From positions 115,540 through 179,539 of the forward strand of contig JAMPEW010000002.1 of the NCBI GenBank assembly GCA_023664775.1: 64,000 nucleotides of DNA. Reading direction: 5' to 3'. The position numbers were made by a program, and so were the translations under genes. Below, piece after piece: positions 1 to 64,000 of this stretch. The notes under the pieces were generated by a model. The model did not search any database and had not been told where the DNA came from. It worked only from the letters and a program-made list of their open reading frames with translations. Within the stretch, counting starts at the first letter, position 1; every line of letters starts with the position of its first letter. This stretch comes from Clostridium sp. Lineage in GTDB: Bacteria; Bacillota; Clostridia; Lachnospirales; Lachnospiraceae.

Positions 1-198
1 TCTGCTTTGGTCCGCCTCATTGGATTTGTTTTTTATTTTATGGTATCTTCATGTAGATTTCAAGCAGATTTTCAGATTGCCTTTTCATATCTCGGCAAAT
101 GGAAATCTGTTAGCATATTTGCAAACAGACATATGCGAAAATATGCTTTTATTATAAAAATAATCAATAAAATTTTTAACAATACAAGAAGCTTAAAA

Positions 199-234
199 GC
201 AGATGCCATCACCTTCTGATATGACAGCATCTGC
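199..234 (-). terminator. Rho-independent terminator of the LRR gene
   Basis: Arms GCAGATGC (199-206) and GCATCTGC (227-234) form a hairpin with further partial pairing toward a short loop. Read on the minus strand it is followed by TTTT, about 30 bases past the LRR stop codon. The rest of 1-198 is AT-rich and I see no gene in it. Confidence 0.65.
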
Positions 235-263
235 CAGTTAATTATCCTTTTCAATTCATTTTT

Positions 264-1988
264 CTATAATTTTTTTCTTCTGCGAATATATAATGTCACG
301 CCTCCCGCAAATGAAACAAGCAACAGGGAAATTACCAAATATAATGGTGTCGTATCTCCCGTCTTTGGTGCAGGCTCTTTCCCATTGTCAGCCTGTATTA
401 CCGCAGGCGCTGTCGCAGTTGGTTTCTCGGTTGTCGGTCCTTCCACCGCCTGATCCTCCGTTGTCGGTTTCTCAGTCGCCTGTCCCTCCGTCGTCTTATC
501 CTCCGTTGTTTTATCCTCCGTCGTCTTATCCTCCGTTGTCTGTTCCTCGGTCGTCTTATCCTCCGTTGCCTGATCCTCCGTTGTCGTTTCTTTGGTTGTC
601 GTTTCCTCGGTTGTCGTTTCTTCGGTTGTCGTTTCCTCTGTTGCCGGAGTCAAATCCTTCACCTCAGAAATCACCAGCAAGACCTCCATCCTTTTTTTGT
701 GTGCTATTTGATCCGGTCCCTTTGTATCATAATAATACGATATCCTATTGTCAACCAGCTTGGCATCCGACAGCTTAATCCGATTGGATATACGGTGATA
801 TGTAGCGCCACGGTGATTTATCGTCAATCTCGCCGGGTCAAAATAAAGCCCCGACATATCAATCCAATACTCGTCTCCATTTTTATACATTGGAATCTGT
901 ATATACTGCGTATGATTCGGTTTTATAAAATCATCCAGCTTGGTATTATTACTTAAATCCAGACTAGCCAGAGAATTAGCCCCACAATCCAAGCTAAACA
1001 TCTCGGTATTATTACTCAAATCCAAGCGGGTCAGAGCGTTAAATGAACAATCTAAATCTGACAGCTTTGTGTTTTTGCTTACATCCAAGCTTGTCAGGTT
1101 ATTATATTGGCAATGCAGTCTGCGCATTTCCAAATTTTTACTCACATCCAAGCTGCTTAAATTATTATTAGAACAAACAAAGTGTTCCAAAAGCGGATTT
1201 TTACTCACATCGAGACTGCTTATTTTATTAAAGCCGCAATTCAGCGCTGTCAATTTCAGATTTTTACTTATGTCCAGATTACTTATATTATTGTTATTGC
1301 AATACAGCAGATCTAAAGCTGCATTTTTACTTACGTCCACGCTGCTTAAATTATTATTCCCACAATCGAAATTTGTCAGTTTGGTATTATTATTTACATT
1401 TATGCTGCTTAAATTATTACCACTACAACCCAACTGTCTCAGTTTCGTGTTTTTGCTCACATCCAAGCTGCTCAAATTATTTTCTGAACAATTCAGCCAC
1501 TCCAGTGCCGTATTACTGCTCACATCCAAGCTGCTCAAATTATTTTCAAAACAATCCAGCCTCTCCAGTGCCGTATTACTGCTCACGTCCAAGCTGCTCA
1601 GATTATTTTTTGAACAATACAGCTCCACGAGTGCCGTATTACTGCTCACATCCAAGCTGCTCAGGTTATTTCCCTCACAGTGTATTTTTTGCAAATTTGG
1701 GAAGTATTCTATTCCTGCTAAGCTTGTAAAGTTCTTGTTCTTTACATTAATCTCTGTACAGGCTGCTCTTTCATCCTCCGTCAACACTCCATCAAAGTTT
1801 TTATCGAAGTTTTCTCCTACCCACGACCGAAATTCCTCGTCAGGAAAGGCTATCACAAGATACACGTCTGACATTGCTGCCTTTACTTCATTCATTCCCA
1901 TACCCGGTACAAGTAAGGTAATCCCCATAGCTACAAGCAGTAAAATACCCATCATGCTGCGCTTTGTTTTTTGTTTTCTCATTCCCAT
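264..1988 (-). CDS. Cell-surface leucine-rich-repeat protein with PKTGD anchor
   Basis: 574 residues. An N-terminal signal peptide (basic start, hydrophobic stretch at about residues 14-37) precedes an EF-hand-like loop (DKNFDGVLTEDE, about 60-72). About twelve 21-residue repeats of the LSSLDVSxNTxLxxLxCxxNN type follow (about 88-350), then a roughly 90-residue uncharacterised segment, a Thr/Glu-rich stalk (TTEETTTEETTTK and variants), and a C-terminal anchor: PKTGD, a hydrophobic helix and RRRKKL. This is the layout of sortase substrates, although the motif is APKTG rather than LPxTG and no sortase lies in the window. The function is probably adhesion or wall interaction (inference). The start is ATG at 1988, or the in-frame ATG two codons later; both lie behind AGGAGAAAGGA. 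A 21-bp direct repeat upstream suggests LytTR-type control shared with the FHA/kinase cluster. Confidence 0.85.
   Translation of the reverse strand: MGMRKQKTKRSMMGILLLVAMGITLLVPGMGMNEVKAAMSDVYLVIAFPDEEFRSWVGENFDKNFDGVLTEDERAACTEINVKNKNFTSLAGIEYFPNLQKIHCEGNNLSSLDVSSNTALVELYCSKNNLSSLDVSSNTALERLDCFENNLSSLDVSSNTALEWLNCSENNLSSLDVSKNTKLRQLGCSGNNLSSINVNNNTKLTNFDCGNNNLSSVDVSKNAALDLLYCNNNNISNLDISKNLKLTALNCGFNKISSLDVSKNPLLEHFVCSNNNLSSLDVSKNLEMRRLHCQYNNLTSLDVSKNTKLSDLDCSFNALTRLDLSNNTEMFSLDCGANSLASLDLSNNTKLDDFIKPNHTQYIQIPMYKNGDEYWIDMSGLYFDPARLTINHRGATYHRISNRIKLSDAKLVDNRISYYYDTKGPDQIAHKKRMEVLLVISEVKDLTPATEETTTEETTTEETTTKETTTEDQATEDKTTEEQTTEDKTTEDKTTEDKTTEGQATEKPTTEDQAVEGPTTEKPTATAPAVIQADNGKEPAPKTGDTTPLYLVISLLLVSFAGGVTLYIRRRKKL
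955..1690 (-). repeat. Tandem 63-bp coding repeats of the LRR domain
   Basis: DNA repeats of 63 bp encode the 21-residue LRR units. The copies near 1450-1690 are nearly identical, each containing TCCAAGCTGCTCA. The high identity among the N-terminal copies suggests recent duplication, and copy number may vary between strains. Confidence 0.8.
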
Positions 1989-2084
1989 TTTCCTTTCTCC
2001 TTCTCCTCATTTCCTGATTTTCAGGACATACAGAGTTTTTATGGTTATTCTATCAGCAGCATCATAAAGCACAATATACCAGAG

Positions 2085-2134
2085 GTTGCAATTCAGTGAC
2101 TTCAAGTTGCAATTCAGCGACTTCAGGTTGCAAT
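2085..2134 (-). promoter_or_regulatory. 21-bp direct repeats, candidate LytTR-type operator (LRR gene)
   Basis: TTGCA occurs at 2086, 2107 and 2128, exactly 21 bp apart, within the units GTTGCAATTCAGTGACTTCAA and GTTGCAATTCAGCGACTTCAG plus a partial third copy. The array lies about 100 bp upstream of the LRR start. A possible -35 (TTGTGC, near 2069-2074) and -10 (TAGAAT, 2047-2052) sit just downstream on the minus strand. The same spacing and partly the same spacer occur at three other promoters in this window (33393, 41971 and 43864). Confidence 0.6.
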
Positions 2135-2257
2135 CGCAAAAAAACAAACGGTGTAAGCTTGAAATATATTAGAGAAATTATCATATGAAAGAAACAATTA
2201 TGGTATACTATGCGTAAACGCATATTATACTTTGCGAAAAACCATCGCAAATAGCGC

Positions 2258-2290
2258 ATCGTCAATCTTTGATTGACGATATGGTATAAT
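2258..2290 (+). promoter_or_regulatory. Promoter with overlapping palindromic operator for the asparaginase-family gene
   Basis: A perfect 10-bp inverted repeat with a 3-base centre (ATCGTCAATC / GATTGACGAT, 2258-2280) covers the expected -35 region. TGGTATAAT (2282-2290) is an extended -10 element. No good -35 is visible, which fits an extended -10 promoter under an operator. The binding protein is unknown. Confidence 0.55.
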
Positions 2291-2304
2291 ATTCACGACA
2301 GCAA

Positions 2305-2427
2305 AGAGCAGTGCCGGTCTGTAAGATGAAAAACGGTTGCTTGCAGACCGTTTTTTCATCTTACAGACTGATAGGGCGAATGCCCGTGAGCGAGATGAAG
2401 CGCAGCGAAATCGAGCTGCACTGCTCT
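2305..2427 (+). repeat. Hairpin element with terminal inverted repeats, in the asparaginase leader
   Basis: The ends are 10-bp inverted repeats, AGAGCAGTGC (2305-2314) and GCACTGCTCT (2418-2427). Inside, 2315-2337 pairs almost perfectly with 2347-2370 (one bulge, one G-U). The same left arm can instead use CGGTCTG (2315-2321) with CAGACCG (2344-2350), which is followed by six T: a terminator-like alternative. The element lies between the promoter and the ribosome-binding site of the next gene, so it could be an attenuator, a small mobile palindromic repeat, or both. One reading frame through its right half gives TDRANARERDEAQRNRAAL, a translation I do not consider a real protein. Confidence 0.55.
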
Positions 2428-2448
2428 ACAATAGAATAGGAGGCTCAC

Positions 2449-3501
2449 ATGAACATTTGCGTAATATTTACAGGTGGAACCATCAGCTCGTCAGAAAAAA
2501 ACGGCTACCTCGGACCTGACGAGGCAAACAATTACAGATTAATAAATGAATATAGAAAACACAATCCCGAAAAATGCGCCGATATAAGCTTTCGCACAGC
2601 CGAACCCTACTATATATTAAGTGAAAATCTGATGGGAACACATATAAATCTGCTTGCAGACTGCATAGACAAAGCAGCATCCTCTGACAACTGCGACGGC
2701 ATTATTGTAACGCATGGTACGGACACCCTGCAATACACGGCTGCTGGATTGTCATATATTTATTCTGCGGCTGACATTCCGATTGTTCTAGTATCGAGCA
2801 ATTATATCCTTGATGACAGCAGGGCGAACGGTTATGCTAATTTTTCAGCAGCTATAGATTTTATTATGACCTGCCACAAAGCAGTAAAAGCTGCCACTGC
2901 CTCCACAGAAAATAATTTCCCAAATAATACTGTGGCAAAGCACAGTGGCGTTTACGTTGCGTACAAAAATGAAAATGCGTCTGCCGTTATACACTATGGC
3001 GCAAGACTTCTTGCCCATATGTCATACAGCGATAGCATATACAGCGTAGATAATTTCACGGCATCGGGCATCGGAATGAAAGAACCATATAAAATAATGA
3101 AAACTGCTACGGAATTTATTTTCGGTGACAAGCCACGGTTTTCAGAGCAATCGCCTATCGCATTTATACGCCCATACCCTGGCGAAAGATATACCTTAGT
3201 ACCTGAATATGTACGTGCAATATTGTTAGACACCTACCACTCAGGAACACTCTGTACAGACAGCAGTGCATTAAGGGATATGCTTTTTGATGCAAACAAA
3301 AGAACCATTCCCGTATTTCTGACAGGTGCAGAAAACAGAACAGCCTATGAAAGCACCAAAATCTATGACGAGCTGAAGATAACTGTTTTACCAAAGGCAT
3401 CCCCAATCGCCATGTACATGAAGCTTTGGCTGCTCGCTTCCACAGGCTGCGATACGATTTCAAAATATATGAATACTCCAGTAAGCTTTGATATTGTTTA
3501 A
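2449..3501 (+). CDS. Asparaginase/glutaminase-family amidohydrolase
   Basis: 350 residues. It has both asparaginase signatures: FTGGTISS near the N-terminus (nucleophile Thr region) and VTHGTDTLQYTAAGLSY at about residues 87-104 (second Thr and Asp). The family hydrolyses L-asparagine to aspartate and ammonia; some members act on glutamine or in Glu-tRNA amidotransferase complexes. There is no signal peptide, so it is probably cytosolic. The C-terminal half is less recognisable than the N-terminal half, so the substrate is uncertain. The start follows AGGAGG by five bases. The gene stands alone, converging with the dlt-like operon, and its 5' leader carries an unusual hairpin element and a palindromic operator. 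Confidence 0.8.
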   Translation: MNICVIFTGGTISSSEKNGYLGPDEANNYRLINEYRKHNPEKCADISFRTAEPYYILSENLMGTHINLLADCIDKAASSDNCDGIIVTHGTDTLQYTAAGLSYIYSAADIPIVLVSSNYILDDSRANGYANFSAAIDFIMTCHKAVKAATASTENNFPNNTVAKHSGVYVAYKNENASAVIHYGARLLAHMSYSDSIYSVDNFTASGIGMKEPYKIMKTATEFIFGDKPRFSEQSPIAFIRPYPGERYTLVPEYVRAILLDTYHSGTLCTDSSALRDMLFDANKRTIPVFLTGAENRTAYESTKIYDELKITVLPKASPIAMYMKLWLLASTGCDTISKYMNTPVSFDIV

Positions 3502-4457
3502 TCCTTGAAGGAAAACTCCCCTGACGCAGAAATACAATCCTCCCACGTCTTGTAGTCAGGGTTTTTTCTTCTATCCGACAATGTATATTTATCAGCAAGA
3601 TATCCTCCCATAAAGCGGGACACCTTCTTTGCTCCCACAAAATTCAAATGGTCGCCGCCATCCTTTGTGTCCGTAAGCCAGTCTATATCAATGTTATGTT
3701 CCAAATTCAAATCCACATAAGCCACGTCATACATTTCTGTCCACTCCATTACGCCATTATGCCTCTCGTAGCTCCAGTTTTTCGGCGACGGCACACTTAC
3801 AAGCATAAGCCTAGCATTATTTTCCTGACATAGTTTAAGGATTTTATCCAAATATCCGTATGTATCATTTGGAAATTTCTCCACAGCATCGGTTTTATCC
3901 ATATAAGCACCACCAGTATACGGAACTACACTTTTCCTTAAAACAAAGCCCTTGAACTCACGTCCCGACATACCTTTTCCCTTTTCCAAAAGTCTGCCTC
4001 CAAAATTTTTCCAATCGGAATGATACGCAAACACAGGCATATAATTTGTAAGCAACCGCATTACGCTATCCCCTTCTTCACATTTTGCTGTAGGCGTTCT
4101 ATACAGGCAGTTTGTCTCAAGAACAACCACCTTCGGATTCTGCGTTTTAAAGGCATTTTCCAGTATAGCATATGTATCGCAAAGCCTTTGTGCAGATGTA
4201 GCACATACATAAGATGTAAAGCCGTATTCCTGATACATCTGTAACGGACAGAAGGTGGAATAACATTCGCTGTCCCCACAAAAAATTACCTCAATGCTGT
4301 TATCTTCCTCGGCGTCAATCTCACTATCCTTACATTTTACCGAATTCATATCATATATATTTCTATCCCTGTTAAATGCAAGCGACAAAAACCCAAGCAT
4401 TACAAAAAGACCAAGCCAAAAGCCTATTACCTTTCCTACGTTTTTACTTATCTTCAT
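3498..4457 (-). CDS. DltD-like SGNH-fold membrane-anchored protein
   Basis: 319 residues from the ATG at 4457; an upstream GTG at 4466 is possible but less well placed. One N-terminal transmembrane helix (about residues 7-27) is followed by an extracytoplasmic domain. GDSE in FCGDSECYSTF and DHLNFVGAKKVS near the C-terminus look like the Ser and Asp-His elements of SGNH hydrolases. It is the last gene of the dlt-like operon, 27 bases after the MBOAT gene. DltD-type proteins work with an MBOAT partner to pass an acyl or aminoacyl group to an envelope polymer; that role is inferred from context and fold motifs. It is shorter than typical DltD (about 400 residues). Its 3' end overlaps that of the convergent asparaginase-family gene by four bases. 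Confidence 0.7.
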   Translation of the reverse strand: MKISKNVGKVIGFWLGLFVMLGFLSLAFNRDRNIYDMNSVKCKDSEIDAEEDNSIEVIFCGDSECYSTFCPLQMYQEYGFTSYVCATSAQRLCDTYAILENAFKTQNPKVVVLETNCLYRTPTAKCEEGDSVMRLLTNYMPVFAYHSDWKNFGGRLLEKGKGMSGREFKGFVLRKSVVPYTGGAYMDKTDAVEKFPNDTYGYLDKILKLCQENNARLMLVSVPSPKNWSYERHNGVMEWTEMYDVAYVDLNLEHNIDIDWLTDTKDGGDHLNFVGAKKVSRFMGGYLADKYTLSDRRKNPDYKTWEDCISASGEFSFKD

Positions 4458-4493
4458 GCCAATCACTTCTTTCGTATTTTAAACCTTCGTTAA

Positions 4494-5984
4494 TTAGTAT
4501 GCTGCATAAATCATATCTACCACAGTATAGCCTGCACCATATGCACCAAATATCACAATACATAAAATTGCTGCATACCAAAATCCCCATCTTAGGACAA
4601 GCTTCTGCGAGGCAATTTTTTGTCTTATGGATATTCCCTTTTCATGTAACACATCCACAAGCATGACAATGACAAAACATACGGCTGCCAAAATCATGTC
4701 ATATCCGTCCACTCCGAAATTTGTCTCCCAAAGTGCTGATAGATTAAAGCTTGTCAGCATTCGCCCAAGCATGCCAAAGCCTTGGGATACTGTTGGTGCA
4801 CGGAAAAACATTTCTCCGATATTTACAATGAAAAAAAGCTTGATACTCCTGAGAAGCCTTACCAGCATCCCGTCAGGGGAAAGCCTCACATGCTCCATAA
4901 GCTTTGCGGTTGGGTTCTCCAGTACATTTTCCAAAAATATAATCACAAAATAATACATGCCGTAAAACAAATATGTCCACCCTGCTCCATGCCATATTCC
5001 ATTAGACAGCCAAACAAAGAACAAGGCGATTGTCGGAGCAACAAATTTACTTACACGTATTCCCCATATTCCCTTGACATGTTTCGCAAGCTTTTTTACA
5101 GGCTTTGCAAGAGATACCGGATAAAAAACATAATCCTTAAGCCATGCCCCTAACGTAATATGCCATCTCCGCCAAAAGTCAGAAGCATTCCTTGCAAAAA
5201 AGGGCTGCCTGAAATTTTCAGGTAGTTTAATGCCGAATATCTGTCCACTTCCAATAACAATATCCATGCAGCCCGAAAATTCCATATATAACTGTATTGT
5301 AAAGCATATTACTCCCACAGCAATCGCTGAGCCTGCATAGCTCTCATATGAATGAAATACCTTGCCAACCACTGGGGCAATCCTATCCGCAATAAGCATT
5401 TTTTTGAAAAGTCCCCAAATAATTCTCTGATACCCAAAGACAAGATTTTCAAACTCTATTTGCTTTCCTGCATAAAGTGCTTCGGCAGCTTCGCCGAACC
5501 TGCTTATCGGTCCCTCAATAATCTGAGGGAAAAAGCTTAAATAAAGCGCCGTCTTTGCAAATTTTTTTTCTGCATGAATTGTGCCCCTGTACACATCCAT
5601 CATGTATGAAATGGTTTGCAGCGTATAATAAGATATTCCGATTGGGGCAATCAGGCTTATTCCAAACACCTTCAGATATTTGTACACAATCAACATGCCA
5701 AGGGTCATACAAACGCCACATGCAAGAACCATACGTTTTCTTGTGGTAAGCTTTTTACCCTTAAGCTTTCCGCGCTCCATAACAAAGCCCAAAGCACGTC
5801 CTGTTGTATATGTAATCACAGTTGCCGCCAAAAGACATAGAATAAGTGTTTTGCTTATCATCCAAAAAAACACATAATCAGCTGCAAGCAGCACGAACCA
5901 TCTATATCTTTCAGGTGCAAGCTGATACAAAAGCATCACGACGGGCAGAAATATTAAGCTGTAGGTGAGAAGATGATAGGCCAC
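4494..5984 (-). CDS. MBOAT-family O-acyltransferase (DltB/AlgI-like)
   Basis: 496 residues with about eleven predicted membrane helices. The MBOAT core is visible: FWRRWHITLGAWLKDYVFYP at about residues 268-287 and the conserved His in NGIWHGAGWTYLFYG at about 330. It probably moves an activated acyl or aminoacyl group across the membrane from the carrier protein encoded just upstream. The start is GTG at 5984, overlapping the ribosome-binding region of the carrier gene's end (AAGGAGGAGGG), with one base between the two ORFs. Known DltB uses D-alanyl-DltC; the cargo here is unknown because the operon also contains a decarboxylase. Confidence 0.88.
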   Translation of the reverse strand: MAYHLLTYSLIFLPVVMLLYQLAPERYRWFVLLAADYVFFWMISKTLILCLLAATVITYTTGRALGFVMERGKLKGKKLTTRKRMVLACGVCMTLGMLIVYKYLKVFGISLIAPIGISYYTLQTISYMMDVYRGTIHAEKKFAKTALYLSFFPQIIEGPISRFGEAAEALYAGKQIEFENLVFGYQRIIWGLFKKMLIADRIAPVVGKVFHSYESYAGSAIAVGVICFTIQLYMEFSGCMDIVIGSGQIFGIKLPENFRQPFFARNASDFWRRWHITLGAWLKDYVFYPVSLAKPVKKLAKHVKGIWGIRVSKFVAPTIALFFVWLSNGIWHGAGWTYLFYGMYYFVIIFLENVLENPTAKLMEHVRLSPDGMLVRLLRSIKLFFIVNIGEMFFRAPTVSQGFGMLGRMLTSFNLSALWETNFGVDGYDMILAAVCFVIVMLVDVLHEKGISIRQKIASQKLVLRWGFWYAAILCIVIFGAYGAGYTVVDMIYAAY

Positions 5985-5985
5985 C

Positions 5986-6216
5986 TTAACCCTCCTCCTT
6001 TAAACGGCAAATCATGTTCCAAAGTGCTGCTGCCGAATTGAAATTATCCGGAATAAGCTCCGCAGGGGACACCTCAATATCAAATGCTTCCTCAAGCTCA
6101 GAAACCAAGGAAAGTATCGCAAAAGAATCCAAAATGTGGTCGTCAATCAGTGTCGTACAGTTTTTTACATCCTCCCCCGGTGCAATTTCCTCCAAAATCT
6201 CAAGTAATTTTTCCAT
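5986..6216 (-). CDS. Acyl/aminoacyl carrier protein (DltC-like)
   Basis: 76 residues, acidic and helical. DHILDSFAILSLVSELE holds the Asp-Ser pair where 4'-phosphopantetheine attaches (Ser at about residue 31). The size and motif match DltC and related carrier proteins. It sits between the decarboxylase (15-base gap) and the MBOAT gene (one base), so it very likely carries the product of the adenylation enzyme to the membrane acyltransferase. The start ATG follows GGAGGATAAATAA. Confidence 0.85.
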   Translation of the reverse strand: MEKLLEILEEIAPGEDVKNCTTLIDDHILDSFAILSLVSELEEAFDIEVSPAELIPDNFNSAAALWNMICRLKEEG

Positions 6217-6231
6217 TTATTTATCCTCCGT

Positions 6232-7407
6232 TTAACTATTTAGTATATTTATCTCAGTTTTATTCCTTAACACTACTACGCATCCGTCCGTTCCCACAAG
6301 AATAACCTGTGGAAGCTCCCTGCTTAAAAACAGTGCCATTCCCTCGGTTACCGAATAGGCGCCGCACCTTTCAAAAACCAAAACGTCACCCACGGCGTAA
6401 TCCTCCTGCGCTGCTCCACGCACCAAAACATCATTTGCAGTACATAATGAACCACAAATTGTCCATTTTGTTATGGACGCATCCCCCTGTTTTCCTGACA
6501 GTTTCAGGAGCTTGCTATACGGCTTTTTCATTCCCATAAGCTGTCCGTAGTAGTTTATCTGATGAATACCACCGTCAACGATTATATAACCCATGCCGTC
6601 CGACTTTTTTATATCCATAATACGTGTCAGAAAGACGCCGCACTCTGCCGTCAAAAAACGTCCAAGCTCTATGGTAATGCACCTGAACCCACTAACCTTT
6701 TTCAAAAGCCTGCCTAGTTCCTCAATATCCTCCTGTCCCAAAGAGATTTCGCCTTCAAAATAGGAAATTCCAAGTCCCGGACCATATTCCAGCTCCATAT
6801 CGGCAACCCCGTATGTTTCCGTAAGATAATCGGCATATTCCGTAAGCATTGCCAGCTCTTTTTCCACCTTATCAATTTTCTTCTGCGTGCCTGCATAATA
6901 GTGAATACCCGCAAACTCCAGCACACCGTCCGCAATCAGCTCACAAAGCACGCCCTCAAGCGTCTCCTTATCCATTCCAAACTGGTTTTTTGCAGACAGC
7001 CTTAAAAATACCTTGAGCCTTATGCCCATATTCCCTGCACAGTCCTTTAAAAGCTTGTATTGCATGGGAGATTCTATTGTATAAAAGCCTTTTCCCTGAC
7101 TGTAGGATAACATTCTTTTCATAGATTCTTCCGTTTTGCTCACGCCTGATACAACAAGCCTTTCAGGGTCTATGTTCTCCCTTATGCATATCTCATACTC
7201 TCCCGGCGAGCAAACCTCCAGCCTGTCTGTCATATGTGAAAGACGTTCTGCAAGAAATGGATTTGCTTTCATGGCAAAACACAATCCTATATTATTCGGA
7301 AGACTCCACCTGATTTTTTCGGTCAGGTCAAAAAGTATATCCTCGAAAAACACATATGTGGGCGTCCCATATTGCAGGGCAAGCTCCATTATTTTTTCGT
7401 AATTCAC
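6232..7407 (-). CDS. PLP-dependent decarboxylase (ornithine/DAP/arginine decarboxylase family 2)
   Basis: 391 residues. The alanine-racemase-like barrel carries the PLP lysine in CFAMKANPFLAE (about residue 47). The C-terminal part has GSLCTANDVLVRGA and FERCGAYSVTEGMA, typical of the diaminopimelate/ornithine decarboxylase fold. The usual EPGR phosphate-binding motif reads ELGRFLTAECG. It is short compared with LysA (about 415-430). Its place between an adenylation enzyme and a carrier protein suggests that it makes or modifies the amine-bearing group that is activated, not that it serves lysine synthesis (inference). The start codon is GTG after GAGGAATAAGAT. Confidence 0.85.
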   Translation of the reverse strand: MNYEKIMELALQYGTPTYVFFEDILFDLTEKIRWSLPNNIGLCFAMKANPFLAERLSHMTDRLEVCSPGEYEICIRENIDPERLVVSGVSKTEESMKRMLSYSQGKGFYTIESPMQYKLLKDCAGNMGIRLKVFLRLSAKNQFGMDKETLEGVLCELIADGVLEFAGIHYYAGTQKKIDKVEKELAMLTEYADYLTETYGVADMELEYGPGLGISYFEGEISLGQEDIEELGRLLKKVSGFRCITIELGRFLTAECGVFLTRIMDIKKSDGMGYIIVDGGIHQINYYGQLMGMKKPYSKLLKLSGKQGDASITKWTICGSLCTANDVLVRGAAQEDYAVGDVLVFERCGAYSVTEGMALFLSRELPQVILVGTDGCVVVLRNKTEINILNS

Positions 7408-7440
7408 ATCTTATTCCTCGTTTCTTCTACATATTATTTC

Positions 7441-8973
7441 TTATTCATCAATTCTCTTTCTTGTATACGTTTCCTTAAGCAATTTTCTGTCTGTCTTGCC
7501 ATTTTTTGTAAGAGGCAGCTTGTCCATGTGTTTCAATACATTTGGCACCATGTATTCAGGTACATGTTTTTTCATTTCCGATATGATAAGCTTTTTGTCG
7601 TCTCCACCCACATAGCAGGCAACAAGCTTGCCCACCTTCTCGTCATAAAAACAGCAGGCATGCTCCACAATGCTTACGGCATTTAAGACACTTTCTATTT
7701 CCTCAAGCTCTATGCGGCGTCCCATATGCTTAATCTGAAAATCCTTTCTTCCTGCAAAGCAGAGAAGCCCCTCGTCGTTATAATATGCCAAATCCCCTGT
7801 CCTATATATTATTTCAGGAAAAGTCTCGTTGAGCGGGTTTTGCACAAAGGATTTCGCCGTCATTTCGGGATTATTATAATATCCAAGGGCAAGCGAGCTT
7901 CCTGCAACACAAATTTCTCCATGCGAAAATGTATTTTCTTTTGTTATCTCATGGTCTGCCTCGTCAAGAAGCATTACCCTTTCATTTGGAAATGCGGTTC
8001 CCATAGGAAGTATATCGCCCTCCGAAAAAGGTCTATCCAGCACATAATATGTACAGTTGCAGGTTATCTCCGTCGGTCCGTAAAGATTTACAAACAGTGC
8101 ATTGGGATAACAGGACTTCCACAGATTAAGCTGCTTTACAGGCATCACCTCGCCACTGAATAAAATTTTATTTATATGGGAGGGTATTTTATATTTCAAT
8201 CCGTGGAGACGGCTTAACAGACATAGTGCCGATACAGCCCAAATAAGCGTTGTCACGTTATTTTCCTCAAGCATATCCACAACACGGTTCGGAAACATAA
8301 AATATGCTTTTGGAATAATGACAAGGGTTGCACCCATTTTCAAGGTGCTGTAAATGTCCTTTACCGACACGTCAAAGTCGAAGGGTGCCTGATTGCCAAT
8401 CACGTCATCTCCTGTTATGTGAAACATATCCGTAAAGCAATCTATAAAATCAATGACCGACCTATGACATATCAGCACTCCCTTTGGAATACCTGTTGAG
8501 CCTGAGGTGAAATTACAGTAGACAGGATCCGTATCCACCATTTTATTTCTGACAGCCACAAGCGCCTCCTCATCCACAGATACATCCCTGTACAAATCAG
8601 ATACGATAAGTATTTCTCCCTCAAAGCCTGCCCCTCTCAGCTTCGCTTCCTTGTCAGGCTCGGTAATTACAATATCGTTTTTCAGTGTTTTAAAAATCAT
8701 CCCGATTCTATCAGCGGGAAAGGAAGGGTCCAGCAACGTGTAAAAGCACCCTGCATATAAAATTCCCATAAATGCTTTTAGAGCCGTAACGCCCTTATCC
8801 ATACATACTACAATGGGTTTTCGCATATCGGTTTTTCCTAAAAGCATCGTTCCTATACATCTTGCTTCTTCCGTAAGCTGTCTGTATGTACATGATATGC
8901 GCTCGTCCATTGCCGCCGTTTTATGCGGACAGCGTTTATCGCTTTCCTCTAAGTATTCCAAAACATTGTTCAT
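7441..8973 (-). CDS. Amino-acid adenylation enzyme (DltA-like)
   Basis: 510 residues from the ATG at 8973, which has GAAGGAAGGG before it; a GTG at 9021 would add 16 residues. The ANL-superfamily motifs are clear: FTSGSTGIPKGV (P-loop), NLYGPTEITCNCTY, YRTGDLAYYNDEG and the C-terminal catalytic lysine in LTKNGKTDRKLL. It activates a carboxylate as the AMP ester and loads the carrier protein encoded two genes on. It resembles DltA (D-alanine to DltC), but the decarboxylase neighbour means the substrate should not be assumed to be D-alanine. It is first in a tight five-gene operon reading down to 3498. Confidence 0.85.
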   Translation of the reverse strand: MNNVLEYLEESDKRCPHKTAAMDERISCTYRQLTEEARCIGTMLLGKTDMRKPIVVCMDKGVTALKAFMGILYAGCFYTLLDPSFPADRIGMIFKTLKNDIVITEPDKEAKLRGAGFEGEILIVSDLYRDVSVDEEALVAVRNKMVDTDPVYCNFTSGSTGIPKGVLICHRSVIDFIDCFTDMFHITGDDVIGNQAPFDFDVSVKDIYSTLKMGATLVIIPKAYFMFPNRVVDMLEENNVTTLIWAVSALCLLSRLHGLKYKIPSHINKILFSGEVMPVKQLNLWKSCYPNALFVNLYGPTEITCNCTYYVLDRPFSEGDILPMGTAFPNERVMLLDEADHEITKENTFSHGEICVAGSSLALGYYNNPEMTAKSFVQNPLNETFPEIIYRTGDLAYYNDEGLLCFAGRKDFQIKHMGRRIELEEIESVLNAVSIVEHACCFYDEKVGKLVACYVGGDDKKLIISEMKKHVPEYMVPNVLKHMDKLPLTKNGKTDRKLLKETYTRKRIDE

Positions 8974-9074
8974 CGGTACCCTTCCTTCTGCTGTGGTGTT
9001 CTTTTGTGCCATTCCTTCCACCTTACGCTGAATACATTATCAGATAAATTCTTAACATTAAACCTATAATTCCT

Positions 9075-9148
9075 TTAAATTTTCCTTAAGATGACTATAT
9101 CAGTCAGTTCTTAAATTCTGATTAAAGGTTTCTTAAATTTCCATTAAA
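9075..9148 (-). promoter_or_regulatory. Phased 11-bp direct repeats upstream of the dlt-like operon
   Basis: TTAAA occurs at 9111, 9122, 9133 and 9144, exactly 11 bp apart. A second pair (TTAAA at 9075, TTAAG at 9086) shows the same step. On the minus strand the units read TTTAATGGAAA, TTTAAGAAACC, TTTAATCAGAA and TTTAAGAACTG. Tandem half-sites one helical turn apart are typical of OmpR/PhoB-family response regulators. The array lies 100-170 bp upstream of the adenylation gene. I could not assign a core promoter confidently. Confidence 0.6.
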
Positions 9149-9334
9149 AATAATATATCATCCGTTTCTTACAAAATTCTAACAGAAAGCATTTTATTTA
9201 TGGTCTAATTATACTATCTGATTAGTACAATGATACAATAATACAATTTTCATAATTTGTCAATGCGATTACTGTTAAATTTTGCTGTTAAATTTTATTA
9301 ATTGGTAGTTGACTTTCCTGTTACTGGCACTAAA

Positions 9335-9389
9335 AATTGCCGACATAAGATATTCTTATATAAAACAGAACTATCTTACATCGGCAATT
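9335..9389 (-). terminator. Terminator after the BspA-like gene
   Basis: 18-base arms at 9335-9352 and 9372-9389 (AATTGCCGACATAAGATA and its near complement, two mismatches) form a long hairpin. On the minus strand the stem runs into TTTTT. It lies about 95 bases beyond the stop codon of the BspA-like gene. The remainder of 9149-9482 is AT-rich with no other structure that I could support. Confidence 0.6.
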
Positions 9390-9482
9390 CTCCGTACCAT
9401 AACGTCAAATGCAACTGAAATATATATAGAAGAACATGCGCCAGCCACGCATCATAAAAAACCTTTAACAATAGGCAATTTC

Positions 9483-10337
9483 TCAACTTGACAGACAGCC
9501 TTTTATAAACTCAAAATCCTCGCATTTTTCAGGGTCAATTTTATCATTTCCAATCACGCAATCCGTAAACATCAGATTTGTGTTCACATCGGCATTAATT
9601 TTAAACGCAGAACCAAAATCAAATTTACCCGTAAAAACAGCCTCATAAAACATATGATCCATGCTTTTTACCGCAGATGTATCAAATGTACCCGGCAGCT
9701 TAAAATTCCTTGGGATTCTACATTCCGAAAACATAAAGTCCATAACTTCAACCTTTTTTGTATTGAAATTATCTCCAAGCACAAGCTGCTCTGGCAAAAC
9801 ACATTCATAAAACATGTATCTCATATCCCTCACATTCGAGGTATCAAATCGTTCACTGAGATTGAAGCCATCAGGCAAAATGCTCCCTGCAAACATCAGG
9901 TTCATGTCCACAATATTTTTCGTGTTAAAAAGCGTATTTAAGGTAAAATTCTCAGGCAGCGTAGTCCACGAAAACATACCACAGCAGCTGCTGGAATTGA
10001 TAGGCACCTCAAATCTTCCACCCTTATAATCATCCTTATTGAATTTAAGAATTTTCTTACCCTTCCAGTTTCTGTCGGGCTTGAACTGAACAGGATTATA
10101 GAGTACCCAATTTTTATTTCCCGTACCTTCTTCAAACCATTCATAGTCCATAAGACCTATCTTTTTTTGAAATACCTCACGCTCCGTCATATCGCTTACA
10201 TAGACAAAATGTGACGTGCCCTCATATACAATATGTGTGTAACCCACCGTCTCATATCGTTCTATATCTTCCTTACTTGCCAAGCCTTGGCTTTTCTTTT
10301 GTCCTCCGCCTGAGCCTTTCAGTGAAAACATGCTCAT
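9483..10337 (-). CDS. BspA-like (DUF285-type) repeat protein without signal peptide
   Basis: 284 residues from the ATG at 10337, which has AAAAGGGG seven bases upstream; an ORF extension to 10418 has no such site. Four or five degenerate repeats of the type FDTSNVRDMRYMFYEC / FNTKKVEVMDFMFSEC (about residues 130-260) match the DUF285/BspA family. Most relatives are secreted surface proteins, but no signal peptide or membrane segment is visible here: the N-terminus is MSMFSLKGSGGGQKKSQG, polar and Gly/Lys-rich. The product may therefore be cytosolic or use another export route. It stands alone, 90 bases after the MATE gene. Confidence 0.7.
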   Translation of the reverse strand: MSMFSLKGSGGGQKKSQGLASKEDIERYETVGYTHIVYEGTSHFVYVSDMTEREVFQKKIGLMDYEWFEEGTGNKNWVLYNPVQFKPDRNWKGKKILKFNKDDYKGGRFEVPINSSSCCGMFSWTTLPENFTLNTLFNTKNIVDMNLMFAGSILPDGFNLSERFDTSNVRDMRYMFYECVLPEQLVLGDNFNTKKVEVMDFMFSECRIPRNFKLPGTFDTSAVKSMDHMFYEAVFTGKFDFGSAFKINADVNTNLMFTDCVIGNDKIDPEKCEDFEFIKGCLSS

Positions 10338-10430
10338 AGTATCACCCCTTTTAAATAAAACTTTTTTTGCCGACTCCCATTGTACAACTAGAATTTGGAA
10401 ATAATGCGTTTTGCTCATTCCATATAAAAC

Positions 10431-11768
10431 TTAGTTATTTGCATATACCACTCTATTCATCCTTATATATAATATGACACATATAACCGCTGAAACAAAC
10501 GACCCTGCCGGGGCAGCCCATCCCATAGGATATAAGGTTTGCGGAAAAAGCTTCGATGCCAAATATGCCCCCGGTATTCTTACAAGTACAGCCGACATTA
10601 TATTATGTATAAAAGAATAACCTGACCGTCCATATGCACAAAAATATCCACTGAAGCAAAAATGTATCGCTGCCAATGCGCAGTCAAACACATATGACCT
10701 TAAATACTGCGCTCCCATTCGGACTACCTCTGCATCAGCCGTAAATAAATCGACAATGCGTGGTGATGCAAACTGACATATCACGCTAAATATCATTCCA
10801 CAGGCAAACGAGATAATAATGCCGTATTTTAGCGTCTGCTTTGCCCGCACATGTTCGCCTGCTCCAATATTTTGTGCCGCAATAGCAGAGATGGATGCAA
10901 GCATGGCAGATGGAATAAGAAACAAAAAGCCTATGATTTTTTCAACAATGCCAACGGATGCTGATACGATAAGTCCTCTTTTGTTGGCAATTATAGTAAT
11001 TATAATGAAAGAAATCTGAATAAATAAATCCTGAACCGATACAGGAATACCAACCTTAAGTATGTAAAGCAGCGTGTCCTTATCCAAAAAAAAATCCTTT
11101 GGGGACAGTTTAACATTTAAGTCCTTTTTTGACAATACAATTAATGCAACAAAAACACTTATTGTCTGCGATATGACCGTTCCAAGCGCCGCTCCTGCCG
11201 CACCCATGTTAAAATGTCCGATAAGAATAAAGTCTATCACTACATTAAACACACATGCAACTGCAACGAAATATAACGGACTTTTGGAGTCGCCCAAGCC
11301 CCGCAGGATACAGCTTATAATATTGTACGCAGTAATAAACGGAACTCCTATGAAACAAATCACAAGATACAGCCTCGTCTCGTCAACTGCCTCCTTTGGC
11401 GCAGACATTACCCTGACGATTAGCTTCGTACAAATAAGGAGCACAGCCGTAAAAGCAATGGAAAGCACAAGGAAAAGCGTTACCGTATTGCCTATTGCCT
11501 TTGCCACCCGTTCCCTGTTTCCTGCTCCCACGGACTGACTAATCATAACCGTTGAACCCATTGCAATTCCCACAATGACAAGGGTAACCATGTGCATGAC
11601 CTGACTTCCCACAGACACAGCAGAGCTGCTACCCGCACCATTGTACTGCCCCACCACAAACAAATCCGCCAATCCGTAAAATGTCTGCAAAAAGCTGGAC
11701 AGCAGATATGGAAGTGAAAACACGATTAAGTTTTTCAGCACACTGCCTTTTGTGAGGTTGCCTGTCAT
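10431..11768 (-). CDS. MATE-family efflux transporter
   Basis: 445 residues with twelve predicted membrane helices in two related halves. The N-terminus (MTGNLTKGSVLKNLIVFSLP) and the helix patterns SGYFCAYGRSGYSFIHN and IISCILRGLGDSKSPLYF match the NorM/DinF-like MATE family. Such proteins export cationic drugs or metabolites in exchange for H+ or Na+. The start ATG follows AAAGGAGAACCACA. No regulator is adjacent and the substrate cannot be predicted. Confidence 0.9.
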   Translation of the reverse strand: MTGNLTKGSVLKNLIVFSLPYLLSSFLQTFYGLADLFVVGQYNGAGSSSAVSVGSQVMHMVTLVIVGIAMGSTVMISQSVGAGNRERVAKAIGNTVTLFLVLSIAFTAVLLICTKLIVRVMSAPKEAVDETRLYLVICFIGVPFITAYNIISCILRGLGDSKSPLYFVAVACVFNVVIDFILIGHFNMGAAGAALGTVISQTISVFVALIVLSKKDLNVKLSPKDFFLDKDTLLYILKVGIPVSVQDLFIQISFIIITIIANKRGLIVSASVGIVEKIIGFLFLIPSAMLASISAIAAQNIGAGEHVRAKQTLKYGIIISFACGMIFSVICQFASPRIVDLFTADAEVVRMGAQYLRSYVFDCALAAIHFCFSGYFCAYGRSGYSFIHNIMSAVLVRIPGAYLASKLFPQTLYPMGWAAPAGSFVSAVICVILYIRMNRVVYANN

Positions 11769-11780
11769 TGTGGTTCTCCT

Positions 11781-11889
11781 TTTCGCATTATACCGTAATG
11801 CTCATTTCTCATGTCGCCTTCGGCTCCATGTTTTTTTCGCATTATAGGGCTTTTTGTGCAAGCACAAAAGCCCTGCAATGCTCATTTTA
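11781..11889. repeat. Two related hairpins sharing flanks
   Basis: TTTCGCATTATA occurs at 11781-11792 and 11835-11846; AATGCTCATTT occurs at 11797-11807 and 11877-11887. The first pair encloses a short hairpin (GCATTA/TAATGC). The second encloses a long one (AGGGCTTTTTGTGC against GCACAAAAGCCCT). The second looks like the first with a stem inserted. They lie between the divergent MATE gene and the sigma-28-type promoter and may act as boundary hairpins. Confidence 0.4.
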
Positions 11890-12052
11890 TCACATTTCTT
11901 TGTGGTTTTTCAATTTTTTACTGGTATGCTTATATTTTTGTTCTTTATAGGTGTCTTGTGTATCATTTTGCATAATTATATCATTTTCATTGGTTACGTG
12001 CGGGCATATGTTCTTGTCGGGATATATTCGCAAGCAGCGTGGACTAAAATGT

Positions 12053-12079
12053 TTAATATAGCTGAAAACTTGCCGATAA
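12053..12079 (+). promoter_or_regulatory. Sigma-28-type promoter
   Basis: GCCGATAA at 12072-12079 matches the flagellar sigma-28 (SigD/FliA) -10 consensus at all eight positions. TTAA at 12053-12056, 15 bases upstream, matches three of four bases of the -35 consensus TAAA. It lies 58 bases upstream of the next ATG, which has its own strong ribosome-binding site, so it should drive the two unknown genes that follow. Confidence 0.6.
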
Positions 12080-12136
12080 ACTATGTAAGGCAGTTTGAAA
12101 AGGATTTCAAATCGGTTTTTCAAGGAGGAGTAAAAT

Positions 12137-12778
12137 ATGCATATTACAAGGGATAATTATTCTTATTACGCAAAAATGGTGCAGATGATGGGAGGCAATG
12201 CAGGCAGCGACTCGCTTACTGAATGTGATTATGGTAATTTTTCATTAAGATTTAAGCCTGTCAATATTAAGTTTTCTAAGCCTGACTGGAACAAGATTAT
12301 GACAAAACGTGATAAGCCTGCCATGTCGGAGGAAGAATTTGAGGAGGCAATCAAGGAGCTGGCAAGGAAAGAGTTTTCCACTGGAAAAAGAGACGATGCC
12401 GCATACAGAAAATTATGTATGCAGCATGGAGAAACTGTATCTCCTGACAGAAAAGCAATTTACGACGCCAGCATGAAAAAGACAGGCGGAAAAATGAATG
12501 CCGCATGTATGTTTTGGGATGCAAAAGGAAATAAAACCCTCTCCTATAATCCTGAGTCAAGAAATTGGAAAGCCATAAGCACCGATGAGGAATTTGCAAG
12601 GGCAAGGGAATTTACCTCCATATACAATGAGGAATTAGCCCGCCTTCGTAAGGAATATGGCGAAAATGCAAAAGGAACCGTATCCTATCAGCAGATAAAG
12701 TCTGATTTGGCTATGGGAAATGGCGTAACGTCTGCGGCAGAAAAAGGAATTGGTGATTCCCTTGATTTACAGATATAG
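12137..12778 (+). CDS. Hypothetical protein behind a sigma-28-type promoter
   Basis: 213 residues, soluble, charged, with no signal peptide or membrane helix. It begins MHITRDNYSYYAKMVQMMGG and contains a Glu/Lys-rich helical middle and a Tyr/Asn-rich stretch. I recognise no domain. The start follows AAGGAGGAG closely. The next gene starts 62 bases on with the same orientation and a similarly Tyr-rich N-terminus, so the two probably form an operon. If the sigma-28-type promoter is real, the protein belongs to the motility or late-flagellar regulon, but nothing in the sequence itself says so. Confidence 0.65.
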   Translation: MHITRDNYSYYAKMVQMMGGNAGSDSLTECDYGNFSLRFKPVNIKFSKPDWNKIMTKRDKPAMSEEEFEEAIKELARKEFSTGKRDDAAYRKLCMQHGETVSPDRKAIYDASMKKTGGKMNAACMFWDAKGNKTLSYNPESRNWKAISTDEEFARAREFTSIYNEELARLRKEYGENAKGTVSYQQIKSDLAMGNGVTSAAEKGIGDSLDLQI

Positions 12779-12840
12779 TTGGTTCGGCAATTGCGAAGCT
12801 TTTTATTTACAAAATCCAGTTGGTTCAAAGGAGGCATAAA

Positions 12841-13836
12841 ATGGAAATTGCAGCAAGGTCACATTATTATAATTATTACAATGTTAAAGGAAGATATACG
12901 ACATCTGAGCCTGAAAAAGCAGGCTGGGTAAAGCGTTATGAGGCTGTCGAGGATAGAATTGAGGGAAATAACGCCAACACGGACAGCGAGGTATATAATG
13001 CATACGTGAAGCTGGAAACTATATACTATGATTTGGGTGTGGCTAACCGTGCAAGATATAAAAGCTATGCGGAGTTACAAAACGCCATAGCCGCAAAATA
13101 TAGCACGGCAGAATATCGCGCAAACTATTCTGCTACCGAGCGCAGCGCAATGTATCAAAATGAGCTTAGCATGAGTGCGTTTGGATGCTGCGGCAATATG
13201 AACGACCCAAGGCTTGGTGGACCGGTTTATGCTGATACAGACAGTGAAACCAAAAGCTACAACCGAAAATGCGTGAATAATCAAATCAACAACATTTTTA
13301 CAAATAACGGAATTAGTCAGATGGCTTTTGCAAGCAGCAAATTTACATTTTTTATTCATCCGTATACCTATCAGCTTACTGTAGAGGGAGATGCCGACCA
13401 GTCGATTCTGTCACAGATGGAAGCCCTGCTCAATGAAAACGGAAATTCAAAGGAGTTATTTTTTCATATTCTAAACAGCATTGGTAGTACAAATATAGAT
13501 AAATATGTGTTGGCAAAATATAGGGCGGCAAGTATGCTGCGGGAATACACCAGCTTGGATATTCGGAATTTTATTCAAACAAAAGATGGTCTGATAGACG
13601 AGAATGGAAATAACATTTTAGATATATTTAAGAAAAGCATTAAGGAAGCATCTAAAGTTCCGGCAGAATTTAAGGGTGCGGCATATGATGTTTTTGAGGA
13701 ATATATTAAACAAATTACTGCAACAGATGTAAACAGTATTGATGATATGTATTTGAGTATTGGATTTGAAAACGGACAATTAAAGGATATGCCTAATAGC
13801 AATCTTATAAATGCAGGCTTTCATTTTGCATCCTGA
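12841..13836 (+). CDS. Hypothetical protein, second gene of the sigma-28-linked pair
   Basis: 331 residues from the ATG at 12841, which has AAAGGAGG six bases upstream; a slightly longer reading from 12820 lacks this. No signal peptide or membrane helix is visible. The N-terminal half is rich in Tyr, Asn and Ala (ARSHYYNYYNVKGRYTT). A small Cys pair occurs in FGCCGNMNDPRLGGP at about residues 115-129. The C-terminal half looks alpha-helical and acidic. I do not recognise the family. It is probably co-transcribed with the upstream unknown gene. Confidence 0.65.
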   Translation: MEIAARSHYYNYYNVKGRYTTSEPEKAGWVKRYEAVEDRIEGNNANTDSEVYNAYVKLETIYYDLGVANRARYKSYAELQNAIAAKYSTAEYRANYSATERSAMYQNELSMSAFGCCGNMNDPRLGGPVYADTDSETKSYNRKCVNNQINNIFTNNGISQMAFASSKFTFFIHPYTYQLTVEGDADQSILSQMEALLNENGNSKELFFHILNSIGSTNIDKYVLAKYRAASMLREYTSLDIRNFIQTKDGLIDENGNNILDIFKKSIKEASKVPAEFKGAAYDVFEEYIKQITATDVNSIDDMYLSIGFENGQLKDMPNSNLINAGFHFAS

Positions 13837-13879
13837 TAATTGCAGATTGGCACATAAGGCTGTCACACTAAGGGATAAC

Positions 13880-13984
13880 TGTGCCAAAAAAACCGATAAA
13901 CAGCACCTAATCATTGATGAAGAACCAGCAAAGGTTATCAGACGGATTTATCAGGCTTTTTTGCCCTTCATCAATTTGCCATAG
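13880..13984 (+). pseudogene. Remnant of a large serine recombinase
   Basis: One frame reads CAKKTDKQHLIIDEEPAKV then IRRIYQAF before a stop at 13982-13984. This is the linker typical of large serine recombinases just after the catalytic domain (usual form: DKhhLiIDEEaAevVRRIF). No catalytic domain or start is present, and the remainder is missing. It marks decay of a mobile element beside the RhuM-like gene. Confidence 0.55.
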
Positions 13985-14000
13985 GGTTATATGCAGTTAA

Positions 14001-15017
14001 TTATTTTTCCTTTTTTATTTGCTCTGCTTCCTCAATCAACAAATCAACCTCATTTGTTTCTAGCTTCTTCCTATTTTCGTCATAAAGCTTATATTGTTCA
14101 TATGCGTGTGCCTTTGCTTGGCTTGCTGAAATATGACCGGCACCAGATAGCACTTCCCGTCCTGTCATGTTCAGAAAATTATTGAGGTAAATTTCCCAAT
14201 CCTTCATATACATTGGAATATGCCTGCGAGCTTGATCCTCTGCAAAATCTAGATACATAGTGACTACTCTGTTTAACTCCTGCATTTCATCTTCGTTTAA
14301 ATAATTTTTTGCAATATCAACATCTTTCTTTCGAACTTTTGCCCCCTCAAAAGCAGTTAATCCCATATTATTTTTTGTTGCGTCTGCTCTTTGCATAATT
14401 ATTTCTGCTGCAGTATGTCTGTGTACTCCGTAATGAATTTTGTTTTGTACCGTTTTAAAGAATAATATTGCCTCCTCATCATTGCCGGAGTAATCAATAG
14501 ATGTTTTGTATATGTCACATATCTTTTGATAAAATCGTTTTTCGGAAGCCCTGATTTCACGAATTCGCTCTAATAATTCGTCAAAATAGTCCTCCCCAAA
14601 CCGCTTTGGATTTTTGAGGCGTTCGTCGTCCATAGCAAAACCCTTTCGGGAATATTCTTCTAAGACATGGGAAGCCCAATTCCTGAAATGCATTCCCACA
14701 TTGGAGCGGACACGATAGCCAATGGCGAGAATCATTTTAAAATTATAATGTTTTTTCTTTCTTTTGATCTGTCTGTTCCCCTCTGTTTGAACTTGTAAGA
14801 ATTCCTTACAAGTTGAAAATTCATCTAATTCCCCATCTCCATAAATATTGCGGATATGCATGGTTATGTTCTGGGGAGTGGTATTATATAGTTTAGCAAT
14901 AGCAGACTGATTCATCCAGATGTCCTCATTTTGAAAAAACACATCAATTCTAGTATCGCCTTTTTCTGTCTGATAAATAAGGATATTACCTAATTCTATC
15001 ATCTCATTATTCCCCAT
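14001..15017 (-). CDS. RhuM-like protein
   Basis: 338 residues from the ATG at 15017, which lies nine bases behind AAGGAGG; the ORF opens further upstream at 15062. The sequence follows the RhuM family: IDVFFQNEDIWMNQSAIAKLYNTT-type N-terminus (partly a winged-helix-like start), KHYNFKMILAIGYRVRSNVG in the middle, and FRNWASHVLEEYSRKGFAMDD. A C-terminal part with HRHTAAEIIMQRADATKNNMGLT resembles Fic/Doc-like partner regions often seen in this family. RhuM proteins are common on genomic islands and their biochemical role is not settled. The recombinase remnant next door supports an acquired origin. Confidence 0.8.
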   Translation of the reverse strand: MGNNEMIELGNILIYQTEKGDTRIDVFFQNEDIWMNQSAIAKLYNTTPQNITMHIRNIYGDGELDEFSTCKEFLQVQTEGNRQIKRKKKHYNFKMILAIGYRVRSNVGMHFRNWASHVLEEYSRKGFAMDDERLKNPKRFGEDYFDELLERIREIRASEKRFYQKICDIYKTSIDYSGNDEEAILFFKTVQNKIHYGVHRHTAAEIIMQRADATKNNMGLTAFEGAKVRKKDVDIAKNYLNEDEMQELNRVVTMYLDFAEDQARRHIPMYMKDWEIYLNNFLNMTGREVLSGAGHISASQAKAHAYEQYKLYDENRKKLETNEVDLLIEEAEQIKKEK

Positions 15018-15062
15018 CAACCAAATCCTCCTTCCTGTCTTTTCTTCTGTTTTTATATACAT

Positions 15063-15371
15063 TTCGTAATACCATCTGAAGATTATTAACTAATTCTACC
15101 TCTTATGTACCTTCGTATGCTTGAAACGGTGCAAACTTATTAAGAAAATTTTTCCTCATTATATTTCTAATATAAATAACCATATTATAGTATAGCACTT
15201 TTTGTCTACGGAAGAAAGAAAATAACAAAACAGGTTGGTATTATGGATAAACAAAGGACTGGTCTATTTTCAATCGGTTCTTTTCACCTAATTTATGTTG
15301 TGTTATAATGTTTTACGTGATTTTGTTTTTAAAAAACGCCAAATCACAATCGGAGTTTAAGGAGAAATACA
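15063..15371. promoter_or_regulatory. Divergent intergenic region between RhuM-like and hypothetical genes
   Basis: AT-rich 309-base spacer. On the plus strand TATAAT at 15304-15309 is a plausible -10, with a weak TTTTCA at 15281-15286 as -35, for the gene at 15372. On the minus strand TATACTATAAT (near 15183-15195) could serve the RhuM-like gene. No other structure is evident. Confidence 0.4.
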
Positions 15372-15797
15372 ATGCAAGAATATAAAAAGCATGATGGAGT
15401 ATCGCAAATTGTTATTACAGAAACAGAAGAGGATGCACAGTTTCAGCAGCTTTGGGATTATCTCGTTCCACCGTCAGGGCGTGCACAAACCGCACAAGGC
15501 GAGATTATCCGTATTGCTGGAAGAATTCGTTATGAGATATTGGGGAACGGCTGTATAAATTGGGATGAAGATTTCCGTAAAATGTTGCGAATTTTCCCAC
15601 AATATGTTCAACTTGGGAATTCATTTGATGTGGATGAAATGAAAGCGGCTGAAATATTGACAAGTCTTTTGATTAAATGTGGTGACGAAAAGATTTGTGA
15701 CGGTAAACTATGTGCAGCATTGTGTGCGTGTGCAGTTGCTTGGGTACAGAAAAATCCTAATGTTCTTGCACCGTTAGAAGCGGATTATAATCGATAA
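15372..15797 (+). CDS. Hypothetical protein
   Basis: 141 residues, soluble, acidic. The C-terminal part has a cluster of cysteines (KCGDEKICDGKLCAALCACA, about residues 104-123). The middle (QGEIIRIAGRIRYEILGNG) is conserved-looking but not one I can name. The start follows AAGGAGAAATACA. The tyrosine-phosphatase gene follows after 25 bases in the same direction, so the two may be co-transcribed. Function unknown. Confidence 0.65.
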   Translation: MQEYKKHDGVSQIVITETEEDAQFQQLWDYLVPPSGRAQTAQGEIIRIAGRIRYEILGNGCINWDEDFRKMLRIFPQYVQLGNSFDVDEMKAAEILTSLLIKCGDEKICDGKLCAALCACAVAWVQKNPNVLAPLEADYNR

Positions 15798-15822
15798 TTT
15801 CCAGTTTAGAGGAGAGAGTAAT

Positions 15823-16392
15823 TTGAGTTTGTTTGAAAGCACCAAAAATACACGGAAAATTATTAAGAACAGTTTTCGTTATATTAGGAGTGATGTTCCG
15901 ATTTTTCTTTCTGATAAAGAACGGCAATGGCTAATAGATAATGACGTTAAAACTATTATTGATTTGAGAGAAGAAATTGAGCGTCAGCAAAAACCGTGTA
16001 TATTAGAGAATGATAGTGATTTCATATACATTTCCTTACCTGTGAAAGGAGGAAATGCTGTTCCAATATCAACAAGCAAAGTTGCAGTTTCCTATATAAA
16101 TATGGTTGATGATGTAATGGAAAACATTATCAATACGATTATGAATGCTAATACAAATGTGCTGTACTTTTGCAATGCAGGAAAAGACAGAACAGGTGTA
16201 GTATCGGCAATCATACTTAGTAAACTTGGATATAGTAAACAATATATCATTGATGATTATTTGCTGTCAGGAGTGAATTTAAAAGACGAACTACAATTGT
16301 TTGCTAAAAACAATCCTGATGTTGATATAGATGTTATAACACCGAAAAGTGAATATATGGAGAGATTTTTAGAATGGTATCAGAGCGTATAG
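15823..16392 (+). CDS. Protein tyrosine/dual-specificity phosphatase
   Basis: 189 residues starting at TTG behind AGAGGAGAG. The active-site loop CNAGKDRTG (about residues 123-131) is the C-x5-R signature of cysteine phosphatases in the GKDRTG subfamily (Y_phosphatase3, such as LipA/PtpB-like enzymes). The usual His before the Cys is Phe here (LYFCNAGKDRTG). The N-terminal RYIRSDVPIFLSDKERQWL and TIIDLREEIE also match that family, which acts on phosphotyrosine, phosphoinositides or other small phosphoesters. It is cytosolic, with no signal peptide. A hairpin terminator overlaps the stop codon. Confidence 0.85.
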   Translation: MSLFESTKNTRKIIKNSFRYIRSDVPIFLSDKERQWLIDNDVKTIIDLREEIERQQKPCILENDSDFIYISLPVKGGNAVPISTSKVAVSYINMVDDVMENIINTIMNANTNVLYFCNAGKDRTGVVSAIILSKLGYSKQYIIDDYLLSGVNLKDELQLFAKNNPDVDIDVITPKSEYMERFLEWYQSV

Positions 16393-16417
16393 TAAGCTAA
16401 TCTATGCGCTCCTTTTT
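16383..16417 (+). terminator. Terminator after the phosphatase gene
   Basis: GAGCGTATAG (16383-16392, including the stop codon) pairs with CTATGCGCTC (16402-16411) and is followed by CTTTTTC. Confidence 0.75.
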
Positions 16418-16446
16418 CATTAAAGGTCTATTATTTTAAGGTATAC

Positions 16447-16475
16447 TTGTCTTATATCAAAGCATATGCTATATT
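16447..16475 (+). promoter_or_regulatory. SigmaA-type promoter of the YlmH-like gene
   Basis: TTGTCT (16447-16452) and TATATT (16470-16475) are separated by exactly 17 bases. The pair lies 58 bases upstream of the ATG. Confidence 0.6.
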
Positions 16476-16532
16476 ATACGCAGGAAACTACAATTTTTTT
16501 ACATATTATTATATATCACCATAGGGAAAATT

Positions 16533-17297
16533 ATGGACGAATTACAAATATTAAAAGCCCGCCTTTTAGATTTAGCCGAAAAAGCATACAAACAGAATAT
16601 ATACACATACACCGGATTTTTAAACGCAGGTGAGCTTGTGGTACTTGACACGCTGCGGGATGAGCTTAATTTTGTGGACTATAAGACAAACGGAGGCTAT
16701 GAGCTTGCCGAGCGTCAGATGGTTCGCTTTGGCTCTGAGGAAATGTTTGGGTATGAGGAGCCATGGCACATATCTATACTAAAGATTGAACCTCTCATAG
16801 ATAAATTTGCCGACGAGCTTTCCCACAGAGATTTTCTAGGCGCCATTATGAATTTGGGTTTGGAAAGAACCGTCCTCGGAGATATTGTCATGAAAGACAA
16901 GAAACGTGCTTTTGTCATATGTCAGGACAATATGTCCGATTATCTTATGGAAAATCTGATAAAGGTTAAGCACACAAATGTGCGCTGTGCAATTGCCAAA
17001 ACAGAGCAGGATTTATGCGAGCTTAAACCAAGGCTTACCGATATGCAGATAATCGTTTCAGCTCCACGCTTTGACGCAATTATTGCGGCCGCCATAAAAT
17101 GCTCCCGTTCCGAAGCGCTTTCGTTATTTCGTTCAGGAAAAGTAACCCTGAACGGACGATTGTGTGAAAATAACAGTATACAGCTAAAGGAAGGCGATAT
17201 ATTTTCTGTAAGAGGATATGGAAAATTTAAGTATGCAGGATGTGGAAATGAAACGAGGAAGGGCAGAATTTATGTACATTTAATGCGCTATGTTTAA
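16533..17297 (+). CDS. ylmH: YlmH-like S4-domain RNA-binding protein
   Basis: 254 residues. The N-terminal two-thirds (LLDLAEKAYKQNIYTYTGFL, then FVDYKTNGGYELAERQMVRF, then HRDFLGAIMNLGLERTVLGD) matches the YlmH family. The C-terminal S4 domain is at about residues 185-245 (RFDAIIAAAIKCSRSEALSL, then FRSGKVTLNG). In Bacillus and relatives YlmH lies near divIVA and rescues stalled ribosomes; here it is alone. The ribosome-binding site is weak (ATAGGGAAAATT). A T-rich tract of about 90 bases follows the stop. Confidence 0.85.
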   Translation: MDELQILKARLLDLAEKAYKQNIYTYTGFLNAGELVVLDTLRDELNFVDYKTNGGYELAERQMVRFGSEEMFGYEEPWHISILKIEPLIDKFADELSHRDFLGAIMNLGLERTVLGDIVMKDKKRAFVICQDNMSDYLMENLIKVKHTNVRCAIAKTEQDLCELKPRLTDMQIIVSAPRFDAIIAAAIKCSRSEALSLFRSGKVTLNGRLCENNSIQLKEGDIFSVRGYGKFKYAGCGNETRKGRIYVHLMRYV

Positions 17298-17300
17298 TGC

Positions 17301-17390
17301 TTTTTATGTATTTTTTTATATTTTTTCCTTATTTTTTTGTTTTTTTCTTTTTAATTTTTTTTATTGTTTTTTCCGTTTAATTCATTATAA
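17301..17390. repeat. T-rich low-complexity tract
   Basis: About 90 bases composed mostly of T runs broken by single A, C or G. It follows the YlmH-like gene and precedes the small acidic gene. A hairpin (ATATGCC/GGCATAT, 17418-17437) lies just after it. The function is unclear; it may be a weak intrinsic termination zone without a strong stem. Confidence 0.5.
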
Positions 17391-17527
17391 TTGTTTATAG
17401 TATAGATTATATTAATGATATGCCTTTTACGGCATATGACATACCATTGATGTCAACCAGATTTTTTACTGAAAAACAAAATTTTATTGGTTTGGAATTT
17501 CAATTTTCTTTTTAAGGAGGGTAATAT

Positions 17528-17746
17528 ATGGATAATCAAAACAGCAGTTCAGGCTTATCAGATATTGATAACATCGTAAATATTTTAGATTCCAAGGTTG
17601 AGGCAGGCATAAGCCGCATAAAAATTGAGATTGATGAAGACAGGGAGGCAGGCAGCATTTCTGAAAGATACCATCACGGCAGATGTGATATAGCAAGTCC
17701 GTTTGATACAGGATGCATCCCAACCTTTGATGAGGAAAACAAGTAA
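17528..17746 (+). CDS. Small acidic hypothetical protein
   Basis: 72 residues behind a strong AAGGAGGG site. The first half is a probable acidic amphipathic helix (IDNIVNILDSKVEAGISRIK); the second half is polar with two cysteines (GRCDIASPFDTGCIPTF). There is no signal peptide and I recognise no family. A hairpin covers its stop codon (17745-17782). Confidence 0.6.
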   Translation: MDNQNSSSGLSDIDNIVNILDSKVEAGISRIKIEIDEDREAGSISERYHHGRCDIASPFDTGCIPTFDEENK

Positions 17747-17951
17747 AATGCGCTATCGCCAAAATATAATTGCGTTTTACTGGTAGTTGATAAAAATAAT
17801 GCTTTTTAATTGTGAATAAAGACTATTTGAAGTTTACAATAATATTATTGCTATGATAAAATGAACATTGTGGTTTAATGTGAAATAAGCATACACCACA
17901 GGCAACGTAACAAAGTAAGTATGCCAAATACGAAAAGAAAAGGAGCAGAAT

Positions 17952-18893
17952 ATGATTAGCAAATATATATCTGAACAGGGGTTCTTAAAAGAAACAAACG
18001 AAAATGCACCCGGAATGTGGATTAATCTCACTGCTCCCACCCAGGAGGAAATTCTTGAAATTTCAAAACAGTTTGACATCGACCTTTCCGATGTGCGGGC
18101 TGCTCTTGACGAAGAAGAATCCTCCCGTGTAGACGTAAATGACGGATATGTTCTAATTATTTTTGATATACCAACAGTGGAAATAAGACACAATCAGGAG
18201 GCTTATACGACTATCCCTCTCGGTATTATTTGGGCGGGCGATGTTACGATAACCGTCTGCTCCGTGGAAACTCCCGTGCTGAAATATTTTCTTGTAAATA
18301 CAATACGAAATTTTACTACAAAAAAGCAGGTGAGATTCACATATCAGATACTATACAGAGCAAGCACACTTTATCAATCCTATCTTCGCATTATTGACAG
18401 AAGAAGGCTTGAGATGGAAGAAAAAATGGGTGGTGCAACTGAGGACGCCGACATTATAAACCTTCACGAAATGGAATCCAACCTTGTCTACTTTGACACA
18501 TCACTTCGTGCAAACAGGCTGATTGTAGACAGACTTACAAGATACAGCGGGGTAAAGAAATTTCCTGAGGATCAGGAGCTTTTAGATGACCTTATTATCG
18601 AGAACCAGCAGGCTATTGAAATGACACAGATTTACCGTGACATTTTAAAGGGTACACGAGAGCTGATGACAACCATCATAAACAACCGCCTTAACAATAT
18701 AATGAAATATCTTGCTTCCATTACAATTGTTATGGCAATCCCTACTATCATATCCGGTCTTTTCGGTATGAATGTTGACGGAAGGTGGATGCCATTTTCC
18801 ACTACCCCATTCGGTTTTGGAATTATTTGTGGAATCACGGCACTCATATGTGCAATTGTGCTCGTTGTGCTAAGAAAACGGAAGATGCTTTAA
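17952..18893 (+). CDS. corA: CorA-family magnesium/divalent cation transporter
   Basis: 313 residues. A cytosolic N-terminal domain of about 250 residues is followed by two C-terminal membrane helices. The family signature GMN is present in LFGMNVDGRW just after the first helix, and the basic tail RKRKML closes the protein. CorA channels form pentamers and take up Mg2+ (some Co2+ or Ni2+). The start follows AAAAGGAGCAGAAT. A weak promoter (TTTACA at 17833, -10 near 17855-17860) lies upstream, and I saw no M-box riboswitch. Confidence 0.9.
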   Translation: MISKYISEQGFLKETNENAPGMWINLTAPTQEEILEISKQFDIDLSDVRAALDEEESSRVDVNDGYVLIIFDIPTVEIRHNQEAYTTIPLGIIWAGDVTITVCSVETPVLKYFLVNTIRNFTTKKQVRFTYQILYRASTLYQSYLRIIDRRRLEMEEKMGGATEDADIINLHEMESNLVYFDTSLRANRLIVDRLTRYSGVKKFPEDQELLDDLIIENQQAIEMTQIYRDILKGTRELMTTIINNRLNNIMKYLASITIVMAIPTIISGLFGMNVDGRWMPFSTTPFGFGIICGITALICAIVLVVLRKRKML

Positions 18894-19001
18894 AAGCAGG
18901 CTGTAAAGACAACTTACACTATAACTAAAAACTACTTGTGCTCGTCTCAGACATAATGGTACTAAGCGCCTGTGCTTGGAAATGTTTATGCAAGTAATTT
19001 A

Positions 19002-19047
19002 AAAACCCCTCTTTCGCTCGTCTCAAGCGCAACGAAAGTGGGGTTTT
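19002..19047. terminator. Bidirectional terminator between corA and the Rpn gene
   Basis: AAAACCCCTCTTTCG (from 19002) pairs with CGAAAGTGGGGTTTT (to 19047). T and A runs on both sides let it serve corA on the plus strand and the convergent Rpn-family gene on the minus strand. Confidence 0.75.
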
Positions 19048-19054
19048 AATCTTT

Positions 19055-20200
19055 TTAAATATATTTTTCTGCCTGTTCTTTTGTTATATTATATGTGTTG
19101 CATAACTGCTTCTCAATCAATATTTGTGAATCTCCATTTTCCCTGCACTTCTCTACAAATGCTTTTATTGCAGTATCTATCAGCTCATTTTGCCTATCAA
19201 CAGTATTTTGCAAATTATCGATAACTGACTTTTGTTCTGCAATTTCAATTTTTTGTTCTGCAAGAACAGTTTTTTGCTCTTCAATTGCGGTTTTTTGTTC
19301 ATCAAGAATAGCCTGCTGTTCATCAATCATAAGCCGAACCGTATTTCTGTCCAGTATCCTTAATTCCTCAGAAAACATATTCATCACCCTTTCCACATTT
19401 TCACATATGTAATAGGCATCCTCATAAAGCCGCTTAAACATAGGATATTCTGTAATAAGCTTTGCGATTATTACAGGGTCATCACAGGCAAGAAATGAGA
19501 GCCATGCGTCTAATTCAGTTTCCATGCCTCTACCATACAGTTTTTCCTTGAATATGTCAAGTGGTATAAAAATATATTTCTGTAACAAATCAATCGCAAG
19601 TCCCGTATCTGTCTTTTGTTGGGACTTGTGAATATACTTGTCAGGAAATTGATGAAAAACCTCTGTGCTTTTCTCAAAAAGTACAATTGTGTATACAGTT
19701 TTAATATCATTGTAATTAAAAAAACTGCTTCCCCTCTCATCCCTGATTTTTTTGTACTGTCGGAGCAAAAGGTCCGCCGAATAACATGCACTCCTCTGTC
19801 CTGGAAATTTATAACCGTGCTTCTGAATTTCTACATTTATAATCTGTCCATCTTCAAGTTCAACAACGATGTCCATAATTACGAGCGAGCTTTCATCTGC
19901 AAGCCTGGATGAATCATTTGGAATAACCCGAAGTATCTTAACATAACCCTCTCCCAATATAGCGGACAAAAAGCTTTCAAGCCTCTCAGGATGAAGTTCA
20001 GGGTTCATAATTTCCTTGAAAAAGCCGTCATAAGTGAGCTTCATTCCACTTACACCTGAGCAAAAATCAATAAATTCCTTTTGCCGTTCTACTTTCCAGC
20101 TCTCATAAAGTAATTTTAAATCTGGTTTTGAGTAAATGTAGTCAAGCAGTTCCTGCCTTTCCCTTATCATGGGAAAATGCTTCTTAAGTATGTTTGTCAT
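19055..20200 (-). CDS. Rpn-family PD-(D/E)XK nuclease (transposase-like)
   Basis: 381 residues. The N-terminal domain has the PD-(D/E)XK pattern: LTYDGFFKEIMNPELHPERL, then VIMDIVVELEDGQIINVEIQ with the catalytic Asp, Glu and Gln region at about residues 108-128. A C-terminal coiled coil built from EEQKTVLAEQ-like heptads (about 290-345) follows. Rpn proteins promote RecA-independent recombination in E. coli and have DNase activity. It is one of two such genes bracketing the FHA/kinase cluster; the other, at 44302, points the opposite way. Its leader folds over the ribosome-binding region and start codon. Confidence 0.85.
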   Translation of the reverse strand: MTNILKKHFPMIRERQELLDYIYSKPDLKLLYESWKVERQKEFIDFCSGVSGMKLTYDGFFKEIMNPELHPERLESFLSAILGEGYVKILRVIPNDSSRLADESSLVIMDIVVELEDGQIINVEIQKHGYKFPGQRSACYSADLLLRQYKKIRDERGSSFFNYNDIKTVYTIVLFEKSTEVFHQFPDKYIHKSQQKTDTGLAIDLLQKYIFIPLDIFKEKLYGRGMETELDAWLSFLACDDPVIIAKLITEYPMFKRLYEDAYYICENVERVMNMFSEELRILDRNTVRLMIDEQQAILDEQKTAIEEQKTVLAEQKIEIAEQKSVIDNLQNTVDRQNELIDTAIKAFVEKCRENGDSQILIEKQLCNTYNITKEQAEKYI

Positions 20201-20261
20201 ATGCGACCTCCTTAAAAAAATAATCTCCTGCTTAAATAAGCAGAAGATTATTGACGCATAT
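20199..20261 (-). promoter_or_regulatory. Structured leader over the start codon of the Rpn gene
   Basis: A hairpin (AATAATCT 20219-20226 with AGATTATT 20245-20252, inner TGCTTA/TAAGCA) is followed on the minus strand by a U run and then AAGGAGG (20207-20213) six bases before the ATG. An outer stem, ATATGCG (20199-20205) with CGCATAT (20255-20261), would bury the start codon. It can act as a terminator for transcription arriving from the FHA cluster, an attenuator, or a translation block. Confidence 0.6.
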
Positions 20262-20304
20262 CATAAACATTGATTTACTATGTACTACATATGTTGTTTT
20301 TTTA

Positions 20305-20334
20305 ATTATAACTACGGAAATGAAAGCCTGTCAA
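20305..20334 (-). promoter_or_regulatory. Near-consensus sigmaA promoter of the Rpn gene
   Basis: On the minus strand TTGACA (20334-20329) and TATAAT (20310-20305) are separated by 18 bases. Transcription would start near 20298, giving a leader of about 100 bases that includes the hairpin. Confidence 0.7.
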
Positions 20335-20380
20335 TGTCCTTTTTGTATAGTTTAGTGTACAAATTGTACAGAAATTTACA

Positions 20381-21457
20381 TTACTCCACCCACGCTGTAT
20401 CGCCTACATAAACTGAAACCTCATCTGCATAAATATCAAAGCTGAAACAAATCATTCCCTCCTCCAATAATGTTTGAAGTTTTTTGTCATTTTCATAATT
20501 AATTTCCTTGGCAAACTGTTTTTCAAAGCTTGTATATGGTTTATTCAGATCGTCCAAATGAATCAGATTATCATAGTAAAATTCTTCTTCAACAGTATCA
20601 TAACCCACGTATTCGGCGGCTTTTTGTGCTGCCTTTTCCGCTTTGGAATTTAATTCTTTTATGTAGTCATCATCAAGTACAAGCTCTGCTTTTGTTTTTT
20701 TATTTTTACATTCATAGATATAATCGCCTTGTGCAATTTGATTATATTTACTGTCAAACAAAAAGACATAGCAATTCCCTGCCACACTTTTCATAAAAAT
20801 AAGATTATTTTCCACCGTGTAAGTTCCTGCCTTTCGCATTGGTTCAGAATCTAATGCAGTTTCTTTACCACATACAGTCCATGTGCCATCATCTAAAATA
20901 ACTGTATATATCTCTTTATCACCATCCTCATATTCATATTCAAACACATACTCACCTTTTAATTTTTTCCTGACATTCGGCATAATTACGGCAGTAATTA
21001 GAGTTATAACCATAACTACCGCCAAAGCAACAAGCGCTGCCTTTCCTGTCGGGGAAAAAATCTTTTTCTCTACAATTTTTTCCCTCTCCACAACCCTGAC
21101 AGGCTGCTCCTGCTTTAACGGCTGATCAGCATGATTTGGCGCTGATTGCGAATATATAAAGCTTACCTCACATTCCGGATGCCTGTGCTTGCCTTTTATG
21201 TATATCCGGGCAGAATCATTAAGTCCTTTTTTCTCCACTCTTTTCTCATTATATATCAAGCCATTTGTGCTTCCGCAATCCTCTATGATGCACTTGTTAC
21301 CAGAAATAATAAAATAACCATGCTCACGGGATGCATATTCCGCATGTAATACAATATCACAATTCGGACCACGTCCAAAGCTGATTTTATTTTTACCAAA
21401 CGCTAAAAGGTCTACCTGATATGGAGCTCTATCTCCATCGATTACAGTAATATACAT
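20381..21457 (-). CDS. FHA-domain membrane protein with extracellular domain (paralogue A)
   Basis: 358 residues. The N-terminal FHA domain (about 1-108) shows SFGRGPNCDIVL, ASREHG and DCGSTNG, the phosphothreonine-binding loop residues Arg, Ser, His and Asn. A single membrane helix at about 139-160 is followed by an extracellular domain of about 200 residues. This domain is similar to that of the next gene upstream: KGEYVFEYEYEDG and a C-terminal LQTLLEEGMICFSFDIYADE. The topology places FHA inside the cell, ready to bind phosphoproteins made by the cluster's kinases. It is the last gene of the cluster. Confidence 0.8.
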   Translation of the reverse strand: MYITVIDGDRAPYQVDLLAFGKNKISFGRGPNCDIVLHAEYASREHGYFIISGNKCIIEDCGSTNGLIYNEKRVEKKGLNDSARIYIKGKHRHPECEVSFIYSQSAPNHADQPLKQEQPVRVVEREKIVEKKIFSPTGKAALVALAVVMVITLITAVIMPNVRKKLKGEYVFEYEYEDGDKEIYTVILDDGTWTVCGKETALDSEPMRKAGTYTVENNLIFMKSVAGNCYVFLFDSKYNQIAQGDYIYECKNKKTKAELVLDDDYIKELNSKAEKAAQKAAEYVGYDTVEEEFYYDNLIHLDDLNKPYTSFEKQFAKEINYENDKKLQTLLEEGMICFSFDIYADEVSVYVGDTAWVE

Positions 21458-21490
21458 TTTTTCCTCCTCTGCAAAAGTCTCACTAATATA

Positions 21491-22627
21491 TTAGTCAAAC
21501 CAAATCTCTGCATCATCGCCATCTATCAAATCCACTTCGATATATATCATTTCATTTTCAATTAAATATTGCAATGTCTCATCGTCCTCATAACCAATTT
21601 CCTCAACAAAGCTTTTTTCAAATTTCGTACTCGGATTTGTTAGTTCTTCTTTTTCAAGATATACATAGCTTTCGCCGTAATAATATTCTTCCATATACTT
21701 CATTCCCACTGAATTAATACTTTTTGCAACGGCAGCATCCAATTTATTATTCAGTGAAATAATATAATCCTCGTCAATGGAAAAAGACAGCTTATCCTTT
21801 TTATCGTCCTGCTCAAACATGGCTACACCCAAAGCTATCTGCTTGGAATGACCATCATACAAGCATTTTTCATTTGGGGACAAATCACTCTTATCAATCT
21901 TATTTCCATAGTTTGATACACTTAAACTTGTAAAGGAAATAACACCTTTATCAGCCTCATAAATTCCAATATCGCATACATCAAATTTATCATTATCCCA
22001 CACATACCACATGACATATGTTCCATTGTCGAATGTAATCTTATATTCAACGTCCTTGTATTTCTCTCCCTCATTATCATACACATACCCTAAATAACTT
22101 CCCTTAGGCGTATACCTAGATTTTGAAAATACAGTTCCAAACAAAATAAAGAACACCGTTAAGACGCTTAGGACAGCCATAAGGGCAGTAGCCCATTTAG
22201 GAATGTACTTCCTGATTTTTTCTACCACCACAACATTTTCAATTATCTTTTCCTGTGGTGGCTGGTTTTGTAATATGCTCTTTTCCATAAAAGTAAAGCT
22301 TACACCCCTCTCAGAAGGATTTGCCTTATTGGATTGGGGTATCATTATGGTATTCCCTGAAGTAAGCTGTTTTTTCCCAATCTTTCTATTGTCAAATACA
22401 AGTCCGTTTGTGCTGTTATTGTCCTCTATGTAATACATTCCATTTTCAATATAAAAGCATCCGTGCTGTCTTGAAACATTAGAAGAATTCAGTACAATAT
22501 CGCAATCAGGATTCCTTCCAAAGGTTATAATTCTCCTTTTGCCATCACTTCTTCCAATATCACTCAATACTACCTCAGATACCTTTATACCATCATTTAT
22601 AACAATAACACCTGTACTATTATCCAT
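21491..22627 (-). CDS. FHA-domain membrane protein with extracellular domain (paralogue B)
   Basis: 378 residues. The FHA domain is at about 1-112 (TFGRNPDCDIVLNSSNVSRQ then HG; DNNSTNG). One membrane helix lies at about 144-167, then an extracellular domain of about 200 residues related to that of the downstream gene (KGSYLGYVYDNEGEKY near its start, LQYLIENEMIYIEVDLIDGD near its end). A tandem duplication followed by divergence is likely. The start ATG follows GGAGGATATAA. The 34-base gap to the next gene suggests co-transcription. Confidence 0.8.
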   Translation of the reverse strand: MDNSTGVIVINDGIKVSEVVLSDIGRSDGKRRIITFGRNPDCDIVLNSSNVSRQHGCFYIENGMYYIEDNNSTNGLVFDNRKIGKKQLTSGNTIMIPQSNKANPSERGVSFTFMEKSILQNQPPQEKIIENVVVVEKIRKYIPKWATALMAVLSVLTVFFILFGTVFSKSRYTPKGSYLGYVYDNEGEKYKDVEYKITFDNGTYVMWYVWDNDKFDVCDIGIYEADKGVISFTSLSVSNYGNKIDKSDLSPNEKCLYDGHSKQIALGVAMFEQDDKKDKLSFSIDEDYIISLNNKLDAAVAKSINSVGMKYMEEYYYGESYVYLEKEELTNPSTKFEKSFVEEIGYEDDETLQYLIENEMIYIEVDLIDGDDAEIWFD

Positions 22628-22745
22628 TTATATCCTCCAAATCTCTTGAACATCAGCCCTTATTGAATTTACCTTTGGTATATGGACTTACCGCTCAAAT
22701 TATTTTTGTTCAATTACTTATACTGTTGAGATCGTCCTTGCATAT

Positions 22746-23672
22746 TTAATTGACAAATAAATGTTTTCTCTTATCAAAATATTGTTTATTGGCAAGCAGA
22801 TAAATCAAAACAAACATTATTGCACCCACAATGTAACTATAATCTTCTGTGGATAATTCATATTCAAAATTGTTTGCTGCAAACTGGAACGGATTATTAT
22901 CTACAAGCATTAAAGGAACATCAATAACACAAACCCTAAACAACGACAACCCATTAAATAAAACTATAGTAACAGCATACTCTGTAAAAGAATTTTTTTT
23001 ATATGCTGCTATTTGCATCCTTACATAAACACACAGCACGGCACACAAAATACTCAAAAATCCTTGTAAATACATATAAAATGACATTTCAGAATAAAAC
23101 TCGCTGAATTTCATTCCTAATATATCATCTACATACTTAACACCATCTGTATCAAAATCAGCAGCACTAATATACACAACTGCAATATATAACGAAACTA
23201 TAGCAAGAAAAAACAATTGTACCCATATTATAAAATTAAACCAACCCATTTTAGGCTGTGGACCTAACGAATACATAGGTTGTGGATACATTTGCTGTGA
23301 ATATGTCTGCTGTGGATATGTCTGCTGTGGATATGCGAGCATCATATTATCCTGCCTATCCAAGCGAAATCGAATTTCTACATTATCGTTATTATTATTT
23401 TTACTACCTTGTATAACAATAACATCCCCATCCTTAAGCATATGTCTCTTGAAACGTTTACCATAAAAGCAAAGTCCGTTTGTGCTATCCAAATCTTCTA
23501 CATAATATTTTCCATTTTCAGCATACAATACACCGTGAATTTTTGATGCATATGGGGATTGAAGCACTATATCATTATCGCTTTGTCTCCCAAAGCTTAT
23601 AACATCTTTTCCAAACCTATCCAAATCGACTTCATATGACGGCTTATCGCCATCTCTAACCGTAATTTTCAT
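22746..23672 (-). CDS. FHA-domain protein with four membrane helices
   Basis: 308 residues. The N-terminal FHA domain (about 1-95) has SFGRQSDNDIVL, ASKIHG and DLDSTNG. A Tyr/Pro/Gln tandem linker (YPQQTYPQQTYSQQ) comes next at about 114-135. Four membrane helices follow at about 145-170, 197-220, 230-255 and 284-300. No catalytic motif is seen. It probably links kinase output to a membrane process. The start motif MKITVRDGDKPSYEVDL resembles those of the neighbouring FHA genes, indicating common ancestry. Confidence 0.78.
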   Translation of the reverse strand: MKITVRDGDKPSYEVDLDRFGKDVISFGRQSDNDIVLQSPYASKIHGVLYAENGKYYVEDLDSTNGLCFYGKRFKRHMLKDGDVIVIQGSKNNNNDNVEIRFRLDRQDNMMLAYPQQTYPQQTYSQQMYPQPMYSLGPQPKMGWFNFIIWVQLFFLAIVSLYIAVVYISAADFDTDGVKYVDDILGMKFSEFYSEMSFYMYLQGFLSILCAVLCVYVRMQIAAYKKNSFTEYAVTIVLFNGLSLFRVCVIDVPLMLVDNNPFQFAANNFEYELSTEDYSYIVGAIMFVLIYLLANKQYFDKRKHLFVN

Positions 23673-23690
23673 ATAAGCTTTCTCTCCTCT

Positions 23691-25973
23691 CTACTTACTC
23701 CTTCTTATACTCCGAAGCACAATTCCCGACGCAGCCGCAAAAACGACTATAAATGCAAAAAGTATTCCCCATGCACCGAGCATATGCTGTACTGTGAAGT
23801 CAAAAAAGTCTTCCGCCTCATGCATCATCAAGAAGCCCTCCTGCTGCATTTTAAGCTCCAAATCATTCAGATTTGCAGTAGTACCGTAGCCCTCCATGGA
23901 CCATCTGCATACAGCAAAATATGATATGATTTCAGTTGCATCTTCAAGATTAAATATAAGTCCTGAAAAAAGAATCTGTGGCATAAGCAAAATCGGTGCA
24001 ACTGTCATGGCTCTGTCTGCATTTGTAAATAAGGACGATACAAATATTCCCATGGACGCCGCCGCCATGGCAGTAAGTATCGTTGTTATCAGTATTTCTA
24101 TGTATGGAAATGTAAACAGTCCCTCCTCGGGCATTCCAACAAGCAGCACAAAGGTTGTCACAATAAGCAATGATTGTGCAATACAAAGTAACCCCAAAAC
24201 AAACACCTTGGACAAAATATAGCTTGCAAGATTCATGCCTGTCATATATTCACGCTTTAAAATGCTGCGTTCCTTACATATTTCCTGAATAGAGCTTAAT
24301 ATCCCTATCCAAAAGGCGGAGCAGGAAAGTGCAAACAACAGGCTTTTTGTCATTTCATATTGGCTGTATTCCTTACCATCTGCCACAAGCGAAATCAAAA
24401 GTGCGAGCAGCGGTGCCTGAACCATTAAAAGTATCATCCTCTGTCTGTCATTCATAAGTAAATTGAGATACCTCAGACAAAGCACGCCAAGCTGTCTCAG
24501 CATCCCCTTTTTGCTTTTTGTAACAATGTTCTTTTTTCTCCCTTCGCTTCCTCTTGTCCCTGCCGTTCTCCTGTAGTCATCATATTTTTTCTGCCAAAAA
24601 TCAGAGTGCTTTCCTATCATATCGTATATATTTACAACATCATCTGTTGCAAAAAAAGAAAGTGCCTCCTGATAGCTTCCACTAAAGCAAAGTCTTCCTC
24701 CCGTACCCATAAATACAATTCTGTCATAATCATTCAGATTTAACGTGCTATGCGTGACAAGTATGACCGTCTTTCCTGATGCCGTCATACCCTTTAGGGT
24801 TCTGATAAGATTCCTTTCCGTTCCCGGATCAAGTCCTGATGACGGTTCGTCCAAAAAGAAAAGATTTGGGTCAGTCAAAAGCTCAACAGCTATACTTGCA
24901 CGTTTCTTCTGCCCTCCACTCAGGCTCTTTATAAGCGCATCCCTTCTGTGGGTAAGCTCAACGGCATCTATCACCCTGCTTACAATTTGCTCAACCTCAT
25001 CTTCCCCTGTATCAGCAGGAAGTCTCAGCCTTGCAGAATATTTGAGCATTGCTTCAACAGATAAGTTGTCATACACAATGTCCTGCTGTGGAACATAACC
25101 GATAATATTTTTTAACGTGTCAAAGTTTTCATACAAATCCAGTTCATTTACAAGGACGGTTCCCGATGTAGGCGTACTATAACCGCTTATACAGTTCATA
25201 ATCGTTGATTTTCCTGCACCCGAGCCTCCCACTATGGCAACCAGTTCACCAGGATTAATTTTTAGTGACACGTTATCACATATGGTAAGTGCTTTATTTT
25301 TGCCAACCCTTTTAACAATATTACGTGCCTCCACGCTAATACCGCTTTTTGCCACACTGTATGTAATGCCGTTGTTTGTATATATAATCCTGCTGTTTGC
25401 AATTAATATAACATCCTTATCCTTTAGCTTCTGCCGTCCTCTTACCCGCTTTCCATTTACAAGCAATCCATTTGTACTGTTATTGTCATATATGTAATAT
25501 CCTTCCGTGGTTTTGCTTATTCTTGCGTGGTGATGTGATACGCTTGCATGATTTATTCTTATATCGTTGTCAGCATCCCTACCAATTTTTATTTCATGCT
25601 TTCCCTCAAGGGCTATCCTGCTCATGACCTCATCATATGCCTTCCTTGAAAAGACAAGGAGAACGCCCTCATCAGCAACATTTCTGTTTGTAACGATTCT
25701 CACATAATCTCCGTCATGAAGATTCTTTTTCCTTACTTTTTTCCCTGCGCATACGATGCCGTTCGTGCTGTCCATATCCTCAACTATGAGCCGATTTCCC
25801 TCCATATATATACATCCATGTACGCGGGAAACATATTCAGAATTGAGCACAATATCACAATTTTTTTGTCTGCCAAAGCTTATTACTTCTTTATTAAAGT
25901 CGTTTAACTTTATTTCATAAGGTGCACGGTCTCCGTCAAAAACCGTTATATACATATAGTTATCAAAGGACAT
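23691..25973 (-). CDS. FHA-tagged ABC transporter, ATPase and permease fused
   Basis: 760 residues. Two FHA domains come first (SFGRQKNCDIVLNSEYVSRV then HG; KIGRDADNDIRINHASVSHH then HA, each with STNG). The ABC ATPase follows at about 210-440 with GGSGAGKSTI (Walker A), LSGGQKKRASIAVELL (signature) and LFFLDEPSSGLDP (Walker B). A linker and an ABC2-type permease with six helices end the protein. This ABCG-like half-transporter with an FHA head matches the layout of mycobacterial Rv1747, which binds its kinase PknF through FHA. The exported substrate is unknown. It lies 12 bases after the upstream FHA gene. Confidence 0.9.
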   Translation of the reverse strand: MSFDNYMYITVFDGDRAPYEIKLNDFNKEVISFGRQKNCDIVLNSEYVSRVHGCIYMEGNRLIVEDMDSTNGIVCAGKKVRKKNLHDGDYVRIVTNRNVADEGVLLVFSRKAYDEVMSRIALEGKHEIKIGRDADNDIRINHASVSHHHARISKTTEGYYIYDNNSTNGLLVNGKRVRGRQKLKDKDVILIANSRIIYTNNGITYSVAKSGISVEARNIVKRVGKNKALTICDNVSLKINPGELVAIVGGSGAGKSTIMNCISGYSTPTSGTVLVNELDLYENFDTLKNIIGYVPQQDIVYDNLSVEAMLKYSARLRLPADTGEDEVEQIVSRVIDAVELTHRRDALIKSLSGGQKKRASIAVELLTDPNLFFLDEPSSGLDPGTERNLIRTLKGMTASGKTVILVTHSTLNLNDYDRIVFMGTGGRLCFSGSYQEALSFFATDDVVNIYDMIGKHSDFWQKKYDDYRRTAGTRGSEGRKKNIVTKSKKGMLRQLGVLCLRYLNLLMNDRQRMILLMVQAPLLALLISLVADGKEYSQYEMTKSLLFALSCSAFWIGILSSIQEICKERSILKREYMTGMNLASYILSKVFVLGLLCIAQSLLIVTTFVLLVGMPEEGLFTFPYIEILITTILTAMAAASMGIFVSSLFTNADRAMTVAPILLMPQILFSGLIFNLEDATEIISYFAVCRWSMEGYGTTANLNDLELKMQQEGFLMMHEAEDFFDFTVQHMLGAWGILFAFIVVFAAASGIVLRSIRRSK

Positions 25974-25985
25974 TTTTCATTTCCT

Positions 25986-26708
25986 CTACTGTTCTTTTTC
26001 CTCAACATCTTCCCATGCAAATTTTTCACCGCAGAACGGAACAAATAAAAGCTCCGTGTTTCCTATGAGCAGCTTATCATATGCATTTAGCTTTTCCGTA
26101 TTCAAAACAACCTCATCATTCACATAGAAAAGCTCCCTCGAATCTCCAGGCTGTGCAAGAAATTCCCTTTTTCTCGGCTCATATAACAATATGGCATGTT
26201 TTTCCCTCGACACACTTTTATCTCCCGCAAGAACAACGTCCATGCTTGTGGAACGTCCGATAAAATTACGTCCCGATTTAAGTGCAAAATCCGTTCCTGC
26301 ATCCTCTCCTGATATACATACAAGCCAGCCGACAACAGGCTCGGTTTTCATATCGTTGGGATAAAATCTCTGTGTTACGCTGTCATCCTCCTCAATGGGA
26401 TTAATAGGAAACATATTTCCGGGAACTGTTTTAACAAGACTTTCCACACTCGAAGGAGCAGTATAGCTTTCTGAGGCAGGAATTGTCTCAGGCATCTGAC
26501 CCCATGTTCTATCATCACCATACGATGTATTCTCCGTAAATGCCGTAGTTGCAGGTATCGTTACGCCCTGCTGTGTACCTGATTGGGTAAACTTCATGGT
26601 TGCACCCATATCATCATCCCCGCCTGCTGACATTCCCTGACAGTGCGGACAGCTTGCATACTTATCCACATCATAAAAATGTCCGTTGTCACATCTCTTT
26701 AAATTCAT
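25986..26708 (-). CDS. FHA-domain protein with N-terminal zinc ribbon
   Basis: 240 residues, cytosolic. The N-terminus (CDNGHFYDVDKYASCPHCQG) has a C/H plus CPHC set likely to bind zinc. A polar linker with several Thr residues (about 30-115; for example GATMKFTQSG and DDSVTQRFYP) could be a kinase target region. The C-terminal FHA domain (about 125-225) has FIGRSTSMDVVL and VSREKHA, with a divergent end loop. It lies directly downstream of the PP2C gene. Soluble FHA proteins of this kind often serve as adaptor substrates of PASTA-type kinases (family knowledge, compare GarA). Confidence 0.8.
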   Translation of the reverse strand: MNLKRCDNGHFYDVDKYASCPHCQGMSAGGDDDMGATMKFTQSGTQQGVTIPATTAFTENTSYGDDRTWGQMPETIPASESYTAPSSVESLVKTVPGNMFPINPIEEDDSVTQRFYPNDMKTEPVVGWLVCISGEDAGTDFALKSGRNFIGRSTSMDVVLAGDKSVSREKHAILLYEPRKREFLAQPGDSRELFYVNDEVVLNTEKLNAYDKLLIGNTELLFVPFCGEKFAWEDVEEKEQ

Positions 26709-26747
26709 TATTAAATCCTCCTAGTTTTATTGATATATGATACCGCA

Positions 26748-27602
26748 CTAGTATCTGCTATACTGCATAAGCACCAGTGACGTATTATCCTGTACCTTAT
26801 TTGTTCTTTTTTTCACTATATCCGTCAGTCTTTTTGCTGCCCGCTCCATATCAGGCTCCTCGTACTTAATGATTTCCATAATCTCATTATCAGGCAGTCT
26901 TTTATAAAGACCATCACTGCAAAGCAGCACAATATCATTTTCCATAAGCAAAAATGGAGTTGCATTTATATCCATAAGCGATACGTTACCCACACCAATA
27001 AAGCTTATGAGCGCCTCCGCCTGAGCCTCCTCCGCCTTATACTGCTCCTCGGTAATAATTCCTCTTTTCAGCTTATCATTGAGCTTAAGCCTGTAATTAT
27101 GCTCTCTGTTTACCGCTATAATATCATCATTTCTTATGATATATATTTTGCTGTCACCAACAGAAAGCCAAAACATTTTATTCTTTTCTATGGCAACACA
27201 AACAACAGTTGTTCCACCGCCTAACGCTTCCCCCTTATCATTTTTCAGATTGCTTACAGCAGCGTCCATTTTTACCGCTTCCTTGTGGAAGAATACGGGC
27301 ATATCATCAAAGGAATCCTTTTCAAAGTAATCCTCAGCAAGTATTTTGGTTGCTGTCTGACTGGCAATTTCTCCACCGTTCATTCCTCCCATGCCGTCAC
27401 ATACTATGGCTATCGCCTTTTCATTATCAACCTGTCCAAAAACGGTGTCCTGCTGATTTTTTCTTGTTCCCAATATGCTGGATATTCCCATATTAATATG
27501 CAATCCTGCTTGTGAACCTCTTTCTAACAGAGCGTCTATATCTATATCCTCATCAAACCTTACCGTAACAATATCTCTTTGCTTTCTAGCCTCATCGTTC
27601 AT
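26748..27602 (-). CDS. PP2C-family Ser/Thr protein phosphatase
   Basis: 284 residues from the ATG at 27602; a GTG at 27611 is in frame but poorly placed. The PP2C metal-binding motifs are present: RKNQQDTVF, VCDGMGGMNGGEIAS, WLSVGDSKIYI and LLCSDGLYK. It should remove phosphate from Ser/Thr substrates of the adjacent kinase. Its start overlaps the end of the kinase/FHA gene by 11 bases, indicating translational coupling of kinase and phosphatase. Confidence 0.88.
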   Translation of the reverse strand: MNDEARKQRDIVTVRFDEDIDIDALLERGSQAGLHINMGISSILGTRKNQQDTVFGQVDNEKAIAIVCDGMGGMNGGEIASQTATKILAEDYFEKDSFDDMPVFFHKEAVKMDAAVSNLKNDKGEALGGGTTVVCVAIEKNKMFWLSVGDSKIYIIRNDDIIAVNREHNYRLKLNDKLKRGIITEEQYKAEEAQAEALISFIGVGNVSLMDINATPFLLMENDIVLLCSDGLYKRLPDNEIMEIIKYEEPDMERAAKRLTDIVKKRTNKVQDNTSLVLMQYSRY

Positions 27603-28917
27603 AAATAACACCTACCTTCAACATACATCTGTTTCCGCCAAGGAGAACCCTGCTTCCAACCGGCACCTGATAAATATTGTCCTTCACAAGCTTTTTACCC
27701 TCCACATATGTTCCGTTCGTGGAATGATCTACCATGTAAAACACATTTTCCATCGAATCAAAAAAAATTTCACAATGGCTTTTACTGATATACAAGTCCT
27801 CCTTAATGACAATGTGTGCCATAGTCTCATTTCTTCCTATTATCACTTTGGTATTTACCGGCAGCTTGTACTTCATACCTGCCTGTCTGCCGCTTAATAC
27901 ATCTATTACCGGAATCGGTGTCTTAGCCGCCTTTATCTGTACTGTCGTACTTGTCATGGTAGTTTGTAGCCAAGCTTTTCCCTTGTCATCCACAGACGGT
28001 TTATTTCCATGAGGTAAATTTCTTTCATCCGGCTTTCTTACCTTATAATTAAGCCGCAAATCGTTTAAAAATTCCTGTATCGTCTGTGTTCTCTCCCGAT
28101 ACCTTAAAGTAAGCGCCTTGTCAACGGCAGCAGATATGTATTCAGGATAACCAAGCTGCTTTAATGTCGCATATCTTACACCCTTTACACGATCCATTGC
28201 ATCAGGCAGCTTTTTACCTGTAAGAATAAAATACATTGTACAGGCAAGTGAATATACATCCGTAAATGTCCCCTGCGGTCCACTTGTTGAATACTGTTCT
28301 AACGGTGCAAAACCTGGTTTTAGCACCACGGAAAGTCTATCCCCATCCGCACGCACAATATTCTTCGCATTTCCAAAATCTATAAGCTTTACAATTCCCT
28401 GATAAGTAATGAATATATTATCCGGACTAATATCTCTATGAAATATATTCATACGGTGAACCTGTACCAATACGTTTCCAACATCAGACACAATATCAGC
28501 AACTGCCTCCCATGGCAGAGAGCCACCCTTTGCCTTTGCCAACTGTCCAAGATTTATACCCTCAAGATATTCCATGACAAAATAACAGGTTTCGTTTTCC
28601 TGAAAAAAATCATACACATTTACAACAGCCTTAACATTACCCAACCGCTGTAATATTTCCGCTTCCTCAAGAAAGCGCTCTTTTCCATGCTCAAATACTC
28701 TTTGCTTGTCAGGTGACAGGGAGGAAACAGTTATGCCATCTGCAAGCCTTGTAACCACACCCCTTGGAAACAGCTCCTTTATAGCACAATTTTTCTGATT
28801 ATAATTGTCGTATGCCTTATATGTAATGCCAAAGCCTCCTGACCCTATTATTTTCTTGATTATATATCTGCCCTCAAGGCATACATTTTCCTGCAATTCC
28901 AAAGTCATTTCTGCCAT
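27592..28917 (-). CDS. Cytosolic Ser/Thr kinase with C-terminal FHA domain
   Basis: 441 residues. The kinase domain (about 12-275) has the glycine loop GSGGFGITYKAYD, CAIKELFP (ATP lysine), FHRDISPDNIF (catalytic loop) and LIDFGNAKN (DFG). The usual HRDxKPxN lysine is Ser. An activation-loop segment SVVLKPGFAPLEQY follows. The C-terminal FHA domain (about 350-435) has IIGRNETMAHIVI, ISKSHC and DHSTNG. No membrane helix is visible, so unlike the other two kinases in the cluster it acts in the cytosol. Its fused FHA may dock onto its own or another kinase's phosphothreonine. Confidence 0.88.
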   Translation of the reverse strand: MAEMTLELQENVCLEGRYIIKKIIGSGGFGITYKAYDNYNQKNCAIKELFPRGVVTRLADGITVSSLSPDKQRVFEHGKERFLEEAEILQRLGNVKAVVNVYDFFQENETCYFVMEYLEGINLGQLAKAKGGSLPWEAVADIVSDVGNVLVQVHRMNIFHRDISPDNIFITYQGIVKLIDFGNAKNIVRADGDRLSVVLKPGFAPLEQYSTSGPQGTFTDVYSLACTMYFILTGKKLPDAMDRVKGVRYATLKQLGYPEYISAAVDKALTLRYRERTQTIQEFLNDLRLNYKVRKPDERNLPHGNKPSVDDKGKAWLQTTMTSTTVQIKAAKTPIPVIDVLSGRQAGMKYKLPVNTKVIIGRNETMAHIVIKEDLYISKSHCEIFFDSMENVFYMVDHSTNGTYVEGKKLVKDNIYQVPVGSRVLLGGNRCMLKVGVIYER

Positions 28918-28923
28918 CGCAAG

Positions 28924-31128
28924 CTACCACCTTACCACGATATTCAAAGAGCCTACCGTTATTTTGTCATTTTTTTCTATTCTTCTTTTATGGGAAAGCT
29001 TTACGCCATTTAGCATTGTTCCGTTTGTCGTGTCTAAATCCTGCACAAAAAAACTATCCCCATCAAATTCAATTGCAAAATGCTGCCTTGATAGACATTC
29101 GTCCGCCAAAAACACATCGCATAAATCAGAACGCCCTACAATAATGCTTCCATTTATTCTGATATCAATCTGCTTATTTTTTAGATTAGAAGAATTAACA
29201 ATAAGCGTTAATTTCCTACCTGTGTCATTTGTGGCAGTTTCATATTTTATCTCCTCCACAGGCTCAGCAGGCTCTGTAATCTTTCGCAAATTATTCCTAG
29301 CTTTTTTCTTCCTGACGGCAATGATTACAAGCACGACTGCCATTATTATAATAAGCACAACTACAATGAGAATCAGCCACCAAAAACGTGATAAAAATCC
29401 GTTCTTTTTCTCCTGATACTCCGGAGCATTTTCAGGTTCAAAATCATATTCCGTTTTTTCTAATGAATTTTTCTCCACGGTATTGTCGGTAACATTATTT
29501 ATACGAAGCTTATATTTCCCCTTATAAATAATTTCTCCCTCAGCAGGCTTTAAGCTGTAGCTATTGTTTTTCTTATATTCAACTGAAGCAATCGGGATTT
29601 GTCTTTCGCTTTCATCCACAAGTGTATACGAGGACACTTCGTCTGCTCCCAATACGGATTCACTGTAGGTAACTTCTATACAACCCGCCTCCGTAAGCAA
29701 TATGCTCTCCACTACAGGCGGTTCATCATCCTTTATGTACCTCGAAATCATAACGTCCCTCGGTGCATACTCCCATATTTCTTCTTTTTCATCCATATAT
29801 ATACTGACAGAAAGGAAGCTATAGCTGTTGTTGGAAATATTATCTGCAGCAATAAAATCTACAACATAAACATTTTGGAGATTATTTATAAGCAAATTTA
29901 CCTGTGATGCCAGTTGTTCCTTTTCAACCTCATATCCGGCTCCCCCTGTCAGGCTCGAAAGCTTTGAAAGCTCCTCTGCATCCCCGTCTGAAGCCTTGTC
30001 CTTTTGGATAAAGCAAAACAAGGTTATTCCCTCTGCTTTTAATGCCTCGCATGCCTCCTCGCTTGTAGCTTCCTCGCCGAACACATCTTCTCCACCCGAA
30101 AATGCGATAACAATATCCCTGTTATCCAAAAACTCCTCCTCACGAAGCAGCCGCTCGTGATGAATATCATATGCAATGTTTTTTACTGCATAACTTAAAT
30201 CAGGATGATTGTCGCTTATTTCTATATCATTTAGCTTTTCGCTTATCTCATCACTGTCATTCTTGGTAAGCCCCTTGATAATTGGTGCATCAGCATAGTC
30301 ATCATTTCCAACCGTATATACGGTTAAAGTATCATTTTGGTTCATATACTTTTTGCCGAATGCTTCTATCTGTCCCTTTATTTCCTCAAAATAGTCCTCG
30401 TCCATTGCAGCAGATACATCTATAATAATGTAATAATTGATACCCATTCCTGACTGATTCCAGCTTTTTACACTATCTGTTGCAAGCTCCGAACCTCCAA
30501 GACTTCCACAAATACAATTCTCGTCAATGATGGCACCTAAGTCCTCAATATACAAATACGCCCTTACCTTAGGCTTTATAATCTGTACCTGTTCTATACG
30601 GTTTTTATCATCATATGGTTTTTCTTTTACGGTATAGTCTTCTCTCGGGTCTGTCTCAACAGTCTCCTCAGTAATGGTAATACTTCCGCCTGTACCATTG
30701 TTGTTTGATGCTGTTGACGGTTCAAGAGCAGGAATTTCTGTTGTCGTCTCTGTCTCAGTTGGATTTTGTGTTTCTGTTGTGGATGCATCGTCTTTCGCTT
30801 GTCCGTCATCTTTTACTTGATCATCGTCCTTCGTCTGTCCGTCATCTTTTGCTTGATCATCATCCTTCGTCTGTCCGTCATCTTTTACTTGATCGTCGTC
30901 CTTCGTCTGTCCGTCATCTTTTGCTTGATCATCATCCTTCGCCTGTTCGTCGTCTATTACTTGGTCGTCGTTCTTCGTTTGTCCGTCATCTTTTGTTTGT
31001 CCGTCGTCTGTTACTTGCATGTCCAAAGTTGTTTCATCAGATGAGCTACTCGCCCACACTGTACTAAGAGAATGCATTACGATTGAAAAAGCCAATATAA
31101 AAATTGCAATACACTTTTTAAGCTTCAT
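28924..31128 (-). CDS. VWA-domain membrane protein with cytoplasmic FHA domain
   Basis: 734 residues. A signal peptide or N-anchor (about 1-26) is followed by an Asp/Gln/Lys tandem-repeat stalk (DDGQTKDDDQAK and variants, about 38-115) and a Thr/Glu linker. A VWA domain follows (about 220-400; INYYIIIDVSAAMDEDYF has the D-x-S-x-x-M-like metal site). A further beta-rich segment and one membrane helix at about 580-605 precede a C-terminal FHA domain (SIIVGRSDLCDVFLADECLS then RQHFA; DLDTTNG). The adhesion-type domain lies outside and the phosphopeptide-binding domain inside, so it could relay between wall state and kinases. It is seven bases from the kinase/FHA gene. Confidence 0.85.
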   Translation of the reverse strand: MKLKKCIAIFILAFSIVMHSLSTVWASSSSDETTLDMQVTDDGQTKDDGQTKNDDQVIDDEQAKDDDQAKDDGQTKDDDQVKDDGQTKDDDQAKDDGQTKDDDQVKDDGQAKDDASTTETQNPTETETTTEIPALEPSTASNNNGTGGSITITEETVETDPREDYTVKEKPYDDKNRIEQVQIIKPKVRAYLYIEDLGAIIDENCICGSLGGSELATDSVKSWNQSGMGINYYIIIDVSAAMDEDYFEEIKGQIEAFGKKYMNQNDTLTVYTVGNDDYADAPIIKGLTKNDSDEISEKLNDIEISDNHPDLSYAVKNIAYDIHHERLLREEEFLDNRDIVIAFSGGEDVFGEEATSEEACEALKAEGITLFCFIQKDKASDGDAEELSKLSSLTGGAGYEVEKEQLASQVNLLINNLQNVYVVDFIAADNISNNSYSFLSVSIYMDEKEEIWEYAPRDVMISRYIKDDEPPVVESILLTEAGCIEVTYSESVLGADEVSSYTLVDESERQIPIASVEYKKNNSYSLKPAEGEIIYKGKYKLRINNVTDNTVEKNSLEKTEYDFEPENAPEYQEKKNGFLSRFWWLILIVVVLIIIMAVVLVIIAVRKKKARNNLRKITEPAEPVEEIKYETATNDTGRKLTLIVNSSNLKNKQIDIRINGSIIVGRSDLCDVFLADECLSRQHFAIEFDGDSFFVQDLDTTNGTMLNGVKLSHKRRIEKNDKITVGSLNIVVRW
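30787..31018 (-). repeat. 36-bp tandem coding repeats in the VWA protein stalk
   Basis: Units of about 36 bp built on CGTCATCTTTTxCTTGATC and CTTCGTCTGTC recur, encoding 12-residue DDGQTKDDDQAK-type repeats. Near identity between copies makes length variation between strains likely. Confidence 0.75.
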
Positions 31129-31150
31129 GTTTTTCTCCTTAAACCACCAT

Positions 31151-31178
31151 ACGGGACTGCCGATTTTACGACAGTCCC
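31151..31178. other. Intergenic hairpin between the CHAP and VWA genes
   Basis: GGGACTGCCG and CGACAGTCCC flank a short AT-rich loop. No good U run follows on either strand, so it may be a processing or partial termination site that separates expression of the CHAP gene from the genes behind it. Confidence 0.45.
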
Positions 31179-31207
31179 TATTGGTGCCCTTTTTGTTATT
31201 TATAACT

Positions 31208-33292
31208 CTATTTGAATGAGATGTTTATCTTGACATCTTCTCCTCCTATTTTTGTATCAATGCTTACTCCTACACCCGATTCCTTGATTTCCTCAAGGCT
31301 TAATGTGTCTGAAAGTCCATCGGTTGTTTCCCCATTCCAGCTTGTAACCTCATATCCCTCAGGAAGGTACATGGAAAGTGCTACATTATAGAGATATAAA
31401 ATTATATCATATAATTGATTATCAAACATTTGACCTTCCGTCATACTTTCCACTGTGTAGGTCACTCCCTCCTCAGGTATTATGGAATTTGTATTTATTA
31501 TAGGTGTTGCAGAAGGCTCTGTTACCTGTCCGTTTGAATGTGATGTTGTAACAGGCATCGTAGCATCTGTACTTGCTGGTGAAGCCACCTCTGGCACCGA
31601 ATACACATTTGTTATGTTGTTCGTTGTGTTGCTTGAAGTATTATTTGTCGTGTTAGTTGTATTGTTTGTTACATTATTTGTTGTATTATCTGTCGTGTTG
31701 CTGATGTTGTTAATTAGGTTATTATTTGTCGTGCTGTTGTCAACACTTACCGAAATATCCGTATTAACTTCATTTGATATCTGTTCTGTATTAGTATCAT
31801 TAGCCACGCCTTCTTCTACGTCGATTGGGTCTTCTGTATTCGTTTGCTCCTCTGTATTTGTCTGTTCATCTGTTCCTGCTGGTTCCTCTGTGTTCGTCTG
31901 CTCATCTGTGCCTGTCGACTCCTCTATATTCACCTGCTCATCCGTGGTTTCCATATCATCCGAATTATTTTCTTCCACAGCTCCATCTGTAGCTTCCTCT
32001 GTATTTGGAGCTGTTTCCTGCTGCTCATCCTCCTTATCATGGTTGTCAATAATCGGTTCAGGTATAACAACCTCGTGCATATCAAGCTCTGCACGGTTTC
32101 CACATTCATCAAATACAACTATCTTTGTCTGATAAGCGCCTCTGACATTACCAAAGTCTGATACTTTCATTTCATATATGTATCTGTCACCATCAAGCTT
32201 TGCCATATACTGTGATTTCTGCTGCCAATCCGATGGAACATCATCTTGTCCACCCTCTGTTGTATATGGAATACAGTATGCCGCTTTTATTTTTGTATAT
32301 TGGTCCTTTGCCTTAAATATGACCTTGTAACCATCAGTTGATAAATCGCTTGTTCCTGCATCTGATATAGTCGGGGCGCTGCTGTCTAGTACAACTGAAA
32401 CCCCTCCACCACATGCCATGTTACCGTTCTTGTCGCTTGCATATACATGTGTAATATAAACGCCTTCCTCGTTGTTATGATCTTTTTTGTAAACTGTAAA
32501 TGTTGCCGTATCTCCCTGAAGCTTTCCTACGCTTTTGCTCCTTGAGTCATACCAATACTTTTCCAAATCATCCTGGTCATTTTTCTGCGTCCATGTAGGA
32601 AATGTCACAAATGCCACACCATAATCGTCCTTAACCTTACACTGCACCGTATAGCTGTCGCTCGTCTGACTGATTACCTTTATATCAGTAATTTCAGGTC
32701 CCTTTGTATCGCTCACATAATTTACAATTCCGTAGCCCATGATATATGTACTGCTCGCACTATAGCTTCTTCTTGCAACCTGATTTGAGGAATTACCCTC
32801 TATGGTATTGACAGTATAACCATCTGCCGATTCAACAATTCCCACATGGTCTGAATCTCCGAAAATGATTACATCACCCGGCTTTGGCGTATAGGTTCCT
32901 CTCGCCCTATATTTTCCTCTTGCACTGTAAAAGCTTGTTATACTCGGCACCCAGCCTGTCTGTGCATATTGGTCTGTTGGAACGCCTGCTTTTTTCATGC
33001 ACCACCAAACGAAGTACGCACACCACGCATTACCGTTTGCTACGCCCAAATCTCTGGCATATTTCGTATAGTCCGCTGAACCACTGTTCGCAGTCTTGTC
33101 GTCCAAATTGCTGTTGGACGCTTTTTCATGGTAGCCTACCTCTGCACTTGCCACCCCAACTAAATTTTGCGCTGTGGTAGCAGCCTTCGGCGTAAGCACT
33201 CCTACATTGCAGCCTGCCATCACTCCCAACGTCATCGTGGCAACTAAAAATTTGCTTATTCTTCTTTTTAAATTGTTTTTTCCTTTTCTCAT
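31208..33292 (-). CDS. Secreted CHAP-domain amidase/peptidase-like protein
   Basis: 694 residues. A signal peptide (about 1-38) precedes a CHAP domain (about 40-190). The catalytic Cys is in NAWCAYFVWWCMKKAG and the His in GDSDHVGIVESADG. Two GBS-Bsp-like repeats follow (about 195-400), then an acidic Glu/Thr linker with NTEEPAGTDEQT-type repeats, an Asn/Thr-rich stretch (TNNTTNTTNNTSSNTTNN), and a unique C-terminal domain of about 80 residues. CHAP enzymes cut peptidoglycan peptides or amide bonds, so this may be the effector on the wall. The start ATG follows AAAGGAGGTAATC. A LytTR-type repeat lies about 100 bases upstream. Confidence 0.85.
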   Translation of the reverse strand: MRKGKNNLKRRISKFLVATMTLGVMAGCNVGVLTPKAATTAQNLVGVASAEVGYHEKASNSNLDDKTANSGSADYTKYARDLGVANGNAWCAYFVWWCMKKAGVPTDQYAQTGWVPSITSFYSARGKYRARGTYTPKPGDVIIFGDSDHVGIVESADGYTVNTIEGNSSNQVARRSYSASSTYIMGYGIVNYVSDTKGPEITDIKVISQTSDSYTVQCKVKDDYGVAFVTFPTWTQKNDQDDLEKYWYDSRSKSVGKLQGDTATFTVYKKDHNNEEGVYITHVYASDKNGNMACGGGVSVVLDSSAPTISDAGTSDLSTDGYKVIFKAKDQYTKIKAAYCIPYTTEGGQDDVPSDWQQKSQYMAKLDGDRYIYEMKVSDFGNVRGAYQTKIVVFDECGNRAELDMHEVVIPEPIIDNHDKEDEQQETAPNTEEATDGAVEENNSDDMETTDEQVNIEESTGTDEQTNTEEPAGTDEQTNTEEQTNTEDPIDVEEGVANDTNTEQISNEVNTDISVSVDNSTTNNNLINNISNTTDNTTNNVTNNTTNTTNNTSSNTTNNITNVYSVPEVASPASTDATMPVTTSHSNGQVTEPSATPIINTNSIIPEEGVTYTVESMTEGQMFDNQLYDIILYLYNVALSMYLPEGYEVTSWNGETTDGLSDTLSLEEIKESGVGVSIDTKIGGEDVKINISFK

Positions 33293-33392
33293 AATGATTA
33301 CCTCCTTTGAAATTCATCTTAATTGAACATTTGCTTTTTTCGTGTTCCTGATGAGGCTATCTTATATCAATATGAGAAGGCTTTGTTTCATG

Positions 33393-33420
33393 TTGTAATT
33401 TTTGACACCAAACTTGTAAT
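33393..33420 (-). promoter_or_regulatory. 21-bp direct repeat, candidate LytTR-type operator (CHAP gene)
   Basis: TTGTA at 33393 and 33414 are 21 bp apart; the spacer ATTTTTGACACCAAAC resembles the other three sites. A -10-like TATAAG (33366-33361, minus strand) is 17 bases from a weak -35 just downstream of the repeats. Confidence 0.55.
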
Positions 33421-33429
33421 TTTGTGTTA

Positions 33430-33798
33430 TTATCCAAGTCTGATTTGATTTTCCTCACTTCCTATCAAGAGAGTGCTTCCCGGCTTCACAGAAGTGTCAG
33501 CACCCTTTTTAAGCTTATATTTTTCATTTACTACCACTCCATTGGTGGAACAATCATTGACAATGTAGTCATAGGTCTTACTGTTAAATATAATCGAGCA
33601 ATGTACCCTGCTTACCTTATCTCCCTTGATTTCTACATCACATTGCGAGGAATCCCTGCCTAAAAAATACAGCGTATCGCTTTTCAGCCTTATTATTTTT
33701 CCCAAAAGAAATCCTTTTTGCCCTATCAACGCCCCGCCATTGCTTTGGTTCATGGCAAGGCTTCTCGTAACCGTAAAGCCTGTTTTTGGCACTTGCAC
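33430..33798 (-). CDS. Small single-domain FHA protein
   Basis: 122 residues from the GTG at 33798, which sits six bases behind GGGGGC and one base after the stop of the upstream LytTR gene; a TTG at 33825 is a less likely start. FHA motifs are LGRDSSQCDVEI, VSRVHC and DCSTNG. It has no membrane helix. The tight coupling to the LytTR gene suggests that this free FHA protein bridges phosphorylated partners and the regulator (inference). Confidence 0.78.
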   Translation of the reverse strand: MQVPKTGFTVTRSLAMNQSNGGALIGQKGFLLGKIIRLKSDTLYFLGRDSSQCDVEIKGDKVSRVHCSIIFNSKTYDYIVNDCSTNGVVVNEKYKLKKGADTSVKPGSTLLIGSEENQIRLG

Positions 33799-33799
33799 A

Positions 33800-34507
33800 T
33801 TAAACGCCCCCAATCTGTTCTTCAAAAATTTGTTTTACATTGGTATAATATTTTCTGCTTATCGGCATTGTCCTGTCACCTAAGCTTACACTTTCCTTAT
33901 TCATACCAGTTATGGAGCTTATTCTTACCATATAGCTTTGATGGATTCTCACAAAGCCTCTTGTGTTCAGCACCGCCTCCATATCACCCATTTTTGCATA
34001 AAAATCTACCTTCTCTGTTTTCGTATGAAGAATAAGCTTTCTTGCATCACTTTCCACATACTGTATTGCAGATATGGGAATACGCTTTTTTTGCCAATCT
34101 GAAACTACGTTAAGACATTCCTCGGACATACTTATTTCATCCATATACCGAAGAAGCTCCTTTTCCATATCCGTATAAAGCTTTTCCTTCAAAACGTATG
34201 CAAATGCTTTATATACATACCCCTCATATACGTGCTCTACAGACCTTGTTACAAAAATAATATCCACATCCACTTTGTTTTTTCTGATATATTCGGCAAC
34301 ATCCATTCCACCAACCGGTTCCATGTATATATCCAACAGCAGAAGATTACAGGTAAATTTATTTGTTTCAATGGTGTCAATAATTTCCTGCCCGGAGTTA
34401 AATATATCCACCTGATAATCTTCCCTGGAAAAAAGTGCTTTGGTAAGTATATCCCTTATTAAATTTTCATCCTTTTTTGAATCATCACATATTCCGATTG
34501 TCAGCAT
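33800..34507 (-). CDS. LytTR-family response regulator (AgrA/LytR type)
   Basis: 235 residues. The receiver domain (about 1-120) keeps the acidic pair (ICDDSK), the phospho-acceptor Asp in LLLLDIYM (about 58) and the Lys in FAYVLK. The C-terminal LytTR DNA-binding domain (about 135-235) has IQYVESDARKLILHT, VRIHQSYMVR and SRKYYTNV. No histidine kinase gene is adjacent, so phosphorylation may come from elsewhere or from the Ser/Thr kinases. It is a candidate to bind the 21-bp repeats. Confidence 0.88.
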   Translation of the reverse strand: MLTIGICDDSKKDENLIRDILTKALFSREDYQVDIFNSGQEIIDTIETNKFTCNLLLLDIYMEPVGGMDVAEYIRKNKVDVDIIFVTRSVEHVYEGYVYKAFAYVLKEKLYTDMEKELLRYMDEISMSEECLNVVSDWQKKRIPISAIQYVESDARKLILHTKTEKVDFYAKMGDMEAVLNTRGFVRIHQSYMVRISSITGMNKESVSLGDRTMPISRKYYTNVKQIFEEQIGGV

Positions 34508-34595
34508 AATTTAATTCTTTCTTCTGTTTAACATTTCTTCTATACAGTGCCTTTATCAGTGCGTCAACATCACTCGGTCTGTAGTGAATCTATTG

Positions 34596-37500
34596 TTAAT
34601 ACACATACTCGGTATTCAAAATCTCTATGTTGCTTCCTGTCGGCTTTGTTGTGCTGGTCTGTGTTGGACCATAGGTTGTTCTTGTGTACTCATAAAGCTT
34701 TTCACGCGTGCGGTATTTATATACGGTATAATAACTGGTATTTACCTCATTTTTCATTGCTGTTATTGTATTAACACCTGCCGCACCATCAGCACTTAAT
34801 CCTTTATCATTTTGATATGTGTAAACTGCATCCGCAGTCTGTTGACCATATATTCCGTCGATACCACCACTCCAATCCCTATACCGTTGTTTTAAAAATG
34901 CCTGTATCCACTTTACTCCGGGATAAGACAAATATGCATCATTATCACCTACTTCATACGCATAACCATCCATTGCAACTGGTTCTTGATAGCCACTCAT
35001 GTTATATGTATACACACGTCGTCCATCGTCTATATCCCTTAATTCACTTTTGGTTCCCGGATTTGTTGTTTCCGCACTCCATGCACTCCAATCTGTATAA
35101 GTATAATTTCCTGTATATGTCCATCCGCTTAATGAACTGCTTGTGCTTTCAGTAGTTTCTGTTTTTTTCGTTCGATACGTGTATATCATTGTATTATTAC
35201 ATACAACAATATTTACGGAGCTTCCCTTAGCTACCTTTTGCCCTGCTGCTGTGGTTTGGGCTGTTACAGTTCCTGTCGAATAGCTTTCGTTATGCTTATA
35301 AGTTACTGTTCCAAGTGCAAGTCCTAAGCTCTCCAATTCATTTTCTGCCTGCATTTCCGACTTATTCACAAGATTAGGGACTGCAACTTTTCCAGCATCA
35401 GGATCGGGCTTTTCTACTGTTACAGTACAACTAGCCTTTACCCCTGAGCCGTCATTTGCACTTGCCGTTATTGTTGCCGTTCCCGCATTCACAGCCGTTA
35501 CAGAACCATCAGAGCCTACACTTACAACCCCACTATTACTGCTACTCCATGATACACTTTGATTCGTAGCATTTGTCGGTGCTATTGTTGCACTTAAACT
35601 AAAAGAATTACCTACCAGCAATGTCCTTGACGTATAATTAAGCGTTATGCTTTTCACATAAATTGTCGCTGGCTCAGGGTCAGGCTTCGGTGCCTCCGTT
35701 CCAATATCTGTCGGTTTTTCCGTTGTTGTCGGCTCCTGCGTAGTCGACTCAGATAGAGTTGGTTCCTGCGTCGGTGTCTGTGTGGTCGGCTCATATTTAG
35801 GTGCACTTTCAGCCTCAGGATTTCCCCTGCTTACCCATATAGTTATTGTCGTTCCATATACAACCTCTGTTCCTGCTGCCTCACTCTGTCTTATTACACC
35901 GTCCTTTGCCACAGTATTACTGTCCTCATACTGAACAGTTACAGCCAGCCCCGCATCTGAAAGCAGACGTTCCGCCTCCTGCTTTGACTTATAGGTTACG
36001 TCAGGCACCCTCGTTTTTCTTTCACTTTGTTTTCCAAGACTTATGATAACTCCAATTTTTGTACCCTCTGACACCTCTGTTCCCGCCTTTGTATTTTGGG
36101 ATATAACGTGCCCTTCAGGTACTGTATTACTGTAATCCGAGCCGGCTTTGTATATGTAAAGCTTTGCATTTGTCATGCTTCTTGCTGCATCGTTATAGCT
36201 TTTTCCAACAACATTCGGCACAGTTGTATTTTTATTTTCATCGAATTTGTCATTTCCTGTTGATACATATATAAATATCTTCGTGCCTTTTTCAAGCCCT
36301 GTGCCATTTTCAAGGATATTTCCTTCCGCATCCGTCTGCCTCGTTATATATCCCGGCGCAATCTCATCAGAGGCTTCCTCAATAACCTCAATGTCAAAGC
36401 CAAGCGCTTCCAATAACTCTACTGCCTCCTCCTGCGACAGTCCCATAATGTCAGTCAAATATTCGATTTCCTTGCCTGCACTTACGGTAATTTCTATAAC
36501 GGTTCTTTCCTGTATGACCTCTCCAGTCGGTATATTTTGTGACAAAATAAAATCCTTCGGTATTTCATCATCATTTTTTTTGTCAACAATCTGTGTAATC
36601 AAATTTCTCTCACTGATGATTGTCTCAGCCCTTTCCAGCTCCATATTTCTTACCTCAGGCGCATACACATACCCCTTTTCTAATTCGCCGCTGTCACTGT
36701 GAAATAAGTCTGCAAACTGTATTACCCCTGTAAGAAGCAACACAATAAATGCTGCGATTGCCGTAGAAGCAACCCCCGAAGTAATCTTAAGCCACAAGGG
36801 CCACTTACCCACATCCATTTTTTTGAAACGAATTTTGTTTCTCTTTACATCATTTTCAGTTGATAAATCTGCCTCAAATGCCTCCGCTGTCTGTGTCCTG
36901 TCCTCAATTCTTAAATTAAGTGCATTCATGATGGCATTTTCTTTATTTTTTGGTATTTTCACTCCCAGCTTTGATGGTGGCACAAGCGTGTCCTTGTTGC
37001 CCCGCTCCATGGAATCCTCAGGTGTAACACCTGTTATCATCTTGTATAAGGTTGCGGCACATGCATAAACATCCGTCCATGTACCCTGGTCGCCCCTGCT
37101 TCTGTACTGCTCCTGCGGCGCATATCCGGGCTTTACAATAACAGAAAGGCTCTTGCTGTGTGTCGTCGTGGCATAACGTGCCGCACCAAAATCAAGAAGC
37201 TTTACCTCCCCATATTTTGTAACAAAAATATTGTCCGGACTTATGTCCCTGTGCAAAATCCCCTCCTTATGAACCTCACCTAATGCCTTTATAATCGGCA
37301 TCATAAGATTGAGTGCTTCGTCAACAGGTATTTTCCCCTCTTTTTCAAGCTTATCCTTCAGCGTCTCGCCCTCTAGATATTCCATAACAATGTATGCCGT
37401 GTGGTTCGCCGTAAAGCTGTCGAAAATCCTTACAATTCCAGAGGTGTTTCTAAATTTGGCAAGTCGTCTCGCCTCATCCACAAATTTTACGATGCCGTCT

Positions 37501-37814
37501 GCAAACTGCTCCTCACGCTCTCCCGAGAAAATCGTCACGTCAGAGGCTCCCGTTGCCCTCGTTGCAAATTCACCAGGCAAATATTCCTTTATGGCTACCC
37601 TCTGATTTAAAACAGAGTCATAGCCTAAATATGTAACACCAAATCCACCGTAGCCTATAACTTTTCCGACAATGTATTTATCTTTTATTGTTGTCCCGGG
37701 AACAAGGTGATATGCCTCCTTTGGCGGCGTGCCTTCCTCATATCCGCAATACGGACATACATTATATTTTTCATTATAGGCTTCCATACAGCCTAAACAT
37801 AATTTTTCCGACAT
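34596..37814 (-). CDS. Membrane Ser/Thr kinase with PASTA, Big2 and peptidoglycan-binding domains
   Basis: 1072 residues from the ATG at 37814 behind AAAGGAG. A zinc ribbon (CLGCMEAYNEKYNVCPYC) is followed by the kinase domain (about 40-305) with GYGGFGVTYLGYD, VAIKEYLP, LHRDISPDNIF and LLDFGAARY. One membrane helix lies at about 340-365. Outside are four PASTA repeats (about 385-660), a Thr/Pro linker, a Big2 Ig-like domain (SVSWSSSNSGVVSVGSDGSV), a fifth PASTA repeat and a C-terminal part holding a PG_binding_1-like domain (DGIYGQQTADAVYTYQNDKG). It is a wall-sensing relative of PrkC/PknB; the added Big2 and PG-binding modules are unusual for that family. Confidence 0.9.
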   Translation of the reverse strand: MSEKLCLGCMEAYNEKYNVCPYCGYEEGTPPKEAYHLVPGTTIKDKYIVGKVIGYGGFGVTYLGYDSVLNQRVAIKEYLPGEFATRATGASDVTIFSGEREEQFADGIVKFVDEARRLAKFRNTSGIVRIFDSFTANHTAYIVMEYLEGETLKDKLEKEGKIPVDEALNLMMPIIKALGEVHKEGILHRDISPDNIFVTKYGEVKLLDFGAARYATTTHSKSLSVIVKPGYAPQEQYRSRGDQGTWTDVYACAATLYKMITGVTPEDSMERGNKDTLVPPSKLGVKIPKNKENAIMNALNLRIEDRTQTAEAFEADLSTENDVKRNKIRFKKMDVGKWPLWLKITSGVASTAIAAFIVLLLTGVIQFADLFHSDSGELEKGYVYAPEVRNMELERAETIISERNLITQIVDKKNDDEIPKDFILSQNIPTGEVIQERTVIEITVSAGKEIEYLTDIMGLSQEEAVELLEALGFDIEVIEEASDEIAPGYITRQTDAEGNILENGTGLEKGTKIFIYVSTGNDKFDENKNTTVPNVVGKSYNDAARSMTNAKLYIYKAGSDYSNTVPEGHVISQNTKAGTEVSEGTKIGVIISLGKQSERKTRVPDVTYKSKQEAERLLSDAGLAVTVQYEDSNTVAKDGVIRQSEAAGTEVVYGTTITIWVSRGNPEAESAPKYEPTTQTPTQEPTLSESTTQEPTTTEKPTDIGTEAPKPDPEPATIYVKSITLNYTSRTLLVGNSFSLSATIAPTNATNQSVSWSSSNSGVVSVGSDGSVTAVNAGTATITASANDGSGVKASCTVTVEKPDPDAGKVAVPNLVNKSEMQAENELESLGLALGTVTYKHNESYSTGTVTAQTTAAGQKVAKGSSVNIVVCNNTMIYTYRTKKTETTESTSSSLSGWTYTGNYTYTDWSAWSAETTNPGTKSELRDIDDGRRVYTYNMSGYQEPVAMDGYAYEVGDNDAYLSYPGVKWIQAFLKQRYRDWSGGIDGIYGQQTADAVYTYQNDKGLSADGAAGVNTITAMKNEVNTSYYTVYKYRTREKLYEYTRTTYGPTQTSTTKPTGSNIEILNTEYVY

Positions 37815-37847
37815 AGCGTTACTCCTTTCAAAAAACATCCAATACCA

Positions 37848-39971
37848 TTACTCGCTTTTATCCATCTGCTCTAAAGCATATTTTCTTATATCCATCTGCT
37901 CCTCAGGATAAAATACAAGCTTATTCATATAATCATTGACAAGTTCATATTGTCGGTTTGTATTTACAAATGTTTCATATGCCGATTTATTTATTGGTAT
38001 TGCCGCCCCATTTTCCACATGAAGCTTCTGCTGTGGACCTGCCTCCAGCATATATTTAAACCAAACCTTTGCCGCACGTATTTCCTTCTCATCTGCATTA
38101 CCGTCAATGCAGTATGTGTCCGTAAATATTCCGTATACTGCTTCCGTTCCAAATGGACACATCTGATAATTTCCTGCAGCGTTTGCATTGAAATCTGACA
38201 ACTCCATGGCAGATGAAACATAAAATATAATTTCCCCATTTGCAAAAAGCGTGATTGCATTTTTCCCATCATCTGCTATTTTATTTGTCACCGCTTCATT
38301 TTCCATATCCGCAAGCATGTTTTCCCCTATTTCGTCTATTTCAATCCCGCCGTTCATTCTGATACTACCGCCAAGGCTGTTGACATATAAATCATAATAA
38401 ATCGGATCACAATAGTATTTTCCTGCTTCAAGCTGTGTAAATGCAGTAAGCACAAATTCCTGCATATCGATATCATCGTTACGTCTGACAAACACAACAG
38501 GCACATTAAAGCCTAACGGTACTATTTTGGAATTTATAAGTTCCTTTTTGTAATCCTTTAAAAAATAGTAATCACTCATGTTATTTAAACTTTTATATAC
38601 ATCCTCTACCGATGCAGCCTTAGAGATAATGTCAGCGTCCGCAAACTCCTGCTCATATATAGTCGGCATAGTTCCCAATGCATCAGCCTCTTTAAGCCTG
38701 TCGGCATATTCCTCCTCAGGGATTGCTTCTGCCACAACAGTAACTGCCGGCTGGTCACGCATAAAGCTTTGGGACATTTCCTCTATCATATGCTCCTTTT
38801 CTTCCTTGTCCTCATCCTCCCCATAGCTCACCCATACAGTAATGGAAGCCTCTTTTAGCTCAGGGTCCTTTGCATCATAAATCCTAAATGCCGTTAAACA
38901 ACCAATAAGCAAAAGCACTGCTGCTATGGATATTCCCATTACTCTTTTTCTCTTTCTTTTTTTCAGTTCCTTTTCTACATCAAGCACCTTTTTTTCATTG
39001 CTGAGTGCTTTTTTTAGTTCATCTACACTGCGAAATCTAAGCTCACTGTTCAATGCCATGCCCTTCATTATGGTTGTGCTTATGTATTCAGGTATAGCCG
39101 GATTAAGCTTAATTGGTGTGTCAAGGTTATCTTCCACCACTCTATTTACACTTTCGTCAGGTAATACTCCCGTGATGCATCTGTATAATGTAGCAGACAA
39201 GGCATATATGTCTGTCCAAGGTCCCTGCTTACTTTTAGACTGATACTGCTCTGGCGGTGCAAATCCCGGTTTTAAAATAATAGATCGTGTAACCTCCTTT
39301 TCCTCATCAGAAAATCTTGCAGCGCCAAAATCAATCAGCTTTATTTTTCCACCCTGACAAAGAAATATATTATCCGGGCTTATATCCCTGTGTATGATTC
39401 CTTCTCTGTGTATTTGTCTTAAAGCATCTATGATTGACATTGTTATTTCCACTGCCATCTCATAATCAATGGTTCCACCCTCCTGCTTTAAGAAGTCCTT
39501 TAAGGATATACCGTCGAGAAATTCCATAACTATGTAAGCCGTATTATTTTCTTCAAAGAAATCATCAACGTGTACAATATTGGGGTTGTCATGAAACTTT
39601 GCCATATTTCTTGCCTCATCAAGAAATCTTGACAGACCTGAAAAATATTCCTTTCTTCTTTGTCCACCATATAAAATAACGACTCTTTCCCCTGGGATTC
39701 TCTGTACTTGTCCTGTAGGATAATATTCCTTAATTGCAACTACCGTGTTTAAATTTTCATCCCATGCCTTATAGGTTATTCCAAAGCCTCCAAACCCCAA
39801 AACCGTTCCTATAATATATCTGTCCCTAAGCCTCATTCCCGGATATAAATGGTATATTTCCTTCGGCTTCGTGCCCTCTGCAAAACCACAATACGGACAG
39901 ACACCGTTTTCATTTTCCTGCCCGTTTGGTATATTAAATTCTTTCATACAATTCAGACATCTTCTGACCAT
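37848..39971 (-). CDS. Membrane Ser/Thr kinase with extracellular solute-binding-protein-like domain
   Basis: 707 residues. A zinc ribbon (Cys 5, 8, 25 and 28) leads into the kinase domain (about 50-315): GFGGFGITYKAWD, VAIKEYYP, IHRDISPDNIF and LIDFGAARF. One membrane helix lies at about 345-366 after a KKRKRKR stop-transfer stretch. The extracellular part of about 330 residues starts ITVWVSYGEDED and continues like a family-1 extracellular solute-binding protein (EEYADRLKEADALGTMPTIY; GNYQMCPFGTEAVYG; AAKVWFKYMLEAGPQQK). It could detect a sugar or similar ligand and pass the signal straight to the kinase. Substrate unknown. Confidence 0.85.
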   Translation of the reverse strand: MVRRCLNCMKEFNIPNGQENENGVCPYCGFAEGTKPKEIYHLYPGMRLRDRYIIGTVLGFGGFGITYKAWDENLNTVVAIKEYYPTGQVQRIPGERVVILYGGQRRKEYFSGLSRFLDEARNMAKFHDNPNIVHVDDFFEENNTAYIVMEFLDGISLKDFLKQEGGTIDYEMAVEITMSIIDALRQIHREGIIHRDISPDNIFLCQGGKIKLIDFGAARFSDEEKEVTRSIILKPGFAPPEQYQSKSKQGPWTDIYALSATLYRCITGVLPDESVNRVVEDNLDTPIKLNPAIPEYISTTIMKGMALNSELRFRSVDELKKALSNEKKVLDVEKELKKRKRKRVMGISIAAVLLLIGCLTAFRIYDAKDPELKEASITVWVSYGEDEDKEEKEHMIEEMSQSFMRDQPAVTVVAEAIPEEEYADRLKEADALGTMPTIYEQEFADADIISKAASVEDVYKSLNNMSDYYFLKDYKKELINSKIVPLGFNVPVVFVRRNDDIDMQEFVLTAFTQLEAGKYYCDPIYYDLYVNSLGGSIRMNGGIEIDEIGENMLADMENEAVTNKIADDGKNAITLFANGEIIFYVSSAMELSDFNANAAGNYQMCPFGTEAVYGIFTDTYCIDGNADEKEIRAAKVWFKYMLEAGPQQKLHVENGAAIPINKSAYETFVNTNRQYELVNDYMNKLVFYPEEQMDIRKYALEQMDKSE

Positions 39972-40018
39972 GTCAAGCTCTCCCTTTGTACAAGCAAAAA
40001 ATTTTTATCACTTAGAAT

Positions 40019-41023
40019 TTATCCCAACCTAAAAGTATCGCCCTTTTTACCGAGCTGTATGATTGTGCCTTTTTCAAGCTCTATAGGCACGTTTTCGTCC
40101 AATCTTTTCCCTCCAAGAATGTATGTCCCATTACTTGAAAAATCGGTAACAAGATATTTCCCCGTTGCTGTGTTATACTCAACCTTACAATGTTTTCTAC
40201 TGATTCTGTCAGAATTTATGACAAGCTGGCATGCCGACGGACTTCTGCCTATTAATATTCCCTGTCCGATTTCAAGGCAGGCGCCTTCATATTCTCCGCT
40301 TAATCCCATTATTTTCGCGACTATTCCCGATACTTCACTTCCCTTTATACACTCAAGTATTAGTCCAATAAGAGATGTTAAAAATGCAGCAATTGCAATT
40401 ACAAAAAATATCCAAAATCCAAGCTTTAATGTATTTTGAAGCAGGTCACGAACAAATCCTCCCGCTCTGTCAAGCAGCGTTGCCTCCACAAAATCTACTA
40501 AAAGGCTCTGCCACATTCCACCATCATCTACCAGCTTGTTTTTTATCGCCTCTATAAGCGCATCCCTAAACACATTCGGCAATATGAACATAATTGAAAT
40601 AAGCGAAAATGCAGATAAAAGTGAAGATACCATAGATAAAATATATTTCAATTTTTTCTTTAACACACATATTAATATGATAGTGATAGCTGCAAATGTC
40701 CATGATGCAATAAGAGCTGTAATGGAAACCTTTTTCATTACGGCTATTTTTTTTAGCTCCTTATCTGTTTCTATTTTTATAAGCTTACCCAACAGACCGA
40801 TTCCGTTTTTCTGCTTAATTAAATATATTTCTTTATCCTCATCATCTGCAGAGGTAATTTCCAATACAAGCTCATGATCCTCATACAAGTCTCCAAAATT
40901 TTCCTCGAAGGCTTTATTGATATCCTTGTTTGTTACACTAAAATAAGGCATAAACATTGTGCATATGCCAAGCAGCATCAAAACGGAAACTACTATTTCA
41001 AATACTATCGTTCTCTTATTCAT
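40019..41023 (-). CDS. Multi-helix membrane protein with C-terminal FHA domain
   Basis: 334 residues from the ATG at 41023 behind GGAGGGAG; the ORF opens earlier at 41059 without such a site. Membrane helices are at about 6-28, 98-120, 125-150 and 195-222, with an extracellular loop after the first. The C-terminal FHA domain (about 250-334) shows LIGRSPSACQLVI, ISRKHC and DFSSNG. It is encoded between the PP2C phosphatase and the solute-binding kinase and is probably a membrane target or scaffold of that kinase. Confidence 0.8.
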   Translation of the reverse strand: MNKRTIVFEIVVSVLMLLGICTMFMPYFSVTNKDINKAFEENFGDLYEDHELVLEITSADDEDKEIYLIKQKNGIGLLGKLIKIETDKELKKIAVMKKVSITALIASWTFAAITIILICVLKKKLKYILSMVSSLLSAFSLISIMFILPNVFRDALIEAIKNKLVDDGGMWQSLLVDFVEATLLDRAGGFVRDLLQNTLKLGFWIFFVIAIAAFLTSLIGLILECIKGSEVSGIVAKIMGLSGEYEGACLEIGQGILIGRSPSACQLVINSDRISRKHCKVEYNTATGKYLVTDFSSNGTYILGGKRLDENVPIELEKGTIIQLGKKGDTFRLG

Positions 41024-41043
41024 TTGTTCTCCCTCCACAAATT

Positions 41044-41772
41044 TTACTCGTTTGTCCATATGGCGATTGCCGAATTGTTATCCATATTTTTTCCTGCACC
41101 GTTTGCCTTTACCTCAGCAACCATAAAATCCATCCATTGCTCCACGCTTTCAGCCTTTTTAAGGTATGCCATCATTTTCTTTTCTTCAATAAGCTCCCAA
41201 AAGCCATCGGAGCAAAGCAAAAACGCCTGACATTTCCCCAATGGAACATGCTCGGAAATATCAAAAGAATGATTGTTATTCCACGGACTTCCCATTACTC
41301 TTAACAATCTGTTTCTGTCCTCGTGTCCTCGTATGTCCTTTTCCTTTATTTCCCCTGTGCTTACAAGCATTTGAGGTACACTGTGGTCCAAGGTTCTTGT
41401 TATAACCTTATTTTTATTAAACTGGTAAAGACGTGAATCGCCGATATGTGCCCAGTATGCTTCGTTATCACAAATGATTAGACTTACCATTGTTGTTTTC
41501 ATGTCTGCAAGCTCCACATTTTCCTGCTGATTATGCATTATGTTTGCCTGTGTTTTATTAAAGCATTTTTCTAAAAAGCCCTCGTCAAATTCCTCCACAA
41601 ACATTTCAAGAGCTGTCTTTACAGCAATGGCTGACGCACATTCTCCCCTGCCATGTCCGCCTAAACCATCGGCAAGGGTAAAGCAGTACCTGCCCTTTTC
41701 CTCAAGCATACCTACACTGTCCTCATTTATTTCCCGTCCACCTATGTCGGTATAGATTTTGTATGTAACCAT
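41044..41772 (-). CDS. PP2C-family Ser/Thr protein phosphatase
   Basis: 242 residues. Motifs are DIGGREINEDSVG, LADGLGGHGRGECAS, HIGDSRLYQF and LLCSDGFWE, giving the acidic metal site of PP2C/PrpC enzymes. It should oppose the kinases encoded downstream. It is the first gene of the main operon block (41772 down to 33430), with a LytTR-type repeat about 200 bases upstream. The start ATG follows GAAAGGAACTTATC. Confidence 0.9.
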   Translation of the reverse strand: MVTYKIYTDIGGREINEDSVGMLEEKGRYCFTLADGLGGHGRGECASAIAVKTALEMFVEEFDEGFLEKCFNKTQANIMHNQQENVELADMKTTMVSLIICDNEAYWAHIGDSRLYQFNKNKVITRTLDHSVPQMLVSTGEIKEKDIRGHEDRNRLLRVMGSPWNNNHSFDISEHVPLGKCQAFLLCSDGFWELIEEKKMMAYLKKAESVEQWMDFMVAEVKANGAGKNMDNNSAIAIWTNE

Positions 41773-41969
41773 GATAAGTTCCTTTCTTAGAGTGTTTTTA
41801 TATTCACTGCAATTTTTTATCTTTCCAAGCTATTCAAATACCGTACAGTAGCCATTTCATGTGGATATGGATCAAATTCTGCAAGGTAAAACACTTCGTC
41901 CTGTCCCAATACTTATTTACCAATTCACTATTGCCTACTATATCATTAATTTCAGGTTTATGAACCAAG

Positions 41970-41997
41970 CTTGCATTTTTTACACTTAAACATGCGA
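41970..41997 (-). promoter_or_regulatory. 21-bp direct repeat, candidate LytTR-type operator (PP2C operon)
   Basis: TTGCA at 41971 and ATGCG at 41992 are 21 bp apart with the spacer TTTTTTACACTTAAAC. It matches the site at 43864 closely. A -10-like TATAGT (41942-41937) and a weak GTTCAT -35 with 17-base spacing lie just downstream on the minus strand. The remaining 41773-41936 stretch shows nothing else. Confidence 0.6.
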
Positions 41998-42031
41998 AAT
42001 TTGATATATGAATGTGCTTATAAAGCTACCA

Positions 42032-42070
42032 CACTAAAAAATGCACCATTCGGTGCAGTCATTTTTAGTG
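42032..42070 (-). terminator. Terminator after the acidic-stalk membrane protein gene
   Basis: CACTAAAAAATGCACC and GGTGCAGTCATTTTTAGTG form a hairpin just beyond the stop at 42138 on the minus strand, with U-rich stem ends. Confidence 0.65.
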
Positions 42071-42137
42071 CAACAGCTTCTCGGTAAAATATAAAATAAT
42101 ATCGTTCTTCTGTACATTTATGTAATTTTTTATACTA

Positions 42138-42974
42138 TTAATTATACTGTGCAAACGGCGTAAAACTACCCACATATACACCTTCATATTTTCCCATAAT
42201 ATTGTTTGCTGTTTCCTCATCTATATGTGTATACAATGTTTCATCATATGGGTCTTCTGTTGTATAAAAGTATGGATTATCAAGGTCTAAATCAGCATTT
42301 AAAGCAACACACTCCAAATATTTTAACTCACGTGCTCCTGCTTCAAGGACATAAAAGATATAATATGTAGTTTTTGCCCCACCTGAGCCTACAGTTGGCA
42401 TTATGCCATCCTTACATATATCAAACCTATTACGCTCCGTGCTTTGAGCAATAAGAAATACCTGCTCATCCTGACATGTATAAACATCAAATATAAGACC
42501 TTCAATTTCTCCAACAATTAATTCTTCAAGCCCATCTTCGTTTATGTCATAAAACGTATATCCTATATCCTCCAATCCAGTTCCTATATGATAACGGCAC
42601 ATATAATTGAGCTTATTTTCTTCCAATAAGTCAAATTCCCATTCTTCAGAAAGTGCCCTTTTATATAAATCCAAAATATCGCCATACATAAGTTCAGTAT
42701 TTACCGTTTCCGTCGTTTCTAAAGCTGCTGTAATCCATTCCTCTGTTATTTCTTCTGAGATTTGCTCAGTTATATATTCTGTTTTTTCTCCCTCTGTGGT
42801 TTGCTCTGTCACAACTTCCTGCTCTAAAGCCTGTTCGGTTTTTTTCTTTTTATCTTCTTTGGTATTTGACTCATTTTTTGATATAAAGGATATAGAACTG
42901 TAAACTGCAATTCCAAGAATAAACAGTGTCGCAATACATACCATTGTAGTTTTAAATATTTTATCAGGCTTCAT
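42138..42974 (-). CDS. Membrane-anchored extracellular protein with acidic stalk
   Basis: 278 residues. One N-terminal membrane helix (about 10-32), a Lys-rich then Glu/Thr-rich stalk (TEQTTEGEKTEYITEQISEE) and an extracellular domain from about 95. The domain has a calcium-loop-like DINEDGLEELIVG, common in VCBS/FG-GAP-like repeats of Gram-positive surface proteins. No enzyme motif is seen. It lies 117 bases downstream of the orphan LytTR gene and may be co-transcribed with it. It could be the signal-receiving or effector partner of that regulator (inference). Confidence 0.7.
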   Translation of the reverse strand: MKPDKIFKTTMVCIATLFILGIAVYSSISFISKNESNTKEDKKKKTEQALEQEVVTEQTTEGEKTEYITEQISEEITEEWITAALETTETVNTELMYGDILDLYKRALSEEWEFDLLEENKLNYMCRYHIGTGLEDIGYTFYDINEDGLEELIVGEIEGLIFDVYTCQDEQVFLIAQSTERNRFDICKDGIMPTVGSGGAKTTYYIFYVLEAGARELKYLECVALNADLDLDNPYFYTTEDPYDETLYTHIDEETANNIMGKYEGVYVGSFTPFAQYN

Positions 42975-43091
42975 TTATAAACTCCTCCATATAGTACATA
43001 ATTACATATCCCATATTATTTTCTCCAAAGACATCATATATGTCATTGTAACTTTTCGTCTCATACATAATCTTTCTGACATTACATACCC

Positions 43092-43796
43092 CTAGCTTTC
43101 CCAAAATTCTTTATATCTTTGTCTGACTGTTTTTTCATATGTCCGTCCTAAAGGGATATGCATATTATTTGACATTTCTATCACATTATCATGTATGTAT
43201 ACAATCTCTGCCAAATTTGCAATATAGCCGCCATGCACTCTGAGCATGTAATCGCCTAAATTACCCATAAGCTTAATCAGCGAAAGATAACACGAATATT
43301 TTTTACTCTCCGTAACAATGTTTACTTTTCTATCTTCCCGTTCAATATATAAGATTTTTTTCTTATCAATAAATGCAGTAGCCCCATTACATGCAACCTT
43401 CAAAATATCGTTATGTATATTGTCCTGAATCTCTGTGACCGCTTTATCTATGGCTAATGGCAAAATTTTTTCTAACTCCGTTTTTAGTACAAAATAACAA
43501 TGCTTTGTATCATATACACGAAGGGCATACTCAATGTAATTTGAAAAAAAAATCACCTCACACAAGGGAAATAGTTGATTGACCTTCTTAACCAAATCAA
43601 TTCCATTAAAGCTACGGTTTTTAAAACAAATACTTATTACCAACACTTCACAATCAAATAGACCCTCCTCTATATCAACAAGCAATTCCTCAGGTTCATA
43701 CTCTTTGATATTAAATAGTCTATTATATATAGTTTCAATTACCGTTTCCGCATTTTCAATATCCGTTTTGTTGTCATCACATATTCCTAAACGCAT
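43092..43796 (-). CDS. LytTR-family regulator with a degenerate receiver domain
   Basis: 234 residues from the ATG at 43796 (AAGAGAG upstream, typical MRLGICDDN start); in-frame ATGs at 43838 and 43844 are possible. The receiver keeps the acidic pair (CDDN) and the Lys in YFVLK, but the phospho-acceptor position is Ser (CEVLVISICF where the paralogue has NLLLLDIYM). The C-terminal LytTR domain includes ILYIEREDRKVNIVTE, LRVHGGYIAN and LGRTYEKT. It should therefore act independently of Asp phosphorylation. A 21-bp repeat just upstream suggests autoregulation. Confidence 0.82.
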   Translation of the reverse strand: MRLGICDDNKTDIENAETVIETIYNRLFNIKEYEPEELLVDIEEGLFDCEVLVISICFKNRSFNGIDLVKKVNQLFPLCEVIFFSNYIEYALRVYDTKHCYFVLKTELEKILPLAIDKAVTEIQDNIHNDILKVACNGATAFIDKKKILYIEREDRKVNIVTESKKYSCYLSLIKLMGNLGDYMLRVHGGYIANLAEIVYIHDNVIEMSNNMHIPLGRTYEKTVRQRYKEFWES

Positions 43797-43862
43797 AGTA
43801 TAAGCTCTCTTCAGTATATTATTTTTTGATGTTACCATAAACATACCTTCTTTTGATTCAAC

Positions 43863-43893
43863 CTTGCATTTCTTACATTTAATCTTGCAAAAT
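43863..43893 (-). promoter_or_regulatory. 21-bp direct repeat, candidate LytTR-type operator (orphan LytTR gene)
   Basis: TTGCA at 43864 and 43885 are 21 bp apart, spacer TTTCTTACATTTAATC. Minus-strand TATACT (43818-43813), 17 bases from TTTATG, is a plausible promoter and would leave a short leader before the ATG at 43796. The stretch 43894-44040 is AT-rich with no feature that I can support. Confidence 0.6.
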
Positions 43894-44044
43894 CTGCCTT
43901 TGCATGTACTGATTTATTAAATTGAATTCTATCTTGTTTTTTTGGGAATATGCTTTATATGTAAAAATTGACGCTTTAATTGTTATTTTTAGACATTACC
44001 CCATACCCGAACATGTAAATTATTTATAAAATTTCAGTTTCTTC

Positions 44045-44073
44045 TTGACATACGCATTTATCCGTGGTAAAAT
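44045..44073 (+). promoter_or_regulatory. SigmaA-type promoter of the second Rpn gene
   Basis: TTGACA (44045-44050) and TAAAAT (44068-44073) with a 17-base spacer. The leader to the start codon is about 220 bases. Confidence 0.65.
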
Positions 44074-44240
44074 CCCATTAAAGCATATATCTGATTATTT
44101 CTTTTATGAATTTATTTCATTCAATTTATCAGCAGGTTTCGGGGACTTCGATGCTTTAGGTTCAGTAGTTTTAATTATGCAAAGAGGTTGTTCGGCTGCT
44201 GGTTATGCGGATGGCTGTTAAACCTCCTGTGGCATATGTC

Positions 44241-44274
44241 AGCCTGTTTTCCAAAGGCAGATTGGAAACAGGCT
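44241..44274 (+). other. Hairpin upstream of the second Rpn gene
   Basis: AGCCTGTTTTCCAA (44241-44254) pairs with TTGGAAACAGGCT (44262-44274), with one bulged T, ending 12 bases before the AAAGGAGG site. It is placed like the hairpin in the first Rpn gene's leader and may block read-through or translation. Confidence 0.55.
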
Positions 44275-44301
44275 TATGTTTAAGATAAAGGAGGAAAGCG
44301 C

Positions 44302-45252
44302 TTGGGAAGAAAGGATATACATACTAACAATTATTTTGATGACAACATAAGGTTTGCAGACCTTATAAACGGCACACTGCATAAAGGCATGCAAAAAATA
44401 AAGGCTGACGAGCTTACGGATATCAGCAAGGAATTTCTGTATACAGATGAACAGCATGAAAGAAAAATCATTGCCGATAATGCTAAGCTTTGGGAAAAGC
44501 AGAATATCGTTTATGCCTTATATTCAGTTGAAAATCTGTCTTATGTGGATTATGCGGCGGTCATACGCTGTATGCAGATGGAAGCTATGGGATATTACAG
44601 ACAGTGGAAAAATTATAAACGCGAGCATGAACGCAAAAAAGACACATCGAAGGATGAGCTTCTTTCCGGCATCAAAAAAAGCGACAGCTTTTATCCCATA
44701 GTGCCGGTTGTGGTATATTACGGAACGGAACGTGAATGGGATGCAGGCACATCCTTATATGATTTTTTAGGGGCAGGACTTTCTGAAGATGTAAAGGCCT
44801 ATATAAATAATTATAAAATTAATCTATTTGATTATCATAACTATGACAGCTTTGAGCAGTTTAACACAGAAGTTAAATCAGTATTTGAGTGTTTACGGTA
44901 CTCAAACGAGGCTGACAAATTCAAAAGGCTTCTGAAAGAAAATGAAGAACGGTACCGTCATTTAGATATGGAAACAGGGTCACTGATACAGGTACTTACA
45001 AAAAACAAAGGACTGTACAAATATCAGGTAGAGACAGAAGGAGGAGAGATTGATATGTGTAAAGCATTTGAGGATTACAGACTGGAAGGCAAACTAGAAG
45101 GAAGACGTGAAGGCAAACTGGAAGGAAGACGTGAAGGTAAGCTGGAAGCGTTGAGAACTTTAATGGAAACATTACATTTATCACTAGAGCAAGCAATGGA
45201 AGCATTAAAAATTCCTGAACAGGAACAGGATATATACAGAAAGGCAATATGA
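44302..45252 (+). CDS. Rpn-family PD-(D/E)XK nuclease (transposase-like)
   Basis: 316 residues from a TTG start behind AAAGGAGG. The family hallmarks are FYPIVPVVVYYGTEREWDAG and the N-terminal NYFDDNIRFADLINGTLHKG, typical of Rpn/YhgA-like proteins. The C-terminus has a tandem LEGRREGKLEGRREGKLE repeat and a short helical tail, as in many family members. Members cleave DNA and stimulate recombination. It points away from the FHA/kinase cluster, mirroring the other Rpn gene on the far side. Confidence 0.85.
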   Translation: MGRKDIHTNNYFDDNIRFADLINGTLHKGMQKIKADELTDISKEFLYTDEQHERKIIADNAKLWEKQNIVYALYSVENLSYVDYAAVIRCMQMEAMGYYRQWKNYKREHERKKDTSKDELLSGIKKSDSFYPIVPVVVYYGTEREWDAGTSLYDFLGAGLSEDVKAYINNYKINLFDYHNYDSFEQFNTEVKSVFECLRYSNEADKFKRLLKENEERYRHLDMETGSLIQVLTKNKGLYKYQVETEGGEIDMCKAFEDYRLEGKLEGRREGKLEGRREGKLEALRTLMETLHLSLEQAMEALKIPEQEQDIYRKAI

Positions 45253-45313
45253 TATATTGAGCATTACAAGGTTTTATATCTATATGGCAAACCAAATTAT
45301 AAAGCAATGCCAC

Positions 45314-45364
45314 GGGCTATCACACTAAGAGTATTAGATATAAATTCTCTTACTGCGACAGCCC
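45314..45364. terminator. Bidirectional terminator between the Rpn gene and copA
   Basis: GGGCTATCACACTAAGAG (from 45314) pairs with TCTCTTACTGCGACAGCCC (to 45363) with several mismatches. It separates the convergent genes. GGCTGTCAC / GGCTGTCGC motifs recur at 13858 and 63758 without an evident partner arm. Confidence 0.5.
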
Positions 45365-45380
45365 CGTTTGCTCAAGATAA

Positions 45381-45590
45381 CTACTCTATTCCTTTAACGG
45401 TATAATCCTTATCCTCAACTGCCTTTTTCAACACATCGTCAGAAACCTCACCGGAAAGTGTAACCACAGCAGTTCCCTTCTCATGGCTTACCACAGCCTC
45501 CGTAACTCCATCAAGCTCCTCCAATGCCTTCTTAACGGATGCCTCACAGTGTCCACACATCATTCCCTCAATGTTAATTGTTTTTGTCAT
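45381..45590 (-). CDS. Internal start giving free CopZ-like copper chaperone
   Basis: 69 residues, in frame with copA. AAAGGAGG (45599-45606) lies exactly eight bases before an ATG (45590-45588), an ideal site; its codons supply the linker EKKEENN of the fused protein. The product [20 protein letters not shown] and onward is a complete CopZ-size metallochaperone with the CxxC motif (CGHC). This may be a former separate copZ whose upstream stop was lost, still translated alone. In E. coli a CopZ-like product arises from copA by frameshifting, so two products from one gene have precedent. Confidence 0.55.
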
Positions 45591-48152
45591 GTTATTTTCC
45601 TCCTTTTTTTCAACATGATTCATTTCATTGTTTTTGTTCTCAGTTTTTTCGCAAGTACATTTTTGTGCCTGACTGTTTATTTTTTCAGCCTCACTGCTAT
45701 ACTTTTGATTTTCAATTTCATTGTCTGCTTGTGCAGTCGGATAGCCGACGGCCTCATCACCAATAATATATTTGCCCGGCTTAAACAGATTAAGACGAAG
45801 CGCATTTGTCACAACGCAGAAGCTTGACAGGCTCATTGCCGCAGCGCCAAACATAGGATTAAGCTTCCAGCCAAACAATGGATACCATACTCCCGCTGCA
45901 AGTGGAATGCCGATAACATTATAGAAAAAAGCCCAAAATAAATTTTCATGAATATTTTTAAGGGTTTTTCGGCTTAGCTCTATTGCCGTCACAACATCCG
46001 TAAGGCTGCTTTTCATAAGCACGATGTCCGCCGCATCAATCGCTACATCCGTTCCCGCACCTATGGCAATACCTACATCAGCCCGTGTTAGTGCAGGTGC
46101 ATCGTTTATTCCGTCACCTACCATGGCAACATAGGTTTTATCATTTACCTTTAAATCCCTGATTACCTGTTCCTTGCCATCAGGAAGAACGCCGGCAATT
46201 ACCTTGTCAACCCCTGCCTGTCTGCCGATTGCAGCGGCAGTTTTCTCATTGTCGCCTGTAAGCATAACAACCTGAAGTCCCATATGCTTTAATTTCCTTA
46301 TGGCGTCTGCACTGTCCTCCTTAAGCTCATCCGCTACCGCAATAATTCCAAGCAGTCTGTCTGCCGCAAAAATAAGTGGTGTCTTTCCATTTTCTGCAAG
46401 CACTTCTATGTCATTTCTTGTTTTTGTATCTATTTTACAGTGCTGTTCAATAAATTTTACATTACCACCGTAAATGTAGCTGCCGTCAATTTTAGCTTCG
46501 AGTCCATTCCCAGGATGTATCTTAAACTCCTCAACCTGAAACCCAGCATCCTCGCTATTCAAATTAGTTGCAGGAATAGTACCTCCATCCTCCTGCTTCT
46601 GTACAAGCTCCACCACAGCCCTTGCAAGCGGATGTTCGCTCCTGCTCTCCAAAGCCACGGCATAATCAATCAATACACCTTTTTCTATTCCGTCAGCGGG
46701 AATAATATCCGTTACCACAGGCTTTCCCTTTGTAATGGTTCCTGTTTTGTCAAGCGCAATAACATTCGTCCGACCTGCCATCTCAAGCGAAACTGCATTT
46801 TTAAAAAGAATACCCTGCTTCGCCCCAACGCCGTTTCCAACCATAATCGCCACAGGCGTTGCAAGCCCAAGCGCACAAGGACAGCTTATAACAAGTACCG
46901 ATATGCCTCTTGCAAGTGCAAAGCCTGCCGTCTCTCCCGCAAGCAGCCACACTGCAATCGTCAAAATTGCAATTGCCATGACTGACGGCACAAACACCCC
47001 TGACACCTTATCAGCTATCTTCGCAATAGGCGCCTTCGTTGCTGCCGCATCACTTACCATTTTGATTATCTGTGACAATGTGGTATTTGCGCCCACACGG
47101 GTCGCCTCACATTTTATAAATCCTGACTGATTGATTGTTGCCGCCGAAACCGTATCACCAACAGCCTTATCCACTGGTATGCTCTCTCCGGTAAGCGCCG
47201 ATTCATCTATTGCGCTGTCTCCCTCTATGACAATTCCGTCCACTGGTATGCTTTCCCCCGGCTTTACAACAAATATATCTCCTACCAAAAGTGCGTCAAC
47301 ACTTATGGAAACCTCCTCGCCGTTTCTTAAAACCGTTGCCTGTTTAGGTGCAAGAGAAATCAGACTTTTTAGTGCGTCCGTTGTTCTGCCCTTAGAATGG
47401 GCCTCCAGCATTTTTCCAAGCGTTATGAGCGTTAATATCGTTGCCGCAGATTCAAAATAAAATTCATGCATATACCGCATGACATCATCATTTGTTCCGT
47501 GTATAACAGCATCTGTCATTGCAAAAAGAGCATACACACTGTACATAAATGATGCGCCTGCGCCAAGGGCGACAAGTGTGTCCATATTTGGAGCACCGTG
47601 AACCACACTTGTAAATCCACTGACAAAAAATTTCTGATTTATAATCATGATAATGGCTGTAAAAATGAGCTGTATAAGCCCCATTGCCACATGATTATCA
47701 TGCAGTATATGGGGAACGGGCCAATTCCACATCATATGTCCCATTGAAATATACATAAGCGGAAGCAAAAAAATAAGCGATACGATAAAACGCTTTCTTA
47801 TTTTAGGAGTTTCCTTATCCTTTAACGCTTCCCCAAGGCTGTTTGCCATGCCGTTACCCGCAGATGAGCCGACATTTTGGCTGCCGTTTGTCAGGCTATT
47901 TACAGAAGTGCCATCCGCCTGTACATTCCCTGTTCCACTTCCTCTTACGGCAGCGCCGTACCCTGCCTTTTCCACTGCCTCAATTATCTTATCTGCCAAA
48001 GCGGTTCCCACGACAGTCATTGAATTCGTAAGCAGGCTTACCGTAACACTACTTACGCCCTCCACCTTTCTCACTGCCTTTTCAACGTGGGCCGAGCAGG
48101 CTGAACAAGTCATTCCGGTCACCGAAAATGAAGTGCTTTCACCAGCTTGCAA
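45381..48152 (-). CDS. copA: Copper-translocating P-type ATPase with fused C-terminal CopZ-like domain
   Basis: About 923 residues from a TTG at 48152, which sits six bases behind AAGGGGGTG; a GTG at 48173 is in frame but covers that site. An N-terminal heavy-metal domain ([14 protein letters not shown]), a low-complexity linker, then eight membrane helices with [11 protein letters not shown] (CPC), [10 protein letters not shown] (phosphorylation site), SEHPLA and GDGINDAP. It exports Cu(I). After the last helix, a Lys/Glu/Asn-rich linker joins a second metal domain ([20 protein letters not shown]). That domain has its own ribosome-binding site and ATG inside the gene. Confidence 0.93.
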
Positions 48153-48377
48153 AAAATCACCCCCTTGTATCACCCTTTATTATTCCTAATATCCCAAGAT
48201 GCTAAACCTTAAATATTAGTTTATCACTTATTATTTATGCAGGCAACACATCCTCCCATAATGATAAATTTTATCAATACAGCAGCGAATTTTACCCTGC
48301 CCCATGTATGAACCTTTTGAAATGTGTCTATACTCCCTCTGTAACATAAAAAACAGATATTACGAAAGGACGTAAAT

Positions 48378-48839
48378 ATGATGATTCTGAAAGAAAAAGA
48401 AAAAGCTGCAATCACAGACCTTCAAACCCAGGAGGAAACCTGTATTGAAAAATACGGCAAATACGCACAACAGGCGAAAGACCCTGTATTAAAGAAATTA
48501 TTTCAAAAGCTGCAACAGGAGGAGCGAAAGCACTATGATTCACTCGGTCAGGTTTTAAACGGTACCGTGCCTGACAGCAATTGTAACGATTCCGACGGTG
48601 CAAATTACAACCCGAAGGCTACCTATGATGCAATGACAAATTCAGAGGATAAGCAGGCAGATTGTTTTCTTGCAACAGATTGTATCGGAACCGAAAAGCT
48701 TGTATCATCAGAATACAACACAGACGTGTTTGTATTTTCAAATTCCAAGCTCCGCAAGCTTTTAGCAGACATTCAAATTGAGGAGCAGAACCACGCAGAC
48801 ATGCTGTGGAAATACAAAACCGTAAACGGAATGGCTTAA
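48378..48839 (+). CDS. CotF-like (ferritin-like fold) spore-coat family protein
   Basis: 153 residues, mostly helical. KLFQKLQQEERKHYDSLGQV and IQIEEQNHADMLWKYKT hold paired E-x-x-H motifs typical of the coat protein F/ferritin-like family. A polar Asn/Asp-rich loop separates the halves. Relatives occur in both spore formers and non-spore formers, so a coat role is not certain. The start ATG at 48378 or 48381 follows AAAGGACG. It diverges from copA and converges on dnaB, with a hairpin (AATAAGGGGC / GCCCCTTATT) between the latter two. Confidence 0.8.
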   Translation: MMILKEKEKAAITDLQTQEETCIEKYGKYAQQAKDPVLKKLFQKLQQEERKHYDSLGQVLNGTVPDSNCNDSDGANYNPKATYDAMTNSEDKQADCFLATDCIGTEKLVSSEYNTDVFVFSNSKLRKLLADIQIEEQNHADMLWKYKTVNGMA

Positions 48840-48844
48840 AAGCA

Positions 48845-48865
48845 ATAAGGGGCAGCCCCTTATTG
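48845..48865. terminator. Terminator between the CotF-like gene and dnaB
   Basis: AATAAGGGGC and GCCCCTTATT form a compact stem directly after the CotF-like stop, overlapping the last codons of dnaB. Confidence 0.6.
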
Positions 48866-50215
48866 TGGCTGCTCCCTGTAATGCTTCTCCGGATCTGCAA
48901 ATTTTGTGTACTTTCCAATCCATCGAAGGTCTATGCTTCCCGTCTCCCCATTACGCTGCTTTGCAATAATAATTTCTGCCGTCTGCGGCTTTGTAGTTGT
49001 TTCAGGATTGTAATATTCATCCCTGTATATGAACATGACAACGTCTGCATCCTGCTCTATGGCGCCCGATTCACGAAGGTCCGACAACACAGGCTTGTGG
49101 TCAGTTCTTCCGTCAACTGCACGGCTTAGCTGTGAAAGTGCAATAACGGGAACATTCAACTCCCTTGCTATGTTTTTAAGCGCCCTCGACACATCGGATA
49201 TAAACTGCTGCCTGGACTCCACAGGTCTGTTTGAGCTCATGAGCTGCAAATAATCTATGATGATAAGCTCGATATTCTGCGTCTGTTTCAGCTTTCTGCA
49301 CTTTGACCGAAGCTCCGAAACCGTTATCGCCGAATTATCATCAATAAAAAGCGGTGCTCTTGCTATATCGTCCACGCTTTCAATTACCTTATCCCAATCC
49401 TCATCAGGCATATTTCCAAGCTTCATGCTTTTGGAGTCAACCATGGCGTCTATTGCTATCATACGGGATATCAGTTGTTCCTTACTCATCTCAAGTGAAA
49501 ATATGGCACACGGCTTTTTATGCACCACTGCAAGGTCATGTGCGATGTTAAGGACAAATGCGGTTTTCCCCATTGCAGGTCTTGCCGCCACAAGCAGAAG
49601 CTCTCCTCCGTGAAGTCCTGTAAGCATGTTGTCCAAATCAGTAAAGCCCGTGGAAAGTCCCGTTACCTTACCCTTATTTCTCGCTGCCTCCTCTATTTCG
49701 CCGATTACATTTACAACAATTTGGGACACAGGCGTAAAATCAGACAACCCATTCCTATTTTGCACAAGCCGAAATATTTTTCCCTCTGCATCCTCAAGAA
49801 TATTCTCCACCTTGTCGCTGTCGCTGAAGCAGTCATTTGTAATGCCCTCGCTCAGGGTTATTAACCGCCTTAAAACGGCTTTATCCTGAACAATCTGTGC
49901 ATGATTTTTCGCATTGGCAGACGTTACAACCTCCGACATAATATCTCCGATAAAGGAAGGACTGCATATATCCTCAGGAACATCCTTCATTTTCAGTCTG
50001 TCGGATAAGGTTACTAAATCTACAGGCCGTCCCTCATTGTAAAGCTCCACCATGTTTTCAAACAGTATTCCGTATTGTTTATTATAAAAGTCCTCCCCTG
50101 ACAATAAATCCGCTACATCTGAAATAACATCCCTGTCCATAAGCATAGCGCCTATAACAGATTTTTCTGCATCATTATTGTGCGGTTGTACTCGCCTTAT
50201 GACGTTCTCATCCAT
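48860..50215 (-). CDS. dnaB: Replicative DNA helicase DnaB
   Basis: 451 residues from the ATG at 50215, ten bases past the rplI stop; the ORF opens at 50251 inside rplI. The N-terminal DnaB domain (PHNNDAEKSVIGAMLMDRDV) is followed by the RecA-like ATPase with AARPAMGKTAFVLN (Walker A), IIIDYLQLM (Walker B) and DLRESGAIEQDADVV. It is the hexameric fork helicase. The order rplI-dnaB after gdpP is the conserved Firmicutes arrangement. Confidence 0.96.
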   Translation of the reverse strand: MDENVIRRVQPHNNDAEKSVIGAMLMDRDVISDVADLLSGEDFYNKQYGILFENMVELYNEGRPVDLVTLSDRLKMKDVPEDICSPSFIGDIMSEVVTSANAKNHAQIVQDKAVLRRLITLSEGITNDCFSDSDKVENILEDAEGKIFRLVQNRNGLSDFTPVSQIVVNVIGEIEEAARNKGKVTGLSTGFTDLDNMLTGLHGGELLLVAARPAMGKTAFVLNIAHDLAVVHKKPCAIFSLEMSKEQLISRMIAIDAMVDSKSMKLGNMPDEDWDKVIESVDDIARAPLFIDDNSAITVSELRSKCRKLKQTQNIELIIIDYLQLMSSNRPVESRQQFISDVSRALKNIARELNVPVIALSQLSRAVDGRTDHKPVLSDLRESGAIEQDADVVMFIYRDEYYNPETTTKPQTAEIIIAKQRNGETGSIDLRWIGKYTKFADPEKHYREQPQ

Positions 50216-50225
50216 AAAATTTACT

Positions 50226-50675
50226 CTACTTTCCTTCAACAACCTTAACACTCATTTTGGCTGTCACCTTTGTATGCAGCTTAATGTCGACAATATGTGT
50301 TCCAAGGCTTTTTATAGGCTCCCTTAACACTATTTTTTTCTTCTCAATATTATGTCCAAGCTGCGATTTCATAGCCTCTGCAATTTCCTTTGAGGACACA
50401 GAGCCAAATGTCTTTCCGCCCTCGCCCACCTTAATGGAAAGGGTTACGCTCTCATCCTTCATCTTATCGGCAAGTGCCTGTGCCTGTGCCAAAAGCTCTG
50501 CCGCCACCTTGTCCTCATGTGCCTTTTTCAGCTTCAGGTCATTTAAGTTTTTAGGAGTAGCCTCCACGCCAAGCTTCTTAGGGAGCACGTAATTCCTTGC
50601 ATATCCATCGGAAACGTCAACAATTTCATCCCTTTTACCAAGACTTTTTACATCCTCAAGCAATATAACCTTCAT
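50226..50675 (-). CDS. rplI: 50S ribosomal protein L9
   Basis: 149 residues. [37 protein letters not shown] and the C-terminal [20 protein letters not shown] are standard for L9, which binds 23S rRNA near L1. The start follows GGAGGTATTGAT. It lies 15 bases after gdpP and directly before dnaB. Confidence 0.97.
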
Positions 50676-50690
50676 ATCAATACCTCCATT

Positions 50691-52736
50691 CTAAATATCT
50701 CCTGCCTTATTCATTTCCTCTAAAAGCTCCTTGATTTTAAGTATTGCCTCATCATCCGAAACACCAACAAGCTGCGCACCTGCAATATTTGCATGTCCGC
50801 CGCCGCCAAGCTTTTCCATAATAACCTGAACATTTACGTCATCTACGGAACGTGCGCTTATATAAGACGTTCCACCATTTTCCGTAACAACAAATGATGC
50901 CCTTACACCCTCAACATCTAAAAGCTCATTTGCCACCTTTGCCGCAATGACCGTAGGCGCATCGGAATTTTCCGGTCTTACCTTTGAAAGTGCAAATGCA
51001 TCCAAATATATCTGGGAATTAACGACGCCCTCAGCAAGCTGCTTAAAGGAATACATGTCGCTTCTGAACATCTTTCTTACACGTACAACGTCCGCACCGT
51101 TCCTTCTCAAATAGGATGCCGCCTCAAAGGTTCTGACGCCTGTTTTTGTAACAAAATTATCCGTATCAATTACGATGCCCGCATACATGGCATCAGCCTC
51201 CACAGGTCTTATCTTAACCTTAACATCTATATACTGCATCATCTCAGCAACCATCTCGCAGGCTGAGGACGCATACGGCTCAATGTAGGATAGGGTTGCA
51301 TTCTCAATCGTCTCATTTGTCTGTCTGTGATGGTCGAATACGACAACTGATTTTGCAAGTGCAAGCAAATCCTCACACTCCGTCATGCTCGGTCTGTTTA
51401 CGTCCACAACCACAACAAGGGTCATGTCATCTATACTGTTTATTGCCTGCTCGCTGTTGTATATCATATCGTCACCATACAGGCTGTTTCCCTTAAAGCT
51501 GCTTATCAGGGGACTGATAGCAGACGTAACCTCATTTATGACAATATGCGCATCCTTGTTAAAGGATTTTACAAGCCTGTAAACACCAACAGCCGAACCG
51601 AAGGAATCTGCATCGGGACGTTTATGTCCCATTATGATAACTCTGTTCTTGTTATTTAAAAGCTCGGTAAATGCCTGTCCCTTTACTCTTGCCCTTACCC
51701 TTGTCGTCTTTTCGGTTCCTCCGCTCTTACCGCCAAAATAAAGTATCTTTTCACCATGCTTTACAACAGCCTGATCTCCGCCTCTGCCGAGAGCGAGTCC
51801 CATTGCAACACGGGCATATTCGTACGCCTCCAAAAAGCTGTCCGTTTCAGCGCCTACGCCGATACTCAAGGTAATTGGTATCTCATTTCCCACATTTATG
51901 CTTTTTACCTCATCCAATATGGCAAATTTTGTGTCTTTAAGCTGTGGAAGAAATTTCTGCCTGAACACAAAAAGATATTTGTCCTTTTCCATCTTTTTTA
52001 CGATGGCATCTATGCTTCCCAAATACATATTGATACGTCTGTCAACAAGCGCTTCCACAAGTGAATGGCGAACCTCCTCCGTACTTTCCATAACCTCATC
52101 ATAGTTATCTATATAAAGAAGCCCTGCAACTAATTTCTGTTCCTTATTCTCACGCTTGTAGTGGTTAAGCTCTGTCACGTCAAAGAGATAAAGGGCAATC
52201 AGTGCCTCTCCCTTTGTATTTACAACCGTATCTTCATCATCAAACATTTCATCGATTGTTATTCTCTTAACCTCCGCATGATAGCTTGCCCCATCATATT
52301 CCAAATTGAGGTCCATAAATTCCTTGACATTTGCAATCTCAGACGCAAGCTGCGGGAAGAACATCCCGATATTTTTCCGAATCCGTTTCTTTGAACCCCC
52401 GCCTATGCGGTCCACAAACTGTTTGTTTCCCCAAAGAATTTTACCGTCAGTATCAAGTAATGCGTACGGTACGGCAAGCTGGTTTAAAAGCTCCTTCTGA
52501 ATCTGTCCCTGCTCCAAGGCAAACCTCATAAGCGTAGGCATAATGCTTGCCTTTGACACAAAATAAATGATAAATTCCACAAAGATTGTGACAAATACAG
52601 CGGCACATGCTATAGCCCCGCATTTTTTATCAACAAAAAATAATACGGTACACATCACTACTAAAATCAGCGATGCAAGCATAGGCCTAAGCAAATAATT
52701 TTCTAATTTCCTTTTAAGAATTTGTTTGTTGTTCAT
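50691..52736 (-). CDS. gdpP: GdpP-type cyclic-di-AMP phosphodiesterase
   Basis: 681 residues. Two membrane helices (about 18-65), a PAS domain (VPYALLDTDGKILWGN), a degenerate GGDEF domain (LGRGGDQAVVKHG) and a C-terminal DHH/DHHA1 module (VVVDVNRPS, VFDHHRQT, GGGGHANIAGAQL). GdpP degrades c-di-AMP to pApA, affecting wall stress and potassium balance. Its start lies one base past the valS stop, so the two are co-transcribed. Confidence 0.95.
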   Translation of the reverse strand: MNNKQILKRKLENYLLRPMLASLILVVMCTVLFFVDKKCGAIACAAVFVTIFVEFIIYFVSKASIMPTLMRFALEQGQIQKELLNQLAVPYALLDTDGKILWGNKQFVDRIGGGSKKRIRKNIGMFFPQLASEIANVKEFMDLNLEYDGASYHAEVKRITIDEMFDDEDTVVNTKGEALIALYLFDVTELNHYKRENKEQKLVAGLLYIDNYDEVMESTEEVRHSLVEALVDRRINMYLGSIDAIVKKMEKDKYLFVFRQKFLPQLKDTKFAILDEVKSINVGNEIPITLSIGVGAETDSFLEAYEYARVAMGLALGRGGDQAVVKHGEKILYFGGKSGGTEKTTRVRARVKGQAFTELLNNKNRVIIMGHKRPDADSFGSAVGVYRLVKSFNKDAHIVINEVTSAISPLISSFKGNSLYGDDMIYNSEQAINSIDDMTLVVVVDVNRPSMTECEDLLALAKSVVVFDHHRQTNETIENATLSYIEPYASSACEMVAEMMQYIDVKVKIRPVEADAMYAGIVIDTDNFVTKTGVRTFEAASYLRRNGADVVRVRKMFRSDMYSFKQLAEGVVNSQIYLDAFALSKVRPENSDAPTVIAAKVANELLDVEGVRASFVVTENGGTSYISARSVDDVNVQVIMEKLGGGGHANIAGAQLVGVSDDEAILKIKELLEEMNKAGDI

Positions 52737-52737
52737 A

Positions 52738-55434
52738 TTATGCTCCCAACTGTGAAAGTCTCTCCTTTACCTGCTCTAAGGTTTCCGTGTATTTCTTCAG
52801 CTTTTCCCGCTCCTCCTCTACCTTGGAAGCAGGTGCCTTGTCAACGAACTTCGGATTTGCAAGCATACCCTCAGCACGCTTTATCTCTCCCTCAAGCCTT
52901 GACCTTTCCTTGTCCAGCCGCTCTATCTCCTTGGCAATGTCAACAAGCTCCGCAAACGGCATATAAATAGCCGCATCATGGATAACAACCGATACCGCAT
53001 CATCTGCAATACCCGTCTTGTCCTCCTGTATCATAACATCCCCCGCATAGCCAAGCATGGCGAAAAATGTCGTACAATCAGCAAAAATATTTCTTATTTC
53101 CTCCTTTTGTGAGACAACATATACGGTAGCCTTTTTGCTCGGTGGGACATTCATCTCACTTCTTATGTTTCTGATGCCCCTTACAGCCTCCTTAATTTTG
53201 TCAACTGCAAGCTCATCCTCCTTAAAGCTGTACTCCTTATTGTATACCGGCCATGCAGAAATCATAATGGAGTCCGCTATATCCGTCAAGCCTCCCTCGT
53301 ATACCTTTTGGTCCGGCTTTGCATTTGACGCCTCATTTAACGTGACAAATATCTCCTCCGTTACAAACGGCATGTAAGGATGCAAAAGCTTCAGTCCATT
53401 TGTAAGCACTGTTTTTAATGTCCAAAGCGCCGCTGCCTTTGTATCGTCCGCATCATTCCAAAGCCTCGGCTTAACCATCTCAATATACCAGTCACAGAAC
53501 TCCTCCCAAAGGAAATCGTACAGCTTTGAAACAGCAATGCCAAGCTCGTACTTTTCCATATTTTCAGTAACCTCAGCGATAAGGTCGTTCATCTTGGAAA
53601 GAATCCATCTGTCCGCTATTGTAAGCTGCTTCATGTCAACCCCGCTTATGTCAGCCTTCTCTATATTCATAAGAATAAATCTTGATGCATTCCAAATCTT
53701 GTTTGCAAAGTTTCGGCTTGCCTCTACTCTCTCCCAATAAAAACGCATATCATTTCCAGGCGCATTTCCCGTTACAAGCGTAAACCTTAAAGCGTCTGCA
53801 CCATATTTATCAATAACCTCAAGCGGGTCAATTCCATTTCCAAGCGACTTGCTCATCTTGCGTCCCTGGTCGTCCCTTACAAGGCCATGGAACAAAACCG
53901 TGTGGAACGGAAGCTCTCCCATCTGCTCAATGGAGGAAAATACCATTCTGATAACCCAAAAGAAAATAATGTCATAGCCCGTTACAAGCACGTCCGTAGG
54001 GAAGAAATACTCAAGCTCCTCCGTTTTATCAGGCCAGCCGAGTGTTGAGAACGGCCAAAGGGCTGATGAAAACCATGTGTCAAGCGTGTCCTCGTCCTGC
54101 TTTATATTCGTGCTGCCGCACTTAGCACAATTGCATGGCATTTGCCTCGTAACCATAACCTCGCCGCAATCCTGACAGTAGTAAGCAGGTATTCTGTGTC
54201 CCCACCAAAGCTGTCTTGATATACACCAGTCTCTTATGTTGTCAAGCCAATTGTAATAGGTCTTGTCCATCCTCTCAGGAATAAGCTTCAGCCTGCCGTT
54301 TACAACCGCTTCCTTTGCAGGCTTTGCCATCTCTGACATTTTAACAAACCACTGTGGCTTCACAAGCGGCTCAACTGTGGTCTTGCATCTGTCATGGGTT
54401 CCAACCATATGCGTATGTGGTTCAACCTTAACCAGAAGCCCAAGTGCCTCAAGGTCTGACACAATAAGCTTTCTCGCCTCGTATCTGTCCATGCCCGCAT
54501 ACTTGCCGCCCAGTGAATTTATGGTGGCATCATCATTCATAATATTTATTTCCTCAAGGTTGTGCCTTTTTCCAACCTCAAAGTCGTTAGGGTCATGTGC
54601 AGGCGTAATTTTTACCACGCCCGTTCCAAACTCCATATCGACATAGGAGTCTGCAATAACAGGAATTTCCTTATTTACAAGAGGAAGTATTACCTTTTTG
54701 CCTACCAAATCCTTATATCTTTCGTCCTCAGGATTTACGGCTACGGCAGTATCGCCCAAAAGCGTCTCAGGTCTTGTGGTTGCAATCTCAACAAACCGTC
54801 CCTCCTCGCCTGCTACCGGATAATTAATATGCCAAAAGAAGCCCTGCTGCTCCTCATGTATAACCTCTGCGTCCGAAATAGAGGTCTGACATACAGGACA
54901 CCAATTTCCTATACGTGAGCCCTTATAGATATAGCCCTTATCATAAAGCTTACAGAAAACCTCCGTAACAGCCTTGTTGTTTCCCTCATCCATAGTAAAG
55001 CGCTCCCTGTCCCAATCAGCAGAGGAACCAAGACGCTTTAACTGGTTGATAATACGTCCGCCGTACTCCCTTTTCCAGTCCCATGCCTTTTCAAGAAAGC
55101 CCTCCCGTCCAAGGTCGTCCTTTTCAATTCCCTGCTCCCTTAGACTTTCAATCAGCTTTACCTCCGTAGCAATTGCCGCATGGTCTGTTCCCGGCTGCCA
55201 AAGGGCATTATAGCCCTGCATTCTCTTAAATCTTATCAAAATGTCCTGCATCGTATTGTCAAGGGCATGTCCCATGTGAAGCTGTCCCGTAATATTTGGC
55301 GGTGGCATAACGATCGTAAATGGTTTTTTGCTTCTATCCACATCAGCGTGGAAATATTTTTTATTTACCCATTTGTCGTAAAGCCTTCCCTCTATCTCGG
55401 AAGGGTTATAGTTTTTTTCAAGTTCCTTAGCCAT
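52738..55434 (-). CDS. valS: Valyl-tRNA synthetase
   Basis: 898 residues from the ATG at 55434 behind GGAGG; the ORF opens at 55461. Class I motifs are [18 protein letters not shown] (HIGH-type) and [11 protein letters not shown] (KMSKS). The editing domain has [13 protein letters not shown]. The C-terminal coiled coil ([20 protein letters not shown] and onward) is typical of ValRS. I see no T-box leader; the upstream gene ends only a few bases before, so it is read through from the four-gene cassette upstream. Confidence 0.97.
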
Positions 55435-55462
55435 GATGTTAATATCCTCCAAACATTCCATA

Positions 55463-56809
55463 TTATTTTTCTATCTCATCTAATTTATTTTCTGCCTCAT
55501 CCAGCCTAATATTATAGGATGCAAGCTGATCCTTTATATAGCTTTCCAGTCCCGGATTGGCGTCAATTGCAGCCCGAAGCGCCACATTGGCGTTCGTTTT
55601 TATTTTGTCGCAGGAAGCAAGCTTCTCACGTATTTTCTGTCTTCTTACGTTCAGACCATGCGTAATCTCCACCATCTCCCTGTGGTCGATAAGCGCCTTT
55701 GTCTGCTTTACCCACACAAACGGGTCCATTAGACCAAGCTTTTTTAACCTTTCAACAAGCTCGTCACAATAAATTCGGTAATCACTGTTTGCCTGGGTAT
55801 ATTTTATGGAATCCCTGACCATCGTATTATACAAATCCCATTCATACTCAAGCTCCTTTGAGGAATTTATCCTATATTTCTCATATATATAATCCAAGGC
55901 ATTCGTATTATTTATAAATTTAACCTTGACCTTATTCAGCAATGAAACAGCACGCCTTAGCTTTGCATCATTTTCCGTTATATCCGTTTTAAAGCCAAGA
56001 TACCTGACATATGCAATAACGAAACAAAGCATAGCAAAAAGACCAACTCCAAGGCAATATACGGTAACATTCTTTTTTGTGGCAATGGAAACAATAAGAA
56101 GAATACCTACAACCACAAGAAATAACGCAAGTATGGCAGCAATAGCCCCTCTTGTTCTGGAAATATCTGCCGCATATTCCGTATGCAGATATTTGAGATC
56201 CTCCTTCTCTCCCTCAAGATAGCTCATGTCATTTTTAAGCAGTGTGTCCTGCTGCTCCATGTCAATCAGCTTCCGTATTGTATCAGGCACGCTTTTCTCA
56301 AGAGAAGCGATTTTATTGTAGCACTCCATGGACAAAAGATTTTCTGATTTCAGGTATGTCTGTCTGTTATCGTCAAGCATTTCTATTTTTCTTGCTGTGT
56401 CCACCAAATCATTTTTTATGCTTTCCGGCAGCTCCTCCAAGCGCTGTATATCAGTAAGATAGCTTGTGACAAGCTGATATTCCCTTTTCATATCCTCAGC
56501 ATAGTATGTTATGTCAACCAACTGTTCGCAGAAATCTGCCGCATTTTTTCTTTCATTTTCCGATGCCCCGCCACTTAAGCTCTGATAAAGCTCGGAATTA
56601 ACGTCAGGGGACGGCACTCCTTTTTTTGAGGGAGCATTTTCTTCCTCCTGGGGCTTCTCCTGCAATTTTTTCTTCTTTTCCTTCTTTAAGAAAAGACGTC
56701 TTGCAGGCTTCTTTTCCTTCCAATCAGCCTCAGCTTCCCCAATATCCTCCTGATTTGCTTCGATATCTTCTTCATTTAAATATTGTCTGATTCTATCGAT
56801 TAAACCCAT
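55463..56809 (-). CDS. Coiled-coil membrane protein, fourth gene of the Hsp70-like cassette
   Basis: 448 residues. A basic, charged N-terminus ([20 protein letters not shown]) and acidic linker precede long helical segments (about 85-220), two membrane helices (about 226-247 and 251-272) and another helical segment to the end. No signal peptide is visible; both large helical regions should face the cytosol. Its ATG shares one base with the stop of the preceding gene (TAATG), so translation is coupled. It may anchor the cassette's soluble proteins to the membrane (inference). I do not recognise a named family. Confidence 0.75.
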
Positions 56810-57642
56810 TAAATTGCCTGCTCCCTAAACTCATCCTTTAACTGACCTAAGATTATATCCATTCTCTTGTCATAATCTATCATATCCTTGTTCATTCTGT
56901 TATAAACAGCCCTCTGCAGCATGGAGTAGATTGTCATTTCCCTGACATCCTCATTTGAATCCCCTATCTCAAGCATAAGATTTTCAAATTCGTCATCATC
57001 AAAATCATATCTTCTCATTTCCTGTCTTATATTGGCAGAATCATTGCCTGCCGCAAACACAATCAGGTATCCCCTTAAAGACTCCTCATTATGATTTAAA
57101 TCATAAGCAAGCTTGAAATAATTTTTTGCATCCTCAATATCAAGATTGTTTGCCGCGGCAACAGCACGGTTATGGTAAACATTTCCAAGAAACGTGTTAT
57201 CATTTATTCCCTCTGCATTCTCTAATATATCATCATAGATGGATGCCGCCTTAATATACCTTTTATAGCCCAAATATCCGTCCGCCTTAAGCTTTTTCTT
57301 TTGATGCGATGACAGCTTTCTGTACTTTTGCCATGCCTCGACATAGGTTTTAATCTCCTCAGGCTCATAATAATCACCCTCGTTCAATATCTCCACGAGC
57401 AGATCCTGGGCATACGAGGTTTTGTTTGAAAGCGTGGCAAGCTTTGACGCAAGCGCCGGCATATCAAGCTCATCCCTTATCCAGTCAAACAGACGCTCGG
57501 AAAGAGAGGATTTGCTTATCAGAACTGTATTGTTATAGATATAAAAACACAGCTCCTCATAATTATTTATCTCAACCTTTGTATTAAGAAATATAAACGG
57601 ATGAGATGCTTCCTTTGACGTACATAAAATTATTTTCGACAT
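56809..57642 (-). CDS. TPR-like helical protein, third gene of the Hsp70-like cassette
   Basis: 277 residues, soluble. The N-terminal part (about 1-60, TKVEINNYEELCFYIYNNTV) looks like a small mixed alpha/beta domain. The middle has a TPR-like pair (NVYHNRAVAAANNLDIEDAK, then NYFKLAYDLNHNEES). Its ATG overlaps the stop of the Hsp70-like gene by one base (TAATG). A role as adaptor between the Hsp70-like protein and partners is plausible from TPR biology, but it is inference. Confidence 0.75.
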   Translation of the reverse strand: MSKIILCTSKEASHPFIFLNTKVEINNYEELCFYIYNNTVLISKSSLSERLFDWIRDELDMPALASKLATLSNKTSYAQDLLVEILNEGDYYEPEEIKTYVEAWQKYRKLSSHQKKKLKADGYLGYKRYIKAASIYDDILENAEGINDNTFLGNVYHNRAVAAANNLDIEDAKNYFKLAYDLNHNEESLRGYLIVFAAGNDSANIRQEMRRYDFDDDEFENLMLEIGDSNEDVREMTIYSMLQRAVYNRMNKDMIDYDKRMDIILGQLKDEFREQAI

Positions 57643-58895
57643 TAAACCTCAAACTCCTTACGATAAACCTTGTTGGTTGTTGGAAAAAGCTTTCCAAAGC
57701 CAACGTCCTTAATGATTACTGCTCCTCTGTGGGGGTCCTCAAACTCAACCTCAATGGAAAATTTCGAGGTCTTGTTCGGCCGTTTCGGAATGCCATGCAG
57801 CTTGACCGTTTCCCTTATTTCCTGCTCTGTCCTTCTACTTCTGTAAATAAGCGTAATGATGTCCGTATCGTCAAGTATGACATTTATTTTTCCCTTTATG
57901 TTATACCACTGTCTGCCGCCTCTTGCCACAGGAATGAAAATGTCCTCCTCATCTCCGCTTGAAATCCCGATATCAAAAATAACATTTTCCTTTGTCTCTA
58001 CAAAATATTTATTGTAAAATTCCTCGTACTCTCCACCCACTGCCTTATAGCAGGCGCCCTTTGTATAAATATTCTGGCCTGCAAAAACCCGTCTTCCCTG
58101 ACATAAGGTATTGCGTGATTTATTCATCCAGTCCTCAGAAAAACCAAGTCCTGTGAGGAACACAGAGGAAATATGCGTCTTTTTCATCTCTGCATCTGCA
58201 ATCTTTGCAAATGTATTGTCCATGAGAATGTCATCTCCCGTAAAAAGAGCCATATTGAAGTCCTTGCTGTAATCCATATGGGTAACGCTTATTACAGCAG
58301 GCTCCTTTCCTCTTGATATATCAATTCTATAGTAGTGCAGACCGTCTACATTATAATCAAAAAGCCCTACACTATTTATCCACAGCTCACTGCTTTGATT
58401 AAATATGTAGTATAGGCCGCTGTCCAAATGGCTTGTTATGCTGACATCATCGGCGGAAATATTAAGCTCACGGTAAAGCCCTGACACAACCTTAAAAAGA
58501 TTTTTGTTATACTCCGGCAGGGTGACAACAAGCTTTTTTACCGTAGCACCCTCATACCGATACAGGAAAGAGTCTATGTGCATTTTAAGCATCATAAGAA
58601 AAAGCTGCCTGTAGGTATACATTATGCCGTCCACGTCAACCATTTCCTCATTTGCGGCATTCTTATAAAGCTCGTCGAGAATGATACCATCCTCCTTAAA
58701 ACGAGCCTCCGATGCCTCTGAGCCAACATACCAGTCTCCCGTGTCCTTACTGAAAAACAGGATGTTTGGCATCATGTATGTTTCCTTGTTATTTAACTGG
58801 TTTACTGTCTCAGGCTCACGCTTTATGTCATTGTAAAAGCTTATCTGCGTTGAGTCCGGACACAAATCCATTCCAATATAATATGCCTCTGCCAT
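57642..58895 (-). CDS. Hsp70/actin-fold-like protein (DUF5716-like)
   Basis: 417 residues, soluble. The start YYIGMDLCPDSTQISFYN resembles the phosphate-1 loop of the actin/Hsp70 fold. VVTLPEYNKNLFKVVSGLYR parallels the Hsp70 VTVPAyF segment, GLFDYNVDGLHYYRID the phosphate-2 loop, and SSVFLTGLGFSEDWMNKSRN followed by GACYKAVGG the adenosine-loop region. The acidic catalytic residues are only partly kept, so ATP hydrolysis is uncertain. The C-terminal 100 residues are beta-rich instead of an Hsp70 substrate domain. The DUF5716 name is from memory. Confidence 0.7.
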   Translation of the reverse strand: MAEAYYIGMDLCPDSTQISFYNDIKREPETVNQLNNKETYMMPNILFFSKDTGDWYVGSEASEARFKEDGIILDELYKNAANEEMVDVDGIMYTYRQLFLMMLKMHIDSFLYRYEGATVKKLVVTLPEYNKNLFKVVSGLYRELNISADDVSITSHLDSGLYYIFNQSSELWINSVGLFDYNVDGLHYYRIDISRGKEPAVISVTHMDYSKDFNMALFTGDDILMDNTFAKIADAEMKKTHISSVFLTGLGFSEDWMNKSRNTLCQGRRVFAGQNIYTKGACYKAVGGEYEEFYNKYFVETKENVIFDIGISSGDEEDIFIPVARGGRQWYNIKGKINVILDDTDIITLIYRSRRTEQEIRETVKLHGIPKRPNKTSKFSIEVEFEDPHRGAVIIKDVGFGKLFPTTNKVYRKEFEV

Positions 58896-58904
58896 AGTGC
58901 CTCC

Positions 58905-61900
58905 TTACAAGATATTTAAGTTTTCTTCAAAGAGATGAACGGTGTTAAGGTAAACATCAAGCGCCTCGAGAAGCTCATTATCCTCACGCATCTCCTGATT
59001 GACAAGCATGCTGTTGATAACCTCAAACCTGCTTCTGCCCTTACGGTTAAACGCCTTCGTCTTGAGCACCTCGCTCTCAACCACATAAGCGCTTCCGTCA
59101 ATATCATCATCTATACTGTACACAAGTCTTTCGCCATGGAAAACCACAAATTCCTTAATGTAAAGTCCCGGTATCATCTCGTCAAGCCGCTCTATCCGAT
59201 AAGCCAAATTCTGACGGGAGCCGGTATCAAAGGCATATCTTACCGTAACCTGCTTTGCCGCATCAGTTTTATAGATAAGATACGTTTTCAGGAATACATC
59301 CTGCGGAAGCTTGATAAACGACCGGAAGCTCTTGTAAAACGGCAAAAGCTTTCCTGCATCCATAAATTTTCCTACGGTTTCCGATATCCACTCACGCTGA
59401 TCGTCAGTATATCTGTCCTGCCTGGAAAACTGTGATATAAGCGCCATCTTCGATATTTCATCATCAATATTGTTCTTTTGGATTTCCTGATATAAGCAGT
59501 CAAATATGCTTCCAGGCGTCTGCACATCCTTTATCAGGAAATTGTACGCCGCATACCTAAGAAATGCCTTTACAACAAGTCCTCTGTTTCTGCCTGCATA
59601 ATACGCAGTAAATATATCGTATATATACTCAACATTTCCCTCTGCAAACATCATCTGCGCCAAGGTGTTTTCGGCTAAGAAAGAAACATCCTTTATTCTG
59701 TTTCTCGCAGTTTTAAACAGCGTTGCAAGCTCCTCCAAATCGCCCTTAAAATTATTCATGACATAGACAAGGATTCTCTCGTTTGTCTTTCCCATCTTGT
59801 AAAGATGAACGCATATCGCAAGCAAATCCTCATTTAAAAATCCGTTTGAATCCTCAACACCGTAGTCTGCAAGCTGATAAAGCTCCTCGGAATCAATCTC
59901 GTCAAAGCCGTAAAGCTTAACAGCCTGAAACGCCTTGTCAAACAAATTCATGTCTACCATGTATGCGATAAGTGTTCTCGCATTGGAGTGATTTAGGTAT
60001 TCAATATCCAGCTTGCCGAGATATTTTGTAAGCACATCCGCATCAAGATTTTCATGGTAATATTCTATTATGTTAAGGTATGCCTGCTGCTTATAGTAAT
60101 AGGAAATACGGTCACAGTTTACAATGTCTCTTGCAGCGTTTACCTCCATTGCACTCTTGTAGGTAAAGTTTCCTATTTTCTCATAGTTGTACAGCAGTAC
60201 CCTGTAATCTCTCGGACTATATTCACAGCATATCGGAATGTATGCCTTCTCGTCAACAATCCGCTCAAGCCTGTAAGGAATGGACCCTGCATACCTGTTT
60301 CCCTCACTGTCCTCAAATATAATGGAGGCAGTATTTGAGAGAATTTCCACATATGCCTCGCCGTCAACGATTGGTACTCTCTGTACCTCCTCAATCTCCC
60401 TGTGTGTTACGATAACCGCTCTTACCTTCTTATTGAAGCATACAAGCTTACGCCTAAATATGATGTTGATAAGCTTTCCTGCATAGAGAGGGCTTACGGA
60501 GCCGGGCTCCAAAAACTCATCATAAAGCACAGTAAGGTCATCGCTTACCTCACCCTTTATAATCATGTTCTCCATGAAATCCTCCATGGTAGTACAATAC
60601 TCATGGTAGACCTTTAAATGCTGTGCCTTATTGTATATAACATTTGCATAAAGATAAGCAAGCTCCGTCTCCGAAAGCGTGTTTTTGTAATTCAGGTACA
60701 TCAGCACAGATGTAGGAATAACGTCATATCGTGAGAAATTCATACTCTTTACAAAGCATTCGTTTAAGCCTATGAATTTCAGTGAATTTTCAACTGCGTC
60801 ATAGTAAAATCTGTGATATTTATTCTCAAGCTTGTTTGCCCCAATAAGCATGGAGCAAATGCTCTTTAACACCTCGATATTTTTATTCTTGTCGTAGATT
60901 GCCTCCAAGATGCCGAATATCTGCGTGTCAAAATTTTTGAAAGAGCCTGCAAGTCTTATAAACTCATTTATAACCTCATCTGATATAAATTTATGTCTGA
61001 TACCCCATCTGATTGCCGTAATTTCAAATCCTGTAATTTTCTTTAAAAGCAGAGGATTATTGTTAATCATCTCACAAAATTCAAGGTACATAATAGGGCT
61101 GTTATAGCCATCATCATAAAGATCCCTTATCTCCTTGTACAGCGCAGGCTGATCCTGCACATAGGAATCATCAATAAACATAAGAAGCCAGAAATAAAAC
61201 ATTTTTTCTTTCTGTGTCCTGTAATTTCTTCTTATCATATTTTTTGCATGCTCGATAGAACCGGAGTCCTTTTTAACCATAGCCTTGAGGTAAGCATAAT
61301 AGCACTCCTGCATATTGTCCATGTGGCTGTTGTCCACATCCGCCTCTATCCTCAAAAATTCCTGCTCCACCTTTTCCGTCTCACCCTGCATAATATTCAT
61401 ATGCATTGTTCCAAGCCTATATAAATCCTCCTCAGGGACATATCTTGCCAGGTTGCCAAATGCCATAAGGGATGCTGACACATACTCCCGTATCGTCATC
61501 CTGTCCATACGATAATCAAGATATGCGTTTATCAGCTTCTGTGTATTTTGCTTTATCATATGATTTTTATTTGCAGCACGAGGAGAAATGTGGGTCTTGG
61601 TCTGTGGTCTTGAAAGGTTAATTTCCACCTCTATCTGCTGGTATATATTTTCAATGATAAGCTTTCCTGTATTTACACCGTCAGGAACATTCTCCGGCGA
61701 AATAAGCACGTCAAGGGAAAAGAGATTTCCACAGAAATCCCCGCTTAAAATATTTTTCTTGGCAGGTATGATGAAATCGTCAAGAGATTTTACCCTTGAA
61801 TTTGTGTAGCCCCACGTATTTTTGCTTATATTAATTGATATTTTTGAAAGCTCAGTAGGCATTTCAACATTTATCTTCGCCTTTGATACGGATAATGTAA

Positions 61901-62471
61901 GTGCCCTCTTTTTGTGTACATACACCAAAAACTCCTCAAGCGCCTGATTGACGGACTGACTTTCAAGAAGGCTTCCGTATATTTGCTTTATGAGCGGATC
62001 CTTATCAATAAAGGTTCTCTTGAAATCATCCCGCACGAAAACCTTTACAGCCTCCGTCCAATTGCTCTCGGCAAGGGTTGCAAATTTGAATAAATCATCT
62101 ATTTTTTGATCCCCATACTTAACATACGGTGTTGTTATATCTATGTCGTACGGTATCTTATATTCTCCACCGTCAGATATAATACTGATGTGACCCTTAT
62201 AGTTTTTTCCCGCTTCAAGACAGGTTGCGTCAAATGTATACGTGACATCAAACTTCCTGTTTATGTATGTGTGGTTATCAAACCGTATCATATACCTGCT
62301 GTCGTAAACCATCGCCTTGATAACATGGTCATTCGGACTTGTCACGCGAAAGCTTCCCGTATATGTCGTACCGGTTTCTATGTTTAGTTTTAAAAACTGT
62401 TCGGATATTTCAACCTCTGGTCTGTCCAGTTGAAATTCGCCTTTTGCATAATGCTCAACAATACCCTTCAT
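58905..62471 (-). CDS. Very large helical-repeat protein (DUF5717-like), first gene of the cassette
   Basis: 1188 residues from the ATG at 62471, five bases behind GGAGG; the ORF opens at 62483. The N-terminal 110 residues form a beta-sandwich-like domain (VEISEQFLKLNIETGTTYTG; YKGHISIISDGGEYKIPYDI). A second similar region lies near 215-300. From about 305 on it is a long run of helical repeats, with a beta-rich insertion near 680-790. No signal peptide or membrane helix is present. It leads the four-gene cassette, nine bases before the Hsp70-like gene. The DUF5717 assignment is from memory. Confidence 0.75.
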   Translation of the reverse strand: MKGIVEHYAKGEFQLDRPEVEISEQFLKLNIETGTTYTGSFRVTSPNDHVIKAMVYDSRYMIRFDNHTYINRKFDVTYTFDATCLEAGKNYKGHISIISDGGEYKIPYDIDITTPYVKYGDQKIDDLFKFATLAESNWTEAVKVFVRDDFKRTFIDKDPLIKQIYGSLLESQSVNQALEEFLVYVHKKRALTLSVSKAKINVEMPTELSKISINISKNTWGYTNSRVKSLDDFIIPAKKNILSGDFCGNLFSLDVLISPENVPDGVNTGKLIIENIYQQIEVEINLSRPQTKTHISPRAANKNHMIKQNTQKLINAYLDYRMDRMTIREYVSASLMAFGNLARYVPEEDLYRLGTMHMNIMQGETEKVEQEFLRIEADVDNSHMDNMQECYYAYLKAMVKKDSGSIEHAKNMIRRNYRTQKEKMFYFWLLMFIDDSYVQDQPALYKEIRDLYDDGYNSPIMYLEFCEMINNNPLLLKKITGFEITAIRWGIRHKFISDEVINEFIRLAGSFKNFDTQIFGILEAIYDKNKNIEVLKSICSMLIGANKLENKYHRFYYDAVENSLKFIGLNECFVKSMNFSRYDVIPTSVLMYLNYKNTLSETELAYLYANVIYNKAQHLKVYHEYCTTMEDFMENMIIKGEVSDDLTVLYDEFLEPGSVSPLYAGKLINIIFRRKLVCFNKKVRAVIVTHREIEEVQRVPIVDGEAYVEILSNTASIIFEDSEGNRYAGSIPYRLERIVDEKAYIPICCEYSPRDYRVLLYNYEKIGNFTYKSAMEVNAARDIVNCDRISYYYKQQAYLNIIEYYHENLDADVLTKYLGKLDIEYLNHSNARTLIAYMVDMNLFDKAFQAVKLYGFDEIDSEELYQLADYGVEDSNGFLNEDLLAICVHLYKMGKTNERILVYVMNNFKGDLEELATLFKTARNRIKDVSFLAENTLAQMMFAEGNVEYIYDIFTAYYAGRNRGLVVKAFLRYAAYNFLIKDVQTPGSIFDCLYQEIQKNNIDDEISKMALISQFSRQDRYTDDQREWISETVGKFMDAGKLLPFYKSFRSFIKLPQDVFLKTYLIYKTDAAKQVTVRYAFDTGSRQNLAYRIERLDEMIPGLYIKEFVVFHGERLVYSIDDDIDGSAYVVESEVLKTKAFNRKGRSRFEVINSMLVNQEMREDNELLEALDVYLNTVHLFEENLNIL

Positions 62472-62483
62472 ATGTTCCTCCAT

Positions 62484-62662
62484 AGCTTTTGGCTATACTT
62501 ATGTATTTATGTCTAAAGCAAAATTTTCTTGATATTATCTGCTATGATGCTATAATAAAATATAACTAAATCTGATAATACAGAGTACATTATAACAAAA
62601 ACAATCCAATTTTAAAAGACATTTGGGGTTATTTATCAAAAAGTTATTTTAGGGGGTAAAAT
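62484..62662. promoter_or_regulatory. Divergent promoter region of the cassette and the aminotransferase gene
   Basis: AT-rich 180 bases. Candidate -10 boxes occur on both strands (for example TATAAT-like sequence near 62550-62560) but no -35 pairs stand out. A good AGGGGG site precedes the plus-strand gene. Confidence 0.35.
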
Positions 62663-63718
62663 ATGGCTAATTCTTCTTTACGCATCGGACAGTTTGATAC
62701 GGTTTTATACAACGCAAATCTAAATCCCATGGGTGTTCCCGACTCCGTGAAAAAAATTTTATCTGAGAGCATAGACGGCATCGGAAGATACCCGGCAGAC
62801 TATTATCCCGGTCTTAAAAAGGCCATATCGGCATATACGGGCTGTGATGAAAAACACGTTGTATTAGGCAGCGGCTCCACGGATTTAATCAGACTTTTTA
62901 TCTCGCTTGTCTCCCCCAAGAAAGCTTTGCTTCTTACTCCTTCCGCAACGGAATACGAATCGTCGCTTTCCATATACGGATGTGAGACAGATTACTACGA
63001 GCTGTCAGAGGAGACTGATTACAGGCTTGACGTTTCCGATTTCACTTCAAGGCTGGATTCCTCATATGACATGATTATCCTTGGCAATCCGAACAATCCT
63101 ACGTCACAGATTATAGCACGAGAAGATATGAAGGTCATTGCTGATACCTGCAAGGCACTGGATATATTTTTATTAATTGATGAAATGTACATTGAATTTA
63201 CCGAAAATTACAGGGAGCTTACAAGCACTGCGCTTTTATCCTCCTATGACAATATTGCGATTTTAAGAAGCATATCAAAGTTTTTTGCCGTTCCGGGACT
63301 TCGAGTAAGCTATGGCTTTGTTGCCAATGATGAATTATTAAATATGGTAAACATTATTTCAACGCCAAATTCCATTTCAACGCTAACGGCGATTGCCTGT
63401 ACTGCGCTTCTCAAGGACAAATCCTATATAGAGGAGTCAGGCTCGCAGATATTCACGGAGCGAAACCTAATCTATTCCGCTATGGCGACAAACAAAAATG
63501 TAAGGCTGTTTAAGCCTTATGCCAATTTCATGCTCATTAAAATTTTAAAGGAGGACGTAACGGCAGGACGTCTTGCCGAAGCCTGCAACCTAAAGGGCAT
63601 GGTAATACGAAAATGTGACGACTTCAGAGGGCTTGATGAAAAATACGTCCGTTTCTGCTTCATGAAGCCCGCCCAAAACGACCTGCTTGTAAATACAATG
63701 CTTGAATTATTGTCCTAA
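62663..63718 (+). CDS. Class I/II PLP aminotransferase (histidinol-phosphate aminotransferase-like)
   Basis: 351 residues. Fold-type I motifs: GSGSTDLIRLFISL (cofactor loop), ILGNPNNPTSQ, LLIDEMYIEF (Asp and Tyr) and SISKFFAVPGLRVSYGF with the PLP lysine, then the C-terminal Arg in KYVRFCFM. The closest groups are HisC and threonine-phosphate decarboxylase (CobD). No histidine or cobalamin genes are near, so the substrate is open. The start follows AGGGGGTAAAAT. The remaining 63719-64000 shows no gene. Confidence 0.85.
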   Translation: MANSSLRIGQFDTVLYNANLNPMGVPDSVKKILSESIDGIGRYPADYYPGLKKAISAYTGCDEKHVVLGSGSTDLIRLFISLVSPKKALLLTPSATEYESSLSIYGCETDYYELSEETDYRLDVSDFTSRLDSSYDMIILGNPNNPTSQIIAREDMKVIADTCKALDIFLLIDEMYIEFTENYRELTSTALLSSYDNIAILRSISKFFAVPGLRVSYGFVANDELLNMVNIISTPNSISTLTAIACTALLKDKSYIEESGSQIFTERNLIYSAMATNKNVRLFKPYANFMLIKILKEDVTAGRLAEACNLKGMVIRKCDDFRGLDEKYVRFCFMKPAQNDLLVNTMLELLS

Positions 63719-64000
63719 GAAGGGACCTGCAAAACTATTATAGTCACTATACGAAGGGGCTGTCGCAACAAGGATTTAAGGCATACATAAAATTACACAG
63801 ACAAGCCTCTTATATTTTGTATTTTTATAGTTACCGGCTATCTTTAGCATATTGATATTTTGTCTTTTCTATTATGTGGGGCACGGACTGCCCACTGAGT
63901 GCACAGCCTTATGCAGTCAAACGGTATGTGTATTTTGAATTGCAGCTTTTTAAGACCGCAAGAATACCTCACATTTGAAATTTGCGATGTTTGATTACAT

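Follow-up and report, generated by a model that had tools for sequence, protein, structure and literature searches.

Two conserved direct-repeat promoter classes beside the LytTR genes of a Clostridium kinase/phosphatase cluster suggest two-step control

Genes and direct repeats at the locus

The window analyzed here, a 64,000-nt stretch of Clostridium sp. DNA, contains a large kinase/phosphatase cluster with two LytTR regulator genes; the genes and promoter elements described below are on the minus strand. The orphan-type LytTR regulator (43092–43844; PF04397, 55.5 bits against a cut-off of 22.6) has a probable true start at 43796 (MRLGICDD). Its N-terminus is receiver-like, with the phospho-acceptor Asp replaced by Ser. 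The adjacent gene, 42138–42974, has no Pfam match. A putative operon, delimited by annotation and intergenic gaps to 33430–41772, encodes a PP2C (41044–41772), an FHA protein (40019–41059), a kinase (37848–39971), a PASTA kinase (34596–37838), a LytTR response regulator designated LytTR2 (33800–34507), and a further FHA protein (33430–33825), with gaps of −16, 47, 9, 88, and −26 bp. This gene order is kept in two relatives, G008 and G002, where gaps are at most 37 bp. LytTR2 (PF04397, 67.1 bits; same cut-off) has a receiver (Response_reg, 50.4 bits) that retains the phospho-acceptor Asp, in LLLLDIYM, and its annotated neighbors are Ser/Thr kinases, PP2C, FHA, and secreted proteins. A second putative operon, delimited in the same way to 20381–33292, begins with a CHAP/GBS_Bsp-like gene (31208–33292), followed by VWA-FHA (28924–31128), kinase-FHA (27592–28917), PP2C (26748–27611), FHA (25986–26708), FHA-ABC (23691–25973), and three FHA genes (20381–23672), with gaps of 79, 6, −20, 39, 12, 18, 118, and 33 bp. 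A gene for an LRR surface protein lies at 264–1988.

Direct repeats precede four of these genes: site 1 the LRR gene, site 2 the CHAP gene, site 3 the PP2C operon, and site 4 the orphan-type lytTR gene. In each of them the half-sites are spaced by a 21-bp step, and a −10-like hexamer lies 29–30 nt past the second half-site. LytTR direct-repeat promoters are characterized by a pair of half-sites some 21 bp apart ahead of a target-gene promoter, and the sites here show this arrangement. The earlier note on this DNA had described a TTG(C/T)A repeat at this step in all four. The reading is correct for TTGCA at 2086/2107/2128 and 43864/43885 and for TTGTA at 33393/33414, but position 41992 reads ATGCG. 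The bare pattern TTGYA-N16-TTGYA occurs 10 times in the window, compared with a shuffle mean of 1.46, and 4 of the 10 matches are the site-1 array with both strands counted. It was rejected as a definition of a regulon, with 209 matches (98 + 111) in the organism's own genome. A further match at 20343–20368 was also discarded; it is part of a palindrome that precedes PDDEXK_2 transposase-family genes both here and on contig C19, not the motif.

Promoters of the TGCA class

Sites 3 and 4 have a common promoter of the form TGCA-N17-TGCA-N29/30-TANNNT, with CGCA as the first half at site 3. At site 4 (43864–43889), the repeat TGCAAGATT-12-TGCAAGGTT is kept in G014 and G028, and the extended −10, TGGTAACAT (43829–43837), lies 30 nt past the second TGCA. 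In G028, whose LytTR is 59% identical, the repeat is retained and the −10 is identical, whereas the intervening bases have diverged. Site 3 (41971–41996), with its one imperfect half, is followed by the extended −10 TGATATAGT (41937–41945), 29 nt past the second TGCA.

In 42 stretches totaling 546 kb, there are 25 TGCA pairs with a 21-bp step located 20–350 bp ahead of an ORF, whereas none of 28 other spacings yields more than 5, with triples counted twice and, TGCA being palindromic, one array possibly counted on both strands. TANNNT falls exactly 29 nt beyond the second TGCA in 14 of the 25 pairs, against a background of 0.035 per offset; six pairs each have it at offsets 24 and 46. Upstream of orphan-type lytTR genes, T[AG]CA-N17-T[AG]CA is found within 300 bp in 8 of 17 cases, as compared to 0–3 at 18 other spacings. 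The exact pair is absent from the remaining nine; G031 has a CGCA version, and at G002:C10 the pair is located before kinase genes upstream of lytTR. Of RR-type lytTR genes, counted at 25 of 30 loci, 4 have a pair at 21 bp, but 4 also do at 12 bp and 4 at 23 bp.

Genome specificity was examined with a profile, R2. Six other species supplied its 12 sites, after removal of G025 and G035 from the 14 aligned rows. A search of the 2.65-Mb own genome, in which 138 of 4,107 first-look candidates were scored, ranks site 4 first (E 6.4e-6) and site 3 second (E 5.3e-5); only three matches reach E ≤ 0.05, the third at 0.02. A compact pattern allowing up to three mismatches finds sites 3 and 4 alone in the 2.65 Mb, with none in the control. 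PP2C orthologs are preceded by the same promoter in G008 and in G002, the latter kept out of training (E 7.0e-7), and in relatives the promoter also occurs before further kinase, FHA, ChW, and lytTR genes. R2 matches at E ≤ 0.05 occur in 30 of 37 genomes, so the weak ones are mostly noise. Near-full-length matches are also found in G007 (1.5e-4) and G017 (0.004), both without a close orphan-type LytTR. These data uphold the proposal of a LytTR-type direct-repeat promoter, with a 21-bp step and an extended −10, at lytTR and the PP2C operon, one that is conserved in other species and highly specific within the genome. Judged from sequence, this conserved site is probably for a regulator encoded in the same cluster.

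Another direct-repeat protein might instead bind the repeats, with the lytTR genes merely among its targets. MerR-like BldC and other proteins bind direct repeats as well (PMC5859096, in the part available), and the LytTR assignment derives from sequence. We consider this improbable given that in several species the sites precede lytTR genes belonging to one family and that one LytTR form published in the available text of PMC6193735 consists of 9-12-9 direct repeats close to an extended −10. We also give little weight to a repressive or autorepressive operator role for the sites. In the triple arrays of site 1, G018, G012, and G031, a third half-site does fall in the spacer, 8–9 nt before the −10, and a protein bound there might obstruct RNA polymerase. 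With a possible −35 (TTCATA-16-TATAGT, 9 of 12 consensus matches), site 3 may be independent of an activator. On the other hand, a consensus scan of 30000–45000, whose matches do not exceed those in shuffles, detects no promoter that coincides with the −10 of site 4 or of site 2, which fits activated promoters, and published LytTR repeats upstream of −35 activate, as far as PMC6193735 describes them.

Separate sequences at the CHAP and LRR promoters

Site 2 (33393–33418), before the CHAP gene, is a direct repeat of a TTACA class with the motif TTACA-N7-TGTCAAA-N2-TTAC. The 21-bp step and a similar −10 distance relate it to the TGCA class in geometry, as had been claimed, but its sequence is a different conserved motif. 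The candidate −10 is TAAGAT (33359–33364), 29 nt past TACA, with TATAAG two bases upstream as an alternative. Sequences from four lineages align over the site, each with a −10-like hexamer at 29–30 nt, and in all four it lies between the LytTR2-FHA genes and CHAP. The exact pattern, with up to three mismatches, is limited to the own genome and G014 among 41 genomes (G002 and G008 included, G033 left out). In 5 of 37 genus genomes, the corresponding profile, R3, has strong matches (E 1e-13 or lower), all of them before CHAP. Because R3 was trained on four of these five genomes and the fifth has an identical sequence, LytTR2 and site 2 cannot be counted as co-occurring independently. A held-out match (E 3.8e-4) lies in G019 before a gene for a secreted peptidase; the best LytTR2 relative in that genome is 32% identical. 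One TTACA-class pair was also seen before a gene for a ChW/transglutaminase protein in G008. Site 2 is a separate conserved sequence, probably for LytTR2.

Site 1 (2085–2134) is a tandem 21-bp repeat of three half-sites, GCAACCTGA, GCAACTTGA, and GCAACCTCT, followed by the extended −10 TGGTATATT (2073–2081), 29 nt past the second TGCA and 8 nt past the third. It agrees with the TGCA class in architecture only. The combination of TGCA-21-TGCA with TGNTANNNT at 29–30 nt occurs twice in the window, at sites 4 and 1, and in none of 200 window shuffles, which argues against a chance tandem duplication with no regulatory role. That explanation is unlikely but retains some appeal: site 1 is present in 2 of 41 genomes searched, the own genome and, at the same place, G014. 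A scan for similar repeats, covering 260 bp upstream and requiring 8 of 9 bases to be identical at a 21-bp step, found none before ORFs of more than 250 aa in 13 further stretches and L118. No LRR-gene stretch checked has a like repeat, and site 1 was accordingly rejected as the mark of an LRR promoter family. Nor is there one before the nine other lytTR genes of the genome; 8-of-9 repeats occur in two of these upstream regions (180 bp), and neither resembles site 1. The scan also returned a few other repeats with 8–9 of 9 identities, of unrelated sequence. Rather than a chance duplication, site 1 is probably also a LytTR-type site by its layout, and the link that the earlier note drew from the cluster to this surface protein, 30 kb away, is only a possibility.

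The earlier proposal of one motif common to four promoters is not supported: sites 3 and 4 form one class, site 2 another, and site 1 shares geometry alone. The alignment of spacers that accompanied it holds for sites 3 and 4 but not for sites 1 and 2, which are absent from the window matches, up to E 10, of the TGCA-class profiles R1 and R2. A single LytTR protein could still bind all four promoters if their differences fell within the degeneracy of LytTR sites, and the step and hexamer distance common to the four, together with the half-site TTGCAA identical in sites 1 and 4, would fit such a protein. We regard it as quite unlikely, both because the profiles pass over sites 1 and 2 and because site 2 retains a sequence of its own across four lineages, and three of these carry TGCA sites as well.

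Predicted cascade and related systems

The phospho-acceptor position of the orphan-type LytTR is Ser here (G000), Gly in G014, and Glu in G028, none of them the canonical Asp. Between 39501 and 48000 of the window, neither a tblastn match to a GHKL histidine kinase at 1e-3 nor a GHKL motif was detected. Across the family, a GHKL kinase is detectable near 0 of 8 copies that have lost the Asp and near 12 of 13 that keep it, and the Asp state changes three times on the family tree. The own genome has 11 LytTR matches. A search of genome contigs for the LytTR protein yielded two relatives, at 32–37%, which were set aside.

Two conserved promoter classes beside the cluster's own regulators suggest two-step control of the large kinase/phosphatase cluster. 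We moderately favor a two-tier cascade made up of two LytTR regulators, one acting after the other on two promoter classes of one geometry. The orphan-type LytTR would bind TGCA-N17-TGCA on one DNA face, just upstream of the extended −10. Through site 4 it would activate its own gene, and through site 3 the PP2C-FHA-kinase-PASTA kinase-LytTR2-FHA operon. LytTR2, a product of that first-tier operon, would in turn bind the TTACA...TTAC class at site 2 and activate the downstream CHAP-VWA-kinase-PP2C-FHA-ABC operon. A more speculative extension, which we think rather unlikely as a whole, is that control of the LytTR response regulators passed from histidine kinases to Hanks-type Ser/Thr kinases, PP2C phosphatases, and FHA proteins. 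The family would have kept its direct-repeat promoters, lost the GHKL kinase and the phospho-Asp (most simply in three losses), and come to head a self-amplifying two-tier cascade that turns on the kinase cluster, the products of which may modify the regulator in return.

For the FHA/kinase/PP2C/surface-protein clusters that several species of one genus carry, our analysis predicts promoters whose geometry is nearly fixed, and it names their likely regulators. It also provides a natural series of related regulators with and without a histidine kinase and phospho-Asp, which makes the control of pseudo-receivers directly testable. Among the papers listed in our searches of the open-access literature, none links LytTR with FHA/PP2C/kinase clusters.

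The AgrA architecture, a receiver plus a LytTR domain, is shared by the regulators here. The systems here have in common with AgrA-type ones a LytTR domain and direct repeats upstream of weak promoters; AgrA repeats are centered near −60 (PMC4227749, in the part available), as compared to near −52 here if transcription starts 7 nt past the −10. Unlike AgrA-type regulators, the orphan-type regulator is without a phospho-acceptor Asp, and no histidine kinase was detected nearby. The pseudo-receiver regulators described in the available part of PMC12632262 have a receiver-like domain without Asp, as does the orphan-type LytTR; here, however, the Asp state varies within one LytTR family, and its loss accompanies a missing GHKL neighbor. 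Close promoter parallels also come from the LytTR regulatory systems (LRS) of Streptococcus mutans, HdrRM and BrsRM, in which the LytTR regulator autoregulates via two 9-bp direct repeats 11–13 bp apart, and adjoining LRS promoters often have an extended −10; the site-1 half-site is similar to the SMU_1070c repeat GCAACTTAG/GCAACTTGA (PMC6193735, as far as available). LRS repeats lie 4–11 bp upstream of the −35, hence, by our count in the table rows seen of PMC6193735, 27–34 bp before the −10 hexamer and mostly 31–34 bp. The distance here is shorter, 24–25 bp from the end of the 9-mer TGCANNNNN, whose register is assumed. In the portion of PMC6193735 available, the S. mutans-type LRS pairs a soluble LytTR regulator with a membrane inhibitor, whereas the regulators here have receiver-like N-termini; a further difference is that two repeat classes occur within one cluster here.

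TGCA-class promoters in the window and across the genus

The earlier note had predicted one LytTR regulon, with a 21-bp-step TTG(C/T)A repeat at four minus-strand promoters: those of an LRR gene (site 1, 2085..2134), a CHAP gene (site 2, 33393..33418), the PP2C operon (site 3, 41971..41996), and the orphan-type lytTR gene (site 4, 43864..43889). The repeats lie where it placed them, except for the second half of site 3, which reads ATGCG on the plus strand. Because the bare TTGYA-type pattern is common (209 matches genome-wide), further features common to the sites were sought. Read on the minus strand, three sites (4, 3, and 1) each consist of TGCA-N17-TGCA, the first half being CGCA in site 3; after 29 or 30 nt comes a TANNNT hexamer preceded by an extended −10 TGN. 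Two copies of the full composite (both halves TGCA) are present in the window, at sites 4 and 1, versus none in 200 shuffles; without TGN, there are four, versus a shuffle mean of 0.32 and maximum of 2. A palindrome of the TTGTATA-N6-TATACAA type, found at window 20343–20368 and, in the same genome, at C19:15546 and C15:38573, is separate from the LytTR sites; in the window (19055–20200) and on C19 it lies upstream of PDDEXK_2 transposase-family genes.

When up to 3 mismatches are allowed, a compact site-3/4-class pattern matches the 2.65-Mb genome twice, at sites 4 and 3, and the control not at all. Strong matches of profile R1 at sites 3 and 4 are circular because both were among its six training sites; sites 1 and 2 receive no score. 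Profile R2 is independent of this genome: its 12 training sites come from G028, G008, G002, G018, G012, and G031, none being from this genome or its relative G014 (14 rows were aligned; G025 and G035, whose −10 was misplaced in the alignment, were dropped). In a search that scored 138 of 4,107 first-look candidates, three own-genome matches have E ≤0.05, as such profile models roughly estimate it: site 4 (6.4e-6), site 3 (5.3e-5), and one on contig C13 (0.02). R2 matches at E ≤0.05 occur in 30 of the 37 genus genomes; weak matches are therefore noise for the most part. Neither site 1 nor site 2 is among the 71 window matches at E ≤10, and the plus-strand match that overlaps site 2 (33410–33436) covers only model positions 42–67.

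In 42 stretches totaling 546 kb, from which the near-duplicate G014:C66 was left out, the commonest spacing of promoter-proximal TGCA pairs is 21 bp (25 pairs versus ≤5 at 28 other spacings); TANNNT stands at +29 in 14 of these 25 (background, 0.035). Relatives of the orphan-type LytTR (43092–43844, minus) in the genus are 78% (G014), 59% (G028), or about 33–39% identical. A T[AG]CA pair precedes 8 of 17 orphan-type lytTR genes, the relatives list down to L056 minus the partial match L055, versus 0–3 of 17 for other spacings. The repeat and −10 are kept in G028, with changed intervening bases. G014 has three TGCA-class promoters, before the lytTR gene, the counterpart of 42138–42974 (57% identical), and an additional gene (542 aa) located ahead of PP2C. 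In G008 and G002, the clusters are ordered as in the window and carry a TGCA-class promoter before the PP2C ortholog (65–67% identical); the G002 site, held out of R2 training, scores E 7.0e-7. Genes for Ser/Thr kinases, for FHA proteins, and for ChW-repeat proteins also lie behind such promoters, as does a 401-aa gene adjoining a GHKL kinase.

Weaker held-out R2 matches precede a G018 protein (≥2,026 aa) whose start, by eye, is signal-peptide-like (E 0.003) and a 1,539-aa FHA-FtsK/SpoIIIE protein of G012 (G012:C6:81741, within L244, G012:C6:77001–90000; E 0.006). We take the latter to resemble a type VII secretion ATPase, and this weak promoter candidate may link the TGCA motif to an export system. 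Three half-sites stand in tandem in G018, G012, and G031, the third 8–9 nt before −10, as in site 1.

A second promoter class and the order of the cluster

A motif common to all four promoters is not supported: sites 1 and 2 score with neither R1 nor R2, and site 2, judged by sequence, is a second class distinct from TGCA. Its TTACA-N7-TGTCAAA-N2-TTAC recurs upstream of CHAP orthologs (51–59% identical) in G008, G002, and G033, with a −10-like hexamer 29–30 nt on and a diverged spacer. The exact letters are not conserved; the pattern with ≤3 mismatches matches only this genome and G014 among 41. Profile R3, trained on the CHAP upstream sites of G008, G002, G033, and this genome, recovers its four training sites and the identical G014 copy. 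The single full-length held-out match (G019, E 3.8e-4) precedes a secreted C39-peptidase-like protein that carries GBS_Bsp-like repeats of the family also present in CHAP. Another five matches are weaker (E 0.008–0.045). The five of 37 genus genomes with strong R3 matches are the five with LytTR2 (33800–34507, minus) at ≥53% identity, a co-occurrence that is consistent but not independent because four trained R3 and the fifth is identical. A TTACA-21-TTACA pair, followed by an extended −10 at a distance of 29 nt by eye count, lies upstream of a ChW/transglutaminase secreted protein (L267, G008:C73, ORF 4959–7379, minus) and is possibly a further member of this class.

From site 3, the genes run PP2C, FHA, kinase, PASTA kinase, LytTR2, and FHA, with gaps of −16, 47, 9, 88, and −26 bp; a 137-bp interval with site 2 follows, and after it CHAP, VWA-FHA, kinase-FHA, PP2C, FHA, and FHA-ABC. 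The same order is found in G008 and G002, with first-operon gaps of ≤37 bp and 105–120 bp at site 2; G002 has a second PASTA-type kinase gene, and both have one extra small gene after CHAP. From this order, we infer a two-tier LytTR cascade. In each of these two genomes, an orphan-type lytTR copy with internal stops (G008:C90:43066–43800; G002:C4:59051–59797) is flanked by an intact copy on one side and an RR-type copy on the other.

Site 1, the first LytTR, and published systems

The geometry of site 1 and its LytTR-like half-site GCAACTTGA, also present in the published SMU_1070c repeat (PMC6193735), argue for a predicted LytTR site. Points against this are its absence outside this genome and G014 in a set of 41 genomes (25 of them from the 37 of the genus), the lack of like repeats before the other LRR-region genes checked and nine other own lytTR genes, and the missing profile score. 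The link from the cluster to the LRR protein proposed in the earlier note is therefore a candidate one. Near the LRR gene, minus-strand genes at 4494–9021 encode MBOAT, PLP-decarboxylase, and AMP-binding domains and resemble a dlt-like acyl-transfer cluster.

The first LytTR probably starts not at the listed 43844 but further downstream, at 43796, as judged from the family alignment; measured from there, site 4 is ~70 bp upstream, a normal promoter position. Of 21 orphan-type members, 13 retain the phospho-acceptor Asp and the other 8 carry Ser, Gly, Glu, or Asn instead. The G002:C10 GHKL kinase has a detectable relative near 12 of the 13 Asp-keeping (G003 being the one miss) versus none of the 8 Asp-lost members, in search regions of unequal size (3.0 to 10 kb) and with detection favored at Asp-keeping loci because the query comes from one, itself counted among the 12. 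A separate GHKL motif search gives 9 of 13 and 0 of 8. On a tree of 22 rows (21 members and LytTR2), its alignment including the Asp column, Asp state changes three times, all forced by starred branches; Asp loss thus accompanies kinase absence more than once. Our hypothesis is that control passed from the GHKL kinase to the Ser/Thr kinases encoded in the cluster itself.

In the published rows inspected, LytTR regulatory systems (LRS) have 9-bp repeats 11–13 bp apart that end, by summed distances, 27–34 bp before −10 (PMC6193735), and AgrA sites center near −60 (PMC4227749). The repeat here ends 24–25 bp before −10, outside that LRS range. The architecture resembles an AgrA/LRS promoter with the repeat shifted closer to −10.
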